Shown here in pieces: positions 1 through 64,000 of a stretch of DNA of 64,000 nt. This stretch comes from Gimesia benthica (GTDB taxonomy: Bacteria; Planctomycetota; Planctomycetia; Planctomycetales; Planctomycetaceae). A program made the translations under genes and the position numbers. The DNA lies in NCBI RefSeq assembly GCF_009720525.1, contig NZ_CP043930.1, positions 5,840,001 to 5,904,000 of the forward strand, written 5' to 3'. The notes beneath the pieces were generated by a model, which saw only the letters and a list, made by a program, of their open reading frames with translations, was not told where the DNA came from and ran no database searches. Positions within the stretch are counted from its first letter, which is position 1; each line of letters begins with the position of its first letter.

Positions 1-755
1 TCACGGATAATTTTCCCCCCCATGAGTGTCAGGCCCTGGGAGAGTTGCTGCATATCAAACGTGAAGCGGGACATCAGGGAGGCGGTCCCTTCATCCGAGA
101 GACTCTGGTAGTCCAGGTCCAGTGCTTTGCGGAAACACTCCTTGCGAATCGACATCGTGGCCAGTTCGACCACGCCTCCCACGATGACATCCTGCGTAAA
201 GATACAGACGCCTTTGATCATTGTCGTGACCAGGAGCAGTCCCAGGATCATCGCAAACGTATCGAACTGGTCGTCGGGGACCCAGGGGAGGATGTTGGAT
301 TCAATCCACTTCAGGGCAAACAGCTTGCGGGAGGCGATGCTCATATCCTCCTGCTGTCTTGAATGTTCGCTGAGCAGTTTCACCGGGGCATCGGCAAACT
401 TGGTGGCATCGGCCTCGGCTGTGGAGAGATCTTCAACGGAATGATCGATCTGATACGCCTGGAGTTTACCAGAGATTTCTTTGAGGACCCGTTCCTTGTC
501 TTTGATCGTATCCTCGGTCTCGACGATCTGTGTCTGCACGTACTGATCGATGCGTTCACCCTGCAGGAGTACCTTGACCACCAGGAAGGTGACGGACAGA
601 TTCGCCCCCCAGAGAATGGCGACCAGGACGGCAAAAAAGAATGCGGTAATCAGTCGACGGCGGAAAGGCCAGACGTAATGCAGAATTCTGGTAAAGCTGT
701 TCACGGTAGACACTCTGGAATTCGAGATCAGTATGTTGTTTGTAAGTCTATTCAT
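1..755 (-). CDS. ABC transporter permease/ATPase, N-terminal part (runs off the left edge)
   Basis: An open frame starts at ATG 755 and continues past the left edge, giving 251 visible residues. A hydrophobic segment at about residues 36-60 (TM1) is followed by a charged loop of roughly 80 residues and then a second strongly hydrophobic stretch. After this comes a conserved exporter-type segment reading SLMSRFTFDMQQLSQG, like the region after TM2/TM3 of MsbA-type exporters. The ATP-binding domain would lie outside the window, so the call rests on the membrane part only. GTG starts a few codons downstream are also possible. The long, helical, charged TM1-TM2 loop is larger than in typical MsbA. 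The substrate cannot be told; lipid or drug export is the usual role of the family. Confidence 0.75.
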   Translation of the reverse strand, partial: MNRLTNNILISNSRVSTVNSFTRILHYVWPFRRRLITAFFFAVLVAILWGANLSVTFLVVKVLLQGERIDQYVQTQIVETEDTIKDKERVLKEISGKLQAYQIDHSVEDLSTAEADATKFADAPVKLLSEHSRQQEDMSIASRKLFALKWIESNILPWVPDDQFDTFAMILGLLLVTTMIKGVCIFTQDVIVGGVVELATMSIRKECFRKALDLDYQSLSDEGTASLMSRFTFDMQQLSQGLTLMGGKIIR

Positions 756-1103
756 ATCTATGGGTTATGCTCGGTGGTGACTGTCGAAATGATATAAATC
801 ACTCGGCTGAAGTCCGGAACTGGCCCGTATAGATCGCGAATTAAACTAGGAATCGCCAATCAGGTCCAGATGAAATTGGAAATGCTGCGAAAATGAACAC
901 ATAATCGGCCTGGTTTTTCCAGGGAGGCGACGCTGTGTTTCCTTTGAATTGCGAACTTCTGCTGCAACGAGCGTGTCGTGGAGAGGTCAGTTTATGAAAT
1001 TTGTGATATGCTGATGGACCGGCTTCGCCGATTCTGTTTCTCTTCACTACAATCCTCTCGATTGTAAGTCAGCGCTCTCTTTATCGTGATCGGATTGTTC
1101 CGG

Positions 1104-2558
1104 ATGGAAGATTCTGCCCTCAACCAGCACAACTCCACTGTGACGCCGGGGAGCCTGCGCGAACTGACTAATGTGGCAGTGCCCCTGGTGCTGAGCTGCG
1201 GGTCGCTGTCGATCATGCATGTGGTGGACCGGATCTTTCTGACCTGGTGGTCGACGGATGCGGTAGCTGCGGCGTTGCCTGCGGGCATGATCCAATGGAC
1301 GATCATGTCGATCGCGATGGGAAAAGCCATGTATGTGAATACATTCGTGGCACAGTACGAGGGAGCGAATCAGAGGCAGCGGGTTTCCGAATCGGTCTGG
1401 CAGGGCGTTTACCTGGCGCTGATTTGGGGCGGTCTGCTGCTGTTAGGCGTCCCTTTCGCGGGAACCTTCTTTCACTGGATCGGCCATACGCCCGAAGTCC
1501 AGGCGCTGGAAGCAGAGTACTTTTCGATTCTATGTCTGGGATCGGGGCCCGCGCTGTTGTCGACGGTGCTCTCCTGTTTTTATACGGGGCGCAGTCAGAC
1601 CATGGTGGTGATGTGGGTTAACCTGGTGAGCGTGCTCGTGAATATGTTGCTGGATTACTGGCTGATTTTCGGAGTCGGACCGATACCGGCACTGGGAATC
1701 CGCGGCGCCGCGATTGCTACGGTAGCTGCGAATGTGGTGACACTGTTGCTGTATCTGTTTATCATTCTGGCCAAGCATGAGGCCCGTCTGTATGGACTGT
1801 TCAATCACTGGCAGTTTAATCGGGAACTGTTTGTGCGTCTGATCCGTTACGGATTTCCCAACGGGCTGCTGTATTTCATCGACATCATCGGCTTCACGCT
1901 GTTTATCGTACTGGTGGGCCGGATTGGTAAGATCGAGCTGGCAGCGACGACAATTGCCTTTAACCTGAACTCGCTGGCCTTCGTGCCTATGATGGGGGTC
2001 GGGACCGCGGTGATGACCCTGGTGGGCAAGCGGATTGGTGAAGGACGTCCGCAACTGGCGGTCAGAACCACCTGGAAAGCGTTTGCGGCCTCAGCGGCGT
2101 ATATGCTGCTGTTTGCAGTGATATACATCGGCTTTCCCGATCTTTTACTGCGCCCCTACGAGCCGGATGTCATTACGGAAGACTTTCTGAAGGTCAAACA
2201 GGCGACGGTGATTTTACTGCGATTTGCGGCTCTGTTCTCATTCTTCGATGCCCTGGTGGTCGTCTTTGGGTCGGCCATCCGTGGTGCCGGCGATACGCGT
2301 TTCTGTATGTTCTTCTCGCTATTGACCGGCTGGGCGGTAATGGTAATTCCTACGTTCCTGATCTGGATGTATGCGGACGCCGACGAAAAGCTGTTTGGCA
2401 GCTGGGTGGCCTGTACTTCCTATATCTCGATCATGGGAGTCGGTTATCTGATTCGGTTCCAGGCGGGACGCTGGAAAGAGATGCGGGTGATCGAAGATCA
2501 TTTTACGGAGCCGAGTGCGGAAGACAGCGAACAGCCCATGCAGGGCGCTTTGACTTAA
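1104..2558 (+). CDS. MATE family efflux transporter
   Basis: A 484-residue integral membrane protein made of about twelve hydrophobic helices in two similar halves, the usual size and layout of Na+- or H+-coupled MATE (NorM/DinF-like) multidrug exporters. The segment RGAGDTRFCMF near residue 400 matches the conserved loop of the second MatE domain, and GIRGAAIATVAANVV is the equivalent of the first. ATG 1104 is preferred over the upstream GTG at 1086 because the hydrophobic core begins soon after it. The gene is monocistronic and convergent with the lipoate ligase gene, with only 12 bases between the stop codons. The substrate is unknown. Confidence 0.88.
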   Translation: MEDSALNQHNSTVTPGSLRELTNVAVPLVLSCGSLSIMHVVDRIFLTWWSTDAVAAALPAGMIQWTIMSIAMGKAMYVNTFVAQYEGANQRQRVSESVWQGVYLALIWGGLLLLGVPFAGTFFHWIGHTPEVQALEAEYFSILCLGSGPALLSTVLSCFYTGRSQTMVVMWVNLVSVLVNMLLDYWLIFGVGPIPALGIRGAAIATVAANVVTLLLYLFIILAKHEARLYGLFNHWQFNRELFVRLIRYGFPNGLLYFIDIIGFTLFIVLVGRIGKIELAATTIAFNLNSLAFVPMMGVGTAVMTLVGKRIGEGRPQLAVRTTWKAFAASAAYMLLFAVIYIGFPDLLLRPYEPDVITEDFLKVKQATVILLRFAALFSFFDALVVVFGSAIRGAGDTRFCMFFSLLTGWAVMVIPTFLIWMYADADEKLFGSWVACTSYISIMGVGYLIRFQAGRWKEMRVIEDHFTEPSAEDSEQPMQGALT

Positions 2559-2570
2559 CGGAATTCGCTC

Positions 2571-3308
2571 TCAGCGGCGGAGATTCCATTTCTCCGTCGC
2601 GTATTTTTCCGTGACCAGCTGCTGGACGCGCTCGGCGGGCAGCGCGGGTTCTCCCTGGTCTGCCTGCCAGGTGTCGATCAATGCCTGCCTGAGTTCAGCG
2701 GCTGTTGCCGGGTAGTTGGTGACGAACTCAAGGTGACTGCGGTGCGAACGGTATTCAGGTTCCCGCTCCGGGCTGGTCAGGTAGCGGGGAATCAGGTCGA
2801 GATCGAAGTCATAGAGAATCGTGCCGTGATGCAGCAGGGTGCGCGTCAGCCATCTTTGGGAATTGCCTGAGAATTTGTGGCCCTCAATCGTCAAGTCGCT
2901 GATTCCCTGCAGGTCGATGTAATGTTTCGGGAAACGCGTGTTGAAGGTACCACGGATGCGGTCCAGGATGTCACGGGTGGTGGCTTCGATGCCTGCCAGA
3001 TGCTGATCCGGGGAGATCCGCAGGAACAGGGAGAAGATAAAACACCCGGGGCCGAGCAACACGGTTCCCCCGCCGGTACAACGACGGAGGACCGGAATCT
3101 GATCCCGTCGGCAGGCTTCGAGATCCACGTTACAAGACGTCTGATTCGAGCTGCCCATGATGACCGTGTACTGGTCGACTTCCCAGAGCCTCAGGCAGCC
3201 GGCGGAATCCTGTTCGTTGATCTGGTAGAGCAGGCTTTCCTCCAGCGCCAGATTTTCTTCCGGCGTGGGGAAAACGGTTTCTGAAAGCTGACAGGCCTGC
3301 GGTTGCAT
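2571..3308 (-). CDS. lplA: Lipoate-protein ligase A family protein
   Basis: A 245-residue biotin/lipoate A/B ligase-fold protein that probably attaches lipoate or octanoate to E2 lipoyl domains. The adenylate-binding motif appears as RRCTGGGTVLLGPG (family form RRxSGGGAVxHD), followed by the lysine motif GHKFSGN; the Lys is the catalytic residue in LplA. ATG 3308 lies one base after the lpdA stop, so translation is probably coupled. A longer frame upstream overlaps lpdA and is rejected. Position behind E2 and E3 genes supports a role in lipoylating the neighbouring SucB. The protein is shorter than E. coli LplA and lacks its C-terminal accessory domain, so octanoyltransferase activity (LipM-like) is an alternative. 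Confidence 0.8.
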   Translation of the reverse strand: MQPQACQLSETVFPTPEENLALEESLLYQINEQDSAGCLRLWEVDQYTVIMGSSNQTSCNVDLEACRRDQIPVLRRCTGGGTVLLGPGCFIFSLFLRISPDQHLAGIEATTRDILDRIRGTFNTRFPKHYIDLQGISDLTIEGHKFSGNSQRWLTRTLLHHGTILYDFDLDLIPRYLTSPEREPEYRSHRSHLEFVTNYPATAAELRQALIDTWQADQGEPALPAERVQQLVTEKYATEKWNLRR

Positions 3309-3309
3309 T

Positions 3310-4692
3310 TCAGAAGTTGAGGGTACGTTTATCGACGGCCAGTGCTGCTTCCTTGATGGCTTCTGCCAGGGTCGGATGGGCATGGCAGCAACGGGCGATG
3401 TCTTCGCTGCTGGCACCAAATTCCATGGCGACGGCACATTCGGCGATCAGATCCCCGGCACGCGGTCCCAGAATGTGCACGCCCAGGACGCGGTCGGTCT
3501 TGGCATCGGCCAGCATTTTGACGCGTCCTTCTGTCTGTCCCATCGCGCGGGCCCGGCCGTTGGCCAGGAAGGGGAAGGAACCTTTGCGATAATCGATCCC
3601 GGCTTCTTTGAGCTGTTCTTCGGTCTTACCGACGGCAGCGATTTCCGGGTTGGTGTAGGCGACACTCGGGATGGTGTCGTAGTTGATGTGTCCATAACCG
3701 GTGACGAGGTACTCGGCGAAGGCAACCCCTTCGTCTTCCGCTTTGTGGGCCAGCATGGCCCCGCCGATGACATCGCCGATGGCGTAAACGCCTTTAGCAG
3801 AAGTTTCGAAGTGCGAGTTCACGGGAATGAATCCCCGTTGATCGACTTCGATACCGACGTTTTCGAGTCCCAGGTTTTCGGTGTTAGGACGTCTGCCGAC
3901 GGCGACCAGCACGCGATCACAGCGGATTGACTTGCTGTCAGCGATTTCCACGTCGCAGGTTTTCTTGTTGACTTTCACGCCGGTTACGCGGCAACCCAGC
4001 TGGAATTCGAGTCCCTGTTTTTCGAAGATCTTCTGTGCTTCTTTAGCGATCTCGGTATCGGTCGTGGGGAGAATCCGGTCAAGGTATTCCAGTACGGTAA
4101 CCTTGGCGCCCAGGCGGTTCCAGACAGCGCCCAATTCGAGACCAATCACACCACCGCCGATCACCACCAGGTGTTTAGGGACCTCATCGTAAGCGAGGGC
4201 TTCGGTGCTGGTGCCGACTTTGTCGCCATCGAGTTCGATGCCGGGCAGAGTGGAAGGTTCGCTGCCGGTGGCGATCAGAATGTTTTTGGCGTCGAGTTCG
4301 GTCTGTTCATTGCCGTCATCGACGACTACCTTTCCCGGTGCCGTGATGGTAGCGTGACCGCTGTAGCGGGTGATTTTGTTCTTTTTGAACAGTGAGTCGA
4401 TGCCGCCACCCATGGTTTTGACGGTGCGGTCTTTCTGGCTGAGCATCTTTGCCAGGTCGAGTTCGAGGTCGCCGACGTTGATGCCACGATCTTTGAAGGT
4501 GTGCTCAGCTTCGCGGTAAAGCTCGCTGGATTCCAGCAGGGCTTTACTGGGGATACAACCCACCCGCAGACAGGTGCCGCCCAGCATACGTTCTTTTTCG
4601 ATACAGGCGACGTTGAGACCGAGCTGTGCAGCACGGATGGCTGCGATGTATCCTCCGGGACCAGCACCGATAATAACCAGATCGTGGTTCAT
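3310..4692 (-). CDS. lpdA: Dihydrolipoyl dehydrogenase (E3)
   Basis: A 460-residue flavoprotein that reoxidises dihydrolipoyl groups of 2-oxoacid dehydrogenase complexes with NAD+. Seen in order: FAD dinucleotide motif GAGPGGYIAAIRAAQLG (residues 9-25), redox disulfide GGTCLRVGCIPSK with Cys41 and Cys46, NAD-binding motif VVIGGGVIGLELGA, second FAD contact VYAIGDV, and the C-terminal catalytic HAHPTLAEA (His-Glu pair). Length and all catalytic residues are standard. It is the middle gene of sucB-lpdA-lplA, 65 bases after sucB and one base before lplA. Confidence 0.97.
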   Translation of the reverse strand: MNHDLVIIGAGPGGYIAAIRAAQLGLNVACIEKERMLGGTCLRVGCIPSKALLESSELYREAEHTFKDRGINVGDLELDLAKMLSQKDRTVKTMGGGIDSLFKKNKITRYSGHATITAPGKVVVDDGNEQTELDAKNILIATGSEPSTLPGIELDGDKVGTSTEALAYDEVPKHLVVIGGGVIGLELGAVWNRLGAKVTVLEYLDRILPTTDTEIAKEAQKIFEKQGLEFQLGCRVTGVKVNKKTCDVEIADSKSIRCDRVLVAVGRRPNTENLGLENVGIEVDQRGFIPVNSHFETSAKGVYAIGDVIGGAMLAHKAEDEGVAFAEYLVTGYGHINYDTIPSVAYTNPEIAAVGKTEEQLKEAGIDYRKGSFPFLANGRARAMGQTEGRVKMLADAKTDRVLGVHILGPRAGDLIAECAVAMEFGASSEDIARCCHAHPTLAEAIKEAALAVDKRTLNF

Positions 4693-4757
4693 TTTCTCTT
4701 TTTCCTGCAGCGACAGGAAACCTTTCCAAACCTCTTAGATGCGCGTTTTGACTGTTA

Positions 4758-5951
4758 TCAGATTTCCATCAGCATGCGAGCGGGTTCTTCGAGTGCTTCT
4801 TTGACCCGCTTGAGGAAGACGACTGCTTCCCGGCCGTCGACGACACGATGATCGTAGGTGAGCGCGATGTACATCATGGGCCGAATCACAACCTGACCAT
4901 TCACGGCGATAGGCCGTTCCTGGATGCCGTGCATACCGAGCACGCCGCTCTGCGGCGGATTGACGATCGGTGTGGAGAGCAGCGAGCCATAAACACCACC
5001 GTTGGTGATGGTGAAGGTACCGCCCTGGAGTTCATCCAGGCTGATTTTGTTAGCCCGGGCTCGCTGGCCGAAGTCGTTGATCTTGAGTTCGATTTCAGCG
5101 AAGCTGAGACGTTCTGCGTTCCGCATGACGGGAACGACCAAGCCTTTTCCACCGCCGACAGCAATTCCGATGTCGTAATAGTTGCGGAAGACCAGGTCGG
5201 TACCGCGGATCTCAGCATTGATCTGCGGGAACTGGCTCAGGCCGTCGACGACTGCTTTGACGAAGAAGGACATGAAGCCGAGCTTCACGTCGTATTTCTT
5301 GAGGAACAGGTCTTTGTATTGTGACCGCAGTTCCATGACGGAAGACATGTCGACTTCGTTGAAGGTCGTCAGCAGGGCTGCGTTGGTCTGGGCTTCGACG
5401 AGCCGTTCCGCGATCTTCTTGCGGATGGGGCTCATGGGGACGATTTCTTCTTCGCGGAAGGCACCGTTGCCGGAGGCAGCACCACCCTGGTGAGCGAGGA
5501 CATCTTCTTTCAGAATCCGGCCACCTGGTCCGGTGCCGGTGACGTCTGCCGGGGAGAGTCCCTTTTCTGCCATGACGCGGGCGGCTGCCGGCATGACCCG
5601 ATCATCCGAACCGCCGCCGGCGTGTGCAGGGGCTTCCGCTTTGGGGGCGGGAGCGGCGGCTGCTTTCTCGGGGCTCTTTTCGGGAGCAGGAGCGGCCTGG
5701 TCTGCAGGGCGTTCGGCTTCTTCGAGGTAGCCGATGACTTCGCCTACGGAAGCCATCTCGCCGGTTTTCTTCAGGATTTCGACGATGATCCCATCGAGGG
5801 GGGCCGGCACATCGAAGGTGGCTTTATCGGTTTCGAGCTCAACGATTTCACTGTCTTGAGCGACCCATTTGCCTTGTTCCGCATGCCAGGCACCAATCTG
5901 GACTTCGGTGATGGATTCCCCGACTGAGGGGACCTTAATTTCAACAGACAT
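4758..5951 (-). CDS. sucB: Dihydrolipoyllysine-residue succinyltransferase (2-oxoglutarate dehydrogenase E2)
   Basis: 397 residues with three modules. The lipoyl domain (about 1-77) carries ETDKA with the lipoylated Lys43. An Ala/Pro/Glu linker leads to a peripheral-subunit-binding domain (about 115-152, ending [16 protein letters not shown]). The catalytic domain ends with [11 protein letters not shown], holding the active-site His and Asp. Size and the C-terminus EPARMLMEI fit SucB better than pyruvate dehydrogenase AceF. It is the first gene of an operon with lpdA and lplA. No E1 gene lies next to it; the upstream neighbour is an unrelated lactonase with its own terminator, so E1 must be elsewhere. 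Confidence 0.93.
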
Positions 5952-6042
5952 CGGACACTAATCTCCAACCGAGTCATGAGGGGAAAATTGTATTTTTCAG
6001 AGTAAATTCCGTTAATCTGGTCATTTTTGAGCAGCAATTTTG

Positions 6043-6071
6043 ATTATGACTTGTTGAGAAAGCCAGCACAA
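6043..6071 (-). promoter_or_regulatory. Candidate promoter of the sucB-lpdA-lplA operon
   Basis: On the minus strand TTGTGC (6071-6066) is followed after 17 bases by CATAAT (6048-6043), five of six matching the sigma70-type -10 consensus. It lies about 90 bases upstream of the sucB start. The -35 is weak, and planctomycete promoters are poorly defined, so this is tentative. Confidence 0.3.
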
Positions 6072-6162
6072 TTCCCGCACGCCGGGAAGATGATAATCGG
6101 GAAAAATTATTTGGGTTCAGGCGGGTCAACGGTAAAAAGTTGCATGAGGCTCACATGACATG

Positions 6163-6206
6163 AAAAAACGCTGGTCTTTTTATCGGCGTTTCAGCCAGAC
6201 CAGCGT
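6163..6206 (-). terminator. Rho-independent terminator of the SMP-30 gene
   Basis: A perfect 10-bp inverted repeat ACGCTGGTCT / AGACCAGCGT (6168-6177 and 6197-6206) is followed on the minus strand by six T. It sits 74 bases after the stop codon of the lactonase-like gene. The loop is 19 bases. Confidence 0.75.
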
Positions 6207-6279
6207 GCGGATTATTCCAGTTCAGGCATTATCGAAACAGGTGCGACAATGCGTATCAGTTGTCAGATCGGCCTGAGAA

Positions 6280-7209
6280 TTATTTTCCCGGGAACCGGTG
6301 CCCCTGGGCCTGTGTATCGACCCGGTACAGCGAAGTGCGTGCGGTAATGAACAGGCTTGAGTTGTCTTTGCCGCCGAAAGTGACGTTGGCCGGCTTTTCC
6401 GGGACATCGATGATGCCCAGCAGTTTCCCCTCTGGTGAGAAGACCTGCAGGCCCAGACCGGTTGTGATATAAAGATTCCCGTTGGTATCGATGGTCAGGC
6501 CATCACCTCCACTGCCCGGTTCTTTGTAGCCTTCGGCCTGCTTCAGCGTGCAGAATACGCGGCCTTTGCCAATTTTGCCGGGAGCGGTCACGGGGTACGC
6601 CATCATCTCCTTCTGCATACTGGGGATGATATATAGCGTTTTTTCATCCGGAGAGAGAATCACGCCGTTAGGGGCTTTGATATCGTCGATGATCCGACTC
6701 ACCTTGCCGTCAGCGGAACGATAGTAGACGGCGACGGTTCCCTGTGGCAGGGGTTCGGGGGCGCGGAAATGCGGGTCGGTGAAGTAGATACCACCTGTAC
6801 TGTCTACCACGACATCATTCGGTGCGTTGAAGCGTTTGCCTTCATATTCGGAGACCAGCGGCGTCACTTTCTTGTTTTTCAGATTAATGCTGACCAGGCG
6901 GCCATCCATTTCACAGGCCAGCAGTTTGCCGGAGCCATCGAGCATCAGGCCGTTGCAGTGATTGGAGGGTTCCAGAAAGACGCTGAGTTTGCCATCGGTA
7001 TCGACTTTGTAGATCCGGTTGGCGGGGATATCGGTGAAGTAGAGGTTGCCTTTGAGGTCGAAGGCGGGACCTTCGGTGAATTTGAAATCAGAAAAGACTT
7101 TGACGGGGTCGCTTACCGGACCGACGCCGGGGATCGGATCGGCCTGCAGAGGGGCTGCGGTGATGATCAACGCGAGCAGAGCGGCGGACCAGTTCAGTAT
7201 GTTTCTCAT
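6280..7209 (-). CDS. Exported SMP-30/gluconolactonase-like protein
   Basis: 309 residues starting at ATG 7209, which has a good AAGGAG ribosome site upstream and gives a clear signal peptide (MRNILNWSAALLALIITAAP, cleavage probably after LQA). The rest is a six-bladed beta-propeller of the SMP-30/gluconolactonase/LRE type. Family metal-site blocks are visible: TEGPAFDLKGNLYFTDI, NAPNDVVVDSTGGIYFTDPH, APNGVILSPDEKTLY and GGDGLTIDTNGNLYITTG. Members hydrolyse sugar lactones in the periplasm; many planctomycete copies have no tested substrate. A terminator follows it. It is divergent from the M20 peptidase gene. Confidence 0.85.
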   Translation of the reverse strand: MRNILNWSAALLALIITAAPLQADPIPGVGPVSDPVKVFSDFKFTEGPAFDLKGNLYFTDIPANRIYKVDTDGKLSVFLEPSNHCNGLMLDGSGKLLACEMDGRLVSINLKNKKVTPLVSEYEGKRFNAPNDVVVDSTGGIYFTDPHFRAPEPLPQGTVAVYYRSADGKVSRIIDDIKAPNGVILSPDEKTLYIIPSMQKEMMAYPVTAPGKIGKGRVFCTLKQAEGYKEPGSGGDGLTIDTNGNLYITTGLGLQVFSPEGKLLGIIDVPEKPANVTFGGKDNSSLFITARTSLYRVDTQAQGHRFPGK

Positions 7210-7426
7210 GTAAGGCTCCTTGGAGTTTGTGGTCAGCGTGATTTGGGTAAAACGCGGTCTACTGATATTAGAGTCGGTCCGGGCTGTAAAATTCAACCAA
7301 CTTAAGAAACTGAATGCGTTATCAGTAGAAATCGGGCTGCAGTTGAGGGACACTGGCTGTGGAAAACTACAAAAAAATTCAGCGCGAGAGTATTCAAAAG
7401 CGGGCTCGAGAAAAGGTTATTTTTTG

Positions 7427-8608
7427 ATGGATGTCGTCCAGCTGTTAAAACAACTGATTGCCATTCCCAGCGTGAATCCCATGGGCCGCGCTGTTTCCGG
7501 TGATATCTATTTTGAAGGCAGACTGACCCAGTTCCTGTGTGACTATTTCGAAGAACTGGGAGTCGAATACGAATCAATCGAAGTGGTTCCCGGGCGGAAT
7601 AATGTGATCGCCCGCACGCCGGTTAAAGAGGGTGTGCCCACGATTCTGATGGACGTGCACCAGGATACGGTTCCCGCGGAAGGGATGATCGTCCCCCCCT
7701 TTGAAGGGACCGAGAAAGACGGCCGGATTTACGGTCGCGGTGCCTGTGATGTCAAGGGCAGCATGGCGGCGATGCTGATGGCCTTCACGCGGCTCATTAA
7801 AGACAATCCTCCCGATGCGGCGAATGTAATTCTCTCCTGTACCTGCGATGAAGAAGCAACCGTGCAGGGCATCAATCACCTGGTGCAGCTCTGGGAGAAT
7901 CCCAGTGGACTGAGCCAGATTCTGACCACGCCCCCCGATCTGGGACTCGTGGCCGAACCGACGATGCTGGATATCGTGGTGGCTCATCGGGGCGCGACCC
8001 GCTGGAAAATCAAGACGACCGGAAAGGCCTGTCACAGCTCACAACCCAATGATGGCGTGAATGCCATCTACCGGATGGCCGATGTGATCAAGGCGCTGCA
8101 GGTCTACGCGGATGAGCTGACGAAACGGGAAGCACATCCATTATGCGGTCCACCGACCTTGAGTGTCGGCGTGATCGAAGGGGGCGACAGCGTCAATATT
8201 GTGCCGGACTGGTGCACAATTGAAATTGACCGCCGCGTCATTCCTGGCGAAGACGGCATCGATGTGATGAACCAGGTGGAAGACTACCTCAAAGAACAGC
8301 TGCCTTTTGAGTTCGAAATGCTGCCGCCGTGGATTACCGGCGTTTCTCTCTCCGATCACAATAATGGTGCATGGAGCGATCAACTGCTGAAGGTGATCGA
8401 CACCATGGAGCCCGGTCACAAAAAAGTGGGCGTCCCCTATGGTACACACGCAGCCCGTGTGAATCAGAGCGGTGTGCCTTCAATGGTCTTCGGCCCCGGT
8501 TCTATCGCCCAGGCTCACACGGTGGATGAGTGGGTCGAAATCGATGAGCTCGTGAAATCGGAAGAGGTATATTACCAGTTCTGTGCCAACGCGGGACGGG
8601 CTGTTTAA
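7427..8608 (+). CDS. M20 family metallopeptidase / ArgE-DapE-type deacylase
   Basis: A 393-residue zinc-dependent amidohydrolase. LMDVHQDTVPAE (about residue 74) carries the first metal His and the catalytic Asp, GRGACDVKGSMAAML the bridging Asp, CDEEAT (about residue 139) the general-base Glu, AEPT the next ligand, and PYGTHAARV the C-terminal His region. ATG 7427 is chosen because homology-like sequence starts there; the longer frame back to 7220 runs through the divergent promoter region. The lid domain HRGATRWKIKTTGKACHSS is present. It could be acetylornithine deacetylase, succinyl-diaminopimelate desuccinylase or a dipeptidase; the sequence alone does not decide. Confidence 0.85.
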   Translation: MDVVQLLKQLIAIPSVNPMGRAVSGDIYFEGRLTQFLCDYFEELGVEYESIEVVPGRNNVIARTPVKEGVPTILMDVHQDTVPAEGMIVPPFEGTEKDGRIYGRGACDVKGSMAAMLMAFTRLIKDNPPDAANVILSCTCDEEATVQGINHLVQLWENPSGLSQILTTPPDLGLVAEPTMLDIVVAHRGATRWKIKTTGKACHSSQPNDGVNAIYRMADVIKALQVYADELTKREAHPLCGPPTLSVGVIEGGDSVNIVPDWCTIEIDRRVIPGEDGIDVMNQVEDYLKEQLPFEFEMLPPWITGVSLSDHNNGAWSDQLLKVIDTMEPGHKKVGVPYGTHAARVNQSGVPSMVFGPGSIAQAHTVDEWVEIDELVKSEEVYYQFCANAGRAV

Positions 8609-8624
8609 CAGTCCGTCTGTGCTT

Positions 8625-8675
8625 ACTTCAACTGGCGTAGGGTGCGGACCCATGTGTCCGCCCGCCTGGTGAAGT
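8625..8675. repeat. Long imperfect hairpin downstream of the M20 gene
   Basis: The outer arms ACTTCAACTGGCG and CGCCTGGTGAAGT pair at 11 of 13 positions, and an inner GCGGAC/GTCCGC stem lies between them. No T-tract follows, so it is not a standard terminator. It may be a REP-like element or an mRNA 3'-end structure. Confidence 0.5.
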
Positions 8676-8855
8676 ACGATTGGTGTCCGCTTTCAATGGC
8701 CTCTGAATAATCAGGGTGGTACCGGATAAAATCCGGTATTGCCGCAGGCAACAGGAGGTCGCGGTGCAGACGATGTGAAGTGTGCGAGCGCCTCAAGCCC
8801 GCTTATTCGAACGAATGGGTTTCTCTGTTGTGAATTGATCCCGTAGGCTGGGACC

Positions 8856-8900
8856 CTCCTGCTCGCTGCGCTCGCCCCGAATTGCATTCGGGCTCCCCCC
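8856..8900. repeat. Dispersed hairpin repeat, copy 1
   Basis: CTGCTCGCTGCGCTCG is followed by a 7-bp hairpin CCCGAAT-TGC-ATTCGGG. Closely similar sequence occurs at 17371-17427 and 26495-26538, always between genes. See the finding on this repeat. Confidence 0.7.
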
Positions 8901-8926
8901 CTCGTGATTTCTTTTCAAAAAACTGC

Positions 8927-8981
8927 TTGACAGTGTATACCTAGAGCGGCTATATATTGGATATGTAGTCATCCTAGGTAT
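8927..8981 (+). promoter_or_regulatory. PadR gene promoter with candidate autoregulatory operator
   Basis: A consensus -35 TTGACA (8927-8932) is followed 18 bases later by TATATA/TATATT (8951-8958). A perfect 8-bp inverted repeat, ATACCTAG (8937-8944) and CTAGGTAT (8974-8981), brackets the -10. PadR regulators commonly bind inverted repeats in their own promoters, so this is a plausible operator. The second half-site ends 13 bases before the PadR start codon. Confidence 0.6.
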
Positions 8982-8994
8982 GGGAGAAAGAAAG

Positions 8995-9327
8995 ATGAAT
9001 CCTCAGTTATTTGCAGGCACGCTGGAGATGCTCATTCTGGAACTGGTTTCCGAGGGGCCCACGTATGGTTACGAAATTACGCAACAGGTGACGAATCGAT
9101 CGGCTCAGGAGTTTGAGCTGAAAGAGGGGAGCCTGTATCCAGCGTTGCACAAGTTGCAGCGGAAGAAGCTGCTGAAATCATTCTGGCGTGAAGTCGATGG
9201 TCGTCGGCGCAAGTATTACGAGCTGACGACGCAGGGGCAGAAGGTTCTGAACGAGAAGCGTCAGGAGTGGAAACAGTTCTCATCCGCCGTAGACCGGATT
9301 CTGGGAGCAGAAAGTGGCCTGGCCTGA
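8995..9327 (+). CDS. PadR family transcriptional regulator
   Basis: 110 residues forming the compact PadR winged helix: LEMLILELVSEGPTYGYEI, then the wing with EGSLYPALHKLQRKKLL and the strand segment GRRRKYYELTTQG. ATG 8995 is preferred, preceded by GGGAGAAAG; an in-frame ATG at 8980 lies inside the proposed operator. The C-terminal helix is short, as in the PadR-s1 group. It overlaps the next gene by 14 bases, so both are probably translated together. PadR genes paired with membrane proteins carrying a HAAS-like N-terminal domain are common, and the regulator usually controls that partner. Confidence 0.93.
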   Translation: MNPQLFAGTLEMLILELVSEGPTYGYEITQQVTNRSAQEFELKEGSLYPALHKLQRKKLLKSFWREVDGRRRKYYELTTQGQKVLNEKRQEWKQFSSAVDRILGAESGLA

Positions 9328-10729
9328 GCTTAGTATCGAAGACTTTCCGCCGCGACGCGATGATGAACCGTCGTCGCTCCGGCAGGATATTATCGACGAA
9401 CTCAGCGACCATTTTGCGTGTGCTCTGAATCGGGAGCTGTTGAAAAATCCGAATGAAAAGATCGCCAGACAGCGTGTGTTGAATCAGTTTGGCGATCCAA
9501 TCAAAATTGCCCGCCAGCTCTGGCTGGAAGCGATGAAGGAGAGAATTATGTCACAACGAATTCTGACGGGAGTTTCAGTGGTGATGGCCGCCTGCGGCTT
9601 CATCGTCGTCGGACTGGTCTGGTCCATGATGAAGGAGAGCCAGGCTTTCAATTCCCGGATGATCGCCCAGATGGAAGAATTTGCAGATCGACCTGTTCCC
9701 GAAGTTCGGACTGATTCTGCTACCGGTGAAATGAACCAGGTTTCTTTCCAGCTGTTTCAAGGGAAAGCAGGGGGAACACCAGCGGTCGGCTTTGAGGGGA
9801 AGTTAACTAAAATCGGGGATAACACGGATTCTTTCACACTCACTGAAAAGAGTAATGCTGAGGGAAAACTGGATTTTGGAAAGCTGCCCTGGGGAGGATA
9901 TTCGTTAAACGTCACCGCACCCTGGGGAGAAGCTTATCACAAGTCTTTGACGGTATTGCCGGGTCGGAATTATTCCCAGAGCATCGTCTGTCCTGATATG
10001 GCTCCTGTGGAAGTCCCGGTCCGGTTTGAGGTGCAATGGCCTGAAGAGTTGAAGTCAGATGACTGGCTGTTGCTGTGTGACTTTCGTCCGCGATCAATTG
10101 ACAGAGGCGCATCTGCATTGTCCCGTAATATTGGAACCGAGCTTTGGACCAGACCGTACCCCAATCCGTTGGACGGAACATGGGATTATCCGATGGTCTG
10201 TCTGATCAATCATGAGAACCAGGTCTTCCGTTGTCCGTTGGATCAAAATCGGATGTTCAAAAAGATCGATTATGGGGAGTTAGAAGCCAGACAAACGATT
10301 AACATGATTGAAGGAGATCAGTATTTTCTGCCGGTGATGTATCTGCTCAGGAAAAAGGAGTTGGCACATCTACCCGACTTAGAGAGCGATATCCCGTTTT
10401 CTATACTTAACAGTAAAAGAACGCAATTGTCTCTTTTTAATCCTGCGAGAATCAATCTCTCTAACAGTAACTTTGGCGGTCCAGCGAATTACAAGCCGAC
10501 AAGACTCATTGTTCCTTTTGGAATGTCAGCTTCAGTGACTGGACTTGTAGAAGATGGTGCAGCTACAGGTTACGCCAGAGGAATTCAATTACCAGAGCTG
10601 CTTAAATTTACTGCAGCCCCAGACCGGAAAAATGTCTGGAAAATAGATCTGCCGAAACTGAATCAACTGGTAGTTCCAGAGGGCGTCGAAACGGTTAACG
10701 AAAATGGTTCAGGCAGGGGCTTCTTCTAA
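9314..10729 (+). CDS. Membrane protein with HAAS-like N-terminal domain, copy A
   Basis: 471 residues starting at GTG 9314, inside the PadR gene. Residues 1-75 are a soluble helical domain containing SSLRQDIIDELSDHF and RVLNQFGDPIKIARQLW, resembling the HAAS/permease-prefix domain found next to PadR. One membrane helix follows (about 83-105), then a short helical linker and a large outer region. That region includes a carboxypeptidase-regulatory-like beta-sandwich (about 135-235: GFEGKLTKIGDNTDSFTL, LPWGGYSLNVTAPWGE) and an unrecognised C-terminal domain. It is paralogous to the next gene: the N-terminal part is almost identical and the C-terminal part strongly diverged. An internal AAGGAG site precedes ATG 9548. 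The function is unknown; signalling across the membrane linked to PadR is an inference. Confidence 0.7.
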   Translation: MAWPELSIEDFPPRRDDEPSSLRQDIIDELSDHFACALNRELLKNPNEKIARQRVLNQFGDPIKIARQLWLEAMKERIMSQRILTGVSVVMAACGFIVVGLVWSMMKESQAFNSRMIAQMEEFADRPVPEVRTDSATGEMNQVSFQLFQGKAGGTPAVGFEGKLTKIGDNTDSFTLTEKSNAEGKLDFGKLPWGGYSLNVTAPWGEAYHKSLTVLPGRNYSQSIVCPDMAPVEVPVRFEVQWPEELKSDDWLLLCDFRPRSIDRGASALSRNIGTELWTRPYPNPLDGTWDYPMVCLINHENQVFRCPLDQNRMFKKIDYGELEARQTINMIEGDQYFLPVMYLLRKKELAHLPDLESDIPFSILNSKRTQLSLFNPARINLSNSNFGGPANYKPTRLIVPFGMSASVTGLVEDGAATGYARGIQLPELLKFTAAPDRKNVWKIDLPKLNQLVVPEGVETVNENGSGRGFF

Positions 10730-10770
10730 GCTGGTTGTCACTGTTGCCAATAACATCAGAGGGGAACCAC

Positions 10771-12216
10771 ATGACCTGGCCTGAGCTCAGCATTGACGAT
10801 TTTCCGCCGCGACGGGATGACGAACCGTCGTCGCTCCGGCAGGATATTATCGACGAACTCAGCGACCATTTTGCATGTGCTTTAAATCGGGAGCTGTTGA
10901 AAAATCCGAATGAAAAGATCGCCAGACAGCGTGTGTTAAATCAGTTCGGCGATCCAATCAAAATTGCCCGCCAGCTCTGGCTGGAAGCGATGAAGGAGAG
11001 AATCATGTCACAACGTATTCTTGTCGGCGTTTCCGCGGTGATGGCGGTCTGCTGTATTGCCGTGGTGGGGATTGCCTGGTCGATGATGAAACAGAATGAA
11101 AACCTGAATCTGAAAATGCTGGAGCAGTTGACGGCGTTGGCGAATCGACCGCAGCCTGATACAGGGGCGGAAGTCGATCAGCATATTCTGAAACAATTGG
11201 AAAAGTTAAACGAGAGGCAGACCGGTCAGGCGGGGGCAATATCGGATCTATTGAGCCCTATTACATTCGAACTTGTGCAGGAGGGAGCAGGTGGAACGCC
11301 GGCAAGAGGGTTTACAGGAACATTGCTGAAACGCGGTAGTCAGACCGACACGTTCAAGGTTGAGGCAGTCAGTGATGAAACGGGAACACTCAATTTTAAA
11401 CGGCTGCCCTGGGGGCAATATCAGTTATCATTAACGGCTCCCTGGGGAGAGACACTCAAATCAAGAATGATCTCCACGATCCCTGGACGTCCGTATCAGG
11501 ATACGATTGTCTGCCCCGCTCACTCGCCGCCTGAAGTTTCTGTCTCATTTGCAGTAGAAAGACCCAGGCAGAGTGAACAGCAGTCGGACTACCTGCTATG
11601 CGATTTCCGAAACCGGAATTTTTCCGGGGAGCAGGATACATTCAGTCTGGTCACCCCACGAGACGTCAACGGTTCCAACTGGTATTTCTCTCATGACCTG
11701 GCCGATCACCCTGCGCAGGGCGTCTACCTGATTGATTTAAATACGAATCAGGTTATGAATTGCCCACTGGATGAGCAGGGGCTGTTTGTCGATCTGAATC
11801 AGGAACAACTGAAAGCGAATGACTCGGTCAAAATGGCTGAGGGGATATACGGGGATCCTGCCTGTTATCTGTTACAGAAAGAGGACCTGACGAAACTGTC
11901 TGAGCTCAATCTGCTGGACAACTTTGGTGTCGTCTATTTCGATTTCAATAATTCCAACGATATGAGAATTCTGGTCGCCCGCAATGCAGGTTCAAGGATG
12001 CTGATCCGCCCCTTCGGGACGCTGAAAATGGAACCGCAGACAAGAAAGTCGATAGAACAGAGACACGGTATCGTGAAGAACAGCCTGAAAGGAGTCAAGT
12101 TCCCGGATGCGATTCGCTTTGCGGCGTCAGAAGCACAGGCGAACCTGTGGGAAATCACGATCCCCAACCTGTTCCCGATTACTCGGGAATCCGGTTCATT
12201 GAGTAGTGTCCGGTGA
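10771..12216 (+). CDS. Membrane protein with HAAS-like N-terminal domain, copy B
   Basis: 481 residues from ATG 10771, preceded by AGAGGGGAACC; a longer frame from 10735 is unlikely because copy A aligns from this Met. Order: HAAS-like domain (1-75), one membrane helix (about 83-105), a linker of about 60 residues predicted helical (KQLEKLNERQTGQAG), a beta-sandwich (TLNFKRLPWGQYQLSLTAP) and an unrecognised C-terminal region. DNA identity with copy A is very high over about the first 250 bases and then falls sharply. It lies 41 bases after copy A, probably in the same transcript from the PadR promoter. Its 3' end overlaps the convergent multiheme gene by 38 bases. Confidence 0.7.
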   Translation: MTWPELSIDDFPPRRDDEPSSLRQDIIDELSDHFACALNRELLKNPNEKIARQRVLNQFGDPIKIARQLWLEAMKERIMSQRILVGVSAVMAVCCIAVVGIAWSMMKQNENLNLKMLEQLTALANRPQPDTGAEVDQHILKQLEKLNERQTGQAGAISDLLSPITFELVQEGAGGTPARGFTGTLLKRGSQTDTFKVEAVSDETGTLNFKRLPWGQYQLSLTAPWGETLKSRMISTIPGRPYQDTIVCPAHSPPEVSVSFAVERPRQSEQQSDYLLCDFRNRNFSGEQDTFSLVTPRDVNGSNWYFSHDLADHPAQGVYLIDLNTNQVMNCPLDEQGLFVDLNQEQLKANDSVKMAEGIYGDPACYLLQKEDLTKLSELNLLDNFGVVYFDFNNSNDMRILVARNAGSRMLIRPFGTLKMEPQTRKSIEQRHGIVKNSLKGVKFPDAIRFAASEAQANLWEITIPNLFPITRESGSLSSVR

Positions 12217-15200
12217 CTGGGAAGAGTTTTTCGTCTCCGGTGCCGATCTGCTGGCAGTTGACTTCGTAGACGAATTTTTCCTTGAGTTCGTTGACCTTGA
12301 GGCGGACCGTTTTGTGATCGTCGGAGAGGGTGACTCCTTCGACTTCCACTTTGTACCGGCCGCTGTCGGGGCTGGCGTAGCTGCCGCTCCAGACGCGCGT
12401 GTAGCCGGCGATGGTGTAGGCCTCTTTATCGGCGGCTTTTTTCGCATCAACGGGGGAGAAGAATTCGAGTTCAAAGCCGTCGGCAGTCGCACGGAGTTCC
12501 TTGATGCCGTTCGGCAGATTGCCGTTCGGAGTTAGCTTGACGATCGAACCGGTGTTGCGTCCGCCCAGCCAGCCGCTGTCGTGGATGGAACCGACGTAGA
12601 TATCCCCCTGGGGGCTGACGGCGACCGACATCGGTCCGGTGAAGTTGAACTCATCAGGAGGGATATCGGCGCGGGTGAAGTAGTAGGTGGCTCCCTGAAC
12701 GGAGTCGCCGACTTTCTGTTGCGTAAAGCGGATCAGGAAGCGGTTGTTGTATTCGCAGCCCAGTCCATGGTCGAACAGGCTGGCGTAGGAGAACTGCTTC
12801 GGAATACAGGTCAGACCGTTCACACTGCGGGTCCAGGGGTGAGGAACCTGGATCGCGGCACGGGTTTCTTCGAGGTTTTCCTTGTTCCGCAGGTCGGACT
12901 GGCTGGGAACGCCGTACGCTTTGCCGGGGATCAGGAAGTTGATTTCGTTGAAGGTATTCTGCACGCCCTGCTGGTCGGAGATAAAGATTTCATCTTTGGA
13001 GTTGATGGCGAGGCCCGTGGGGTAGCGGAAGGCGTGCCCCAGGACTTCGATGTTGCCGTTATAGGTGATCTTGAGGATCTTGCCCCGCCAGTGAATCTGA
13101 TCGTCGGGGCGTTTCATCTGGGCGTAATCGCTGCCCAGACCGATGTAGAGATTGCCTTTGCTGTCGCGAATACAGCCGGAGGCCCAGTCGTGGTAGTTGT
13201 CGTTGAAGCCCCAACCGGAGGCGACGATGGTCCGTTTGTCGGCGCGACCGTCTCCATCGGTATCGGAAAGCCGGAGGACTTCGGGTTTGTGTGAAACGAT
13301 AATGTCGCTGCCATCCGCGACGATGCCGAACGGAGCGGAGAGGCCTTCTTCGAAGAGGGTCATCTCATCTTCCACGCCGTCGCCGTTGGTGTCTTTCGCG
13401 AGATAGACGTCCCCTTTGAGAGAGGTGAAGATCAGCGTTCCATCGTTGCGCCAGGCCATCGCGGTTGGCATGATGCCCCGATCGAGGGGGAGTCGCACGC
13501 CGTCGAAGCCGGGAGCGCTGGTAACTTTTTCCAGCGTCTGGTTGGGTTCGGGTTTGATTTTGACGTCGAGGCCGTCGACTTTGAGTTCGCAGAGGTAGTT
13601 GAGTGTCAGCGCAACGCGGTCCTGTTTTCCGCCGGTCGCTTTGATATATTCGTGCGAATAATTATCGGAGATGTGCAGCCACTTCTCATCGGGGCGGGTG
13701 AGATCGCTGATGGTCGGGCTGCCGATACTTTTCGAGAAGCGGGGACGACCGACGTAAAGATCATAACCGGTGGGCAGGTTCGTGGCTTTAATGTCCCGTT
13801 GCCAGCCGGATCCCTTGTCCTGTCCGCGGAGCGGCTCGAAGGTTTCGGTGACGGCGACCGTCTGGATCTGGTCACCGATTTTGAAATTGAGTTCGTAGTT
13901 GAGCGTGATCCGGTTACCCTGCGAGTCATAGCTGCGGAGGGTGCCGGCACTGCCGTTTTCGAGATGCGGGTAGACGACCTGCAGCGGTTCCTTGCCGGCT
14001 TTGGCGAGGACGAATTCGAATCCGCGGTTATAGCCGGTGACAATCGGTGTGCCTGCCATGTCCCAGTACCAGCTTTTGCCTTCGGTGCGCTGGCGGGCCA
14101 GATCGCCGAGCGTCCATTGGACAAGCGAGAACTGATCGAGGTCGAACAGCATGTTATGGCCGTTGTCAAAGCCGACTGCAAAGGCGCGGGGCACGTATCC
14201 GCCGCCGGTCTCTTTGGGATTGGTGAAGACATCGCGGACGATCCGTGCGGGCTCGCCGGCAGCGACGGTAAAGAACTGTTCCACGACGGAGGGGTTCGTG
14301 GGCACTTTGAATTGAGGATCATTCAAGCCAAGCCAGATGGCGTCCAGCTGACGGTTGATGTCACCGCCCAGGACTTTGGGGACGCTCTTCTTGAGGGCGG
14401 GCATTTCCATGCCGGGGACGATACGCAGCGGGTTGTGGACCCAGCGGAGGAAGTATTCTTTCCGCATGCGTTTGCCCAGCATGAGCAGGTTCGAACCGCG
14501 GGTTCCCAGGGCCACGTTGCGGGGTTTGTAGTCGCCCAGTTCGTGACAGGAGATACAGCTGAAGCCTTTGGCGCCGGTGATGGTCTGACCGGCGATCAGG
14601 AGTTGTGCACGGTCCTTTTCTAACGATTCGACCATGAATCCGGGCTGCCGGGGGCCATCGTCGGGAACACGGTCGTGCGAGACCAGGTAGCCGAGCAGGG
14701 CCTGTTTGTCGGCCTCGGTATGTTCGAAACGGGGCATGCGAACGCGGAGCCAGGGCATGCGGAGCGTCTTCTGTTGACCGCTGACCGCTTCGGCCAGGGC
14801 TTCATGTTTGAGTTTATCGCCGACTGCAGTCAGGGCGGGGGGAATCATGGCTTCGCTCTGTCCGGCCAGGGCAGGATCGAACTTGGCCATCTGACCGGCG
14901 ATCTGGGTGATGCCTTCGTGCCGGTCCCGTTCGTGACAATAGATGCAGTTCCGCTGTTCGAGAACGTAGCGACCGCGATCGAATTCATTCTCCGGCGAGG
15001 GAGAATTATAGCTGGCGGCGAGATAGGCTTTGACGGCGTCACGATCGATGGTGCGGTAAGCGGGGCGTCCCTGTTTGAGATCGGGTGTTTCGGCCAGGCA
15101 GCTGTTGTTCCAGTTGGTGACCGGTTTGGTGAGATCGGAAATCTGCAGGTTCGGTTTTTCGATGCCGGGGATCGTGTGGCAGGCGGCGCAGCGGGCCTGG

Positions 15201-16407
15201 GCGATCAGTTTCTGACCCGCGGCGATGCTTTGTTTATCGCTGGTCGGTTTTTGGCCCGTGGACAGCTTGGCCTGTTTGAGGGCCGCGAGGGCGTATGCGA
15301 GCTGTCGGCGTTCGTCGGTACTGAGTTTGACGACCGGCATGCGATGATCTTTGTTGAGCTTCGCGGGATCGGAGAGCCAGTTGAAGAGCCAGGTTTCGTT
15401 ACGTTTATCGCCGATGCTGCTCAAGTCGCCGCCACTGAAGGGCTGCTGATTGCCTTTGCCGTCAATGGTGTGGCAGGCCAGACAGCCGACTGAATGCATC
15501 AGGATTTCGCCGGCCCGCTGTTCTTCATCGCGGGTGGGCGCTTTCTTTGTTTTTTATCTTTCTTCGGAGCCGGAATCTTTTTCAGCGACGCGTTTTTCGC
15601 ATTCGCATAAAGATAGGCGGCGATGGATTCGGCTTCTTGCTGGTTGAAGCCGAAGAAAGGCATTTTGGCATGGGCAGCGATGGCATCGTCGTTTTGAATT
15701 TTGCGGACGAGCCATTCGGGATTGAGGGCGGTGGTGACGTGCGTCAGATCGGGGGCAGCGGGGCTGGTGGCCTGACCTGAGCGCTGGTGACAGCGGTTGC
15801 AGCGATGCGCGTCGAAGTGCGTGCGTCCCCGCCAGATCTGTGCGACCTCGGGGCTGCCTGCTTCCCGGTAAAGAATGTTGGACTGAATCGGTTCGAGACC
15901 AAACAGGTTCGAAGACCAGAACAGTTGCAGGCGGGCCTCGGGAGCCGTTTTTTTATAGGAGACCTGCAGTTCGAATTCGCCGAAGTTCTGCTCGTATTTG
16001 GGACCGACAATCCAGCCGGGTGTTTCGCGTTTGCCTTCCAGGACGGTCTTTCCGTCGATTTCAACTTTGACTTCGCCGACGAGGTACGCGGAGAGCTGAT
16101 ATTCGCCGGGTTGCTTGACCAGGATCAGACTGGTCCAGTCAGCAGTGAAGTTTCCATCTGGCAGTTGTGGCAGCGGCGCCTGTTTGCCCCAGTCGAAGGC
16201 GATATCCGCATCGATCCGTTGAATCTCTTTTCCGCCGGCTTTGTAGGTGGCCAGCAACCCGGGCGGGTAGTCGTCTTCTTCGGGATCAATTTCTTCTGCG
16301 ACCAGACGTGTCTGACTGAGCGAGCAGAAAAAGATGAGGGATAGAAATGCCAACAGGGGCAGAATGCCCCTGATCCAGGATGAAGGGATGCGCTGGCTGA
16401 GCTTCAT
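12179..16407 (-). pseudogene. Giant exported multiheme c-type cytochrome/beta-propeller protein, split by a one-base frameshift
   Basis: Two frames, 16407-15499 and the frame ending at 12179, form one gene broken at an A6 run (15550-15555 on the plus strand). One extra A joins them into about 1,409 residues: the downstream frame continues upstream of its first Met as coding-like KAPTRDEEQRAGEIL right up to the run. Order: signal peptide with hydrophobic core LLAFLSLIFFCSLS, a PA14-like beta domain (about 50-190), CNRCH (about 204), a Lys/Pro-rich linker at the break, CLACH (308), CAACH (410), CIYCH (487), CISCH (619), a middle domain, then a propeller related to glucose/sorbosone dehydrogenases (PTAMAWRNDGTLIFTS) and a beta-rich tail. 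Five heme motifs suggest periplasmic electron transfer coupled to sugar oxidation, as proposed for PVC-type heme-binding proteins. Sequencing error is the likeliest cause of the split. Confidence 0.8.
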
Positions 16408-16489
16408 GTTTTCAGATAATTCAATGGGGCAGAGGGTTTGTTAAGAACCCGAATTAAGTCGCGGGTGAAATAAAAAAATCAGCCATTCG

Positions 16490-17083
16490 TTATTGTTCGA
16501 ATGGCTTTTCATCTTTGGCGCTGGCACCGAATGAGGTACGGAGTGCGTCTGCAGCTTCCGCGACAGTTTTGTCGGGACCAGTCAGCTTGAGGAAGTAGTA
16601 CGCTTTCCCTTCAACGGCGAGGATGACACCCAGCATGCGGGAGTTGGGAACAGCTTCGGTTTTACGTAGAATTGGCGGACCGATGGATTTGTTGTAGGTT
16701 CCCGAGATATCAACGAAGACATACTTGCCTTGTTCTGATTCACCCTGAGTGACTTTCGCTTTGCGACCATCGCTGTTGAACTGACCAATCCAGCGGGAGA
16801 CGTTGGCTGCGATACCACCGCCGGTTCCACCGAAGGATGAGATCACCAGCTCAGCAGGTTCTTTGTCCCCTTTGACGGCGGGGATTTCGAACTGAGCCAG
16901 ACGGAGTCGGTTGGATGGTGGTGCATTTTTCCAGTCGGCGGGCACTTTGAGAGTGATGTCGTTGACTTTGACTTCGTTGGTTTTTTCGGAAGTCTCGGCT
17001 GCATCGGCTGTGCAGGCGTAGATCGCCAGACAAATTCCCAGGACGGAATATAACACTCTGCGGTAGGTGGTGGGTGAAATCAT
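16490..17083 (-). CDS. Exported protein of unknown function
   Basis: 197 residues with a signal peptide (core VLYSVLGICLAIYACTADAA). The mature part is a single small alpha/beta domain with NDITLKVPADWK, FGGTGGGIAANVSRWIGQF and a C-terminal TGPDKTVAEAADALRTSF segment. This layout, with a W-containing strand and a C-terminal helix that ends near FxASF, resembles exported PsbP/DUF1795-like proteins, but no family can be named with confidence. It is 82 bases upstream of the multiheme gene on the same strand, so the two may be cotranscribed. Confidence 0.75.
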   Translation of the reverse strand: MISPTTYRRVLYSVLGICLAIYACTADAAETSEKTNEVKVNDITLKVPADWKNAPPSNRLRLAQFEIPAVKGDKEPAELVISSFGGTGGGIAANVSRWIGQFNSDGRKAKVTQGESEQGKYVFVDISGTYNKSIGPPILRKTEAVPNSRMLGVILAVEGKAYYFLKLTGPDKTVAEAADALRTSFGASAKDEKPFEQ

Positions 17084-17457
17084 AAAATTCCTCAGATTGA
17101 ATTAAGGAGCTTGAGCTTACGACGTTGTTAATTGTCCCGCATTTCCCGCTGATTTTCAACTCGGCATCGCAAGAAATGGCGGCCGAGCCTGTTTTTTTGA
17201 AATCCTCAGCGATGTTGTGACACGATGTTGCTAAAAATCAACACGGTTGAGTGGTTGTGGCAACTTTGTGGAGGGGAATGCTTGAGGGGGGAGTGAACCG
17301 GCGGTAATGGAATACTATTCAGTATCTGGGGCTGATTTTGTATTCGACTTTTTTTATGTGTAGTACGCGTGAGCTGCGACCTCGTGTTCGCTGCGCTCGG
17401 CCCGAATTGCATTCGGGCCTACCCGGGATTGAAATATTGATATGCATTCGGGCGGGC
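17084..17457. other. Intergenic region with dispersed repeat
   Basis: No gene is seen. It contains repeat copy 2 (17371-17427) and, just after it, a second ATGCATTCGGGCGGG partial copy near 17441-17455, directly at the 3' end of the AAA+ gene. Confidence 0.5.
17371..17427. repeat. Dispersed hairpin repeat, copy 2
   Basis: GTTCGCTGCGCTCGG is followed by CCCGAAT-TGC-ATTCGGG and CCTACCCGG. It matches copy 1 over about 35 bases with few changes, in the same orientation. Confidence 0.7.
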
Positions 17458-18945
17458 TCAGTCTGCGGGGACGCAGCGGTTGTTGGCCCAGTGGCGGAGT
17501 TCGGCGATGCGTTCGCGCATGACGACGGCCAGGGGACGGGTTTTCTGAATTTCGGAGGCGATGTGGCGGTCTTCCAGTTCCGCGTTTTCGGAGAACGCGG
17601 CGAAGAGGCCCGACATCACTGCCTGTTCCAGTTCCGAGCCGGTAAAGTCGTCGGCCATTGCGGCCAGGGAGCGGAGGTCGTACTGGTCCGAGTCTCGCTT
17701 GCGGCGTTGTATGTGGATCTTGAGAATCTGTTCCCGGGAGGCCGCGTTAGGGAGATCGACGAAGAAGACTTCATCGAAGCGGCCTTTGCGCATCAGTTCG
17801 GGAGGCAGCGCCGAGATGTCGTTCGCGGTGGCGATGATGAAAATCGGATGGCGATGGTCCTGCATCCAGGCGAGCAGGGTGCCGAACATACGTTTGGACA
17901 GGCCGCCATCGGATGAGGAGGCCGATGCGGAAGCGAACGCTTTCTCAATCTCATCGATCCAGAGAATTACGGGGGCCATTGATTCGGCCTGCGAGAGTGC
18001 CTGCCGGAGCTGGCTTTCACTTTCGCCGATGAATTTCTGATAGAGCATGCCCGGATCGAGTCGGAGCAGGGGCATGTTCCAGTCGGAAGCGACCATTTTG
18101 GCGCAGAGACTTTTGCCGGAACCGGGGACGCCGAGCATAAGCACGCCGCGGGGAGGTTCGATGCCGAACTCCTGTGCCTGGCGGGTGAAGCCGCCGCGAC
18201 GCAGTTTGAGCCAGTCCTTGAGTTTGCTGAGACCGCCAACTTCTTCCGGTTTGACATCGACGGCGATTGCTTCCAGGCAGCCTGTGGAGCCGAGGAGTGT
18301 GCGTTTGGCTTCGATGACATGTGGCAGATCGTTGGCGTTGAGGTCGTTGTCCTGCAGGATGGCGGAACTGATGACCCGTTCGACTTCGCTGCAACTGAGC
18401 CCGCGGAGTGTGAGCACCAGTTGTTCCATTTCATGGCGGGTCAGGCGGGCCGTGATTTCGGAATCGCTCTCGCGCTTGATGCGGTTATAGGTCTGCTTGA
18501 TGACTGCGGAGAGTTCGTCGGCGTCGGGCCAGCCGATTTCGTAGCGGACGGTGAAGCGTTTAATTTCATCGGGGAGTGGGAAGGCATCGACGAGGATGAA
18601 TGTCGATTTTTTGTCGTGGCAGGTCTGCATCAGGTCGCGGAGCATGCGGTTGACGACGCTGTCACGACAGTAGGCGCCGAGGTCTTTGAAGAGGATGATG
18701 TCGGCATCGGTGTTCTGGTGGATGAAGCTCAGTGCCTGTTCCGGTTTCCCGCCGGGGACGAGTGCCGGCTTCAGTTTGCCATGATCCGATTTGCAGAGCC
18801 CGCTGGTGGCAGACCATTCGTAGAGTGTCATCTTCAGACCGCGGGCGACTTTCTGGACGACTTCCAGAGCCCGTTGTTCATCCAGCGTTTCGATGGAGAT
18901 GAAAGGATTTCCCGAACGGATTAGCAGTTCCAGCGTGTTCGACAT
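17458..18945 (-). CDS. Ycf46-like AAA+ ATPase
   Basis: 495 residues. The N-terminal half (1-230) reads like Ycf46 proteins: LIRSGNPFISIETLDEQRA followed by a degenerate P-loop-like domain. The C-terminal AAA+ module has Walker A GVPGSGKSLCAK (about 272), Walker B VILWIDEIEKAF (about 328), sensor-1 FIIATAND and the arginine-finger region LMRKGRFDEVF. ATG 18945 gives the start that fits the family; a longer frame lies upstream. It lies 69 bases after polX on the same strand, so they may share a transcript. Ycf46-like ATPases have poorly known functions (photosynthesis-related in cyanobacteria); no partner is evident here. Confidence 0.85.
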   Translation of the reverse strand: MSNTLELLIRSGNPFISIETLDEQRALEVVQKVARGLKMTLYEWSATSGLCKSDHGKLKPALVPGGKPEQALSFIHQNTDADIILFKDLGAYCRDSVVNRMLRDLMQTCHDKKSTFILVDAFPLPDEIKRFTVRYEIGWPDADELSAVIKQTYNRIKRESDSEITARLTRHEMEQLVLTLRGLSCSEVERVISSAILQDNDLNANDLPHVIEAKRTLLGSTGCLEAIAVDVKPEEVGGLSKLKDWLKLRRGGFTRQAQEFGIEPPRGVLMLGVPGSGKSLCAKMVASDWNMPLLRLDPGMLYQKFIGESESQLRQALSQAESMAPVILWIDEIEKAFASASASSSDGGLSKRMFGTLLAWMQDHRHPIFIIATANDISALPPELMRKGRFDEVFFVDLPNAASREQILKIHIQRRKRDSDQYDLRSLAAMADDFTGSELEQAVMSGLFAAFSENAELEDRHIASEIQKTRPLAVVMRERIAELRHWANNRCVPAD

Positions 18946-19014
18946 GTGATTGCTTCCTCTGCAGACTGATGACCTGGGCGTAGTAACGGTATCCCGGCAG
19001 CTTTGGATCAATGT

Positions 19015-20736
19015 TTAACGCGACTTTTTGAGGAGTTTCTCAAACTGTTTCCAGGTTTTCGTATTGGCGACATCTTTTTTCGTCAGTCCGGCACGGCGGG
19101 CCTGGTAGACGCCGTACTGCATCACATCCAGTCCGCCGACGCTGTGGGCATCGGTGTTGATAACAATCGGAATTCCGAGTTCTTTGGCGCGGGCGGCGTG
19201 AATGTCGTCGATATCGAGTCGCATGGGATGGGCATTGATCTCCAGCATGACGCCGTGGTCAGCGGCGGCTTTGAGGATCTCGCCGTAGTTGAGGTCGGCT
19301 CCCGGGCGTTTGCCGATCAGGCGACCGGAGAGATGCCCCAGAATGGAGACATGCGGATTTTGAATCGCGTTGAGCAGGCGTTTGTTAATCTGGTCCTGTG
19401 GCTGTTTGAGTCCATAGTGCAGGACGGCGATGACCCAGTCGGCTTCACTGAGCACGTCATCGGGGAGGTCCATGGTGCCGTCTTCGAGGATGTCGCATTC
19501 GATGCCTTTCAGGATCTGAATGTCGGGGACCTTCTGCTGAACCTTGTCGATTTCTTTCCAGTGGGCCCGCAGCCGCTTCGCATCAAGGCCGTTGGCCATC
19601 GTGACCCGCTTGGAGTGATCGGTGATGGCGATGTACTGATAGCCTTTGGCGAGCGCTCCCTCTGCCATTTCCTGAATCGAGGCTTTGCCGTCCGTGGCGG
19701 TGGTGTGCATGTGCAGATCGCCGCGGATCTGTTTGAGTTCGATCAACTCGGGCAGTTCGTTGTTTTCGGCTGCGGTGAACTCCATGCGATTCTCGCGGAT
19801 TTCGGGCGGGATCCAGGGGAGGTCGAGCGATTTGTAAACCTCTTCCTCGGTTTTGCCCGAGACGAGTTTGTCTTTTTTGAAGAGCCCGTATTCGTTGAGT
19901 TTGAGCCCGCGATCCTGGGAGCGGCGGCGGAGGACGATGTTGTGTTCCTTGGAGCCCGTGAAGTAGAGCAGGGCGGCGCCGTAGGATTCCTCGGGGACCA
20001 CACGCAGGTCGAGCTCCAGTCCGGAATTAAGCCGCACACGCTGCTTGGTATCACCGCGAGCGAGGACCTTGCTGACCAGTTCATGATCGGCGAGGGCATC
20101 CATGACTTCGTCTGGTTCGCTGGACGTGACGAGAATATCGAGATCACCCACGGTCTCCTTGCGACGACGACAGCTGCCTGCTTCAGAGATGTGCTGTACG
20201 GAGTCGAGCTGGCCGAGATCGGCGATGATCGCGTCGGACTGAGCCTTGGCTTCCGCGAGCCGGACGCGGTCACCGATCTGGTTCAGCTGTTCCAGACCTT
20301 CGAGGATGATCTGTTCCGTTTTCTTGCCGAAGCCTTTCTGTTCGGCGATGACGCCGTTCTCGGCAGCCGCCTTGAGATCGTCGAGCGAATGGATGTTGAG
20401 TTCGGAAAAGAGGAAGGCGACTTTCTTGGGACCGATGCCGGGGATATCCAGCATGCGGACGACGTCCGGGGGAATCTGTTCTTTGAGCTCTTCGAGTTGC
20501 GGCAGTGTGGATGATTCCACGATGGTCTGAATTTTTTCGGCGAGGTCTTTGCCGATGCCCGGGAGTTCCTGCAGTTCTTTGGGATCGTTGTGGACGATCT
20601 CCTGGATCGAGTCGGGCAGGCCGGAGATGGTGCGGGCTGCATTACGATAGGCCCGGAGGCGAAAGGGGTTGGCTCCCTGAATTTCCAGGAGGTCGGCAAG
20701 TTCCTCAAACTGACGGGCGATTTCAGCGTTTTGCAT
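19015..20736 (-). CDS. polX: DNA polymerase/3'-5' exonuclease PolX
   Basis: A 573-residue bacterial family X polymerase, the normal length. An N-terminal 8-kDa-like domain with helix-hairpin-helix motifs ([15 protein letters not shown] and [14 protein letters not shown]) is followed by the nucleotidyltransferase motif [14 protein letters not shown] with two catalytic Asp (about 185-198) and the third Asp in LELDLRVV. The C-terminal PHP domain (from about 341) has [31 protein letters not shown] and INTDAH, the expected metal ligands. It acts in gap filling and base-excision-type repair. ATG 20736 is chosen because the family starts there; the longer frame is not supported. Confidence 0.95.
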
Positions 20737-20808
20737 GTTCCGAATCCGGATGAAGGTCGTAAATGATGTGCGGGTTTCTCTCCTGTTACAATAACGTGAC
20801 CGGCGCAT

Positions 20809-20843
20809 AAAAAAAGTGCAAGGCGGTGAAGCACTTGCACTTT
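20809..20843 (-). terminator. Rho-independent terminator of the Cys/Gly/Tyr-rich protein gene
   Basis: A perfect 10-bp stem AAAGTGCAAG/CTTGCACTTT is followed on the minus strand by seven T. It lies 38 bases after the stop at 20881 and just before polX. On the minus strand the T-tract is followed by ATGCGCC, a sequence also seen after other terminators here. Confidence 0.85.
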
Positions 20844-20880
20844 GTAAAAGTCGGTTGATGTCAGCCGTTATTTGCCGGTG

Positions 20881-22083
20881 TTAGTTGCTGGCAACTTTGG
20901 CGGTGTCATCGATGGCATACCAGCCTGAGTTCGAAGGAACATCCTGCTTGGCGATCTTTGGTGCAGAGAAGTGAGCACGGATTGTCAGGCGATCTGCCCG
21001 TGGTGCTGACTCCCAGGTGATCTTCTGATCGAGATTCAGAGGACGCACACGCAGAGGAGGCAGGTGGTTGGTTTCCTGTTCCGCTTTCGGGGCTTTCTTC
21101 TCCGGCTGAGTTGTCGGAGCGGCCTGTTTCTGCGGGATAGTTGTTTTGGGCAGTTTGCCATCCGGAGTCGGCTTGAAGGCCTTGTTGTCCGGAGAACCGA
21201 ACAGATCGTCGTCCGATTTTTTCTCAGGGCCAAAGCCGGGCTGAGAAGGCTCGGTACCGAAATTCGGCTGTGCGGGAGGATTGCTGCTGCCCGGCATGGG
21301 AGACTCAGTGGCGTCCCGTTTCAGCGGTTCTTTGAAGAGGTCTTCTGCTTCATTGCCCGGCATGGGAGTATCCATGGGAGTTTTACGATCGTAACGACGT
21401 TCACCGAAGCCGGAATCTTCCACGTTGCCGCCGGGGTTGCCAGGATTCATGGGCTCTTCGGCGTAGGTTTTGGGTGAGGTGCTTTCAATTTCACGGGGTT
21501 CCGGAACCTTGGCACCGTTGGTGTTATTGTTGGGTTCAGGAGTCGGTGTGCTGGCACTGGCCGGAGGATAGGAGACGCCACAGTTGCCTGTGCTGCATCC
21601 GCCCATGCCACAGGCGCCGGTTGAGCAGCCACCCATTCCACAAGGGGAACAGCAGCCTGCAGCAGGACCGTAGCCGACAGTGGACGCATACATGTTGCCG
21701 CCGCCATTAAAGTTGCGGTAGCTGACGCCGACAGCCTGCGGGTTGTTGATCAGGTACCAGCGATAAGCGGCGCGCGAGCTGCGACGTGCTGCAGCACGGC
21801 TGGTGCCGCCGTAGTAGCTGGTGTAACCGTAACCGGCGTTGGGGGCACAGCTGTTGCAGGAACCCGTCATGCCGTAACCGCCGTAATTGGTCGTGTAAGG
21901 AGCGGGTGCATATCCGGCTCCGTAGTACATCGGACCATTGCGGCTGGGACCAAAAATGGCGTTGTAGGTCCAGGGAATAATCCCGGCAGAAGATTCAGGA
22001 ATAGAAACCAGACTGACCGCCAGCAGACAGCCGGCCGTCAGACACACTTTTTTCAGATTCACTTTTTTGGAAAGACTCATCAT
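20881..22083 (-). CDS. Exported Cys/Gly/Tyr-rich and Pro-rich protein
   Basis: 400 residues with a signal peptide (KKVCLTAGCLLAVSLVSIPE, cleavage after SSA). The mature N-terminus is rich in Tyr, Gly and Pro and contains ISYRNF-like aromatic segments. A short tandem repeat follows near 145-170: MGGCSTGACGMGGCSTGNCG. The second half is low-complexity and Pro/Glu/Lys-rich with MPG motifs, and a small folded-looking C-terminal segment ends it. It resembles planctomycete surface or matrix proteins but no family is recognised. The start is ATG 22083 after AAGG; a second ATG follows directly. A strong terminator makes it a single-gene unit. Confidence 0.75.
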   Translation of the reverse strand: MMSLSKKVNLKKVCLTAGCLLAVSLVSIPESSAGIIPWTYNAIFGPSRNGPMYYGAGYAPAPYTTNYGGYGMTGSCNSCAPNAGYGYTSYYGGTSRAAARRSSRAAYRWYLINNPQAVGVSYRNFNGGGNMYASTVGYGPAAGCCSPCGMGGCSTGACGMGGCSTGNCGVSYPPASASTPTPEPNNNTNGAKVPEPREIESTSPKTYAEEPMNPGNPGGNVEDSGFGERRYDRKTPMDTPMPGNEAEDLFKEPLKRDATESPMPGSSNPPAQPNFGTEPSQPGFGPEKKSDDDLFGSPDNKAFKPTPDGKLPKTTIPQKQAAPTTQPEKKAPKAEQETNHLPPLRVRPLNLDQKITWESAPRADRLTIRAHFSAPKIAKQDVPSNSGWYAIDDTAKVASN

Positions 22084-22665
22084 CCATTCGACCTTTTTAA
22101 AATCGAGCCACACTGTTGCACGACCAGGGGCAGAAAGCCATGCCGAAAGAAGACGTAGTCCATCACGCCAGTTTCTCTAAAGTTCCAATTGTATCGAAAG
22201 TTTCGAGTAGCTAATCCTTTAGTTACCCTGTTGTACCCTGCCAATCGTGCCGATGTCAATGATTGTGATCGCTACGCGGGTCGGATCAACTAAGTTTTTG
22301 CGCGATGATTTATAATGATTCGCGAATGTCACTATTTTATCTAAACTGCAAAGTTGCGTGATCAAACATGTTCCGTAGGAGATAACGCGCTCAGGGGTCT
22401 TCTGAAGCGTGTCTGGCATTAACGGATTTGGATAAGTTGATGTGAGAAAAAAACTTATCGAAATCTCGGTTCCCTCCTTACTGGAGCAGTGAGCGGAGAG
22501 GAACCTTTCCGGCGCGCCGGTGCCGTTTCGAGGTGAGTTCCTCTACCCGGAATCGGCGGAAAATGGTAACTTGCGCAGTCGGCGACCGGTCGAGGCAGGG
22601 GTTATGGGCTGATTCCTGTTTGCGAAACTGGATGTGATGTACTGGTCCGTCGGTCAACGAGTGAA
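22084..22665. other. Long divergent intergenic region
   Basis: About 580 bases between two divergent genes. Both promoters must lie here but no clear consensus pair was found. The right half carries a structured GC palindrome (22498-22543). No open frame with a credible start was seen. Confidence 0.5.
22498..22543. repeat. Nested palindrome
   Basis: Outer arms GAGGAAC/GTTCCTC (22498-22504, 22537-22543) enclose a perfect 12-bp palindrome CCGGCGCGCCGG (22509-22520). No T-tract follows. It may fold in the 5' leader of the TPR gene or be a protein-binding site. Confidence 0.45.
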
Positions 22666-23772
22666 ATGGATTTCATGCGTGGCTTTTCTGAAAACCTGTT
22701 CTCACTGGGCAGAGCGTTGTCGTCTCTGAGTCAGAGAGGGTGCGTCCCGGGAATGTGCTGCTGGTTGTGTCTCTTGATGCTGACCGGTCCGGGTTGCTCT
22801 TCCTGGAAACAGAAGATGGCGATGCGGGATTCGGAATCGCAGGAGCTGGTGGAACAGGTTCGCGTGGCGACCGAGAGTGGTCGCCAGGAGCAGGCAGCGG
22901 AGCTGTTGAAACGGGCGGTGGCCAACAACCCGAACAATGCGGCAGTGCGACAGCAGCTCTCCGAGTTTCTGATTGCCAACGGTTATTCGGAAGAAGCCAT
23001 CCAGCAGTTGCAGCGGACGACTGTGCTGGACCCCGACGATCCCCGGCCTTACATCGATCTGTCATATCTGCTGTATGAGAAGAAGCAGTATACCGACGCG
23101 CTCAAGAACCTGGAGCTGGGGCTGAACCTGGATCCGACCAACATCCGGGCCCTGATTTTAAAGGGCGAACTGGAAGAGCTGGCCGGTCTGAACGGGACGG
23201 CGATCGAGACTTATCACCGTGTATTACAGGTCGATCCTTACAACATCGTTTCCCGTTTGAAGCTGGCGTCGCTGGAAATCAAGATGGGCGAGCATAACCG
23301 GGCAACACCAATCCTGCGGCCGATCTGTCATAACAACAGTGCGACCATCGATCAACGGGCCGAGGCGCAATGGCTGCTGGGGATTGCTTATGGAGCCGAC
23401 CGTCGGTGGAGTGATTCGGTCGCTTCGCTGGAGGAGTCACTAAAGAATCGTAAGGATGTCACTGCCGATGACTGGTATCGCGTGGCTTATGCCTGTCTGC
23501 AGGACGGCCAGATGGAGAAGGTGTATCCGGCCGTGACGCAGGCGTTGACCCTGAATCCGATGCATACCGAGACCAATCGCCTGTCACATTTTCTGACCCA
23601 GCAGAATCAGCCTACGCAGATCCAGCAGGCCTCTATGTATACACCTCTGCAACAGCCGGGCTTCATTCGCCAGGCACCACAGCCAATTCCCATTCAAACC
23701 CTGACGCCTCCTCAAGGCTGGGAGTGGGCTGCGCGCGGACCTGAAGCGTCGGATCTGCTGCCACTGCAATAG
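22666..23772 (+). CDS. TPR-repeat protein, probably exported
   Basis: 368 residues. The N-terminus has a hydrophobic stretch (MCCWLCLLMLTGPGCSS) that may be a lipoprotein signal with Cys at about residue 44, although the residues before the Cys are not an ideal lipobox. About six tetratricopeptide repeats follow (for example AAELLKRAVANNPNNAAVRQ and ALKNLELGLNLDPTNIRA). The C-terminus is Gln/Pro-rich. Such proteins are scaffolds for protein assemblies. It stands alone on the plus strand; no partner can be named. Confidence 0.8.
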   Translation: MDFMRGFSENLFSLGRALSSLSQRGCVPGMCCWLCLLMLTGPGCSSWKQKMAMRDSESQELVEQVRVATESGRQEQAAELLKRAVANNPNNAAVRQQLSEFLIANGYSEEAIQQLQRTTVLDPDDPRPYIDLSYLLYEKKQYTDALKNLELGLNLDPTNIRALILKGELEELAGLNGTAIETYHRVLQVDPYNIVSRLKLASLEIKMGEHNRATPILRPICHNNSATIDQRAEAQWLLGIAYGADRRWSDSVASLEESLKNRKDVTADDWYRVAYACLQDGQMEKVYPAVTQALTLNPMHTETNRLSHFLTQQNQPTQIQQASMYTPLQQPGFIRQAPQPIPIQTLTPPQGWEWAARGPEASDLLPLQ

Positions 23773-24092
23773 ACGGGCGGCGTATGGGTGACGCTGTGAA
23801 TGCATGGCAGAGGGCACCCTGTTCAGTGTGATACGTCAACTGTCGGCCTGATCCGCGTTGATGGGGTGAGAAATGGCCCGGAGTGTCTGGAAATGGTTTT
23901 CGCCGTAAAATCAGTAGGAATCAGCATCTAAAGCGATAAAACAGGTCCGTTTATCGAATTTTGACACTTGAAAAAAGAATCAGGCGGACTAAATGATATA
24001 ATGGCAAGGTTTTGCTATAGTAATCGGCAGCACCTGAATCCCATTAAGAACAGAATAATCTTTAGTGAACTCGACGTTTCACCTGAGACTGG
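23773..24092. other. Intergenic region with folE2 promoter
   Basis: No gene is seen. The right part contains a candidate extended -10 promoter (23994-24002). An isolated TTGACA at 23961 is too far from it (30 bases) to be its -35. Confidence 0.5.
23994..24002 (+). promoter_or_regulatory. Candidate extended -10 promoter of folE2
   Basis: TGATATAAT matches an extended -10 element (TGn plus consensus TATAAT). It lies about 90 bases upstream of the folE2 start. No good -35 at the normal distance, which is usual for extended -10 promoters. Confidence 0.45.
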
Positions 24093-25121
24093 ATGATGAA
24101 AGACGTTTGCATGTTTGAATTTGTATCCGATGTACTGAACCTCAAGCAGATGGATTCTGCAGAGCAAGGCAGACAACCGCTTTCTTCTGCTGGTGCAGGT
24201 GTGGTACCCATCTCTCGAGTTTTACCTGACATTGCCAACGAATCGGAACCGCATATCGGGGGGACCCTGGATCGGGTGGGGATGTCGGGCGTCGAACTGG
24301 TGCTGCGTCTGCGGGATGCCGCCGGTGAAGTCTTCCGGACCCCGGCACGGGCCGATGCCGCCGTCAGTCTGGACAACGAACGTGTGAAAGGCATTCACAT
24401 GTCGCGTCTGTTCCTGAGCCTGAACAATCGGCTGGCAGATGCGGAACTGTCGATGCCTGTGGTCAACGAGATCCTGCAGGACTTCGTCAAGACGCACGCC
24501 GACATGAGTTCAAACAGTTACCTGACCCTCAAGTACGAGCATTCGATGAGGCGACCCGCGCTGCTTTCCGATCATGCCGGCTGGCGGGCGTATCCGGTGA
24601 CGATTCAGAGTGCTTACCAGCAGGGCAAATTCCGCCATCAACTGACGGTGCAGCTGACTTACTCCAGTGCCTGCCCCTGTTCGGCCGCGCTGTCACGTCA
24701 GCTGATCCAGCAGGCGTTCGAACGGTCCTTCGGCGACCGGAGCGAGTTGTCGCACGATGAGATCTTCGAATGGCTGGGCACGCCGGACGCGATTCTGGCA
24801 GTTCCTCACAGCCAGCGCAGTCATGCTGACGTGACTGTGGAACTGGAAGAGGGAGTGGACGATTTCCCGATCGAAACGCTGATCGATTACCTGGAACGGG
24901 TGATTGCGACTCCGGTGCAGACCGCAGTCAAACGCGAAGACGAGCAGGAGTTCGCGCGACTGAATGGTGCGAACCTGATGTTCTGCGAAGATGCGGCCCG
25001 CAAACTGAAAGCGGCATTGAATGAGTACGAAGGCGTGAAAGACTTCCGCGTGGAGATCAATCACCTGGAGAGCCTGCATCCGCACGATGCTTCGGCTGTG
25101 GCGAGTGGATCGCGGTCCTGA
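24093..25121 (+). CDS. folE2: GTP cyclohydrolase FolE2 (type IB)
   Basis: 342 residues. It converts GTP to 7,8-dihydroneopterin triphosphate, the first step of folate and queuosine synthesis, using the zinc-independent type IB enzyme. Family marks: VVPISRVLPDIAN near the N-terminus, SRLFLSLNN, and the active-site Cys region YSSACPCSAALSRQL (about 188), then HSQRSHADV and the C-terminal FCEDAARKLKAAL. The start is uncertain among ATG 24093, 24096 and 24111; none has a strong ribosome site. A perfect terminator follows the stop. Confidence 0.93.
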   Translation: MMKDVCMFEFVSDVLNLKQMDSAEQGRQPLSSAGAGVVPISRVLPDIANESEPHIGGTLDRVGMSGVELVLRLRDAAGEVFRTPARADAAVSLDNERVKGIHMSRLFLSLNNRLADAELSMPVVNEILQDFVKTHADMSSNSYLTLKYEHSMRRPALLSDHAGWRAYPVTIQSAYQQGKFRHQLTVQLTYSSACPCSAALSRQLIQQAFERSFGDRSELSHDEIFEWLGTPDAILAVPHSQRSHADVTVELEEGVDDFPIETLIDYLERVIATPVQTAVKREDEQEFARLNGANLMFCEDAARKLKAALNEYEGVKDFRVEINHLESLHPHDASAVASGSRS

Positions 25122-25147
25122 TTCCACTGGATGATCCTGTTGCGTTC

Positions 25148-25175
25148 AGGCCCGCTCAGCAAGCGGGCCTTTTTT
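25148..25175 (+). terminator. Rho-independent terminator of folE2
   Basis: A perfect 9-bp stem AGGCCCGCT/AGCGGGCCT with a 5-base loop and a run of six T, 26 bases after the folE2 stop. Confidence 0.9.
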
Positions 25176-25388
25176 ACATAGACAGCCATATCTGCTGGTG
25201 GCGAGGGCTTTTCTATTTTCGCGAGAGTGCCGACTTTTTTGCGCTTCCTTCTTGCGTCTGGTCACGGCATTCAATAACTTAATTTTATTAAAGAAAATAC
25301 TTTTGTCAGGCCCGTACGCGGGCTGTGAGCAGCACATGGCCGGGGCTCGGGGCTTTGGAAATGTGCTCCAGTTCAGGAAAGCGCAAAC

Positions 25389-26240
25389 ATGGTTTTGAAA
25401 CGACTCCTCTCGATCACCTGTGTCTGTCTGGCTGCTGTCTGTACCGTGGGAGCAGAGGCAGGGGACAAAGTGGTCACGCCGAAAGATGGTGTGATTCATC
25501 TGTTTAACGGCAAGAACCTGGACGGACTGTATGTCTGGAACCGGGGAACCGAATATGAAGATCCCAAGAACATTTTCACGGTCAAAGACGGCATGCTGCA
25601 CATTCTGGGTGACGGCTATGGCGGCCTGATCACCAAGAAAGATTACCGCGATTACCATATGGTCATCGAATTCAAATGGGGCGGTAAGACCTGGGGTAAA
25701 CGGGAAGACCGTGCCCGCGATTCCGGCGTGCTGATTCACTGTCATGGTCCGGACGGTGGTTATGGCAATACCTGGATGGCATCCATCGAAGCCCAGATCA
25801 TCGAAGGTGGCGTGGGCGATATCCTGGTGCTGACCGGTAAAGATCCCAAGACAGGCGAAACACTGCCGACTTCGCTGACGACCAGGATCAAAAAAGACCG
25901 TGACGGCGAAAAGGTCTGGGACAAAGATGGCGAAGAGATCACCCTCAGCTCCGGCCGGATCAACTGGTGGGGCCGTGACCCTGACTGGGCTGACAAAGTC
26001 GGTTTCCGTGGTAAAGACGACGTCGAAAGCGAATTCGGCGAATGGACCCGGATGGACGTCATCTGCGACGGCGGCAAGATCAAGTACCTGGTCAACGGTG
26101 TGGTCGTGAATGCCGGCTACAATGCCAAGCCCGATCATGGCAAGCTGCTGGTGCAGACCGAAATGGCGGAAATGTGGGTTCGTAAATGGGACCTGTATCC
26201 GCTGGGTAAAGCACCCGCGTATAAGAAAGACAAGAAATAA
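25389..26240 (+). CDS. Exported DUF1080 (3-keto-disaccharide hydrolase-type) protein
   Basis: 283 residues with a signal peptide (VLKRLLSITCVCLAAVCTVG). The mature protein is one concanavalin-like DUF1080 domain with GVIHLFNGKNLDGLYVWN, HMVIEFKWGGKTWGKRE and RDSGVLIHCHGPDGGYG in the usual order, and the C-terminal GKLLVQTEMAEMWVRKWDLYPL. DUF1080 proteins are greatly expanded in planctomycetes and some are now described as 3-keto-glycoside hydrolases acting in the periplasm. It is flanked by its own terminator and appears monocistronic. Confidence 0.9.
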   Translation: MVLKRLLSITCVCLAAVCTVGAEAGDKVVTPKDGVIHLFNGKNLDGLYVWNRGTEYEDPKNIFTVKDGMLHILGDGYGGLITKKDYRDYHMVIEFKWGGKTWGKREDRARDSGVLIHCHGPDGGYGNTWMASIEAQIIEGGVGDILVLTGKDPKTGETLPTSLTTRIKKDRDGEKVWDKDGEEITLSSGRINWWGRDPDWADKVGFRGKDDVESEFGEWTRMDVICDGGKIKYLVNGVVVNAGYNAKPDHGKLLVQTEMAEMWVRKWDLYPLGKAPAYKKDKK

Positions 26241-26260
26241 GTTCACTCACTAGTGAATTG

Positions 26261-26298
26261 AGCCCTGCTCTGGGGATGACCGGAGCAGGGCTTTTTTT
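26261..26298 (+). terminator. Rho-independent terminator of the DUF1080 gene
   Basis: A perfect 10-bp stem AGCCCTGCTC/GAGCAGGGCT with a 12-base loop, then seven T, 20 bases after the stop codon. Confidence 0.9.
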
Positions 26299-26494
26299 GT
26301 GCGCTGGTGAGAAGTGAGTGGTTCCGGATTTTCATCTGCAGGTGGCGGGTGAATATGCGTATGATGCGCTGGTGATCATAGCTGGTTTCCTGGTGGTCAG
26401 GTCAGGTGTGGTCCCTGCATGTTTACTTTATTGCTGTATTGAATGGGGGCGCTGTCGAACCGGATTTACTTTGATGAACGCAACACTGTCCGTT

Positions 26495-26538
26495 TCCTGC
26501 TCGCTGCGCTCGGCCCGAATTACATTCGGGCCCACCCG
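26495..26538. repeat. Dispersed hairpin repeat, copy 3
   Basis: TCCTGCTCGCTGCGCTCGG is followed by CCCGAAT-TAC-ATTCGGG and CCCACCCGG. The stem is conserved while the loop changes from TGC to TAC relative to copies 1 and 2. Confidence 0.7.
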
Positions 26539-26764
26539 GCATTTTGAGGGGAAGGGAGATCGTGGCTGGAACTGGGATCGGAGTCGACCTTTATTACCTG
26601 CGGCTTGCGTCTTGCCGCTCAGGGGGAGGATGTATATGGGAATCCATGGGAAGCAGAAAGGCGTGGATTGTCGCCAGGCAGTAGGACACATGAGTCTGAC
26701 CCTACATCTATTTTTATATCTCGGTTTGATACATCTTCGTGATTGGCAGCTGGAGGACAAGACA

Positions 26765-26849
26765 GAATTTTGTCCCGATGTGACCGGATTTTGTCCTGGT
26801 GTGTCCGGGATTTTGTCCTTATTCGGCCGGGGTTTGTCCTGGTCTGCCC
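26765..26849. repeat. Four degenerate 21-22 bp tandem repeats
   Basis: Four adjacent units share the core ATTTTGTCC (or GTTTGTCC) followed by about 12 variable GT-rich bases. Unit starts are near 26765, 26786, 26807 and 26829. The period is 21 bases except one of 22. Confidence 0.6.
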
Positions 26850-27109
26850 TGAACAGGGGAGGGAGAACATGGCGAACTGGTGCGATGGGTTTCGGTGAAC
26901 AGCCGGTGAAAAGCGACGGGGATTCAGGTGGAATTGCGTCAGTGGTTCGGGCTGTTCCAGTGCACGCAGACCCGCCTCGCGCGCGAGCCAGAAGGGAACC
27001 AGCATACGATTCGGGGCGGGTGAATCAAGTTCAGTTTATTCAGGTAGCAGGGCCGCAGGGAGGGGATATGATCAGTGTCGGGATCAGCAGGGATAGATGG
27101 CAGGCGCAT

Positions 27110-27148
27110 AAAAAACGCCGGTCTGTGTTGTTGTGTGACAGACCGGCG
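27110..27148 (-). terminator. Rho-independent terminator of the halogenase-like gene
   Basis: A perfect 11-bp stem CGCCGGTCTGT/ACAGACCGGCG followed on the minus strand by six T and then ATGCGCC. It is 7 bases after the stop at 27155 and ends the minus-strand gene run that begins with the Fe-ADH. Confidence 0.92.
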
Positions 27149-27154
27149 GGGGAA

Positions 27155-28447
27155 TTATTTCTTCATAGCGACTTCGGAGTCGTCGGTCATGGCGAGTTCG
27201 GGGATTTCGTCCTGCATGACAGTAAACATCTCGGCGACTTCGGGTTTGAAGACGTCGCCGATGAGGATGTCGACGAGGTTGGTTTTGAACTGCGGGTATT
27301 GTCTGAGGAAGCTACCGAAACTGAAGCCGGGGGTGTAGAAGGCATAAACCAGTTTACGGAAGTTCTCGACACCGGCGCGATAGCCGGGGTACCACTGGCT
27401 GAGTCGTTCTACGGAGAAGTCGTCGGCTTCGAAGGCTTCGTTAATGGTGTCGGCGACGAGTTCACCCGATTTGAGGGCCAGGAAGACGCCGCTGGAGTAG
27501 ACAGGATCGATGAAGCCGAGCGCGTCGCCGGCGAGCATCCAACCCGGTCCAACCGGTTGCGAAGAATGGTAGGAGAAATCCTTCGTCGTCATGAATTCGG
27601 TGTCGGGTTGGGCATTCTCCAAGCGACGTTTGATGGCCGAGCAGCGTTCGACTTCCTGCCAGAAGATGTCTTCACTGGTGCCCCGATCTTTGGCGAACAT
27701 GTAGTTCATATCGCCGGTACAGCCGACGCTGACGACGTTGTCGGGGAGCGGAATATACCAGAACCAGGAGTGTTTGCCTTCGGTCTGCAGGATGATGGTG
27801 GCGCCTTCGTCGATGCCTTCATCCCGGTGGGCATTCTTGAAGTGAGCCCAGACGGTTCCCTTGCGGAGTACTGGATCAGCCTGCTTGAGCTTGAGCCGGT
27901 TGACGATGAAGGCGGACTGTCCGCTGGTATCGACGACGAGTTTGGCTTTGATCTCGCGGGTTTCCTGGTTGGGGAACTTCACCCGGACGCCGGTAACCTG
28001 TTCGCCTTCGGTGAGCAGATCCAGAACCTGGGTGCCGGTGCGAATGGTGGCTCCCTGTTTCTGTGCATTGTCGGCGAGCATCTGATCGAACTCGGCGCGG
28101 AGGACCTGCCAGGTCTGCGAGCTTTCGTGGTCTTTGTATTCGTGGAAGTAGAAGGGCATGGTTTCGACACCTTCATCGGTGACGAACTGCACGCTGAATT
28201 TTTTGGGGAAAGCGGTCTGCTTGAGTTGTTCGATCAGCCCCAGTCGTTTGAGGGACCAGTAGGTCTCCGGAATAAGCGATTCGCCGACGTGAAAGCGGGG
28301 GAAGTGAGCACGGTCGACGATCAGAGTTTTACGCCCCTGTTCGGCGAGCAGGGCTCCTGTACCGGTGCCGGCAGGGCCGGCCCCGATGATGATCACGTCA
28401 TATTCGGTTTCGATTTCAGGCTGTTCTGTTGTACTCGAATCAATCAT
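27155..28447 (-). CDS. FAD-dependent oxidoreductase, flavin-halogenase-like
   Basis: 430 residues. N-terminal FAD motif IIIGAGPAGTGTGALLAEQG, then FHVGESLIPETYW, as in flavin-dependent halogenases and related hydroxylases. The segment SWFWYIPLPDN contains the halogenase signature WxWxIP, and GFIDPVYSSGVFLAL matches the FAD-contact motif near the chloride site of halogenases. A Lys pair in FPKKFSVQF lies where carrier-type halogenases have the catalytic Lys, but the exact alignment is unsure. Many bacterial proteins of this group are annotated as halogenases without proof; geranylgeranyl-reductase-type enzymes are the main alternative. It is the last gene of a run, 55 bases after a chorismate-lyase-like gene, and is followed by a strong terminator. 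Confidence 0.75.
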   Translation of the reverse strand: MIDSSTTEQPEIETEYDVIIIGAGPAGTGTGALLAEQGRKTLIVDRAHFPRFHVGESLIPETYWSLKRLGLIEQLKQTAFPKKFSVQFVTDEGVETMPFYFHEYKDHESSQTWQVLRAEFDQMLADNAQKQGATIRTGTQVLDLLTEGEQVTGVRVKFPNQETREIKAKLVVDTSGQSAFIVNRLKLKQADPVLRKGTVWAHFKNAHRDEGIDEGATIILQTEGKHSWFWYIPLPDNVVSVGCTGDMNYMFAKDRGTSEDIFWQEVERCSAIKRRLENAQPDTEFMTTKDFSYHSSQPVGPGWMLAGDALGFIDPVYSSGVFLALKSGELVADTINEAFEADDFSVERLSQWYPGYRAGVENFRKLVYAFYTPGFSFGSFLRQYPQFKTNLVDILIGDVFKPEVAEMFTVMQDEIPELAMTDDSEVAMKK

Positions 28448-28502
28448 GGAAAGCCTTTGTCTCTACAGTTGAAAGGACCGTCTTGTGTTGTGAGCTAAGG
28501 AG

Positions 28503-29039
28503 TTATAGCAGTGGAGCCGAAACTTCCAAGAGGTCAATTGCGGGTTGCTGATTACAAAAAATGGTCGCCAGGCGTCCATAGGTTACCTGGCCGGGTTCAA
28601 TGTGCATGACATTGGCGAGCCCCGGTCCGGCGGTGATACGGAGGACGGCACCTAAGTCTACGTGTCGTAATACATTATGATTGATCAATACGCGTCCCAG
28701 AGGGATCTGGCCTGCGAGGATTTCGTCCTTTACGGCCTGGGTGACATAGTCGAAATTGAACCGCACGATGCCGAACTGGACCACCTGTTCGGTGCCTGTT
28801 TTGACGAGCAGGATTTTGCGGCTGTATACATTTTCATCGAGTCTCTGATCCAGCACGATGACGTCGACGGGGGATTTGTGATATTCCTCCATGGAGATGG
28901 TCATGTGGTGGTAATGAGCGAGCAGGGACTTGTAAGGCTCAGGAGTGGTCGCGGAAGAAACGTGTTCGGCCCGTTCGAACAATCGTTGTTCGTTCGGGAA
29001 CAGTTTAACAAGTGCATCGAGTTCGTCTTGTGGGTTCAC
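28503..29039 (-). CDS. Chorismate-lyase-like (UbiC/DUF98-fold) protein
   Basis: 178 residues, a single domain. The order of features fits the chorismate pyruvate-lyase fold: [10 protein letters not shown] strand, VYSRKILL, a central [10 protein letters not shown] strand, [13 protein letters not shown] (the piG..l motif plus Arg) and C-terminal [25 protein letters not shown] (the YGR...P..ellEv..P pattern). UbiC-type enzymes release 4-hydroxybenzoate from chorismate. Sequence similarity is distant, so the reaction is not proven; the same fold also serves as a ligand-binding UTRA domain. It lies between the HemN-like gene (67 bases upstream) and the halogenase-like gene (55 bases downstream). 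Confidence 0.6.
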
Positions 29040-29106
29040 TTGGTCATAACTTCTTTAATTCAGGGGAGGGTCAGTGTGAGAGAACAGGGATCCGGAGATC
29101 CGCTGC

Positions 29107-30417
29107 TTAGGTGTATCTTACCATGCGGTGTTCCGGTTCGAAATACTCCGTCAGCAGGCTGTCGACCTGCAGGATGCCTTTGCGGGTCAGTTCGACCTGG
29201 GAATCATCATAATTCAGGTAGCCCGCTTTCTGCTGGTTCTGGAGTGCTTCGGAGAATTCTTCCGTGAGATTGACGCCGAACTTGTCCATGAAGGGTTGGG
29301 TACGGACGCGTCCTTCTTTGAGTTGCAGGATGAATTCGCGGATGAGCCGCTGGTGTTCGGTGGGTTCCAATGCGCGGTTCACGGGAAGCTTGCCGCTTTC
29401 CACGGTTTCGAGATAGTCTTCCAGTCGATCGAGGTTCTGATAATGTACGCCCTGCATGTGACCGAACGAAGAGACCCCGGTGGCGATGATGTCGTTGCCG
29501 CGGAACAGATTGTCGCGGTAGACGAAGCGATCTGTTTCGGGGTTTTTGACGAGTTCGTTTCCGCTGGCGAGGTGGTAGCCTTTACCCTGCAGGGTTTCGA
29601 TGGCCTCGTTCATCCAGCGTCGTTTGGTTTTCCAGTCGGCGATGGGGGAGTCGATGCCCATCTCTTTCATCTCTTTGGAGATGATTGTGTTGTGAGGGAG
29701 TTCCATCTGGTAGATGGTGATGTTATCCGGATTGAACTCAGCGGCTTTTTCGACGGCGTCCGACCAGTTGTCATCGGTCTCACCCATCATGCCGGCGATG
29801 AGGTCGATGTTGACCTGGGGGAAGCCAACCTGCTGGATCCAGTCATAAGCTTTATAGACTTCCGGGGTAAGGTGCGCACGACCGTTGGCTTCGAGCAGTT
29901 TGTCGTTGAAGCTCTCGACGCCGAGCGAGATGCGGGTGATGCCGATTTCTTTGAGGGTTTTAACTTTTTCCAGGTTGAGGGTTCCCGGTTCGCATTCGAA
30001 GGTGACTTCCTGAGCGGTTTCCCAGTTGAGCAGGCTGGAGAGGCGATCGCGGACCGAGAGGAGTTGTTTGGAACTCAGGTAAGACGGAGTTCCACCTCCG
30101 AAGTAGGTGAAGTCGAGGGTGCGACCCTTGATGGCTTCGACCTGGCTGAGCATTTCGAACTCGTTCTGCAGTGCCTGAACGTAGCGTTCGATGGTTTTGG
30201 CATTCTGTTTTTCGTAGACGCGGAAGTAGCAGAATTTACAGCGTTTACGACAGAAGGGGATATGGATATAGAGCCCCATGGGAATGCTGGTATCGGGGGG
30301 CTGGTGCAGGACTTCCTGGATACGGGTAACGTATTCCTGCCTCCACTGCGAAAAAGGGGGATAGTTGGAGATAAAGTAACTGCCGATTTCGGTAGTGCCT
30401 GTTGTTTCCAGATCCAT
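29107..30417 (-). CDS. HemN/HemW-like radical SAM protein
   Basis: 436 residues. [20 protein letters not shown] holds the CxxxCxxC iron-sulfur motif, followed by [33 protein letters not shown] and a C-terminal winged-helix-like HemN_C region. It is similar to coproporphyrinogen oxidase HemN and to HemW but clearly different from the true HemW at 40794-41927. The residue after the third Cys is Tyr-Phe rather than the extra Cys of HemN. Members outside heme synthesis include class C radical SAM methyltransferases, which matters because its neighbours look like aromatic secondary-metabolite enzymes. The substrate cannot be told. Confidence 0.8.
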
Positions 30418-30501
30418 AATGCTCTCAACGTGTTTTCTGTGTCGTTCAGCAAACCGATGTTGCCACCGGTTTTGATGATAATTGACGGGTATTTCTTATT
30501 G

Positions 30502-31743
30502 TCACTTCTTTCCGAAACAATACAAGGCGCCATTTCGGGATTCTGTGCCGATGATCAGATGTCCCTGGCCAATGGCCGGGGAAGCTGTGATATCGTCTCC
30601 TAAGTTCTTTTTCCAGAGGTTCTTACCATTTTTCAGATCGAACTCATACAGGTTACCATCCGAAGAACCGACGAAGACGCGGTCGCCGACAATTACCGGA
30701 GAACTGTCGACACGTCCCCGTGTCATGAATTTCCAGATGGGTTTTCCGGTTTTGCGTTCGACGCAGTGAACCTGTTTATCGCGGCCCCCGGCGACGACGT
30801 GCGTCTCGGTGATGGCGGCGGAGGAGTGGTAGGGATACTCTTTTTTGGGATCTTTATAACGCCAGTCGACTTTCGAGTCTTTCCAGTCGACGGCGATGAT
30901 CTCGCTGGCATAGGTGCCGACGTAGAGGTCATCTTCCCAGATCGCAGGCGAGGCAATCAGGTAGGTCATCAATGGCATCTGGCTGTGCTGCTTGCCGGTA
31001 TCAATATCGATCACGCGGAGCTGTTCGTCACAGCCGGTGACGAAGGTGAAGTGATCGACAATCGCGGGGGAGCAGTTCACGTAGCCGTCGGTCTCAAATT
31101 TCCAGGCGAGGGAACCATCTTTGACGTTGAGGCAGTAGAGGAAATTATCGTAGCTGCCGAACAGAATTTTATCGCCGGTGATGTTGGCGCTGCTGATGAT
31201 TTCGGCGTCGGTTTTGAAGGTCCAGAGTTGTTTGCCTGTCGCGGGGTGGAGGGCGTGAAAGACGCCGTCTTCATCGCCGATGTAAACACCGTCGGCGGTG
31301 ACCAGGGGCGAGGACTTGAAACCCGGGGCGAATTTTTTCGGGTCGCGATCTTCAATCGAACGATATTTCCAGACCGGCTTTCCGGTTTTGAGTTCGAGGC
31401 ATTCCACGAAGCCGTTGAGGCCGGCCATGTAGACTTTGTCGCCCACGATGGCAGCGGTGGAAGCGATGCCGTCGGACGAGGGGTATTCCCAGAGCAGTTC
31501 GAGTTTCTCGGGGAGCGTGGTTTTCGCGACGCCCTGCTGCAGGTTCCCGTTACGGAACGAGGGCCAGTCTTCCGGGTTGGCCTGTGGCGCAGGAACCGCG
31601 GAGGCATCTGCTTTGGCGGCCGGTTTGTTTTCCGCGGGTTTCTCAGCAGCAGACAGAGACAGACTGAATGCGAACAGACAGAGTGCTGCGGCTGCGATCC
31701 GGGAAGGGAGGTGTTTCGATTGATTTCGCTTTAGTACGCGCAT
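30502..31743 (-). CDS. Exported PQQ-like beta-propeller protein
   Basis: 413 residues with a signal peptide ([20 protein letters not shown]), a Pro/Ala-rich linker, then a seven- or eight-bladed PQQ-type propeller with repeated AxWxxxT/W-docking segments such as [32 protein letters not shown] and [12 protein letters not shown]. It resembles BamB and PQQ-dependent dehydrogenase propellers but shows no catalytic dehydrogenase residues I could recognise, so a scaffold role is as likely. Its ATG 31743 lies inside the end of the Fe-ADH gene (13-base overlap), indicating translational coupling. Confidence 0.85.
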
Positions 31744-32929
31744 TCATACAATTCCCGTAAAGAGGACTGATCGACGGGGCGGGGGTTGAAGTTCCCTGTC
31801 CACTGCCGGGAGGCTTCTTCGGCCAGCTGATCGAACAGGCCGGTGTCGACTTCACATTCAGTGAGTGTGGTCGGGGCTCCGGCTAATGAAACAAGGGACT
31901 GGATGTGTTCGGCCAGCAGACCCGGGCCCGCTGGATCGTGTGGGTCACAGAGACCGATGTCGGATGCGAGCTGCGAGTAATGCTCGCCGACCAGTTCCGC
32001 ATTGAAACGGATTACATGAGGGAGCATGATGCCGATGGCGACGCCGTGTGTGAGACCAAAATGTGCTGAGAGAGGGTTCGCGAGTGCGTGTGTGGCACCG
32101 AGCATCGAATTTTCGATGGCGGCTCCGGCGAAGTGGGCTCCCAGCTGCATATTGCCGCGGGCGGTGAGGTCATCAGGGGTATTGAGAACCTGGGGGAAAC
32201 TATGAGCGAGCAGAGACCAGGCGCGACGGCTGAAGAGTCGCGAGATTTCATTGCGGGGTTTGGTGACGTATGTTTCGAGTGCGTGGCTCAGGGCATCGAT
32301 GCCGGTGACGTGGGTGACCGAGCGGGGCATGGTCAGCGTGAGTTCGGGATCGAGGATGGCGACTCGGCAGGCGGCCTTTTTGTCGCCGCAGGCCATCTTC
32401 ATGTGTGTTTCGGGATGGGCGATGACGGCGAACGACTGGGCTTCACTGCCTGTACCGGCGGTAGTGGGGACTGCGATCAGGGGAGCATTGGTTTCGAGGC
32501 TTTGCCGACTCCCCAGTAGTCTTCCATTTTGCCGCCGTTGGTGAGCAGGAAGTTAATGCCCTTGGCACAATCCATACTGCTGCCGCCTCCGAGGCCGACG
32601 ATCAGATCGATGGGTTGCTGACGGGCGACGGCCAGTCCGCGTTCGACGTCTTCGGTAGTAGGGTTGGCGTGAACGTCGTCGAAGATGGTGATTTTGACGC
32701 CTGCCTGTTCGAGCGAGGCGACGCCGCGGGCTTCGTGTCCGGCTTCCGCGAGACCTTTATCGGTGACCAGCAGCACATGTTTTGCGCCCTGTTCGACGGC
32801 GAGTTCCCCCAACCGGCTCAGAGTTCCCCCACCAAAGACGATTCTGGTGCGGGGCTGATAGTCAAAGGCAGAAAGTGAGGCTCCTTCTCCCTGATCCGTT
32901 TTCAGTTTGGTTGAAGATTTCGAATCCAT
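31731..32929 (-). pseudogene. Iron-containing alcohol dehydrogenase, broken by a one-base frameshift
   Basis: Two frames (32929-32477 and 32402-31731) form a 399-residue Fe-ADH when one C is added to the C4 run at 32480-32483 (plus-strand GGGG). The gap region then reads [19 protein letters not shown], the invariant family block that is otherwise missing. N-terminal part: [14 protein letters not shown] (nucleotide binding). C-terminal part: HALETYVT and [13 protein letters not shown], carrying His metal ligands. It resembles 1,3-propanediol or 4-hydroxybutyrate dehydrogenases and acts in the cytoplasm. It is the first gene of a run through to the halogenase-like gene. Every conserved motif is intact on both sides, which favours a sequencing error over true decay. 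Confidence 0.88.
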
Positions 32930-33289
32930 GACGCCGAGGTTTTCCTTACTCTTTCGATCCGTTGATCAGGCTGAATGATGATTCACGCTGGCGGGTGTTC
33001 CAGTTCGAATCCGTTTTGCTGTGCGGGGACAGGCATGCGAAGTCGTCTGTTTCGTCTGGTGAGATAAATCAGGCAGGTTTGATTGGGGCGCGCAATATCC
33101 AACGCTGGTAATCCATTCCCTTCCGTAATAAACACCGTAGAGCGCTCACTGGCATCGTTCCATTTCAACACCGTACGTGTCTACTGTTCTAATTCTGATC
33201 AAACTGACCGGGAATTTCCAGTAGTCAGCACTGATTTATAGGCGGTTCGCCCGTCTTAAGCGATGTTTAAATCCCAGTTTAGGGAAATC
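32930..33289. other. Intergenic region between Fe-ADH and nadD
   Basis: 360 bases between two minus-strand genes. One short minus-strand open frame (32983-33171) is listed separately. No terminator for nadD was found. Confidence 0.5.
32983..33171 (-). CDS. Possible small protein
   Basis: A 62-codon frame. The middle (LDIARPNQTCLIYLTRRNR) and the end (PVPAQQNGFELEHPPA) look mildly protein-like, but no family is recognised and the start (ATG 33171) has no clear ribosome site. It lies 53 bases upstream of the Fe-ADH start. It may be a chance frame. Confidence 0.3.
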   Translation of the reverse strand: MLKWNDASERSTVFITEGNGLPALDIARPNQTCLIYLTRRNRRLRMPVPAQQNGFELEHPPA

Positions 33290-33892
33290 TCAGTCTAAAT
33301 ACAGCCTGTTATTATGGATATAAACTTCGACGGCCCGCGGGGTCATGTAGCGGACACTTTTGTTTTCGCGAACCCGCTGACGGATGTCGGTAGAGGAGAG
33401 ATCGATGCCGGGCATGGTGACCCAGGAGATTTTGGTGATGACCGTCTCGCCGAGCTTGTCTGTCAGATTGCCGAGGTCTGGTAAACTAATGTTAGGGCGA
33501 TTGACGCCGATCAGGTGTGCCTGCTCCAGAATCGCTTCCGGCTCGCGCCAGGTATGGAAGTCGCGAACAGAGTCGGCTCCGATGATCAGGAAAAAGTCGT
33601 TTGTGGGGTGGGATTCCTTGAGTTGTTGTAGCGTATCGACTGTGTAGCTGGGACCGTCGCGGTGCAGTTCGAGATCCTGAATGACGAAGCTGGGGTTGCC
33701 GGCGATCGCGAACTCCAGCATTTCGCGACGCTGTTTCCCGGCTGTGATGCCGGTTGTTTCCTTGTGTGGGGGAGAACCGGCGGGGATCAGCCAGACTTCA
33801 TCCAGGGCAGCCTGTTCGCGGCACTGTTCAGCGAGGAGCAGGTGACCGTTATGGATGGGATCGAAGGTTCCTCCAAAAATTCCAATACGCAT
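33290..33892 (-). CDS. nadD: Nicotinate-nucleotide adenylyltransferase
   Basis: A 200-residue nucleotidyltransferase that makes nicotinate adenine dinucleotide in NAD synthesis. GIFGGTFDPIHNGHLLLAEQ holds the HxGH motif, and SSTDIRQRVRENKSVRYM holds the C-terminal SxTxxR motif. The length is standard. It is divergent from priA with about 180 bases between the start codons. Confidence 0.95.
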   Translation of the reverse strand: MRIGIFGGTFDPIHNGHLLLAEQCREQAALDEVWLIPAGSPPHKETTGITAGKQRREMLEFAIAGNPSFVIQDLELHRDGPSYTVDTLQQLKESHPTNDFFLIIGADSVRDFHTWREPEAILEQAHLIGVNRPNISLPDLGNLTDKLGETVITKISWVTMPGIDLSSTDIRQRVRENKSVRYMTPRAVEVYIHNNRLYLD

Positions 33893-34071
33893 CTGTGAAT
33901 CATTTCTATCTATCAGCGGAGGCTTTCAGCAGAGGAGCTGAGTGAGCAGGGGGCATCACTGAAAGAATCTTTTGTATCGAATGCTCGATAGTCGAGTTTG
34001 TTTGTTGAGTTACTGCTGTCAAAGAGTTACAAAACGATTTGACCTTTTCCCTAGTATATCCTGCTGGCTGT

Positions 34072-36401
34072 ATGAGTAAACCGAAGCAACAGAGCCTGTT
34101 TGAAGATGAAGAGCTCCCCGAAAACCCGATGCCCTGGGAGCGGAATTCACAGAATCTGTATCTGGCACAAATCGTTCTGAATCGACCGGTGGACCGCGTG
34201 TTTCATTACCTGGTGCCGGAGCCGATGCGCCCATTACTCAAGCCCGGACATCGGGTGCAGGTCCCCTTTGGTCGGGGTAATCAACTTTCCCCCGGCTATT
34301 GTGTCGGCGTGGGACCGGCGGATGAAGATCAGCCCAGTGTGCGTCTGAAGTCGGTCGATGCCATTCTGGACAGCCGCCCCTTGTTCAGCGCCAAGATGCT
34401 GAAGCTGACCCGCTGGATTGCCGACCGCTACCTGTGCAGCTGGGGGCAGGTGCTGGACTGTGTGGTTCCTGCCGGTGTCAAGAATCAGGCGGGCACCCGG
34501 ATGATTTCGGTGTTTGAACTGACCGATCCGCGTGCAGTACAGGGGAGAAACATTCCAGAAGAAGTCGAACGGCTGCCGGCCAAACAGCGGGCCGTCTACG
34601 ATACACTCAAATCTGCCGACCAGCCACTGACGATGGATCAAATCATGGCCGCCGCCGGCTGTGGTTCTGGCCCGGTTCAGACTCTGAAAAAGAAGACGTT
34701 GATTCGCAGTCATCAGAAACGGGTACAGCATTTCGAAAATGGCGACGATGCGGCTTACGCACACATCACCAAGCAGGACGATCTGCAACTGAACCGGGAT
34801 CAGCGGATGGCGCTGGATCAGATTCTGTCCGCGATCCGGGGGCAGCGGAGCGAAACGTTCGTCCTGCAGGGCGTGACAGGCAGTGGTAAGACCGAAGTTT
34901 ATATCCAGGCGATCCGCGAAGTCGTCAGTTACGGTCAGCAGGCGATTGTCCTGGTTCCCGAAATCAGTCTGACCCCGCAGGCCATTCAGCGGTTTCGCTC
35001 CCGTTTCGATTCGGTGGCGGTGCTGCACAGTCATTTGAGCGACAGCGACCGTCATTACCACTGGCAGAATATCGCGGCCGGTAAGGTGCAGGTGATTGTG
35101 GGAGCCCGGAGTGCCGTGTTCGCTCCCGCACCACATCTGGGGCTGATCATCATTGATGAAGAGCACGAGACCAGTTTCAAGCAGGAGACAGCGCCCCGTT
35201 ATCATGCCCGCGAAGTGGCACGAAAACGTTCCGAACTTGAGAATGTTCCTTTAATTCTGGGATCGGCGACACCCACGTTGAATTCCTGGTTGCGGGTCAT
35301 TGAGAAGAAAGACACGCTGATCTCGATGCCCAAGCGAGTGAATAATCTGCCAATGCCCGGTGTGAACATCATCGATGTTCGCAATGATGTGCAGGTCAGA
35401 CGAAACGAATCGCTCGGGCGTGTGCTCTTCACGGGTATGCAGCACGCTCTCGAAGCGGGTGGGCAGGTGATTCTGTTCCTGAATCTCCGCGGCTATTCGC
35501 CGGCACTGTGGTGCAAGGGGTGTGGGAACTCTGTGAAATGCCCGCACTGTGAGATCTCACTGACCTGGCATCGGGATAAGAGCCTCGCGGTCTGTCACAG
35601 CTGTGATTTTTCCAGTAAACCGCCAACGCAATGTCCCAGTTGTGGGGCACCGGGACTGCGGTATGTGGGAACGGGACACAACGACTGGAGGAAGAGGTCA
35701 AAGCGAAGTTTCCCAATTACACCTGCAAGCGAATGGACAGCGATACCATGCGGGGTGTCGGCAGTCATGCGAAGGTGCTTAATGCCTTCGCTGCGGGTGA
35801 GGTCGATATCCTGTTGGGAACACAGATGATTGCGAAAGGGCTCGACTTCCCGAACGTAACGCTGGTGGGCGTGATCGACGCGGATACGATGCTGCATCAA
35901 CCCGATCTGTTTGCCTCGGAGCGGACGTTTCAGTTGATTGCGCAGGTCGCCGGACGTACGGGGCGGGGCATGCAGGGGGGACGTGTGTTTGTGCAGACAA
36001 CTTCGCCGGCCGAGCCCGCCATCGTGAAAGCCGCGGAGCATGACTTCCTGGGGTTTGCCCGTCTGGAACTGGGGCACCGTAAAGAGATGCTCGCGCCTCC
36101 TTTTTCGCATTACGCCCGGGTGATTCTGCGTGGTCCCCACGAAGAGCATGTGGAAAAGTTCGCCCGACAGATTGCCGAGATTCTCCATGATGCCGCAGAA
36201 GAACGGAAACTGAGTGTGCAAATTCTGGGCCCGGCCCCGGCGCCGATCATCAGGTTGAAGAAATATTTTCGCTACCACTTCCAGCTGGCTGCGGTGAATG
36301 TGGAAGAGATTCTGCAACTGTGGCGGGAAGTGGATCCCAAACTGCCTCGGGAAAAGGGGATCGAATATATCATCGATGTGGATCCGGTTAACATGCGGTA
36401 A
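34072..36401 (+). pseudogene. priA: Primosomal helicase PriA, broken by a one-base frameshift
   Basis: Two frames cover 776 codons of PriA once one A is added at 35676 (GGGACAC should be GGGAACAC); the joined sequence reads RYVGTGTQRLEEEVKAKF. Seen: N-terminal 3'-end-binding domain (ARIVLNRPVDRVFHY-like start), Walker A GVTGSGKTEVYIQ, DEEH box IIDEEHETSFKQ, zinc region with four CxxC pairs (CKGCG, CPHCE, CHSCD, CPSCG) and helicase motifs ILLGTQMIAKGLDFPNV and VAGRTGRG in the second frame. PriA restarts stalled replication forks and is usually needed for good growth. Loss is unlikely in a free-living cell, so sequence error is the best explanation. ATG 34072 is chosen over the frame start at 34039. 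Confidence 0.9.
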
Positions 36402-36440
36402 CCGCTGGTTCACATTTGAGAACCGTGTGGAAAAGATCCG

Positions 36441-36484
36441 TGTTCCGCAGCGCGAAGCGGCATTCGGAATTGCATTCGGTGGGG
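36441..36484. repeat. Diverged copy of the dispersed hairpin repeat
   Basis: The sequence has TTCCGCAGCGCGAAGCGG followed by CATTCGGAATTGCATTCGGT. It keeps the GAATTGCATTCGG core of the other copies but the flanks and stem differ, so it may be a distant or rearranged copy. It lies between priA and the sorbosone-type gene. Confidence 0.35.
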
Positions 36485-36584
36485 ACAGCAGGTTGAATAG
36501 TATCAGAGGATGCGACGAAGGATCCATTCAGCGGGGGCGAAGACGGGCTCCTGCATCTCTCACAGAAGAAGAGGACTGCTCTGC

Positions 36585-39563
36585 ATGAAGGCCCCTGGAA
36601 AAAAGTCTAATTCCCGAGTCTGGTTAGTCTGGTCACTGGTCCTGACGGGACTCTTTTGCCTGCAGGGACGTCTGCAGGCGCAGGATGCCCAGTACGGGAT
36701 CGAGAAACGGATTCCCTGGACGACTTCAAAGGTGCAGGGGAGCCCCGATCCCGCATTGCCTTACGAAACCGAGCGGGCCTTTCCCCAGTTGAAATTCAAT
36801 CAACCCCTGGTGGTCGCGACCGCGCCAGGTATGAAACGCTTTTTTGTTGCCGAGCGCAAGGGGAAGATCTTTTCCTTCGATTACCAGGATCAGGGGACTT
36901 CCGAAACCGAACTCTTTCTGGATCTCAAGCAACATGTCCCCGAACTGAATGAAATTTACGGGATGGCGTTTCATCCCCGCTTTGAAGAAAACGGATATGT
37001 TTATATCTGCTACGTTTTGAAGCCAGGCCTGCCCGAAGGGACGCGTGTCTCGCGGTTTAAGGTACAGGAGGCGAATCGGCTGCACTGCGATCCGGAATCG
37101 GAAGAGACTTTGATCGAGTGGCTGTCGGGCGGACACAACGGTGGCTGCCTGCGGTTTGGACCGGATGGCTATCTTTATATCTCAACTGGTGATGGCGGGC
37201 CCGCTTCACCGCCGGACATTCATAATGCCGGACAGGATGTGAGCAACCTGCTCTCCTGTGTGCTGCGAATCGACGTCGATCAACGCAGTCAGGATCTGCC
37301 TTATACGATTCCCGCGGATAATCCGTTCGTAAAACTGCCGAACGTGCGGCCTGAAATCTGGGCGTTCGGCTTTCGTAATCCGTGGAAGATGTGCTTCGAC
37401 CCGAAGAGTGGCGATTTATGGGTGGGCGATGTCGGCTGGGAACTGTGGGAACTCGTGTATCGCGTTGAAAAGGGTGGAAACTATGGCTGGAGTATCAAAG
37501 AAGGCCGCCAGCCGGTCAAGCCGGGGAATCAGCTGGGACCGACGCCCATTCTGCCACCCACGATTGCCCATTCGCATCGCGAAGCCCGTTCGATTACAGG
37601 GGGCTACTTTTATGGAGGCACGCGCCTGCCGGATCTGAAAGATACTTACATCTACGGCGACTATTCCACGGGAAAACTCTGGGGGTTGCGTTATGAAAAT
37701 CAGCGGGTCAACTGGCATCAGGAGCTGGCGAACTCGACGTTGAAAGTAACCGCCTTTGCCATCGATGATGCGGGCGAAGTTTACATCGTTGACATTGAAG
37801 GAGGCGCCTTTCATCGGCTGGCACCGATCAAGGAATCCGACCATAATCCGGATTTCCCGACCCGATTGAGCCAGACCGGTTTATTCGAATCAACCGAAAA
37901 ACATCAGGTGGCCGCGGGCGTGATTCCGTACGAAATCAATGCACCTGCCTGGGCTGACTACGCGACCTCAGAACGCTTCATCGCCTTGCCTCCTGATACC
38001 ACGATTGAAGTCGTGCAGAAACGGTTCTGGAATTTCCCCAAAGATACGGTGCTGGTGAAAACCATTTCGCTGGAGACCGAGCGGGGGAATCCGCAGACGG
38101 CCCTGCGGCTCGAAACACAGTTATTACACTTCAACGGGGCTCGCTGGCAGGGATATTCTTACCGCTGGAATGAGGATCAGACCGACGCGACGCTCGTTCC
38201 CTCTGAGGGTGACAGTATCAAGCTGGAGATTACTGATGCGGGGCATCCTGACGGAAAACTGAACTACGAGTGGCGGGTTTCCAGTCGGGCGGAGTGTGCG
38301 GTATGTCATACACCCTACCAGAATTATCTGTCAGTGCTTTCCTTCGAAGAAGCACAACTGAATCGGGAACGCAAATTTGGTGATATCGTCGACAATCAGT
38401 TGCGGGCTCTGGCGCACATCAAGGTGCTGCCTGAATCGGTATGGAATGAATCAAAGGGGACCAGGGCACATTATCTGGTGGATCCACACAACACCGCGGC
38501 AGCGTTGAACCTGCGGGCTCGTTCTTACCTGCATGCGAACTGCAGACACTGTCATCGCAATAACGGCGGAGGCGGATCAACGATTGAACTCGATGCCTCT
38601 TTCGATCTGGAAGCGATGAAAGCGGTAGGAGTGACACCCACCCAGGGGAAGTTTGAGATTCTCGGAGCAGAAGTGATTGCTCCGGGCGATCCATACCGAT
38701 CGGTGTTACTGTATCGCATGAGCAAACTGGGAAAAGGGCGGATGCCGTATTCGGGCTCATCGATTGTTGATGTCGAAGGGACCCGGTTAATTCAGGAATG
38801 GATCGAACGACTGCCTACGCGTCCGCATGAGTTGCAGTTCGAAATTTCGCGACAGCGGAACCGTCAGGTCCACCTGTTGGAGGACGCGGTACAGATTGAA
38901 GACCAGGAGTTTTCCGGACAGAAACTGCAGGAAGTCCTCGAAAATACCAGCGGAGGGCTGCTGCTGTTGAGTGCCCTGGATCGGAAACCGATGTCGGAGG
39001 ACACGCAGAATCAGATCGTACGATTGGCGACGCAGGGGGGGAATCCACTGGTACGCGATCTGTTCGAACGATTTCTGCCTGAGGATCAGCGGGTTAAACG
39101 GCTGGGGCAGAACATCGACCATCGGGCGCTGCTTTCATTGCCGGGCGATTCGCGGGAAGGGAAGCGACTGTTCATGGAGATGGCGGGACTGCAGTGCCGG
39201 AATTGTCATCGTGTGCATCAGCATGGAAAAGAGCTCGGCCCTGACCTGACCCAGATTGGCAAGAAACTTTCACGGCAGGAGCTGCTGGAGAATATTATTG
39301 AACCATCGAAAAAAATCGATGAGAAATATTTTACCTGCGTGGTCGAGCTGCGTTCGGGCAAGGTGGTCAGTGGTCTGCTGGTCCGTAGAGACGATGTGGG
39401 CGTGGTGTTGAAAGATGCCAAAAACGAACTTGTGGAGATCCCGGTTCAGGATGTGGAAACTGTGGTGATGCAGAAGAAATCGTTGATGCCCGATCAGTTG
39501 CTCCGCGACCTGACAGCCGAGCAGGCCGCTCATCTGCTGGCATATCTCGAATCATTGAAATAA
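36585..39563 (+). CDS. Exported glucose/sorbosone dehydrogenase-type propeller with three c-type heme motifs
   Basis: 992 residues with a signal peptide (SLVLTGLFCLQGRLQA). The N-terminal 400 residues are a GSDH-type beta-propeller: MAFHPRFEENGYVYICYV, SGGHNGGCLRFGPDGYLYIS and FGFRNPWKMCFD. A linker domain follows, then heme motifs CAVCH (about 570), CRHCH (652) and CRNCH (870). The last 140 residues match the planctomycete putative heme-binding domain (TIGR02603 type): GKRLFMEMAGLQCRNCHRVH ... GKELGPDLTQIGKKLS. Likely periplasmic sugar or polyol oxidation coupled to cytochromes. ATG 36585 gives the signal peptide; a longer frame is rejected. Confidence 0.88.
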   Translation: MKAPGKKSNSRVWLVWSLVLTGLFCLQGRLQAQDAQYGIEKRIPWTTSKVQGSPDPALPYETERAFPQLKFNQPLVVATAPGMKRFFVAERKGKIFSFDYQDQGTSETELFLDLKQHVPELNEIYGMAFHPRFEENGYVYICYVLKPGLPEGTRVSRFKVQEANRLHCDPESEETLIEWLSGGHNGGCLRFGPDGYLYISTGDGGPASPPDIHNAGQDVSNLLSCVLRIDVDQRSQDLPYTIPADNPFVKLPNVRPEIWAFGFRNPWKMCFDPKSGDLWVGDVGWELWELVYRVEKGGNYGWSIKEGRQPVKPGNQLGPTPILPPTIAHSHREARSITGGYFYGGTRLPDLKDTYIYGDYSTGKLWGLRYENQRVNWHQELANSTLKVTAFAIDDAGEVYIVDIEGGAFHRLAPIKESDHNPDFPTRLSQTGLFESTEKHQVAAGVIPYEINAPAWADYATSERFIALPPDTTIEVVQKRFWNFPKDTVLVKTISLETERGNPQTALRLETQLLHFNGARWQGYSYRWNEDQTDATLVPSEGDSIKLEITDAGHPDGKLNYEWRVSSRAECAVCHTPYQNYLSVLSFEEAQLNRERKFGDIVDNQLRALAHIKVLPESVWNESKGTRAHYLVDPHNTAAALNLRARSYLHANCRHCHRNNGGGGSTIELDASFDLEAMKAVGVTPTQGKFEILGAEVIAPGDPYRSVLLYRMSKLGKGRMPYSGSSIVDVEGTRLIQEWIERLPTRPHELQFEISRQRNRQVHLLEDAVQIEDQEFSGQKLQEVLENTSGGLLLLSALDRKPMSEDTQNQIVRLATQGGNPLVRDLFERFLPEDQRVKRLGQNIDHRALLSLPGDSREGKRLFMEMAGLQCRNCHRVHQHGKELGPDLTQIGKKLSRQELLENIIEPSKKIDEKYFTCVVELRSGKVVSGLLVRRDDVGVVLKDAKNELVEIPVQDVETVVMQKKSLMPDQLLRDLTAEQAAHLLAYLESLK

Positions 39564-39753
39564 CCGGTTCTCGCCCCTCACGAATGCGGTTTCCTGCTGG
39601 AAAACAGTCTGGTCTTTGGGCTGAATATCCTTATAATTGGAATTGACGCTCCTGAGTTCCCACCCAACGTTTGCGCCTCAATCAGACGGAAGAACGAACG
39701 CCTTCCCCGTTCGTCCCGATTCTATAAACCCAGACATAATATTGAGTTGAGAC

Positions 39754-40782
39754 ATGGCAATACAATTTGATTGTCCGTACTGTACTTCCACGTTAAAAGT
39801 TCCCGATGCTTCCGCAGGCAAACAGGGGGATTGCCCCCGTTGCGGCACGAAGCTTGTGATTCCCAATCCATTCGCCATGAGCGAGCAGGCTGCCCCTGCC
39901 GCCCAGGAAACGCAGGCGGTTTCTCAAACGCAGGCCCCCGCTATGGATGCACCGGCTGGAGCATCACAGGAAGCCGCACCACCGGCAGGTGATTCGGTTG
40001 CGGTTCAACAACGACCTTTATCGACGGCGACAGCCCAGTATCTGCGGAAACGACGCAGGTCGAACGTGGGGCCCATTCTACTGATCATTCTCTGCTTCGG
40101 GCTGATGCTCGGCTCAGCCGGCTATTTCTATTACACCTATGGTCCACGGCTGGAAGGGAATCTTGTCGGAGCCCGGCTGAGTCCGGAAGATGCGAGCCTG
40201 GAGCAACTGCAGAAAACATCGGATCTGGGACTGTCTGAGGATGTGATCCAGGCGGTGAATAACAGTTTCAAAGAGACGCCGCGTCGGGTACAGAGCGATC
40301 TGATGGAGATGACGTTCTTTGGTCCGGAACAGGGTGGTTTGAAAGTTCGTCTGAAGCCGGGCGCGAAAACGGAAATCGTTCGCGTCGATTTAACGGGCGA
40401 TCCGGCGCTGCTGGAATACATCAAGCAGCATGGCACGCAACTCGATCAGCCACGTTACACAGAATTGCAGAGTCAGCTCGCGGCTTTTTATACGGACTGG
40501 AATCGCTTCCTGCAGGAAGGCGGACCGATGCCGGACCTGATCAACTATCGAAACACAATCGGGTTGAACTCGTTGATCGGCGGACTGGGTTATCATATGG
40601 AAGCCCGCGTTAATAATCGGGTTTTTCCCTGCGTGCATGATGACTATGACGGGGGGCTGTACTTCCTGGTGCCGAAAGGAACACTGCAGTTCGAAATTCT
40701 GGGGAGCCAGATGGAGAATGGCTGGACGAAGTTCCCTGGCAAATACACGGTCCAGGTGACTCAGGAATACCAGGGGCATTGA
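39754..40782 (+). CDS. Zinc-ribbon single-pass membrane protein
   Basis: 342 residues. The first 45 residues form a zinc ribbon with CPYCTSTLKVPDASAGKQG and CPRCG. An Ala/Gln/Pro-rich linker and a membrane helix (about 108-128, ILLIILCFGLMLGSAGYFYY) follow, then a soluble domain of about 210 residues that I do not recognise. The ribbon-linker-helix plan is frequent in planctomycetes, and the C-terminal domain is presumably outside the cytoplasm. It is convergent with hemW, 11 bases apart. Confidence 0.8.
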   Translation: MAIQFDCPYCTSTLKVPDASAGKQGDCPRCGTKLVIPNPFAMSEQAAPAAQETQAVSQTQAPAMDAPAGASQEAAPPAGDSVAVQQRPLSTATAQYLRKRRRSNVGPILLIILCFGLMLGSAGYFYYTYGPRLEGNLVGARLSPEDASLEQLQKTSDLGLSEDVIQAVNNSFKETPRRVQSDLMEMTFFGPEQGGLKVRLKPGAKTEIVRVDLTGDPALLEYIKQHGTQLDQPRYTELQSQLAAFYTDWNRFLQEGGPMPDLINYRNTIGLNSLIGGLGYHMEARVNNRVFPCVHDDYDGGLYFLVPKGTLQFEILGSQMENGWTKFPGKYTVQVTQEYQGH

Positions 40783-40793
40783 GTCTCGCGTGA

Positions 40794-41927
40794 TCAGAGA
40801 AAATCGACGACTACAGAATCGGCAAGCAGGCAGCCGGACTGGGTGAGCCGCAGGTGGGTTTCGGTCTGTTCCAGTAGTCCCGCAGCGATATTACTCTCAA
40901 TCGCGGATTCCGCCAGTTCCGGAATTGAGAAACCGTAGCGGGACGCGAACTCAGCGAGATCGATGCCAACGCGACGGCGGAGGCCGAAGATGATTGCCTC
41001 GCGGGCGCGGGATTCGGGATCGAGTTCTTCCTGTTCCGCGATCGGAGACTCGCCGGCGGCGACATGCTTGAGCCAGGTAGTGACACTGCGGTGATTCTGG
41101 CGGCGAACACCATTCAGGTAACTGGCTGCACCGGGGCCAAATCCGTAGTAGGGATAACCGGTCCAGTAGACTTCATTGTGGCGACATTCAAACCCCGGGC
41201 GGGCGAAGTTCGAAATCTCGTAATGTTGCAGTCCCCGTGAACCCAGATAGTCCAGGGAAAATTCATACATGCTGCCGGCCAGGTCATCCGCGGGTAAATC
41301 GAAGAGCCCCGACTGCTGGCGACTCCAGAACGAAGTTCCCTTCTCGATGGTCAGGCCGTAGGTCGAGAGGTGGGGAATTCCGAGACCGACGGCATCGGCC
41401 AGGGAGGACTCCCAGTCCGACAGGCTTTGACCAGGGACCGCGAAGATCAGATCGAGGCTGGTATTGGGAATGCGGGCCTGCAGGTTCTGCACGATTTCGA
41501 AGATCTGCTCGGGTTGATGATCCCGCTCCAGGAAGGTGAGTATCTCGGAGTGAAAGGACTGGACGCCGAGGCTGACCCGGTTGACGCCACGCTGGTTGAG
41601 AAAGTCGATTTTCTCAATGCTCAGATTCAGTGGATTGGCTTCAATGCTGAATTCGCAATCGTCCGCCAGACGAAACCGGTCGAAGAGGGCGGAAAAGAGT
41701 CGTCTCAGTTGTTCAATGCTGAGATGAGTGGGAGTGCCCCCTCCCAGAAAGAGGGTCTGCAGTTCGGTGCCCGGTTCGACCGTCGCGAGCTGTTGTTTCA
41801 TGGCAGCCAGATAGTCGTCGATCAGGTGGTCCTTGCGGGCAACGAGCGTAAAGTCACAGTAGCCGCAGCGGTGCTGGCAGAAAGGGACGTGTATGTACGC
41901 AGAGGATGGTGTTTCCGGGTTAGTCAC
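40794..41927 (-). CDS. hemW: HemW-type radical SAM heme chaperone
   Basis: 377 residues from GTG 41927, the normal HemW length. YIHVPFCQHRCGYCDFTLVA contains CxxxCxxCxF, followed by LFLGGGTPTHLS, RVSLGVQSFHSEIL and YGLTIEKGTSF, and HYEISNFARPGFECRHN typical of HemW. It acts in heme delivery to respiratory enzymes rather than in coproporphyrinogen oxidation. The start sits 20 bases after the upstream gene stop; a longer frame that overlaps that gene lacks family sequence and is rejected. Confidence 0.92.
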   Translation of the reverse strand: MTNPETPSSAYIHVPFCQHRCGYCDFTLVARKDHLIDDYLAAMKQQLATVEPGTELQTLFLGGGTPTHLSIEQLRRLFSALFDRFRLADDCEFSIEANPLNLSIEKIDFLNQRGVNRVSLGVQSFHSEILTFLERDHQPEQIFEIVQNLQARIPNTSLDLIFAVPGQSLSDWESSLADAVGLGIPHLSTYGLTIEKGTSFWSRQQSGLFDLPADDLAGSMYEFSLDYLGSRGLQHYEISNFARPGFECRHNEVYWTGYPYYGFGPGAASYLNGVRRQNHRSVTTWLKHVAAGESPIAEQEELDPESRAREAIIFGLRRRVGIDLAEFASRYGFSIPELAESAIESNIAAGLLEQTETHLRLTQSGCLLADSVVVDFL

Positions 41928-41947
41928 AGCAGCAGATCCGCAGGCTG

Positions 41948-43405
41948 TCAGGGTGTCTCTTCGTCTGTGGAAGAGAGAAGTTCGCTGACGGGTGCATCGC
42001 TGAAGCTCAAGGCAGCCAGGACATGAGCCAGCGTCAAAATGGCATCGCAGGTGGGGACGGTTTCCCGAAACCAATGATATCCGCTGTGATCGGCAGCGTA
42101 AACGGCCCTGAGTTGCTGCATCTGAAAATAGCTGTCTGCCAGCGTTCCCCGGTGTGTATGCAGGTTCCAGTCTGCAGGGAGCTCTGTCTGCTGTTCCCGG
42201 CTGATCTGATCGAGCACGAAGACGGCCTCCGACTGTTCGGCGGCCAGGGCCTGCATCAGCAATCGGGTGACGGCGTGATTGGGAAGCAGTTCACCTGTCT
42301 CGCTGAAGAACGCGGTCTGGCGGCTGTCGTCGTCGATCAGCAGACCCAGGTCGCAGTTGTGGGTTTCGAGGTACTGCTGCATTTTGCGGACGTCTGAATC
42401 GTCGGGATCGAGCAGGTTCCGTTTCTGATGTGGAATGTCGACCCAGGAGAGCTGGCAGGGGAGCTTATCGAACAGGGAATCGAGGGTTTCCCGGACCAGT
42501 CTGAGGGAACAGGCGACAGCGATTTTCAAAGGTCGCAGGGCGTGAAAGTGTTTCAGGAACTGGCTGCGGTATGTTTCCATGGGGTGGAACGTACGCTGAG
42601 AACCGGGCTGTCGTGATGCGCGACCGTAACCCTGTTCGGCGATCTCCTGGATGCGTTCGAGGTGGAATCCCCGGGAGACAGGCTGTGACTGTTCAAGTAG
42701 AAATTCGAGTCCGGTACTGGACGGACCACAGTGGGAACCGGTGACCATGATGGCGCCCTGTGCCTGCAGATGCGAGGTGGCATATGCGAGGATTGCAGGC
42801 ACCGTGAGACCCAGATCGATCACCCGGCAGCCGTTTCGGCGAAGTGCGCCTGCAACGCCGGTAATGATGTCTGGTGACGAAGGTCGTTCATCGAACCCAA
42901 TGACAACACAGGGGCCGCGACTCTTTTCGGGCCGAGGTTGTTCCCTGGAGGGAGTACTCGATCTTGGGGAGCGGGCGGTTTTGGAATCCGGGGCTAACCC
43001 TTTCAGCGGGAGGCTCTCCCAGAGCAGGTGCGAGAAGGCGCCGGCGAGGTGAGCGGCCTGTGTGCGGTCGATCTGATTTAGATAAACGCCGCGCACTCCT
43101 TCGGTCGTAAACAGGTCGGGAGTGGTGCCTCGTGCCTGTTGTGTCTGATGCAGGCGTTTAACCGTCTGCGGAGAAAGGTTTCCGGTGATCTGGTTGTGAG
43201 GACAGTCCCGGCACTTGGGATAAAAGGCAGCCAGACGCGAAAGGTGAATCGCTTTGGAGATCGGATATTTCTCGCCGGGGCACTGAAAGAACAGTTCTGC
43301 CTGCTGCAGGAGTTTGGGGAGCGGTGGTTGCGCATGCGCCTGGTGCAGCAGGTGAGAAGACTGGCTCGATGCCTGTTCAAATTGATCTGCCGGATCCTCG
43401 GAAAT
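41948..43405 (-). CDS. Phosphohexomutase-like protein with degenerate active site (start unclear)
   Basis: Coding-like sequence runs from an in-frame TAA at 43429 down to 41948 (up to 492 codons), well beyond the GTG at 43096. No ATG, GTG or TTG is available in frame there; the stated end (ATT 43405) is a placeholder. A TTG at 43434 would fit if one G is missing in the G4 run at 43415-43418, giving 495 residues. The N-terminal 110 residues contain a Cys set (FQCPGEKYP and CRDCPHNQ) and end in LFTTEGVRGVYLN. The rest is phosphomannomutase-like: catalytic-Ser loop TGSHCGPSSTG (normally TASHNP), metal loop IDDDSRQ (normally DGDGDR) and ADHSGYHWF. The usual C-terminal phosphate-binding domain is absent. 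Catalysis is doubtful. Confidence 0.65.
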   Translation of the reverse strand: MSEDPADQFEQASSQSSHLLHQAHAQPPLPKLLQQAELFFQCPGEKYPISKAIHLSRLAAFYPKCRDCPHNQITGNLSPQTVKRLHQTQQARGTTPDLFTTEGVRGVYLNQIDRTQAAHLAGAFSHLLWESLPLKGLAPDSKTARSPRSSTPSREQPRPEKSRGPCVVIGFDERPSSPDIITGVAGALRRNGCRVIDLGLTVPAILAYATSHLQAQGAIMVTGSHCGPSSTGLEFLLEQSQPVSRGFHLERIQEIAEQGYGRASRQPGSQRTFHPMETYRSQFLKHFHALRPLKIAVACSLRLVRETLDSLFDKLPCQLSWVDIPHQKRNLLDPDDSDVRKMQQYLETHNCDLGLLIDDDSRQTAFFSETGELLPNHAVTRLLMQALAAEQSEAVFVLDQISREQQTELPADWNLHTHRGTLADSYFQMQQLRAVYAADHSGYHWFRETVPTCDAILTLAHVLAALSFSDAPVSELLSSTDEETP

Positions 43406-43584
43406 CGGTCTGTTCCCCGCCTGGTTTTACTCAAAATGCAGGAACCGGTGCCGGGGGCACTCGAAATTCGCTGCTAAATGGAGTGTAATAGATTTCGTTA
43501 ATACTCTGGAATGATTTTCAATATTGCCACTCCAGAAGTGTGAATGTATGTGATCCCGCGGTTTCCGGTCAATAAGAGTTAGCG

Positions 43585-44600
43585 ATGCCCCTGCATGTCA
43601 CCGAGTTTCTGTTAAGCCCGAGCAGCACACGCTGGGACCGATTGTGGTCCTCCACGGTGATGATCGGTACATGAAACAGGAAGCGATTCATGCGATCGAG
43701 CCGATTGTGCTCGGAGAGGAAGAAGACACCAGCATCACGCGTTTCGACGGGAAGCGGCTGGAAAAAGAGCTCCCCCCATCCACCCTGTTTGACGAGCTGA
43801 AAACCGTCTCTATGTGGGGCGATCAGCGGCTGGTGATCGTTGATGATGCAGAGAAGTTTGTCTCTGCATTCCGCTCGCGCCTGGAAAAATACCTGGAAGC
43901 ACCTTCGAAGAGTTCGCTGCTGATTCTGGACGTCAAATCGTGGAATAAGTCGACTAAACTCGCCAAGACAGTCGCGAAGATCGGTCTGGATCTGGAATGC
44001 AAGGAGCTCAAGGGGAGCCAACTGGCAAAATGGATTGCAGATACTGCAGAACAGGTCCATCAGAAACAGATTTCGCGAGAAGCTTCGCTGCTGCTGGTCG
44101 AACTCGTGGGAACCCATTGTGGACAGATTCATCAGGAACTCTCCAAGCTCGCCACCTTTGTGGGAGAGGCGGCACGCATTAGTCCAGATGACATTCGCGC
44201 GGTTGTCGGAGGCTGGAAAGCAGAGACGACCTGGGCGATGACCGACGCCGTTCGAGACGGAAATGTCGGAGCAGCTTTGAAATACCTGGATAATCTGCTG
44301 GTGGCCGGCGAGGCGCCACAGAAAATCCTGGGGGGGCTCAACTTCGTTTGGCGCAAGTACTTTAAGGCCACGCAACTGGCGGTGCAGGGGACCCCGTTGA
44401 GACAGGCGCTTAAAGAGTCGGGAGTCTTCCCGCGGGACATCGATTCGTCTGACCGTTACCTGCGAAGACTGACCCGGCAGAGGGCGGAAAAAATCGGTCA
44501 ATGGCTGCTGGACGCCGATTTAAATCTGAAAGGTAACAGCCGCCTGGACCCCCGGCTGGAACTCGAGCAACTGCTGTTTCTGCTCAGTGGCTGTGCCTGA
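43585..44600 (+). pseudogene. holA: DNA polymerase III delta subunit (HolA), broken by a one-base frameshift
   Basis: The main frame from 43644 encodes HolA: VVLHGDDRYMKQEAI, LVIVDDAEKFV, SLLILDVKSWNKSTKLAK, GTHCGQIHQELSKLA and the C-terminal LEQLLFLLSGCA. The real start is ATG 43585 in another frame (MPLHVTEFLL); adding one A at 43614-43615 (TTAAGCCC to TTAAAGCCC) joins them as LLKPEQHTLGPIVVLHGDD, about 338 residues in total. Delta loads the beta clamp and is essential, so the break is almost certainly an error. A GTG start at 43644 would truncate the first beta strand. Confidence 0.85.
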
Positions 44601-44837
44601 GTTTTTCGAGTAAAAAGGGTACTGACAGGCACTTGACGCATGCTCGCCTCTTCTTAAACTTCCTTACAAAAATCTGATTTCTCCCGGAAATGAATCTTGC
44701 CTGGAATATTCAGCGGGGGTATAACACTACGTTACTAAGGTTTTTGCGAAGCTCATTAACGCTGTTGGAACCTGGCAGCGACTGACAAAGTTTCGTACAT
44801 ATTCTATTGGGATCGCAGACGCACATTGAGGTGAAGC

Positions 44838-45260
44838 ATGTCGTCCGAACTCTTGGATCCGTCTACGGCATCCAGCATCTATGAGGAAGCTCCTCTAGAA
44901 GCGGAACGCCACAAATGGATCGAAAGCCAAAAGAATGGCTTTGATCTGGGTACGCTTGCTATTTCTGACTGGTATGCAAATCATTGGTATTACTTTTGCA
45001 TCGGGAAGAAAATTGAGCATCTTTTGGGAAATCGATGCTGGCAAGAATTCAGTGATACCCGTTTCGGTTTTTTGAAGTCTCTTGAACTGGAGAATGATCT
45101 GCTGGCAGATCGGATTCTGGATCGAATCTTCTGGCTGCGGATGGAGAATCTGGACATTATTATCTGGGCCAGAGAGTGGAATCTGCCCATGGAGCGTGTA
45201 CTTGAAATCTTGAAAATGATCGATATCAACTCTGCACGACTCGAGCCGGTACTGTCCTGA
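44838..45260 (+). CDS. Small conserved-looking protein of unknown function
   Basis: 140 residues, rich in Trp, Leu and Glu (DWYANHWYYFCIGKKIEH, LDRIFWLRMENLDIII, WNLPMERVLEIL), with no signal peptide. ATG 44838 is preceded by TGAGGTGAAGC, a good ribosome site. It lies 15 bases before murJ and is probably cotranscribed. No family is recognised; the amphipathic helical pattern suggests a small helical bundle. Confidence 0.7.
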   Translation: MSSELLDPSTASSIYEEAPLEAERHKWIESQKNGFDLGTLAISDWYANHWYYFCIGKKIEHLLGNRCWQEFSDTRFGFLKSLELENDLLADRILDRIFWLRMENLDIIIWAREWNLPMERVLEILKMIDINSARLEPVLS

Positions 45261-45275
45261 TTTCTCATTTGAATT

Positions 45276-46961
45276 ATGGATGATTCTGCGCCACCTGGAC
45301 CTGTCCAGGAAAATCAAGCTCAGGTGGTTGCATCTGACCATACGCGCGGGCTGTTCGCAGGACTAAGAACTGTTAGTCTGCTGACGCTGTTAAGCCGCGT
45401 GCTGGGGATGGTTCGCGATATCGGTATGGCCACCCTCTTTGGCAACGGTCCAATCATGGACTCGTTTTCTGTCGCTTTTAAACTGCCCAATCTGACGCGA
45501 CGTCTGTTAGGAGAAGGGGCACTCTCTACGGCCTTTCTTCCCACCTATATCCGCGAACTCGAGCAGAACGGACGCGAAGCATCCTGGAAGCTGGTGACCG
45601 CGGTGCTGTTCTGGCTGATGGTGTTTTCCGTATTACTCGTAGGCAGTGCAGAAGTCATTCTGGTCCTGCTTAGCTGGAGAGGGAATCCGGAGTCAGAAGC
45701 ACAATTATTGTACTGGTTGACCGGGCTGCTGCTGCCTTATCTGATCCTGGTCTGTCTGGCAGCTCAGATCAACGCGACGTTGCATGCATTGAACCATTTT
45801 TCCGTACCGGCCCTGTTACCGACCATTCTGAACCTGAGCTGGATGGCCGGGATCTGGCTGGTCGCTCCCTTTCTGCCGGATGCTCCTGCAAAAATTACTG
45901 CGATCTGCATCGCGATTCTGCTGGGCGGAGTGGTGCAACTGGTGCTGCCTTTCTGGAAGCTATGCCAGATGGGCTACCGACCACATATGGATTGGGGAGT
46001 CGGGCTCGGTCAGGTACAGTCCATCGCCCAAAGCATGGCTCCGATTGTGGTCGGTCTGTCGATCACGCAGTTGAATACGCTGATCGACAGCTGTCTGGCG
46101 TGGGGCCTGGCCCGACCAGAGGGGATCTACGCGACAGGTGCCATCCCCGCGGTCTGGCAGATCTTTGAATCGGGAACCGCCTCGGCACTTTACTTCGGAC
46201 AGCGAATGTATCAGTTCCCCCTGGGAGTGTTTGGAGTCGCTCTGGGAACAGTGCTGTATCCTCAGTTATCCAGGCATGCAGAGCGGAACGACCATCATCT
46301 GTTACGACGAGATTTACTGCTGGGGTTACAGCTTGTGATTGGTGTGGGGCTCCCCGCCAGCCTGGGACTGGTGCTGATGGCACAGCCGCTCTCTTCACTG
46401 CTGTTTCAGTATGGTGACTTCGATCAGTTTGATGCTCTGCAGACGGCGGAAATGATTCGCTTTTATGGCATCGGTGTGTTCGCTTTCATGGCGGTCCTGA
46501 TATTGAACCGGGGTTTCTATGCCATCGGTGATACCCGTACGCCGGTACGAATTGGGGTGCTGGTTGTAATCTGCAATCTCTTGTTGAATCTGGCGCTGAT
46601 CTGGTGGCTCAAGGGCAGGGGGCTGGCTCTGGCCACATCAATGGCCGCTATGATTCAGACGGGCCTCTGTCTGTGGCTGATCAGGGAGAAGGTGGGGCAG
46701 ATCGATTATGCGAAGCTGTTCAACACCAGCTGGCGGGCCAGCCTGGCGACCGCTGTTATGTCTACGATCATACTGATCGAATTACAAATACTGCCCACTG
46801 TTGATTTATTTCGTTATCGACTACTGCGTGTGTTGGTGCCCGTTATCACCGCTGTTGTAATTTACCTGCAGCTGGCGAAAATATTAGGGCTGCATGAAAT
46901 CATGACCCTGTTACGATCTGGCAGGAAAGCTTCTGTCGAATCAACGGATGGTGAAAAATAA
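45276..46961 (+). CDS. murJ: Lipid II flippase MurJ (MviN family)
   Basis: A 561-residue membrane protein with about 14 helices, the MurJ plan. LTLLSRVLGMVRDIGMATLFG at the start and DSFSVAFKLPNLTRRLLGEGAL are diagnostic MviN sequences, with FPLGVFGVALGTVLYP in the middle helices. It moves lipid II for peptidoglycan synthesis, in keeping with evidence that planctomycetes make peptidoglycan. It is coupled to the small upstream gene by 15 bases. A terminator for the convergent DUF1559 gene overlaps its stop. Confidence 0.93.
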   Translation: MDDSAPPGPVQENQAQVVASDHTRGLFAGLRTVSLLTLLSRVLGMVRDIGMATLFGNGPIMDSFSVAFKLPNLTRRLLGEGALSTAFLPTYIRELEQNGREASWKLVTAVLFWLMVFSVLLVGSAEVILVLLSWRGNPESEAQLLYWLTGLLLPYLILVCLAAQINATLHALNHFSVPALLPTILNLSWMAGIWLVAPFLPDAPAKITAICIAILLGGVVQLVLPFWKLCQMGYRPHMDWGVGLGQVQSIAQSMAPIVVGLSITQLNTLIDSCLAWGLARPEGIYATGAIPAVWQIFESGTASALYFGQRMYQFPLGVFGVALGTVLYPQLSRHAERNDHHLLRRDLLLGLQLVIGVGLPASLGLVLMAQPLSSLLFQYGDFDQFDALQTAEMIRFYGIGVFAFMAVLILNRGFYAIGDTRTPVRIGVLVVICNLLLNLALIWWLKGRGLALATSMAAMIQTGLCLWLIREKVGQIDYAKLFNTSWRASLATAVMSTIILIELQILPTVDLFRYRLLRVLVPVITAVVIYLQLAKILGLHEIMTLLRSGRKASVESTDGEK

Positions 46962-46994
46962 AAAACGGCCCTGAGTATAACGCTCAGGACCGTT
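46954..46994 (-). terminator. Rho-independent terminator of the DUF1559 gene
   Basis: Stem AACGGTCCTGAG/CTCAGGGCCGTT on the minus strand, with one mismatch, followed by a T-rich tail. It may also act weakly on the plus strand for murJ. Confidence 0.75.
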
Positions 46995-47035
46995 TGGAAT
47001 AGAAGTTGAATTTTGCCCGTCAGGCTCTGGCAGGT

Positions 47036-48070
47036 TTAGAACTCGCCAATGACTTCTCCACCGCTACGGGTGCTCAGGGCACGATATGTGCCCAGGTCGA
47101 TATTCTCGCTGATGGATCGCACAGCACCATCTACCATCAGGGCGTGTACGGTCCCAATGTGATAGCTGCGTGCTGTGACAGCAGCGTAGGTGGGACCGGT
47201 GCAACTTTTGGCTTCCCGGCAGGACGTGTAGTCACCGGCATCGATGGCGCCACCACCTGCACCGGGGACAGCAACTTTGGTATTGGGGGGCAATGTAGTA
47301 GTAAAACCGGTCTGGTGGACGCGACCATCGACCCATTCTGTGTGGCCACTATTGGCTTTGTTGGAACCGCCCCCGCTGATCAGGGCTTCCACATCACCGG
47401 CGACGCTGGGCACGGTGGAAGTGCCTGCGTCTCCATCGCGGTTATAAGCGGTAAATGCTTTTACCTCTGCAAAACAGAGCGTGTTACTGGTTCCGTCTGT
47501 GAAGTCACGTGGTTTCGTTTTACTGTTCGGGTAGAACGCACCATCTCCGCCGCTCAGGTTGGAATTGGTGAAGACACGCCAGGTACCCCCATTGTAGCCA
47601 TAGCAGATGGGGTAGTGTTCGGGGTTGCCTGAAGAGTCAGGGCGGATTTTATCATTCACTTCGCTGGGGCAGAGCATGAATGGGATGCGGGTATAGGCGA
47701 TCGAAGGATCGCTCTGATTCTCATAGCTGCGCGTGAAGTCAATGTTATTGAACAGATTCGCTCCATCCGCAAAGGGAAGAATGCGAGCGTGAATCGACCA
47801 CTGACCACCTTCAGTGAAAGTTCCTCCGCCGGGACCAGCACAGAAAGCGGGGGGAAAAGCGGTATAAGCACTGAGGTAATTGTGCAGAGCCAGACCAATC
47901 TGTTTCAGATTGTTTTTGCACTGGCTGCGGCGGGCAGCTTCGCGGGCCTGCTGGACTGCGGGGAGCAGCAGAGCGATCAGAATTGCAATGATGGCGATCA
48001 CCACCAGAAGCTCAATTAAAGTAAAACCACGTCTGCCGAACATTCGGCTTTCTTGAGAACGTTGCGCCAT
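47036..48070 (-). CDS. DUF1559 prepilin-like protein
   Basis: 344 residues from ATG 48070, with GAAGAGAA upstream. The N-terminus has the type IV prepilin cleavage site and helix: [19 protein letters not shown], with Glu at +5. It continues with [20 protein letters not shown] and [17 protein letters not shown], the hallmark of the DUF1559 family expanded to dozens of copies in planctomycetes. The C-terminus holds the H-X9-DG signature ([17 protein letters not shown]). These proteins are probably exported and assembled through a type II/IV secretion-like system; their role is unknown. Confidence 0.95.
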
Positions 48071-48442
48071 TTCTCTTCTTTCCAGTAAAAAAGATTCAGG
48101 CAACGTGCTCGTGTACATGTGATATGCAACTTACAAATCAGATCGTCTCGTGATCTGAGTGATAGCCGTCTTGCCGAAATTATCAGTAAATTCTCTGAGA
48201 CAGGACAATCAGTCCCAGTTGACATTGAGTCTCAGGTTCATTATGTTAGCCATCAGTTGTGCTGGAAGCAAGCAACTCTCTCTCAGAAAGCATACTTTTT
48301 TCGGATGTGTTCCTGGGGAAAGAAAAAACTTCGCTGGCAGCTGTACTGATGACGGGCAATTCATTCGGGAGTGGGAATCTGTACGATCCACTGCCGGGGG
48401 CGTAGTGAATTGCGAATTTCAAAATTCACTTTGTTGAGTAAC
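48071..48442. other. Intergenic region upstream of hemP
   Basis: No gene is seen. It holds a candidate promoter (48219-48247). No Fur-box-like palindrome was recognised, although hemP genes are often iron-controlled. Confidence 0.45.
48219..48247 (+). promoter_or_regulatory. Candidate hemP promoter
   Basis: Consensus -35 TTGACA (48219-48224) and -10 TATGTT (48242-48247) spaced by 17 bases, about 195 bases before the hemP start. Confidence 0.35.
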
Positions 48443-48637
48443 ATGAACCTAATTATGAGCGAATCAGAGAAGCTTGAACGCCCGGCTACCGCTACGAATG
48501 CGCAAGAAGAAACCCCAACCGATGTCATTGAATCCGATGCCATCTTGAATGGAAAGCAGGAAGTCCTGATCCAGCATGGCGAGACGACTTATCGGTTGAG
48601 AATCACACAGAATGGCAAGTTGATTCTGTGTAAATAA
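48443..48637 (+). CDS. hemP: Hemin uptake protein HemP family
   Basis: 64 residues. The C-terminal half (EVLIQHGETTYRLRITQNGK, ending LILCK) is the compact HemP/HmuP domain; the N-terminal part is a disordered Ser/Glu/Thr-rich tail. ATG 48443 is chosen as the first in-frame ATG; ATG 48455 is also possible. HemP proteins accompany heme-uptake genes and help their expression in proteobacteria. Here there is no receptor or heme ABC transporter nearby. A good terminator follows directly. Confidence 0.8.
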   Translation: MNLIMSESEKLERPATATNAQEETPTDVIESDAILNGKQEVLIQHGETTYRLRITQNGKLILCK

Positions 48638-48646
48638 GCCTGATCC

Positions 48647-48693
48647 CGGGAACATCTGCCTGCTATCAGTTGCGCGACTGTTCCCGTTTTTTT
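48647..48693 (+). terminator. Rho-independent terminator of hemP
   Basis: Perfect 8-bp stem CGGGAACA/TGTTCCCG with a 24-base loop and seven T, 9 bases after the hemP stop. Confidence 0.8.
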
Positions 48694-48698
48694 CAGGT

Positions 48699-49262
48699 TT
48701 ACTGCGAGAATGCGATCTGCAGGCTTTTCAGAATATCCTGCTCGAGGGCCGGGTCTCTCCCCAGAGGGATCCAGCCATCCGGGTTGCTGCGTTCTTCGAC
48801 CAGGTTCAAATCACGTCTCAGGCTGAGTTCCTGTTGAAACGTGGCGCCGCCAGGCGCACTCGCGGTGGGGGTGGTTACGTCCTCGATTTCCTTGAACGCT
48901 TCCACTCCGAGCAGGTACCCTCCCTCGATCGGGGTGACACTGACGAATACTCTGCGGCGAATGGACTGCAGCGTGCTTTCCAGACGGTTATCAAAGCCGA
49001 CCGAATCACCGTGCCAGGGCTCAAGCAGATTGGCGCCGACTTTGTATTCGGTTTCGATACGACCATCCAGCTTGTTTTCTTTGGCGATGGCGAATTTGTA
49101 GTTGTGGATGGTATCGACAATCCGTTCCCAAACGACGTCCTGGTTATTTCCCGAGATCTGGATCGGGTTAGAGGCCTGCATCGGCGCAGGCTGAGACAGG
49201 CCAGATGCACAACTGGTGCATAGCAGACATAAGCCAATAAATTTCAGAAGGTTACAGCTCAT
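48699..49262 (-). CDS. Lipoprotein of unknown function
   Basis: 187 residues with a lipoprotein signal ending LLCTSC (Cys18). The mature protein has a small alpha/beta domain: WERIVDTIHNYKFAIAKENK, IETEYKVGANLLEPW and RRRVFVSVTPIEGGYLLGVE, a pattern seen in outer-membrane lipoproteins of the LptE/BamC-like fold class, but no family can be named. The C-terminal part reads WIPLGRDPALEQDILKSL. It is convergent with hemP. Confidence 0.75.
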   Translation of the reverse strand: MSCNLLKFIGLCLLCTSCASGLSQPAPMQASNPIQISGNNQDVVWERIVDTIHNYKFAIAKENKLDGRIETEYKVGANLLEPWHGDSVGFDNRLESTLQSIRRRVFVSVTPIEGGYLLGVEAFKEIEDVTTPTASAPGGATFQQELSLRRDLNLVEERSNPDGWIPLGRDPALEQDILKSLQIAFSQ

Positions 49263-49556
49263 TGCTGATTGACGCCATTCTGGCTGCTGTACGCAAAATT
49301 AACAGGATCGTCAGGCAGATTTCAGAGCGAAAGCCCCTCTCCGCCATGGAAGGGAAAAGTGCAGGGGAACTTGGAAATGGTGCTTCAACTGCCCAGTTTC
49401 CCAGATTGAGAAAATTGAGGCAAGATCACTTTGAAAATCCATTCGTAATGTTTGTTCAATAAGCTTCCGAGCCTACTCTCGAAGGGATTTTCTGTTTAGA
49501 ATCTTTCTTTGAAGTGATTGTCTTTAAACGTTTTAACCACATGACAGGTGCGACCC

Positions 49557-50867
49557 ATGGAATACTTTGCAGACGTCCCCCGAATCGAGTACGAAGGCCC
49601 GGAAAGCAAGAATCCCCTCGCATTCAAACATTACAACCCAGATGAGCAGATCGAAGGGCAGTCGATGCGGGATCTGTTGCGGTTCAGTGTCTGTTACTGG
49701 CATACATTCCGCGGAACCGGCAGTGATCCCTTCGGAGCAGGTACTTTGCAGCGTCCGTGGGATGATGGCTCGAACTCAGTCGAAAATGCACTGAAGCGGG
49801 TCGATGTAGCTTTTGAATTTTTCGAAAAGCTGCAGGCTCCCTATTACTGTTTTCATGACAAAGATGTCTCTCCCGATGGGGACACGCTGAAAGAAGCCAA
49901 CGAGAATTTTGACCGCATCGCCGACAAACTTCTGGAAGCCCAGGAACGAACCGGAATCAAACTGCTGTGGGGAACAGCGAATATGTTTTCACATCCCCGC
50001 TTCCTGCACGGAGCTGCCACCAGCCCGAACGCAGATGTCTTCGCTTACGGAGCCGCCCAGGTCAAAAAAGCAATGGAAGTCACGCATCGACTGGGAGGCG
50101 AGAACTATGTCTTCTGGGGTGGTCGCGAAGGCTACATGAATCTGTTCAACACCGACATGAAACGGGAACTTGATCATCTGGCCCGATTCATGCATATGGC
50201 GGTAGAGCATGCCCAGAAGATCGGCTTCAAAGGACAGTTCCTGTTCGAACCGAAGCCGAAAGAACCAACGAAGCATCAATACGACTTCGATGCTGCCGCC
50301 TGTCTGAACTTTCTGCGTTCGTACGATCTGCTGGACCATGTGAAGCTGAATATTGAAACCAATCATGCAACGCTGGCCGGGCATACTATGATGCACGAAC
50401 TGGTTTACTCATCGATTCAAGGGGCTCTCGGCAGTATCGATGCTAATACCGGGGACCTTCTGCTGGGCTGGGATACCGACCAGTTCCCGACAGATATCTA
50501 CCTGACCACGCAATGCATGCTGGCGATTCTGGATCAGGGGGGACTCGCACCCGGCGGCGTCAACTTCGATGCCAAAGTCCGGCGGGAAAGCTTTGAACCG
50601 ATCGATCTGTTTTACGCCCATATCGGTGGCATGGATGCGTTTGCCCGCGGTGCGCGGATTGCGTCCCAGATTCGCAAAGACGGTATCCTCTCTGACTTCG
50701 TATCGAAACGCTACGCGAGTTACGACGAGGGCATTGGCGCACAAATCGAAGCCGGCAGTGTGAACTTCAGTGACCTGGAAGCCTACATGCTTGAGAAAGG
50801 GGATTCTGCACCCAACTCCAGCGGTCGCCAGGAGTGGATTGAAAATGTCATCAATGATTATATCTAA
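49557..50867 (+). CDS. xylA: Xylose isomerase
   Basis: 436 residues, the length of the class II enzyme. Catalytic and metal motifs: [13 protein letters not shown] (active-site His and Asp), [27 protein letters not shown] (metal Glu and Lys), NHATLAGH and GWDTDQFPT. It interconverts xylose and xylulose in the cytoplasm. ATG 49557 follows AGGTG; the frame can be extended by three codons to GTG 49548. It stands alone with a terminator; no xylulokinase or transporter is nearby. Confidence 0.96.
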
Positions 50868-50898
50868 AATACAGAACCCAATCTGTTAAAGAGAACAG

Positions 50899-50933
50899 GC
50901 CTCTGTGAAGTAATTCGCAGAGGCTTGTTTTTT
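50899..50933 (+). terminator. Rho-independent terminator of xylA
   Basis: A 9-bp stem GCCTCTGTG/CGCAGAGGC (one G-U pair) and a T-rich tail, 31 bases after the xylA stop. Confidence 0.8.
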
Positions 50934-51112
50934 GCTCAGGGGACAAAAATTTATTTTTTTCGCTGCACGCTCTGATCTGTGAGCTAGGCTTTTAAATGGA
51001 TCTGTAAAAGGTTTGACCCACTGATCTAGAATCCAGACCGGGTTCGTTTCTGACAGCAGAGGTCAGCGCTTTACAGATCGTAGCAAGTTCACGCATCATT
51101 TGAGGTGACATC

Positions 51113-51277
51113 ATGATCGACACGATTCTGGAAACCTGCCACGAGTACTCTAATTTCTACATCAACTATCTCAACAAACGCTGGGATAACATTTCGCCGA
51201 TGGAGTACGGCATCGTTCTGGTGGTCATCGCATTCATCGGCTGGCTCTTAATGCGTAACGGCATGCGCAAAGTCTGA
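51113..51277 (+). CDS. Small single-pass membrane protein (54 aa)
   Basis: A short frame starting ATG 51113 with a strong ribosome site TGAGGTGA seven bases upstream. The N-terminal half is soluble with many Tyr/Asn (CHEYSNFYINYLNKRW); the C-terminal half is one membrane helix (YGIVLVVIAFIGWLLM) ending with Arg/Lys (RNGMRKV). The in-order membrane segment, positive-inside tail and ribosome site support a real small protein. A weak hairpin with eight T follows at about 51400-51430. No family is recognised. Confidence 0.65.
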   Translation: MIDTILETCHEYSNFYINYLNKRWDNISPMEYGIVLVVIAFIGWLLMRNGMRKV

Positions 51278-51607
51278 TTGTAGTTCTCGGAAACTGATTC
51301 CCGGGAATTCCAGAATTCACGAAGATCTCCTCTTGTAGGCACGGGGAAAATCAGTAAGATTCCCGGTCCCTTGAGGGAATGAACTCCCACCTGGGAGGCA
51401 CGGAGCGGCAGATGTTTTTCCGTTTTTTTTGAAAATCGGATCAAACCGTTGCGCCCTGAAATGCCGATGTTGATAACTAACCTGAAAATCAGATATCTGA
51501 TTTTAACCAGACATTCTGACGCAGGGTGAATTTTCGTGAAAACGCGGAAAACTCCCGTCGACGACTGTCAGGACGATGCATACAATTGAAACAGTATCCT
51601 GTCATTC
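51278..51607. other. Intergenic region after the 54-aa gene
   Basis: A small stem ACGGA/TCCGT with T8 (51400-51430) may terminate the small gene. No coding sequence is seen. Confidence 0.4.
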
Positions 51608-51769
51608 TTTATTCCGTCGGAGGATCCTAAACCTTAGCATGGACCGGAATCAATAGTGGTGAGTGCCTGGCACTACCCGATTCGCCGTCCTTCTTGCAGC
51701 GACCCCACCGTCGCAATGTAATGGCAGATACTATAAAAGTCGTGACCTGAAACAGGCACGGCTTTTTTT
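51608..51769 (+). ncRNA. Candidate structured small RNA with its own terminator
   Basis: Three inverted repeats lie in series: ATTCCG/CGGAAT (from 51609 to about 51649), an AGTGCC/GGCACT hairpin with GGT/ACC flanks near 51657-51680, and GCGAC/GTCGC (about 51698-51715). A strong terminator follows (51736-51769). There is no open frame. The string of stems ahead of a terminator and upstream of a kinase gene suggests either an independent RNA or a leader that ends in an attenuator. No known family (SRP, 6S, tmRNA, riboswitch) was recognised. Confidence 0.35.
51736..51769 (+). terminator. Strong rho-independent terminator upstream of the sensor kinase
   Basis: Two stacked stems, AAAGTCGTG/CACGGCTTT with a G-U pair and CCTG/CAGG around an AAA loop, followed by seven T. 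It is read on the plus strand and lies 143 bases before the kinase start. Confidence 0.85.
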
Positions 51770-51911
51770 ATGCGCCTTGATCGTGATATCCGGCAACCGA
51801 TTCGGTCTACTTCCACACGAAACAGGATTCATTTCTTGCTGAACGCCCGGAGAGATGTCAGAATTAAGAACCTGAGCCGTTTTCTCCCCGTATCTGCTGA
51901 AATCCTGATTC

Positions 51912-54110
51912 ATGAACGCATCGAAGACTTCACTGGGACGATCGTTTTCCCGCTCTTTTATGAAATCGTTTACCCGTTCCCGGCTCTTTTCCAAACGGAG
52001 CATGTGGATCTGGCCGATTGCAGGCACGATTCTGCTGCTGTTTCTGGGGTTGATGGTCCGGTCGATTGTGGAGACCTCGAGTCGGGAGAACGTTGCCAAT
52101 AATCTGCAGACAATTCTGGACGCCGATGTGGCTGCGTTGAAAATCTGGCTGGCACGTGAAGAATCGCTCGCGGAGGTGCTGGCCGAAGAGCCACGCGTCC
52201 GCAAACTCACTGAAGAATTGATCGGTATTGAGCAACAGGATCCGGACAACCGGGATGCTCTGCTGCATTCCCAGTCGCTGGATGGCTTGCGGGAAGAATT
52301 CAGTTCCGAGCTGGAGCATCTGGGATACCTGGATGTGGGACTGTTCAATCTGGCTGGCAAAGTTCTGGCCTCTTCACGTGACGAGCCTATCGGCCGTGCG
52401 GATCTTCCTATTCAGCAGTCTGCTCTGGATCAGGTTCGTGAAGGGAAGGCGACAGTCACGCGTCCCTTTGAAAGTCTGTTCGCCCGCAAAGCGGATTCAG
52501 GAGAATTAAAAACCGGGCTCCCAACCATGCTGGCGATGGCGCCGGTGAAGGATGCAGACGGAAAACCGATCGCTGCCCTGGCACTATTGATCAAGCCGGA
52601 GCAGGATTTCACACGGATCCTCTCGGTCGCCCGAGCGGGCAAAACGGGCGAGACCTATGCCTTCGATAAAGATGGTGTCATGCTTTCGCAGAGTCGGTTT
52701 GAAGATGATTTAAAACTAATGGGGTTAATTCCCGACCGCGAAGATTCCCAGTCGATCCTCAATGTGCAGGTACGCGATCCTGAAGTCAACATGGCACGCG
52801 GGAACCGTCCGACGAAACGCATGGCCGAACGCACGCTGACCCGCATGGCAGCCTCTGCCGTTCAGAATGAGAGTGGCATCGACGTCGAAGGCTATAGCGA
52901 TTATCGCGGTGTCCCGGTTGTGGGGGCCTGGACCTGGCTGCCCGAATACGGAATGGGCGTCGCTACCGAAATGGATCAGTCAGAAGCTTACCGCTCGCTC
53001 TACCTGTTGCGTTATACATTCTGGGGGTTGTTCGGGCTGCTGATTGTGGGCAGTATCGTCATCTTTATCTTTACGGTCATCGTGGCGCGAAAAGAACAGG
53101 AAACCCGTCGCGCGGTAATTAAAGCAAAACAGCTGGGCCAGTATGCCTTGGAAGAGAAGCTCGGAGAAGGGGGCATGGGGGTCGTCTATCGCGGTCAGCA
53201 TGCCATGCTCCGCCGACCGACGGCTATCAAATTACTGGATATCGAAAAAACGACCGACGAAGCGGTAGCTCGTTTTGAACGGGAAGTACAGCTGACAAGT
53301 CAGCTCAATCATCCGAATACGATTGCGATCTACGACTACGGCCGCACTCCGGAAGGGGTTTTCTATTATGCCATGGAACTGCTGGATGGTATTGACCTCG
53401 ATGATCTGGTCAAAGAGTTCGGCCCCCTGCCTGAAGCTCGAGTGATCCATCTGCTCAAGCAGGTCGCTGGTTCCCTCGCGGAAGCACATCAACTGGGAGT
53501 GATTCACCGGGATGTGAAACCGGCCAATATTTTTCTGACGCATCGAGGGGGCGTTTACGATTTTATCAAGCTCCTCGATTTTGGACTCGTCAAAGCCGTG
53601 GATGGTCGAGAGCAGGCTACGCTGACCTCGACGAACGCGATGGCGGGGACCCCCATGTATCTCTCACCGGAGGGAATCAAAAATCCGGACCGGGTCGATG
53701 CACGCAGTGACCTGTATGCCTTCGGTGCGGTCGGCTATTATCTACTCACGGGAACCACAGTCTTCGATGGAGAATCCATCATCGAGATCTGTATGAAGCA
53801 TACTCAGGATGATCCGGAATCTCCTTCCGAGCGACTTGGAAAGCCGGTCTCGGCCGACCTGGAGCAGATCATCATGCAGTGCCTGGAGAAAGATCCCGAT
53901 AAACGGCCTCAGTCTGCCTCAGAACTCGTCTTGTGCCTGACACACTGTGAGGAGGATGGACAGTGGTCCCTTCAGGATGCCAGCGAATGGTGGAGAGTGC
54001 ATATGGAATCCAGGGCCGCTCTGGATAAGACAGCCACAGATATCCCGCGCATTCGGGGTGCTTCGGCTGATGCTACACTGATCGTGAATTTAGCGGAAGA
54101 GGATGAGTAA
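51912..54110 (+). CDS. Transmembrane Ser/Thr protein kinase with extracytoplasmic sensor domain
   Basis: 732 residues. TM1 (about 31-52) and TM2 (about 370-394) enclose a dCache-like sensor (residues 55-365), with VARAGKTGETYAFDKDG as in Cache domains. The Hanks-type kinase follows: LGEGGMGVVYRGQH (G-loop, about 416), AIKLL (Lys), HRDVKPANIFL (about 531), DFGLVKAV, AGTPMYLSPEG and LYAFGAVGYYLL, then a short C-tail. All catalytic residues are present. Unlike most bacterial Ser/Thr kinases the sensor is N-terminal and two helices flank it, like a histidine-kinase layout. ATG 51912 is used; the basic N-terminus (RSFSRSFMKSFTRSRLF) precedes TM1. Confidence 0.88.
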   Translation: MNASKTSLGRSFSRSFMKSFTRSRLFSKRSMWIWPIAGTILLLFLGLMVRSIVETSSRENVANNLQTILDADVAALKIWLAREESLAEVLAEEPRVRKLTEELIGIEQQDPDNRDALLHSQSLDGLREEFSSELEHLGYLDVGLFNLAGKVLASSRDEPIGRADLPIQQSALDQVREGKATVTRPFESLFARKADSGELKTGLPTMLAMAPVKDADGKPIAALALLIKPEQDFTRILSVARAGKTGETYAFDKDGVMLSQSRFEDDLKLMGLIPDREDSQSILNVQVRDPEVNMARGNRPTKRMAERTLTRMAASAVQNESGIDVEGYSDYRGVPVVGAWTWLPEYGMGVATEMDQSEAYRSLYLLRYTFWGLFGLLIVGSIVIFIFTVIVARKEQETRRAVIKAKQLGQYALEEKLGEGGMGVVYRGQHAMLRRPTAIKLLDIEKTTDEAVARFEREVQLTSQLNHPNTIAIYDYGRTPEGVFYYAMELLDGIDLDDLVKEFGPLPEARVIHLLKQVAGSLAEAHQLGVIHRDVKPANIFLTHRGGVYDFIKLLDFGLVKAVDGREQATLTSTNAMAGTPMYLSPEGIKNPDRVDARSDLYAFGAVGYYLLTGTTVFDGESIIEICMKHTQDDPESPSERLGKPVSADLEQIIMQCLEKDPDKRPQSASELVLCLTHCEEDGQWSLQDASEWWRVHMESRAALDKTATDIPRIRGASADATLIVNLAEEDE

Positions 54111-54144
54111 GCTTCCCGCCGGGTAAGCCGATCAGAGAACGCTG

Positions 54145-55446
54145 TTATTTCAACGCTTCCAGGGGAATGAAATCGGGAGGATTTCCGGGAGTGGTTGACT
54201 CACTGCGATTCGCCAGTATTCCGGGAGCTGCAGTCTGGCTATGGTCCGTCCCCTGGTAGACGCCGAAATCGTTGAAGAAGAATTTCTTGGCAATACGGTA
54301 GACCCAACTCTTCTCGGGAACTTCATTCCCGGGTGAATATTGGGAAGTGCGCGTTTCCAGATTCTGCAGTTCCTGCATCGCCTGTTTCCGGAACGTGGAA
54401 TCTTTGGCGCCATGCTTTTTAACCAGATCTTCGAGCAGATCGGGCCGTTCCAGGATGATACAGCCCCGCGTATTTTGCTGAACGACGTGCCGGAAGTCTT
54501 TCAGGAATTCCGACTGCACGAATTTTTCCTTCAGCGTTTTGGATTCATCGTGGATGGAATCGGTAGCGAACTGAATCACGGGGCAAGGTTCAATATCGCC
54601 CCAGGGATTGATGTGATGGCTGAGACCGGTCGCTGCCGGACAGAGCGCGGTTCCATCGTGATCAAAGTAGGCGTCGATCACTCCGATCGGTTTGCGGGCC
54701 CGAATATCCACAACGAATTTGCGGGCTCGTAACTGCTCTTCCGGAGAGAGAGCCAGTTCCGGGTTAGGATCGGGACCGGCGACACGGTAAATGTGATACC
54801 AGGTATACATGACCCCCATGTCAATCAGCTTGTCGACCCATTCTTCAGTCAGCAGGTCATCAATGTTCGACTTGCATAAGCTGGTGCAGACACCGGTGAG
54901 CAGTTTGTTATTCAGACAGTTCTGAATTCCCTGCATCGTTTTGTTGTAGACATCGCTCCGCCCGCGACGCTCGTTGCTGATGATCTCGTTCCCTTCAACG
55001 CTGATCAGCGGTGTCGCGTTGCCGAGTTTTCGCAGCTTCTTTGCGATCTCGTCGGTAATGAACTGTCCGTTCGTGAAAATCTGGAAATAGCAGTCGGGAT
55101 GACGTTCAAGAATTTCCAGTAGTTGGGGATGCATGAAAGGCTCACCTCCCAGGATGCCAAAGAAGGAGTTGCCCATCTCCTTGGCTTCCCCGATCAGCTT
55201 TGACATCGCCTCGACATCTATCTTTTCCTGTTTGGCGGCGACATCGACCCAGCAGCCCTGGCAGCGCAGGTTGCAGCTGTTGATTACCGAGACATAGAGG
55301 AAGGGGGGGAAGAACTCACCGCGTTTCAGACGTTTTTTGTGTTTGTGAACCGAGAGGGCGCCTTTGAAACCGAAATTGTAAGCCAGTTTCCAGACAAGTC
55401 TTTTGTCTGTTTCCATTAAGACGCGTTTGGCCATTTTCAGATACAT
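54145..55446 (-). CDS. Radical SAM protein
   Basis: 433 residues. SVINSCNLRCQGCWVDVA holds the CxxxCxxC motif, with GGEPFMHPQLLEIL (GGE) and a SPASM-like C-terminal Cys cluster (ALCPAATG and PCPVIQF, plus TRGCIIL). It resembles the broad group of radical SAM/SPASM proteins that includes HpnH-type enzymes and peptide maturases; no peptide gene is nearby. ATG 55446 is preferred; a TTG at 55506 would add 20 residues. The C-terminal 100 residues are a soluble extension. Confidence 0.8.
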   Translation of the reverse strand: MYLKMAKRVLMETDKRLVWKLAYNFGFKGALSVHKHKKRLKRGEFFPPFLYVSVINSCNLRCQGCWVDVAAKQEKIDVEAMSKLIGEAKEMGNSFFGILGGEPFMHPQLLEILERHPDCYFQIFTNGQFITDEIAKKLRKLGNATPLISVEGNEIISNERRGRSDVYNKTMQGIQNCLNNKLLTGVCTSLCKSNIDDLLTEEWVDKLIDMGVMYTWYHIYRVAGPDPNPELALSPEEQLRARKFVVDIRARKPIGVIDAYFDHDGTALCPAATGLSHHINPWGDIEPCPVIQFATDSIHDESKTLKEKFVQSEFLKDFRHVVQQNTRGCIILERPDLLEDLVKKHGAKDSTFRKQAMQELQNLETRTSQYSPGNEVPEKSWVYRIAKKFFFNDFGVYQGTDHSQTAAPGILANRSESTTPGNPPDFIPLEALK

Positions 55447-55646
55447 GAAGGCACTCAGTTCCCCTACGGGTGTTGAATTACTGAACAAATATGATTTTAC
55501 TATCAATTCTACTCATTCAGGCGCGGTAAAACACCCGTTTCCCTCAAAAAATACACAGAATTTTCCTGCGATACATAAACATAGATTCTCGCACTGTAAA
55601 TTGCATGAATTTCATGGTATAAGGCAGTGTTGAGAAAATTCTTTTT

Positions 55647-55675
55647 TTGACATTGAGGTACATTTCTTATACTTT
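55647..55675 (+). promoter_or_regulatory. Candidate promoter of the nagA-like gene
   Basis: -35 TTGACA (55647-55652) is followed by TATACT at 15 bases or TACTTT at 17 bases. It is about 85 bases upstream of the gene start, in an AT-rich stretch. Confidence 0.45.
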
Positions 55676-55760
55676 CTAAGTTTAAATAAACCTTAGCTAG
55701 CCGCTCATTCGTGAACCCAATATTTTCTTTTACAAATTGTTTTAGAGCTCGAGGCAATTG

Positions 55761-56927
55761 ATGGAGTTAGTCGGACGAAGATACGATACATTTGAGGCTG
55801 TCAGTGTGAAGATCAAGGGAAACAAGATCTCTTCGATTGATCTGCTGCCTGATTCAGAAGCAGCCGGACTGCCTTTCATTGCTCCATCAATGTTTGATTT
55901 GCAGATCAATGGCCACGGTGGCATCTGGTTCAACAAACCAGGTCTGACTTCAGATGAAGTCTGTCAGGTAATGGAGAAACATTACCAGTATGGAATCACC
56001 CGTCTTTGTCCCACACTGATTACGAGTTCCTACGAAGACTACGTCAGCGGCTTCTCTGCCATTCGTCAGGCGTGTGAAGAAAATGAATGGGTGGAGCAGA
56101 TGGTTCCCGGTTGTCATCTGGAAGGTCCCTTCATTTCGCCGATTCAGGGACCCCGTGGTGCTCATCCGCTGGATCAGGTTCGCCCTGCCGACTGGGATGA
56201 ATTCAGCCGCCTGCAGGAGATTTCCGGAAATCGCATTCGTCTGATTACGCTGGCTCCTGAAGTCGATAACGCCATCCCCTTTATCAAAAAAGCCGTTGCC
56301 TCAGGGGTTGTTGTCTCCATTGGGCATACTGCTGCAGAACCCGAGCAGATTACCGAAGCCGTTGATGCAGGGGCTCGCCTGAGTACTCACCTGGGCAATG
56401 GCGCACATGGAACCCTTCGTCGCCACCCGAATTACATCTGGGAGCAACTGGGTGAACCGCGTCTGATGGCCAGCATCATCACAGACGGACATCACCTGCC
56501 CGCCAGTGTGGTCAGAACCATTATCAAAACCAAAGGTGTCGAGAATGTCGTGATCACCTGCGACGCCTCGGGTCTGGCCGGGTCTCCCCCCGGAATCTAC
56601 GATGAAGGTTCCGTTAAGATGGAAGTCCTGGAAGATGGCCCGATCGTCATCGCCGGTCAGCGGCAGTTACTCGCCGGCTCCGGTCTGGAGACAGATACCT
56701 GCGTCACCACCGCCATCGACATGGCTGGAATCACTCTGCAGGAATCTCTCGACATGGCTGGCTTGAACCCTGCTCGACTGCTTGGGTTTGAAGAAATCAA
56801 GCTGGAAGTCGGTTCCCGGGCCGACCTGATTCTCTTCCACTACGAAGGAGCGGGATCCCGGATGAATATTCAGACCGTTCTATCCTGCGGTTCCGTCAAA
56901 TACGGCACACTGCTCGTCAATTCCTGA
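55761..56927 (+). CDS. nagA: N-acetylglucosamine-6-phosphate deacetylase-like amidohydrolase
   Basis: 388 residues, ATG 55761 with GAGG upstream. Metal and active-site blocks: FDLQINGHGG, GCHLEGPFISP (Glu ligand), VVSIGHTAAEPEQI (His), LSTHLGNGAHGTL (His ligand region; canonical form THLFNAM) and VVITCDASGLAG (catalytic Asp; canonical TDAM). So the core NagA architecture is conserved with altered motif flanks. It removes acetate from GlcNAc-6-P, or a related sugar, in amino-sugar use or cell-wall recycling. No nagB or nagE is nearby. Confidence 0.82.
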   Translation: MELVGRRYDTFEAVSVKIKGNKISSIDLLPDSEAAGLPFIAPSMFDLQINGHGGIWFNKPGLTSDEVCQVMEKHYQYGITRLCPTLITSSYEDYVSGFSAIRQACEENEWVEQMVPGCHLEGPFISPIQGPRGAHPLDQVRPADWDEFSRLQEISGNRIRLITLAPEVDNAIPFIKKAVASGVVVSIGHTAAEPEQITEAVDAGARLSTHLGNGAHGTLRRHPNYIWEQLGEPRLMASIITDGHHLPASVVRTIIKTKGVENVVITCDASGLAGSPPGIYDEGSVKMEVLEDGPIVIAGQRQLLAGSGLETDTCVTTAIDMAGITLQESLDMAGLNPARLLGFEEIKLEVGSRADLILFHYEGAGSRMNIQTVLSCGSVKYGTLLVNS

Positions 56928-57299
56928 AATTGTGCTGCTTAAAACGAATACGCTCATTTCACCTCAGAAAAAGTCAAAATAATTTTCTGCTCGCGTGTTC
57001 ACTGATTCCCTTCCGCCATTTTCAATGTTATAATTTGATATTCATATTTCAGACATCAAACTTTCATCAACGGAATTTTGTGTCTATTTGAGGGCCTTTG
57101 TTTTATTATTATTTTCGGGCTCGCAATTCTAGTTGGGATGGTACCCGGTAGTCGGATCTCAGTCCAAACGAGTTATTCATTATTCTAATTCGCCAGTTTT
57201 GGGCAGGCACATCGATCAGTCATGTGTAGCCACAGTACTTATTTGTTTGCTGAGTAACGATTCTTTGCCTGGTGTGCATCAACAGGGCATGGACTACGA
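56928..57299. other. AT-rich intergenic region
   Basis: About 370 bases between the nagA-like gene and the second kinase. No gene, hairpin terminator or recognisable RNA was seen. A promoter for the kinase presumably lies here. Confidence 0.5.
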
Positions 57300-58793
57300 A
57301 TGATTTTTTTCAATAAGAAGTCGCGCAAAAAGAAACTCAGTGCGCAGCTGATTGATCTGAAGCTCGTTAAACCAGACGAGATGGATGCCTGCCTGCAGGA
57401 ACTTCAGGACAAAGCAGCTGATGACGATCAATTGATTCGGTTACTGGAACGCAAAAACCTGATCACCTCATTTCAGGCCAGTCGACTGAAAAACAATGAG
57501 TTCGAAGGGCTCGTTCTGGGCGGCAACAAGCTGATGTACCAGAACGCTTCCGGAAGTTTTGCTCGCGTCTATCGCGCAGAATCTCTGGAAGATGGACGCA
57601 TGATAGGCGTCAAAGTTCTTCGGCAACGCTGGGCCCAGGATCCCGAAAACATAAAAATGTTTCATCGAGAAGCAGAGGTCTGCAAGCAATTCAAACATAA
57701 AAACATCGTAGAGATTTTCGATGTCGGCGTGCAGGACGATATTCACTATTTCACCATGGAGTTTGTGGAAGGTGGAAATCTGCGGGACTTTATCACCATC
57801 CGCAAAAAGCTCTCTCCCCTGGAAGCCGTCAATTACACCATCGATATCTGTGAAGGGCTGGAGTACGCCAATCGTCTGGGGTACACACACCGCGACATGA
57901 AAGCGACCAACGTGCTCATGTCGATTCAGGGAGTGGCGAAGCTGATTGACTTCGGTCTGGCTGGCGAAGATGATGCCGCCGGTGCTGGTGAAGCACATCA
58001 ACGCGCCGTTGAATACGGAACGCTGGAAAAGTCAACAGGGGCTCCCCGAAATGATCCCCGCAGCGATCTTTATTTTGTGGGTACCATCTTTTACGAGCTT
58101 CTCTGCGGTAAGCCTCCTTTCCCACGCACGAAAGACATCGAGGAACGCAAGCGGCCTACCCGCTACTCACAGGTTCCTTCGATTACAACGATCGAGCCCG
58201 ATCTGCCTGAAGCCGTTGTAGATGTTCTGGAAAAACTGATGGCCTATCTGCCACAGGTTCGGTATCAGACAGCGACCGAAGCGGTTCAGGATCTCCTGGA
58301 AGTCCGTGCTCAGCTCAGTGGAGCGGAAGAAACACCAAAACCACAGGCAACCGCGGATGTCAAAGCGAGTGCTGAGCAGGATCTGAAAATGGCAATCGCT
58401 CCGCCGACGATCCTGTGTATCGAGAATCGTTCCAAGCATCAGGATGTCTTACGCGATTACCTCACTAAGCACGGTTACCGCGTCCTGATTTTAAGTGACC
58501 TGGATCGGGCGATGCAGCGGGTGAAAGACAATGCCCCCGACTGCATTGTCTTCATGGAAGATTCCATCGGCGAAGGGTGTGTCGAAGCCTTCAAGCAGGC
58601 ACTCGCCATGGATCCGGATCTGGCAGCCATCCTGGTTCTGTCAGAGAAGAATGCCGCGATCAAGAAAACGCTGAAGAAGACTGATCGCTCCCGGATTCTC
58701 GTTCAGCCGATCAAAATTCGTAATCTGCGGGCCAAAATCCAGAAAGTGTTACAGCATCAACTCAACGATTCTGCAGAGCTGACTGCCTACTGA
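57300..58793 (+). CDS. Ser/Thr protein kinase fused to a degenerate receiver domain
   Basis: 497 residues, cytoplasmic (no membrane helix). After a basic N-terminus (KKSRKKKLSAQL) and a helical segment comes a Hanks kinase: ASGSFARVYRAE (degenerate glycine loop, about 88), GVKVL (Lys), HRDMKATNVLM (about 197), DFGLAGEDD (about 216) and a receiver-like domain from about 369 (TILCIENRSKHQDVL ... DCIVFMEDSIG ... LVQPIKI). The receiver lacks the phospho-acceptor Asp (FME in its place) and the invariant Lys (QP), so it is probably a pseudo-receiver. The helical N-terminal 60 residues occur in other planctomycete kinases. Confidence 0.85.
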   Translation: MIFFNKKSRKKKLSAQLIDLKLVKPDEMDACLQELQDKAADDDQLIRLLERKNLITSFQASRLKNNEFEGLVLGGNKLMYQNASGSFARVYRAESLEDGRMIGVKVLRQRWAQDPENIKMFHREAEVCKQFKHKNIVEIFDVGVQDDIHYFTMEFVEGGNLRDFITIRKKLSPLEAVNYTIDICEGLEYANRLGYTHRDMKATNVLMSIQGVAKLIDFGLAGEDDAAGAGEAHQRAVEYGTLEKSTGAPRNDPRSDLYFVGTIFYELLCGKPPFPRTKDIEERKRPTRYSQVPSITTIEPDLPEAVVDVLEKLMAYLPQVRYQTATEAVQDLLEVRAQLSGAEETPKPQATADVKASAEQDLKMAIAPPTILCIENRSKHQDVLRDYLTKHGYRVLILSDLDRAMQRVKDNAPDCIVFMEDSIGEGCVEAFKQALAMDPDLAAILVLSEKNAAIKKTLKKTDRSRILVQPIKIRNLRAKIQKVLQHQLNDSAELTAY

Positions 58794-58803
58794 GTTTCCC
58801 ACT

Positions 58804-59820
58804 TCACTCATACTTGGGAATGTTGGGTTCCGGAATTTCCTCCAGCAGACGTCCGATGATATCTTCGGTGACCATCCCCTCGGCCTGCGCCTGGAAGTTC
58901 GTAGAAATACGATGACGGAGTACGGGGACTGCCACGCGACGAATATCATTCAGAGAGACACTCGCACGACCGTCCATAGCGGCAATGGCTTTGCCTCCTG
59001 CGATCAGATACTGGCCGGCACGAGGTCCGGCTCCCCAGTCAACCATCTGCTTGATGAAGGCTGGCGCAGAGCCGTCACTGGGCCTAGTCGCACGGACCAG
59101 TCGCGTAACGTAATTGATTGTAAGCGGGCCGACTTCTATCATGTTGATCTGCCGCTGCAGGTATAAAATGGATTTGGCCGAAAGGACTTTGCGAATTTCC
59201 GGTTTCTCGCTGGAGCTGGTGGCTGCCAGAATCTGTTCTTCCTCTTCCAGGTTTGGATACTCCACCTTGATGTTAAACATGAATCGGTCGAGCTGCGCTT
59301 CCGGGAGGGGGTAAGTTCCTTCCTGTTCGATCGGGTTCTGAGTGGCGATCACAAAAAACGGTTCCGGCAGGTCATAGGTGGTCTGCCCCACCGTCACTTC
59401 CCGCTCCTGCATCGACTGCAGTAACGCGGCCTGTGTCTTAGGCGGAGTTCGGTTGATTTCATCGGCCAGCAGAATATTGGTAAATACAGGGCCCTGGACA
59501 AATCGGAACGAGCGACGGCCCGATTCTTCCTCTTCCAGCACGTTGGTACCGGTAATGTCTGAGGGCATCAGGTCGGGGGTGAACTGGATTCGTTTGAACT
59601 CACAATCCAGAATGCGGGCAATGGTACTTACCAGCAGGGTTTTCGCGAGTCCGGGTACCCCGACCAGCAGACAGTGCCCCCCTGTAAATATCGCCGCGAG
59701 GATCTGCTCGATCACTTCATCCTGGCCGATCACGACCTTATGCAGTTCGTCCACCATCACGTCATGGTGACGTTTGAGTTTCTCCAGAAATTCGTCAAAG
59801 TCGCGTTTTTCGGTAGCCAA
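58804..59820 (-). CDS. MoxR family AAA+ ATPase
   Basis: 338 residues. Walker A GVPGLAKTLLV, Walker B LLADEINRTPPKTQAAL, sensor region ATQNPIEQEGTYPLPEAQLD and the C-terminal lid domain (from about 250) are all normal for MoxR. These ATPases act as chaperone-like maturation factors with VWA-domain partners. DUF58 and VWA genes usually follow; here its neighbours are the kinase gene (convergent) and a divergent DUF4159 gene. Confidence 0.93.
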   Translation of the reverse strand: MATEKRDFDEFLEKLKRHHDVMVDELHKVVIGQDEVIEQILAAIFTGGHCLLVGVPGLAKTLLVSTIARILDCEFKRIQFTPDLMPSDITGTNVLEEEESGRRSFRFVQGPVFTNILLADEINRTPPKTQAALLQSMQEREVTVGQTTYDLPEPFFVIATQNPIEQEGTYPLPEAQLDRFMFNIKVEYPNLEEEEQILAATSSSEKPEIRKVLSAKSILYLQRQINMIEVGPLTINYVTRLVRATRPSDGSAPAFIKQMVDWGAGPRAGQYLIAGGKAIAAMDGRASVSLNDIRRVAVPVLRHRISTNFQAQAEGMVTEDIIGRLLEEIPEPNIPKYE

Positions 59821-60166
59821 GGGATTTCCATTCTGTCTCGTGGTTCAGGCCTGACTGACTCAAAATGCTGACCGGCATCGATAATCAATGCGGACAGCCT
59901 TCAGTCCGTGTGAAAATACGCAGTCAGTCTTCGTAATTATAGCCATCTTCAATCCCGAGAGAAACAGAGACCCGCTGACTTGCGAACGCAAATATGATAC
60001 AATCAGGGAGACGGGTGAAAAAACAAACAATTCATCTGGAATAGGTAAAATATCTTGTAAGAATGCATAAAAATTAAACAAATCAGTTTCCGGGCACAGT
60101 TCTGGAGAGAAGGGGCTATGCAGGCTCTGATCCAGTGATAGACTTCGGAATCGAAAGCGAAACTTA
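59821..60166. other. Divergent promoter region
   Basis: About 345 bases between the divergent moxR and DUF4159 genes. It holds an extended -10-like TGATACAAT (59995-60003) reading toward the DUF4159 gene. Nothing else is recognised. Confidence 0.4.
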
Positions 60167-62635
60167 ATGGATTTTCCGCATTATCGTAGAGCGTATCGGG
60201 CGTTGCGCTGGACGTTAACAGCAGTCCTATGCATTTCCCTCATGTTGTTCTCCAGCAGAGCTGTTTTTGCGCAGGGTCAGGAACTGTCAGCCAAGGCAGT
60301 ACTGGAATCCATCGAGCGTGGAAAAGCCTTTCTCCTGCAGGAACAGCAGGGCGATGGTTCCTGGTCCGGTCCGGGGAAAAATTATACTCCCGGCATCAGC
60401 TGTCTGGCTCTGATGGCCATCATCAACTGCGGCATGACTGCGAATGATGAACCCGTACAGCGCGGCCTCAAATACCTCAGATCACTCCGCGCTCCCGAAC
60501 CCAGGGGAACCTACCAGACCAGCCTGATGATTATGGCGCTGGCAGCCGCTAAAGATGGCAAACGGGATTTACCTCTGATTCAGTCCCTGGTGGCACGACT
60601 TGAGAAAAGTCAGGTGACGACCGGGCCCGATGCAGGGGGCTGGAGTTACGGACCCGGAATGGCCATTGGAGGAGCCGGGGTTGCCGATCGCAGTAACAGT
60701 CAGTACGCGGTACTCGCTCTACGCGATGCCGTGCACGCGGGGGTACCGGTCAGCCAGAAAACCTGGAAGCTCATCAAACAGTATTGGTCTACACAGCAAA
60801 GTGGCGATGGCGGCTGGGGCTATCAGTCCAACGCCGGGGCGAGTCGAGGCAGTATGACCGTCGCAGGGATCGCTACTATGGTGATCGTCAATTCGATGCT
60901 GGGAGACGACCTGGAACTGAATCCCGACGGTACTCCCGTCTGCTGTGATCAAAAAGAAGAGGACAAATCTATCGAACGGGCCATTCACTGGATGACCACC
61001 CATTTTTCCGTGGGCACCAATCCCGGAGTCAACTCCTGGCTGCTTTATTACCTGTATGGTCTGGAACGTGCGGGACGCTTAAGCGGTACCCGGTTTTTCG
61101 GCAAGCATGACTGGTATCGGGAAGGAGCCGCGTTTCTGACACAAAGGCAGTCCGTGCGCGATGGCTCATGGCGTGGTGCCGGCCAATTGGAATCTGATCC
61201 CGTACTGGGAACGAGCTTTGTCCTGCTCTTTCTTTCCAAAGGTCTGGCTCCGGTCCTGATCAATAAGCTGGAATACAAAACCGAGGGGCAGGCCAAACTG
61301 CAGCCGGGAACAATTCCGAACTGGAATCACCATCAGAATGATATTCTGAATCTGACCGATGCGCTTTCCGGACGCCCTGACTGGCCGAAACTGCTGACCT
61401 GGCAGACCGTAAATCTCGACCTGGCGATTCAGGGGGGGGGCGTGCAGGTTCTCCGGCAGGCTCCTGTGCTGTTTATCAGTGGTCAGGAAGATCCCCAGTT
61501 TGGAGTACCTGAGGTCAACATGCTCAAACAGTTTGTGGAGCAGGGGGGCTTTATCTTCGCCGTTGATAACTGTAATGGGGCCGGCTTTGATCGTGGTTTT
61601 CGAGAACTGATCAAAAAAATGTATCCGCAGGGGGAAGTCCAGCTGAAACGGCTGACGGCTGAGCATCCTGTCTTTCGCTGCGAATATCTGCTCGATGCGG
61701 AAAGTGTCGAACTCTATGGCGTCGATGTCGGCTGCCGAACTTCCATTATCTACTGCCCTGACGACCTGGCCTGTCTCTGGGACAAATGGATGCGGTTCCC
61801 CTCTCAAGATCGACCGGTGAAAGCAACTTCCATGATCACGCGTGCTGTCCGGATCGGAACCAACGTGATTGCATACGCGACAGGTCGAGAACCACCAAAC
61901 AAACTTGACCAGGAAGAACTGGCCAGTGAGAACGGTTTGCAGAATCAGGTCGAACGGGGCTTTCTGCAGATCGCCAAGATCCGTCATAACGGCACCTGGG
62001 ATGCGGCACCGAGAGCTTTGACAAATCTGCTCAAGGCCCTGAACCAGAATGCGGGAATGATCGCTTCCACGAAAACGCCCAGTCTGCCGGCCAGCGATCC
62101 TAATCTGATGCAGTACCCGCTGCTGTATATGCATGGCAGAAGCCAGTTCAGCCTTTCTAAAACGGAACAGTCGAACCTGAAACAGGCCCTGGATAATGGA
62201 GCGGTACTGTTTGCGGACGCCTGTTGTGGTGCACAGCCGTTTGATAAAAGTTTTCGTCAGCTGATGCAGGAAATGTTTCCGACCAAACAGTTAAAACGCA
62301 TTCCCGTCGATCATCCTCTGTTTTCGGAGCAGACCGGATATGATGTACGCCGCGTGCGTCGTCGCCAGATGGAGGTCAACGATGTAAACCAGCCGCTGAA
62401 AGCAGAAACCCTGGTCGTTGAACCTCTGCTCGAAGGAATTGAAATTGATGGGCACCTGGCTGTGATATATAGTAAGTACGATATCAGCTGTGCCCTGGAG
62501 CAGCAGGCGTCGGTCGCCTGTGCCGGTTATGTGCCTCAGGATGCAGTGAACCTGGCCTTGAATATCGTCCGTTATGCCCTGCTGCAGGATATCGCATATC
62601 GGGAAGTCATGTCACAGGAAGTCGAGGCGGAATAG
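60167..62635 (+). CDS. Exported prenyltransferase/squalene-cyclase-like protein with two DUF4159 domains
   Basis: 822 residues with a signal peptide (LTAVLCISLMLFSSRAVFAQ). Residues 40-420 are alpha/alpha-barrel repeats of the squalene-cyclase type (LALMAIINCGMTAND, GDGSWSGPG, GDGGWGYQSN). Two tandem DUF4159 domains follow: the first from about 433 (PVLFISGQEDPQFGV, GGFIFAVDNCNGAGFDRGF), the second from about 650 (PLLYMHGRSQFSLSK, GAVLFADACCGAQPFDKSF). DUF4159 proteins are typical of planctomycete MoxR clusters. No catalytic DxDD cyclase motif is seen, so the barrel is probably a binding domain. Confidence 0.85.
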   Translation: MDFPHYRRAYRALRWTLTAVLCISLMLFSSRAVFAQGQELSAKAVLESIERGKAFLLQEQQGDGSWSGPGKNYTPGISCLALMAIINCGMTANDEPVQRGLKYLRSLRAPEPRGTYQTSLMIMALAAAKDGKRDLPLIQSLVARLEKSQVTTGPDAGGWSYGPGMAIGGAGVADRSNSQYAVLALRDAVHAGVPVSQKTWKLIKQYWSTQQSGDGGWGYQSNAGASRGSMTVAGIATMVIVNSMLGDDLELNPDGTPVCCDQKEEDKSIERAIHWMTTHFSVGTNPGVNSWLLYYLYGLERAGRLSGTRFFGKHDWYREGAAFLTQRQSVRDGSWRGAGQLESDPVLGTSFVLLFLSKGLAPVLINKLEYKTEGQAKLQPGTIPNWNHHQNDILNLTDALSGRPDWPKLLTWQTVNLDLAIQGGGVQVLRQAPVLFISGQEDPQFGVPEVNMLKQFVEQGGFIFAVDNCNGAGFDRGFRELIKKMYPQGEVQLKRLTAEHPVFRCEYLLDAESVELYGVDVGCRTSIIYCPDDLACLWDKWMRFPSQDRPVKATSMITRAVRIGTNVIAYATGREPPNKLDQEELASENGLQNQVERGFLQIAKIRHNGTWDAAPRALTNLLKALNQNAGMIASTKTPSLPASDPNLMQYPLLYMHGRSQFSLSKTEQSNLKQALDNGAVLFADACCGAQPFDKSFRQLMQEMFPTKQLKRIPVDHPLFSEQTGYDVRRVRRRQMEVNDVNQPLKAETLVVEPLLEGIEIDGHLAVIYSKYDISCALEQQASVACAGYVPQDAVNLALNIVRYALLQDIAYREVMSQEVEAE

Positions 62636-62682
62636 TCTCAACCCCGGTTACCGCCAGTAGAGGCAACAAGTCAGGGAGAATC

Positions 62683-63090
62683 ATGAGCGAGCAGGAAGAG
62701 CGCCAGCAGAAAATTTCACCGGGAGCCCGTCTGGTCGGGGTCGTGATTGGCTGTGTCTTTGGCGGAATTGGTCTGACTCTGATTTCTTTTCTGTGGTCTC
62801 AGCCCTTCGGGGGATTCCATTCACCGCCTCTGTTTTTTCGCATTATTGGTTCGTTGATAGCAATTCCCTTTGTGATGGTAGGTGGCTTTACTGCTTACAG
62901 GTCACTTACCGCCAGGGGCAGCCGTCTGACGGGTGTCAGGGCAACCCGGAAACCATCCCCTTCCAAGAAACGCAGCAGCTATGCCTGCCCGCACTGCAAT
63001 GCGCCGATTGAGGAAGATTCGGACGTTTCACCTCATGGGGATGTGAAGTGCAGTTACTGTAAAAAGTGGTTTAATATTCACAGTGACTGA
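62683..63090 (+). CDS. Zinc-ribbon membrane protein
   Basis: 135 residues. Two membrane helices (about 17-38 and 50-72), then a basic linker and a C-terminal zinc ribbon (YACPHCNAPIEEDSDVS and CSYCKKWF). ATG 62683 is preceded by CAGGGAGAATC, a good ribosome site. It lies 47 bases after the DUF4159 gene and probably shares its transcript. Function unknown. Confidence 0.75.
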   Translation: MSEQEERQQKISPGARLVGVVIGCVFGGIGLTLISFLWSQPFGGFHSPPLFFRIIGSLIAIPFVMVGGFTAYRSLTARGSRLTGVRATRKPSPSKKRSSYACPHCNAPIEEDSDVSPHGDVKCSYCKKWFNIHSD

Positions 63091-63107
63091 TCTCTGACTT
63101 GAGCGGA

Positions 63108-63923
63108 TTATGCTGCTTTGCGCTTCGACTGCGTTTCAATCTGAGTCGGCAACTGAGTGAATGGCGATTTCAGAGAAGGACGCAAATAGCGCCAGTAAAT
63201 GGTGCAGAGCTCGAAAAACGCCTTGAAAAAATCGTGAGGCTTCACTTTAGAGCCTGCCACATCCCGCCAGCTGGTCAGGGGCAATTCATAGACTGTGTCT
63301 TCCAGCTTGGGACATCCAAAGAACCGTTCCAGTTGCCGCGACCGTGCCAGCAGCTCCACATCGAAGATCCAGTTGGTGAGAAACCGTGTGGCAAACAGAC
63401 TCTGATTTTCCCGTGTAACGCGAAACAGTTTTGCGCCACACTGGGTATCATAGATGGGGAGCCGTAATACTGTCGACGCTGATGTCGCAAAGATGCGGCC
63501 CAGGTAATGCCTCAGCTGTTTTCTTTCGATCTGACGTCCCAGCAGTTTGACACGGGCACCCAGAACCATGGATCGTTCAGGCATCTGTTCCAGTTGCGCG
63601 ACAAAATCCGGAATCGATTCCAGGGGGGTAGCCAGATCTGCGTCCCAGAAACCTGCATATTCCACACCAGCTTGTAATGCCTGCTGCATTCCCTGGCGGA
63701 CCGCCTCGGCCTTTCCCTGATTGTGGGAGAGGTGTAAAACTTCAAAGTGGTCGGGATCAGCAGCATGCAAGTCATCCAGGATCAGCGCGGTGCGATCGGA
63801 ACTGCCATCGTTAACGAACAGAAAAGAGTGCTCCGGGTGCCGCGCGACGTGCTTACGGAACTGGAGGATCTCTAACCGTTTCTCTTCGTTATAACAGGGG
63901 ACGACAATAATGGCAGGTGACAT
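63108..63923 (-). CDS. Family 2 glycosyltransferase, dolichyl/polyprenyl-phosphate-sugar synthase type
   Basis: 271 residues. PAIIVVPCYNEEKRLEIL, then VNDGSSDRTALILDDL, DADLATPLESIPDF (nucleotide/metal site) and DTQCGAKLFRV, the order seen in DPM1/ALG5-like glycosyltransferases. There is no obvious C-terminal membrane domain. It probably transfers a sugar to a lipid phosphate or glycan. An uncertain gene end lies just upstream. Confidence 0.88.
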   Translation of the reverse strand: MSPAIIVVPCYNEEKRLEILQFRKHVARHPEHSFLFVNDGSSDRTALILDDLHAADPDHFEVLHLSHNQGKAEAVRQGMQQALQAGVEYAGFWDADLATPLESIPDFVAQLEQMPERSMVLGARVKLLGRQIERKQLRHYLGRIFATSASTVLRLPIYDTQCGAKLFRVTRENQSLFATRFLTNWIFDVELLARSRQLERFFGCPKLEDTVYELPLTSWRDVAGSKVKPHDFFKAFFELCTIYWRYLRPSLKSPFTQLPTQIETQSKRKAA

Positions 63924-63949
63924 GAATGATTTGATACCCGTTTCGCCGG

Positions 63950-64000
63950 TTAGACAGACGTCGTTTCCAGCTGGTGAGATTGCACAGATTTGGTGAGTCC
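63950..64000 (-). CDS. Possible C-terminal end of a gene running off the right edge
   Basis: The minus strand is open from the window end to a TAA at 63952-63950 (ending LETTSV). Only about 16 residues are visible, so coding status and identity cannot be judged. Confidence 0.2.
   Translation of the reverse strand, partial: GLTKSVQSHQLETTSV

Follow-up and report, generated by a model that had tools for sequence, protein, structure and literature searches.

Single-base deletions splitting four conserved genes in the Gimesia benthica genome sequence as probable residual consensus errors

The DNA analysed here (the window) comprises 64,000 nucleotides of Gimesia benthica (G000:C1:5840001-5904000), whose genome is represented by a single contig of 8,027,492 bases. 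It carries a multiheme gene and a gene for an iron-containing alcohol dehydrogenase (Fe-ADH) on the reverse strand, priA and holA on the forward strand, and a phosphohexomutase-like gene on the reverse strand (Table 1). The first four genes are each divided at a short homopolymer run. The C-terminal piece of Fe-ADH stays open further upstream of the limit listed, the end portion of the first priA frame past about 35673 is out of frame, and holA is broken near 43617, with the rest of its frame at 43644-44600.

Table 1. Genes, gene pieces and homopolymer runs in the window (positions of the window; E, E-value).
Feature	Position	Strand	Description
Multiheme gene, C-terminal piece	12179..15499	-	1106 aa; cytochrome c and DUF7133 domains
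Multiheme gene, N-terminal piece	15499..16407	-	302 aa; PA14 and cytochrome c domains
Run of six T	15550..15555		one shorter than in G004, G008 and G012
Iron-containing alcohol dehydrogenase, C-terminal piece	31731..32402	-	PF25137, E 3.2e-37
Iron-containing alcohol dehydrogenase, N-terminal piece	32477..32929	-	PF00465, E 5.4e-34
Run of four G	32480..32483		one more base in all five aligned relatives
priA, N-terminal part	34072..35829	+	helicase core, zinc ribbon; TIGR00595 (priA), PF17764, PF18319
priA, C-terminal part	35631..36401	+	PF18074, PF00271
Run of three G	35673..35675		four G in G004
Phosphohexomutase-like open frame	41948..43426	-	492 codons; PF02878; not broken
holA (DNA polymerase III delta)	43585..44600	+	TIGR01128, E 7.3e-66
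Run of three C	43617..43619		four C in G004, G008 and G012

Sixteen Gimesia congeners of G. benthica (G000) served as the comparison set. The congeners aligned at the individual sites were G004, G008 and G012 (about 95-96% identity to G000 over the priA region), G009 (84%) and G007 (74%). For the genus survey of Fe-ADH, priA and holA, the corresponding region was taken from 15 relatives.

An earlier note, made from the letters of the window, had proposed that four, probably five, genes each lack exactly one base. Four of these losses were borne out by the alignments; the fifth, at 43415, was not, the aligned congeners showing no difference in length. In the multiheme gene, where the loss had been placed in an A6 run at 15550 (coding strand), all five aligned congeners carry one base more, G009 and G007 included. 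The gene is an intact frame of 4230 bases in G012, G004 and G008. With the N-terminal piece as query, a match was obtained in 15 of the 16 relatives, and the frame measures 1410-1441 aa in 14 of these 15, compared with 313 aa for the window's own frame. The remaining match (G006:C153:6017-6829) has a frame of just 326 aa and comes from a draft assembly in about 820 contigs.

The break in Fe-ADH, assigned to position 32480, was likewise found where it had been expected, with one additional base in each of the five congeners; the extra base varies among them, and the relatives therefore do not reveal which one it is. In all 13 relatives with a match the two pieces form a single open frame. For priA and holA the missing base was confirmed against the same five congeners, and the sites were located more precisely, in the runs given in Table 1 instead of near 35676 and at 43614. 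Across the priA stretch G004 differs from the window only in the length of one G run, and the other relatives also have substitutions; priA is a single frame in all 15 relatives that have a match, two of them cut by contig ends. At the holA site G009 and G007 are one base longer as well, and the N terminus is intact as expected in all 12 relatives with a match.

Comparison with related genomes, which had been suggested as a check, thus returned whole genes in the relatives, in 14 of 15 cases for the multiheme gene and wherever a match existed for the other three. The breaks had also been described as deletions throughout, and these four are in fact the only window-specific single-base coding indels in the window, all of them deletions. 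Alignment or gene calling might create apparent breaks between frames that are naturally separate genes. That description holds for the fifth site, where the phosphohexomutase-like gene is laid out alike in the relatives; at the other four sites the pieces on both sides match consecutive parts of the expected family, and the relatives have one frame. The alignments, combined with the genus survey of open frames, refute separate genes at these four sites, and as a general explanation an artefact of this kind deserves practically no credence.

Outside the broken genes, G004, G008, G012 and G009 all have one T more than the window in the run at 55495-55498, which lies immediately upstream of a radical SAM gene. 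The run is non-coding as judged by the frames of the relatives and is likely to be a further error outside genes. Two private non-coding single-base insertions were observed, one at 7371 in a run of seven A and one at 8854 in a run of three C; the one at 7371 is absent from G009. For the region from about 9.6 to 12.15 kb the syntenic parts of G004, G008, G012 and G009 contain no match; the region has two long adjoining frames, each with a weak match to the HAAS family below the cut-off.

At the fifth site, none of the four relatives aligned there (G004, G008, G009 and G012) shows an indel, and the phosphohexomutase-like frame is open in all 12 relatives with a match. In the window it remains open from the first GTG (43096) upstream to a stop at 43429-43427. 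Between 43097 and 43396 the third codon position accounts for 12 of the 14 differences between the window and G012, for 9 of 11 with G004 and for 9 of 10 with G008, and the protein upstream of the first GTG is conserved. Upstream of the conserved FQCPGE motif, ATG, GTG and TTG are all missing in five of 13 Gimesia genomes (G000, G004, G008, G012 and G002); the other eight have at least one. The first such codon is codon 110 in G000 and codon 201 in three close relatives. A frameshift leading from the TTG at 43434 into the gene was set aside, as G008 does not have that TTG.

The G4 run in which the missing base had been suspected is the end of the purine-rich AGGCGGGG, nine bases before an ATT. 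A block of 24 bases containing AGGCGGGG followed by this ATT is identical in G000, G004, G008, G012 and G009, the last of which is just 84% identical in the neighbouring priA region. Elsewhere in the genus an ATG is found nearby in G007 and G011, and G014 has CTG at the position of the ATG of G007; the start codon of this gene seems to have drifted within the genus. Since there is no indel, the frame is conserved, ATG, GTG and TTG are lacking and AGGCGGGG stands before ATT, a rare start codon appears likelier than a missing base at 43415. On balance we favour initiation on a rare codon in place of a fifth break, with the ATT at 43405-43403 as the likely first candidate and a downstream CTG (TTG in G009) as the second. 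The gene infC starts on the rare codon AUU. The phosphohexomutase-like gene resembles it in having an open, conserved N terminus devoid of ATG, GTG and TTG and an ATT nine bases after AGGCGGGG; it differs in that regulation is not evidenced, the start is predicted from sequence and CTG is available as an alternative. If true, planctomycetes would here offer a small and testable example of translation starting on a rare codon.

The frequency of such breaks in the genome was estimated from a wider sample consisting of the window and four further stretches of G000 of 80 kb each, compared with their counterparts in G012, G004 and G008. An additional stretch at 1.70-1.78 Mb was dropped, as its anchor lay in a region with no good match in these three genomes, and it enters no count. 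The sample comprised 199 aligned chunks with 297,276 bases of G000, set against three relatives of about 96% identity. Private single-base deletions and insertions in coding sequence numbered 12 and 1 in G000, 2 and 0 in G012, 0 and 2 in G004, and 3 and 2 in G008. The sole private coding insertion of G000, at 7,234,438, is located near the 3' end of a frame of 642 bases in the relatives versus 675 in G000. Nine of the 12 coding deletions lie in G or C runs of at least four bases, one in a T run of seven, and two in runs of only two bases, the run length in these two cases being that read in the reference row used.

In non-coding sequence the corresponding numbers of deletions and insertions were 17 and 8 in G000, 13 and 3 in G012, 5 and 2 in G004, and 11 and 15 in G008. 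A non-coding excess of deletions is not special to G000. The bias towards deletions, which had been offered as evidence of error, consequently counts for something in coding sequence (12 versus 1) but is weaker than claimed, as G012 shows 13 versus 3 outside genes.

Under a strict test, which required a frame of at least 300 bases to be disrupted in a single genome and whole in each of the others, 12 broken frames were obtained in G000, all through single-base deletions, compared with 2 in G012, none in G004 and 6 in G008 (binomial P about 0.0012 for G000 versus the relatives). Ten sites are common to this list and to the 12 coding deletions. The two additional cases, a 471-base frame without a Pfam match and a 363-base frame with a longer counterpart of 405 bases in G000, are weak. 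Four strict breaks fall in the window and 2, 3, 2 and 1 in the other stretches, so that all five sampled stretches are affected. This corresponds to a broken frame in about every 25 kb of conserved sequence, or about 320 in 8.03 Mb, with a Poisson range of about 170-570 based on 12 events.

Homopolymer lengths were tabulated only where the other three genomes agreed on the run and had identical flanks, and the table therefore holds fewer events than the indel count. Among G or C runs of at least four bases, 5 of 904 were one base short in G000 and none in G012 (of 900), G004 (of 898) or G008 (of 898). For A or T runs of the same minimum length the values were 3 of 1096 in G000, 2 of 1095 in G012, 2 of 1095 in G004 and 3 of 1097 in G008. 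Only G/C runs contribute to the run-length excess of G000.

Outside the window the broken genes include accD, hisS and tyrS, identified with NCBIfam equivalog models on the intact genes of G012, as well as a gene of the alkaline phosphatase family and one of the Pfam BrkB family. Only one hisS gene in G000 scores above the model cut-off, and it is the one that is split, into frames at 469925-470113 and 470110-471177; the other two matches to the model are weak and are limited to its last quarter. For tRNA-synt_1b two matches were obtained in G000, the broken tyrS (3070757-3071491) and another at 6686870-6687703. The break in hisS is situated near 470,117 and that in tyrS near 3,070,759. The breaks are blind to gene importance, striking the only hisS as well as tyrS, accD, holA and priA.

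The breaks could represent real loss of function, in a lineage or cultured stock that is shedding genes or in a mutator that gains deletions in short runs. In favour of this, the deposited sequence shows them consistently, and replication slippage takes place in short runs. Strains deficient in mismatch repair show homopolymer slippage, with single-base changes in runs, and G000 is like them in the latter respect. It differs in that a search for loss of mismatch repair found the mutS (880 aa) and mutL (669 aa) frames of G000 open and without stops, in that private substitutions are not raised (3510 in G000, compared with 3078 in G012, 3786 in G004 and 4949 in G008), and in that A/T runs show no excess. 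On the G000 branch the 11 broken genes have 23 nonsynonymous and 140 synonymous private changes (ratio 0.16), and 191 other genes have 418 and 2139 (0.20). Relaxed selection on the broken genes was not found in this comparison of 11 with 191 genes, and the ordinary constraint speaks against real loss, although a very recent mutation in culture would leave the ratios unchanged. The targets, among them the only hisS, accD, tyrS and holA, also weigh against it, and we regard genuine gene loss as very improbable.

It might further be supposed that the deletions are real yet harmless, the reading frame being recovered by ribosomal frameshifting, transcriptional slippage or a frameshift suppressor. 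The frame would be restored in the same direction at all four sites of the window, and the run at 15550 is A6 on the coding strand, a known kind of slippage site. Most sites, however, are short G/C runs of differing sequence and do not resemble known slippage signals. A conserved shift site for programmed frameshifting was looked for and none was found, given that each of these genes occupies a single frame in the relatives. The chance that decoding explains the breaks is very slim indeed.

Since a cell lacking histidyl-tRNA synthetase should not be viable, residual errors in the consensus explain the breaks far better than any other reading. The four genes are almost certainly intact in the living organism, the assembly being one base short at each; this rests on comparative sequence evidence. 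Short runs, for the most part of G or C, would have been called too short in the consensus, which would have stayed incompletely corrected, the same residual error presumably recurring throughout the genome. The earlier note had preferred indel errors in the consensus to gene decay, a preference upheld by the private nature of the breaks, their occurrence in all five stretches, the excess in G/C runs, the split hisS and the ordinary purifying selection on the genes concerned. Counting against it, the relatives also show strict breaks, eight in the three genomes, six of them in G008. The pattern is a property of the assembly and not of the organism, and we infer that its cause lies in the sequencing or consensus step.

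Parallels are available for errors of this type. According to PMC12007338, short homopolymer indels are the main class of error in long reads, and deletion errors are tied to runs of 2-8 bases; PMC8812927 states that bacterial assemblies built from long reads only usually retain errors in homopolymer length. The G000 case resembles the long-read indel errors covered in PMC12007338 in that single-base deletions tied to homopolymers split many conserved genes in one assembly and its relatives are spared. It differs from the nanopore example given there, which is richest in A/T runs, in being dominated by G/C runs. A search of the literature on Gimesia together with nanopore and frameshift yielded nothing.

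The breaks hold no new biology; they are a warning against calling broken genes dead. Without a recheck of the reads, pseudogene counts, statements on missing genes and metabolic reconstructions that rely on this assembly would misjudge perhaps a few hundred genes, among them ones that the cell needs.
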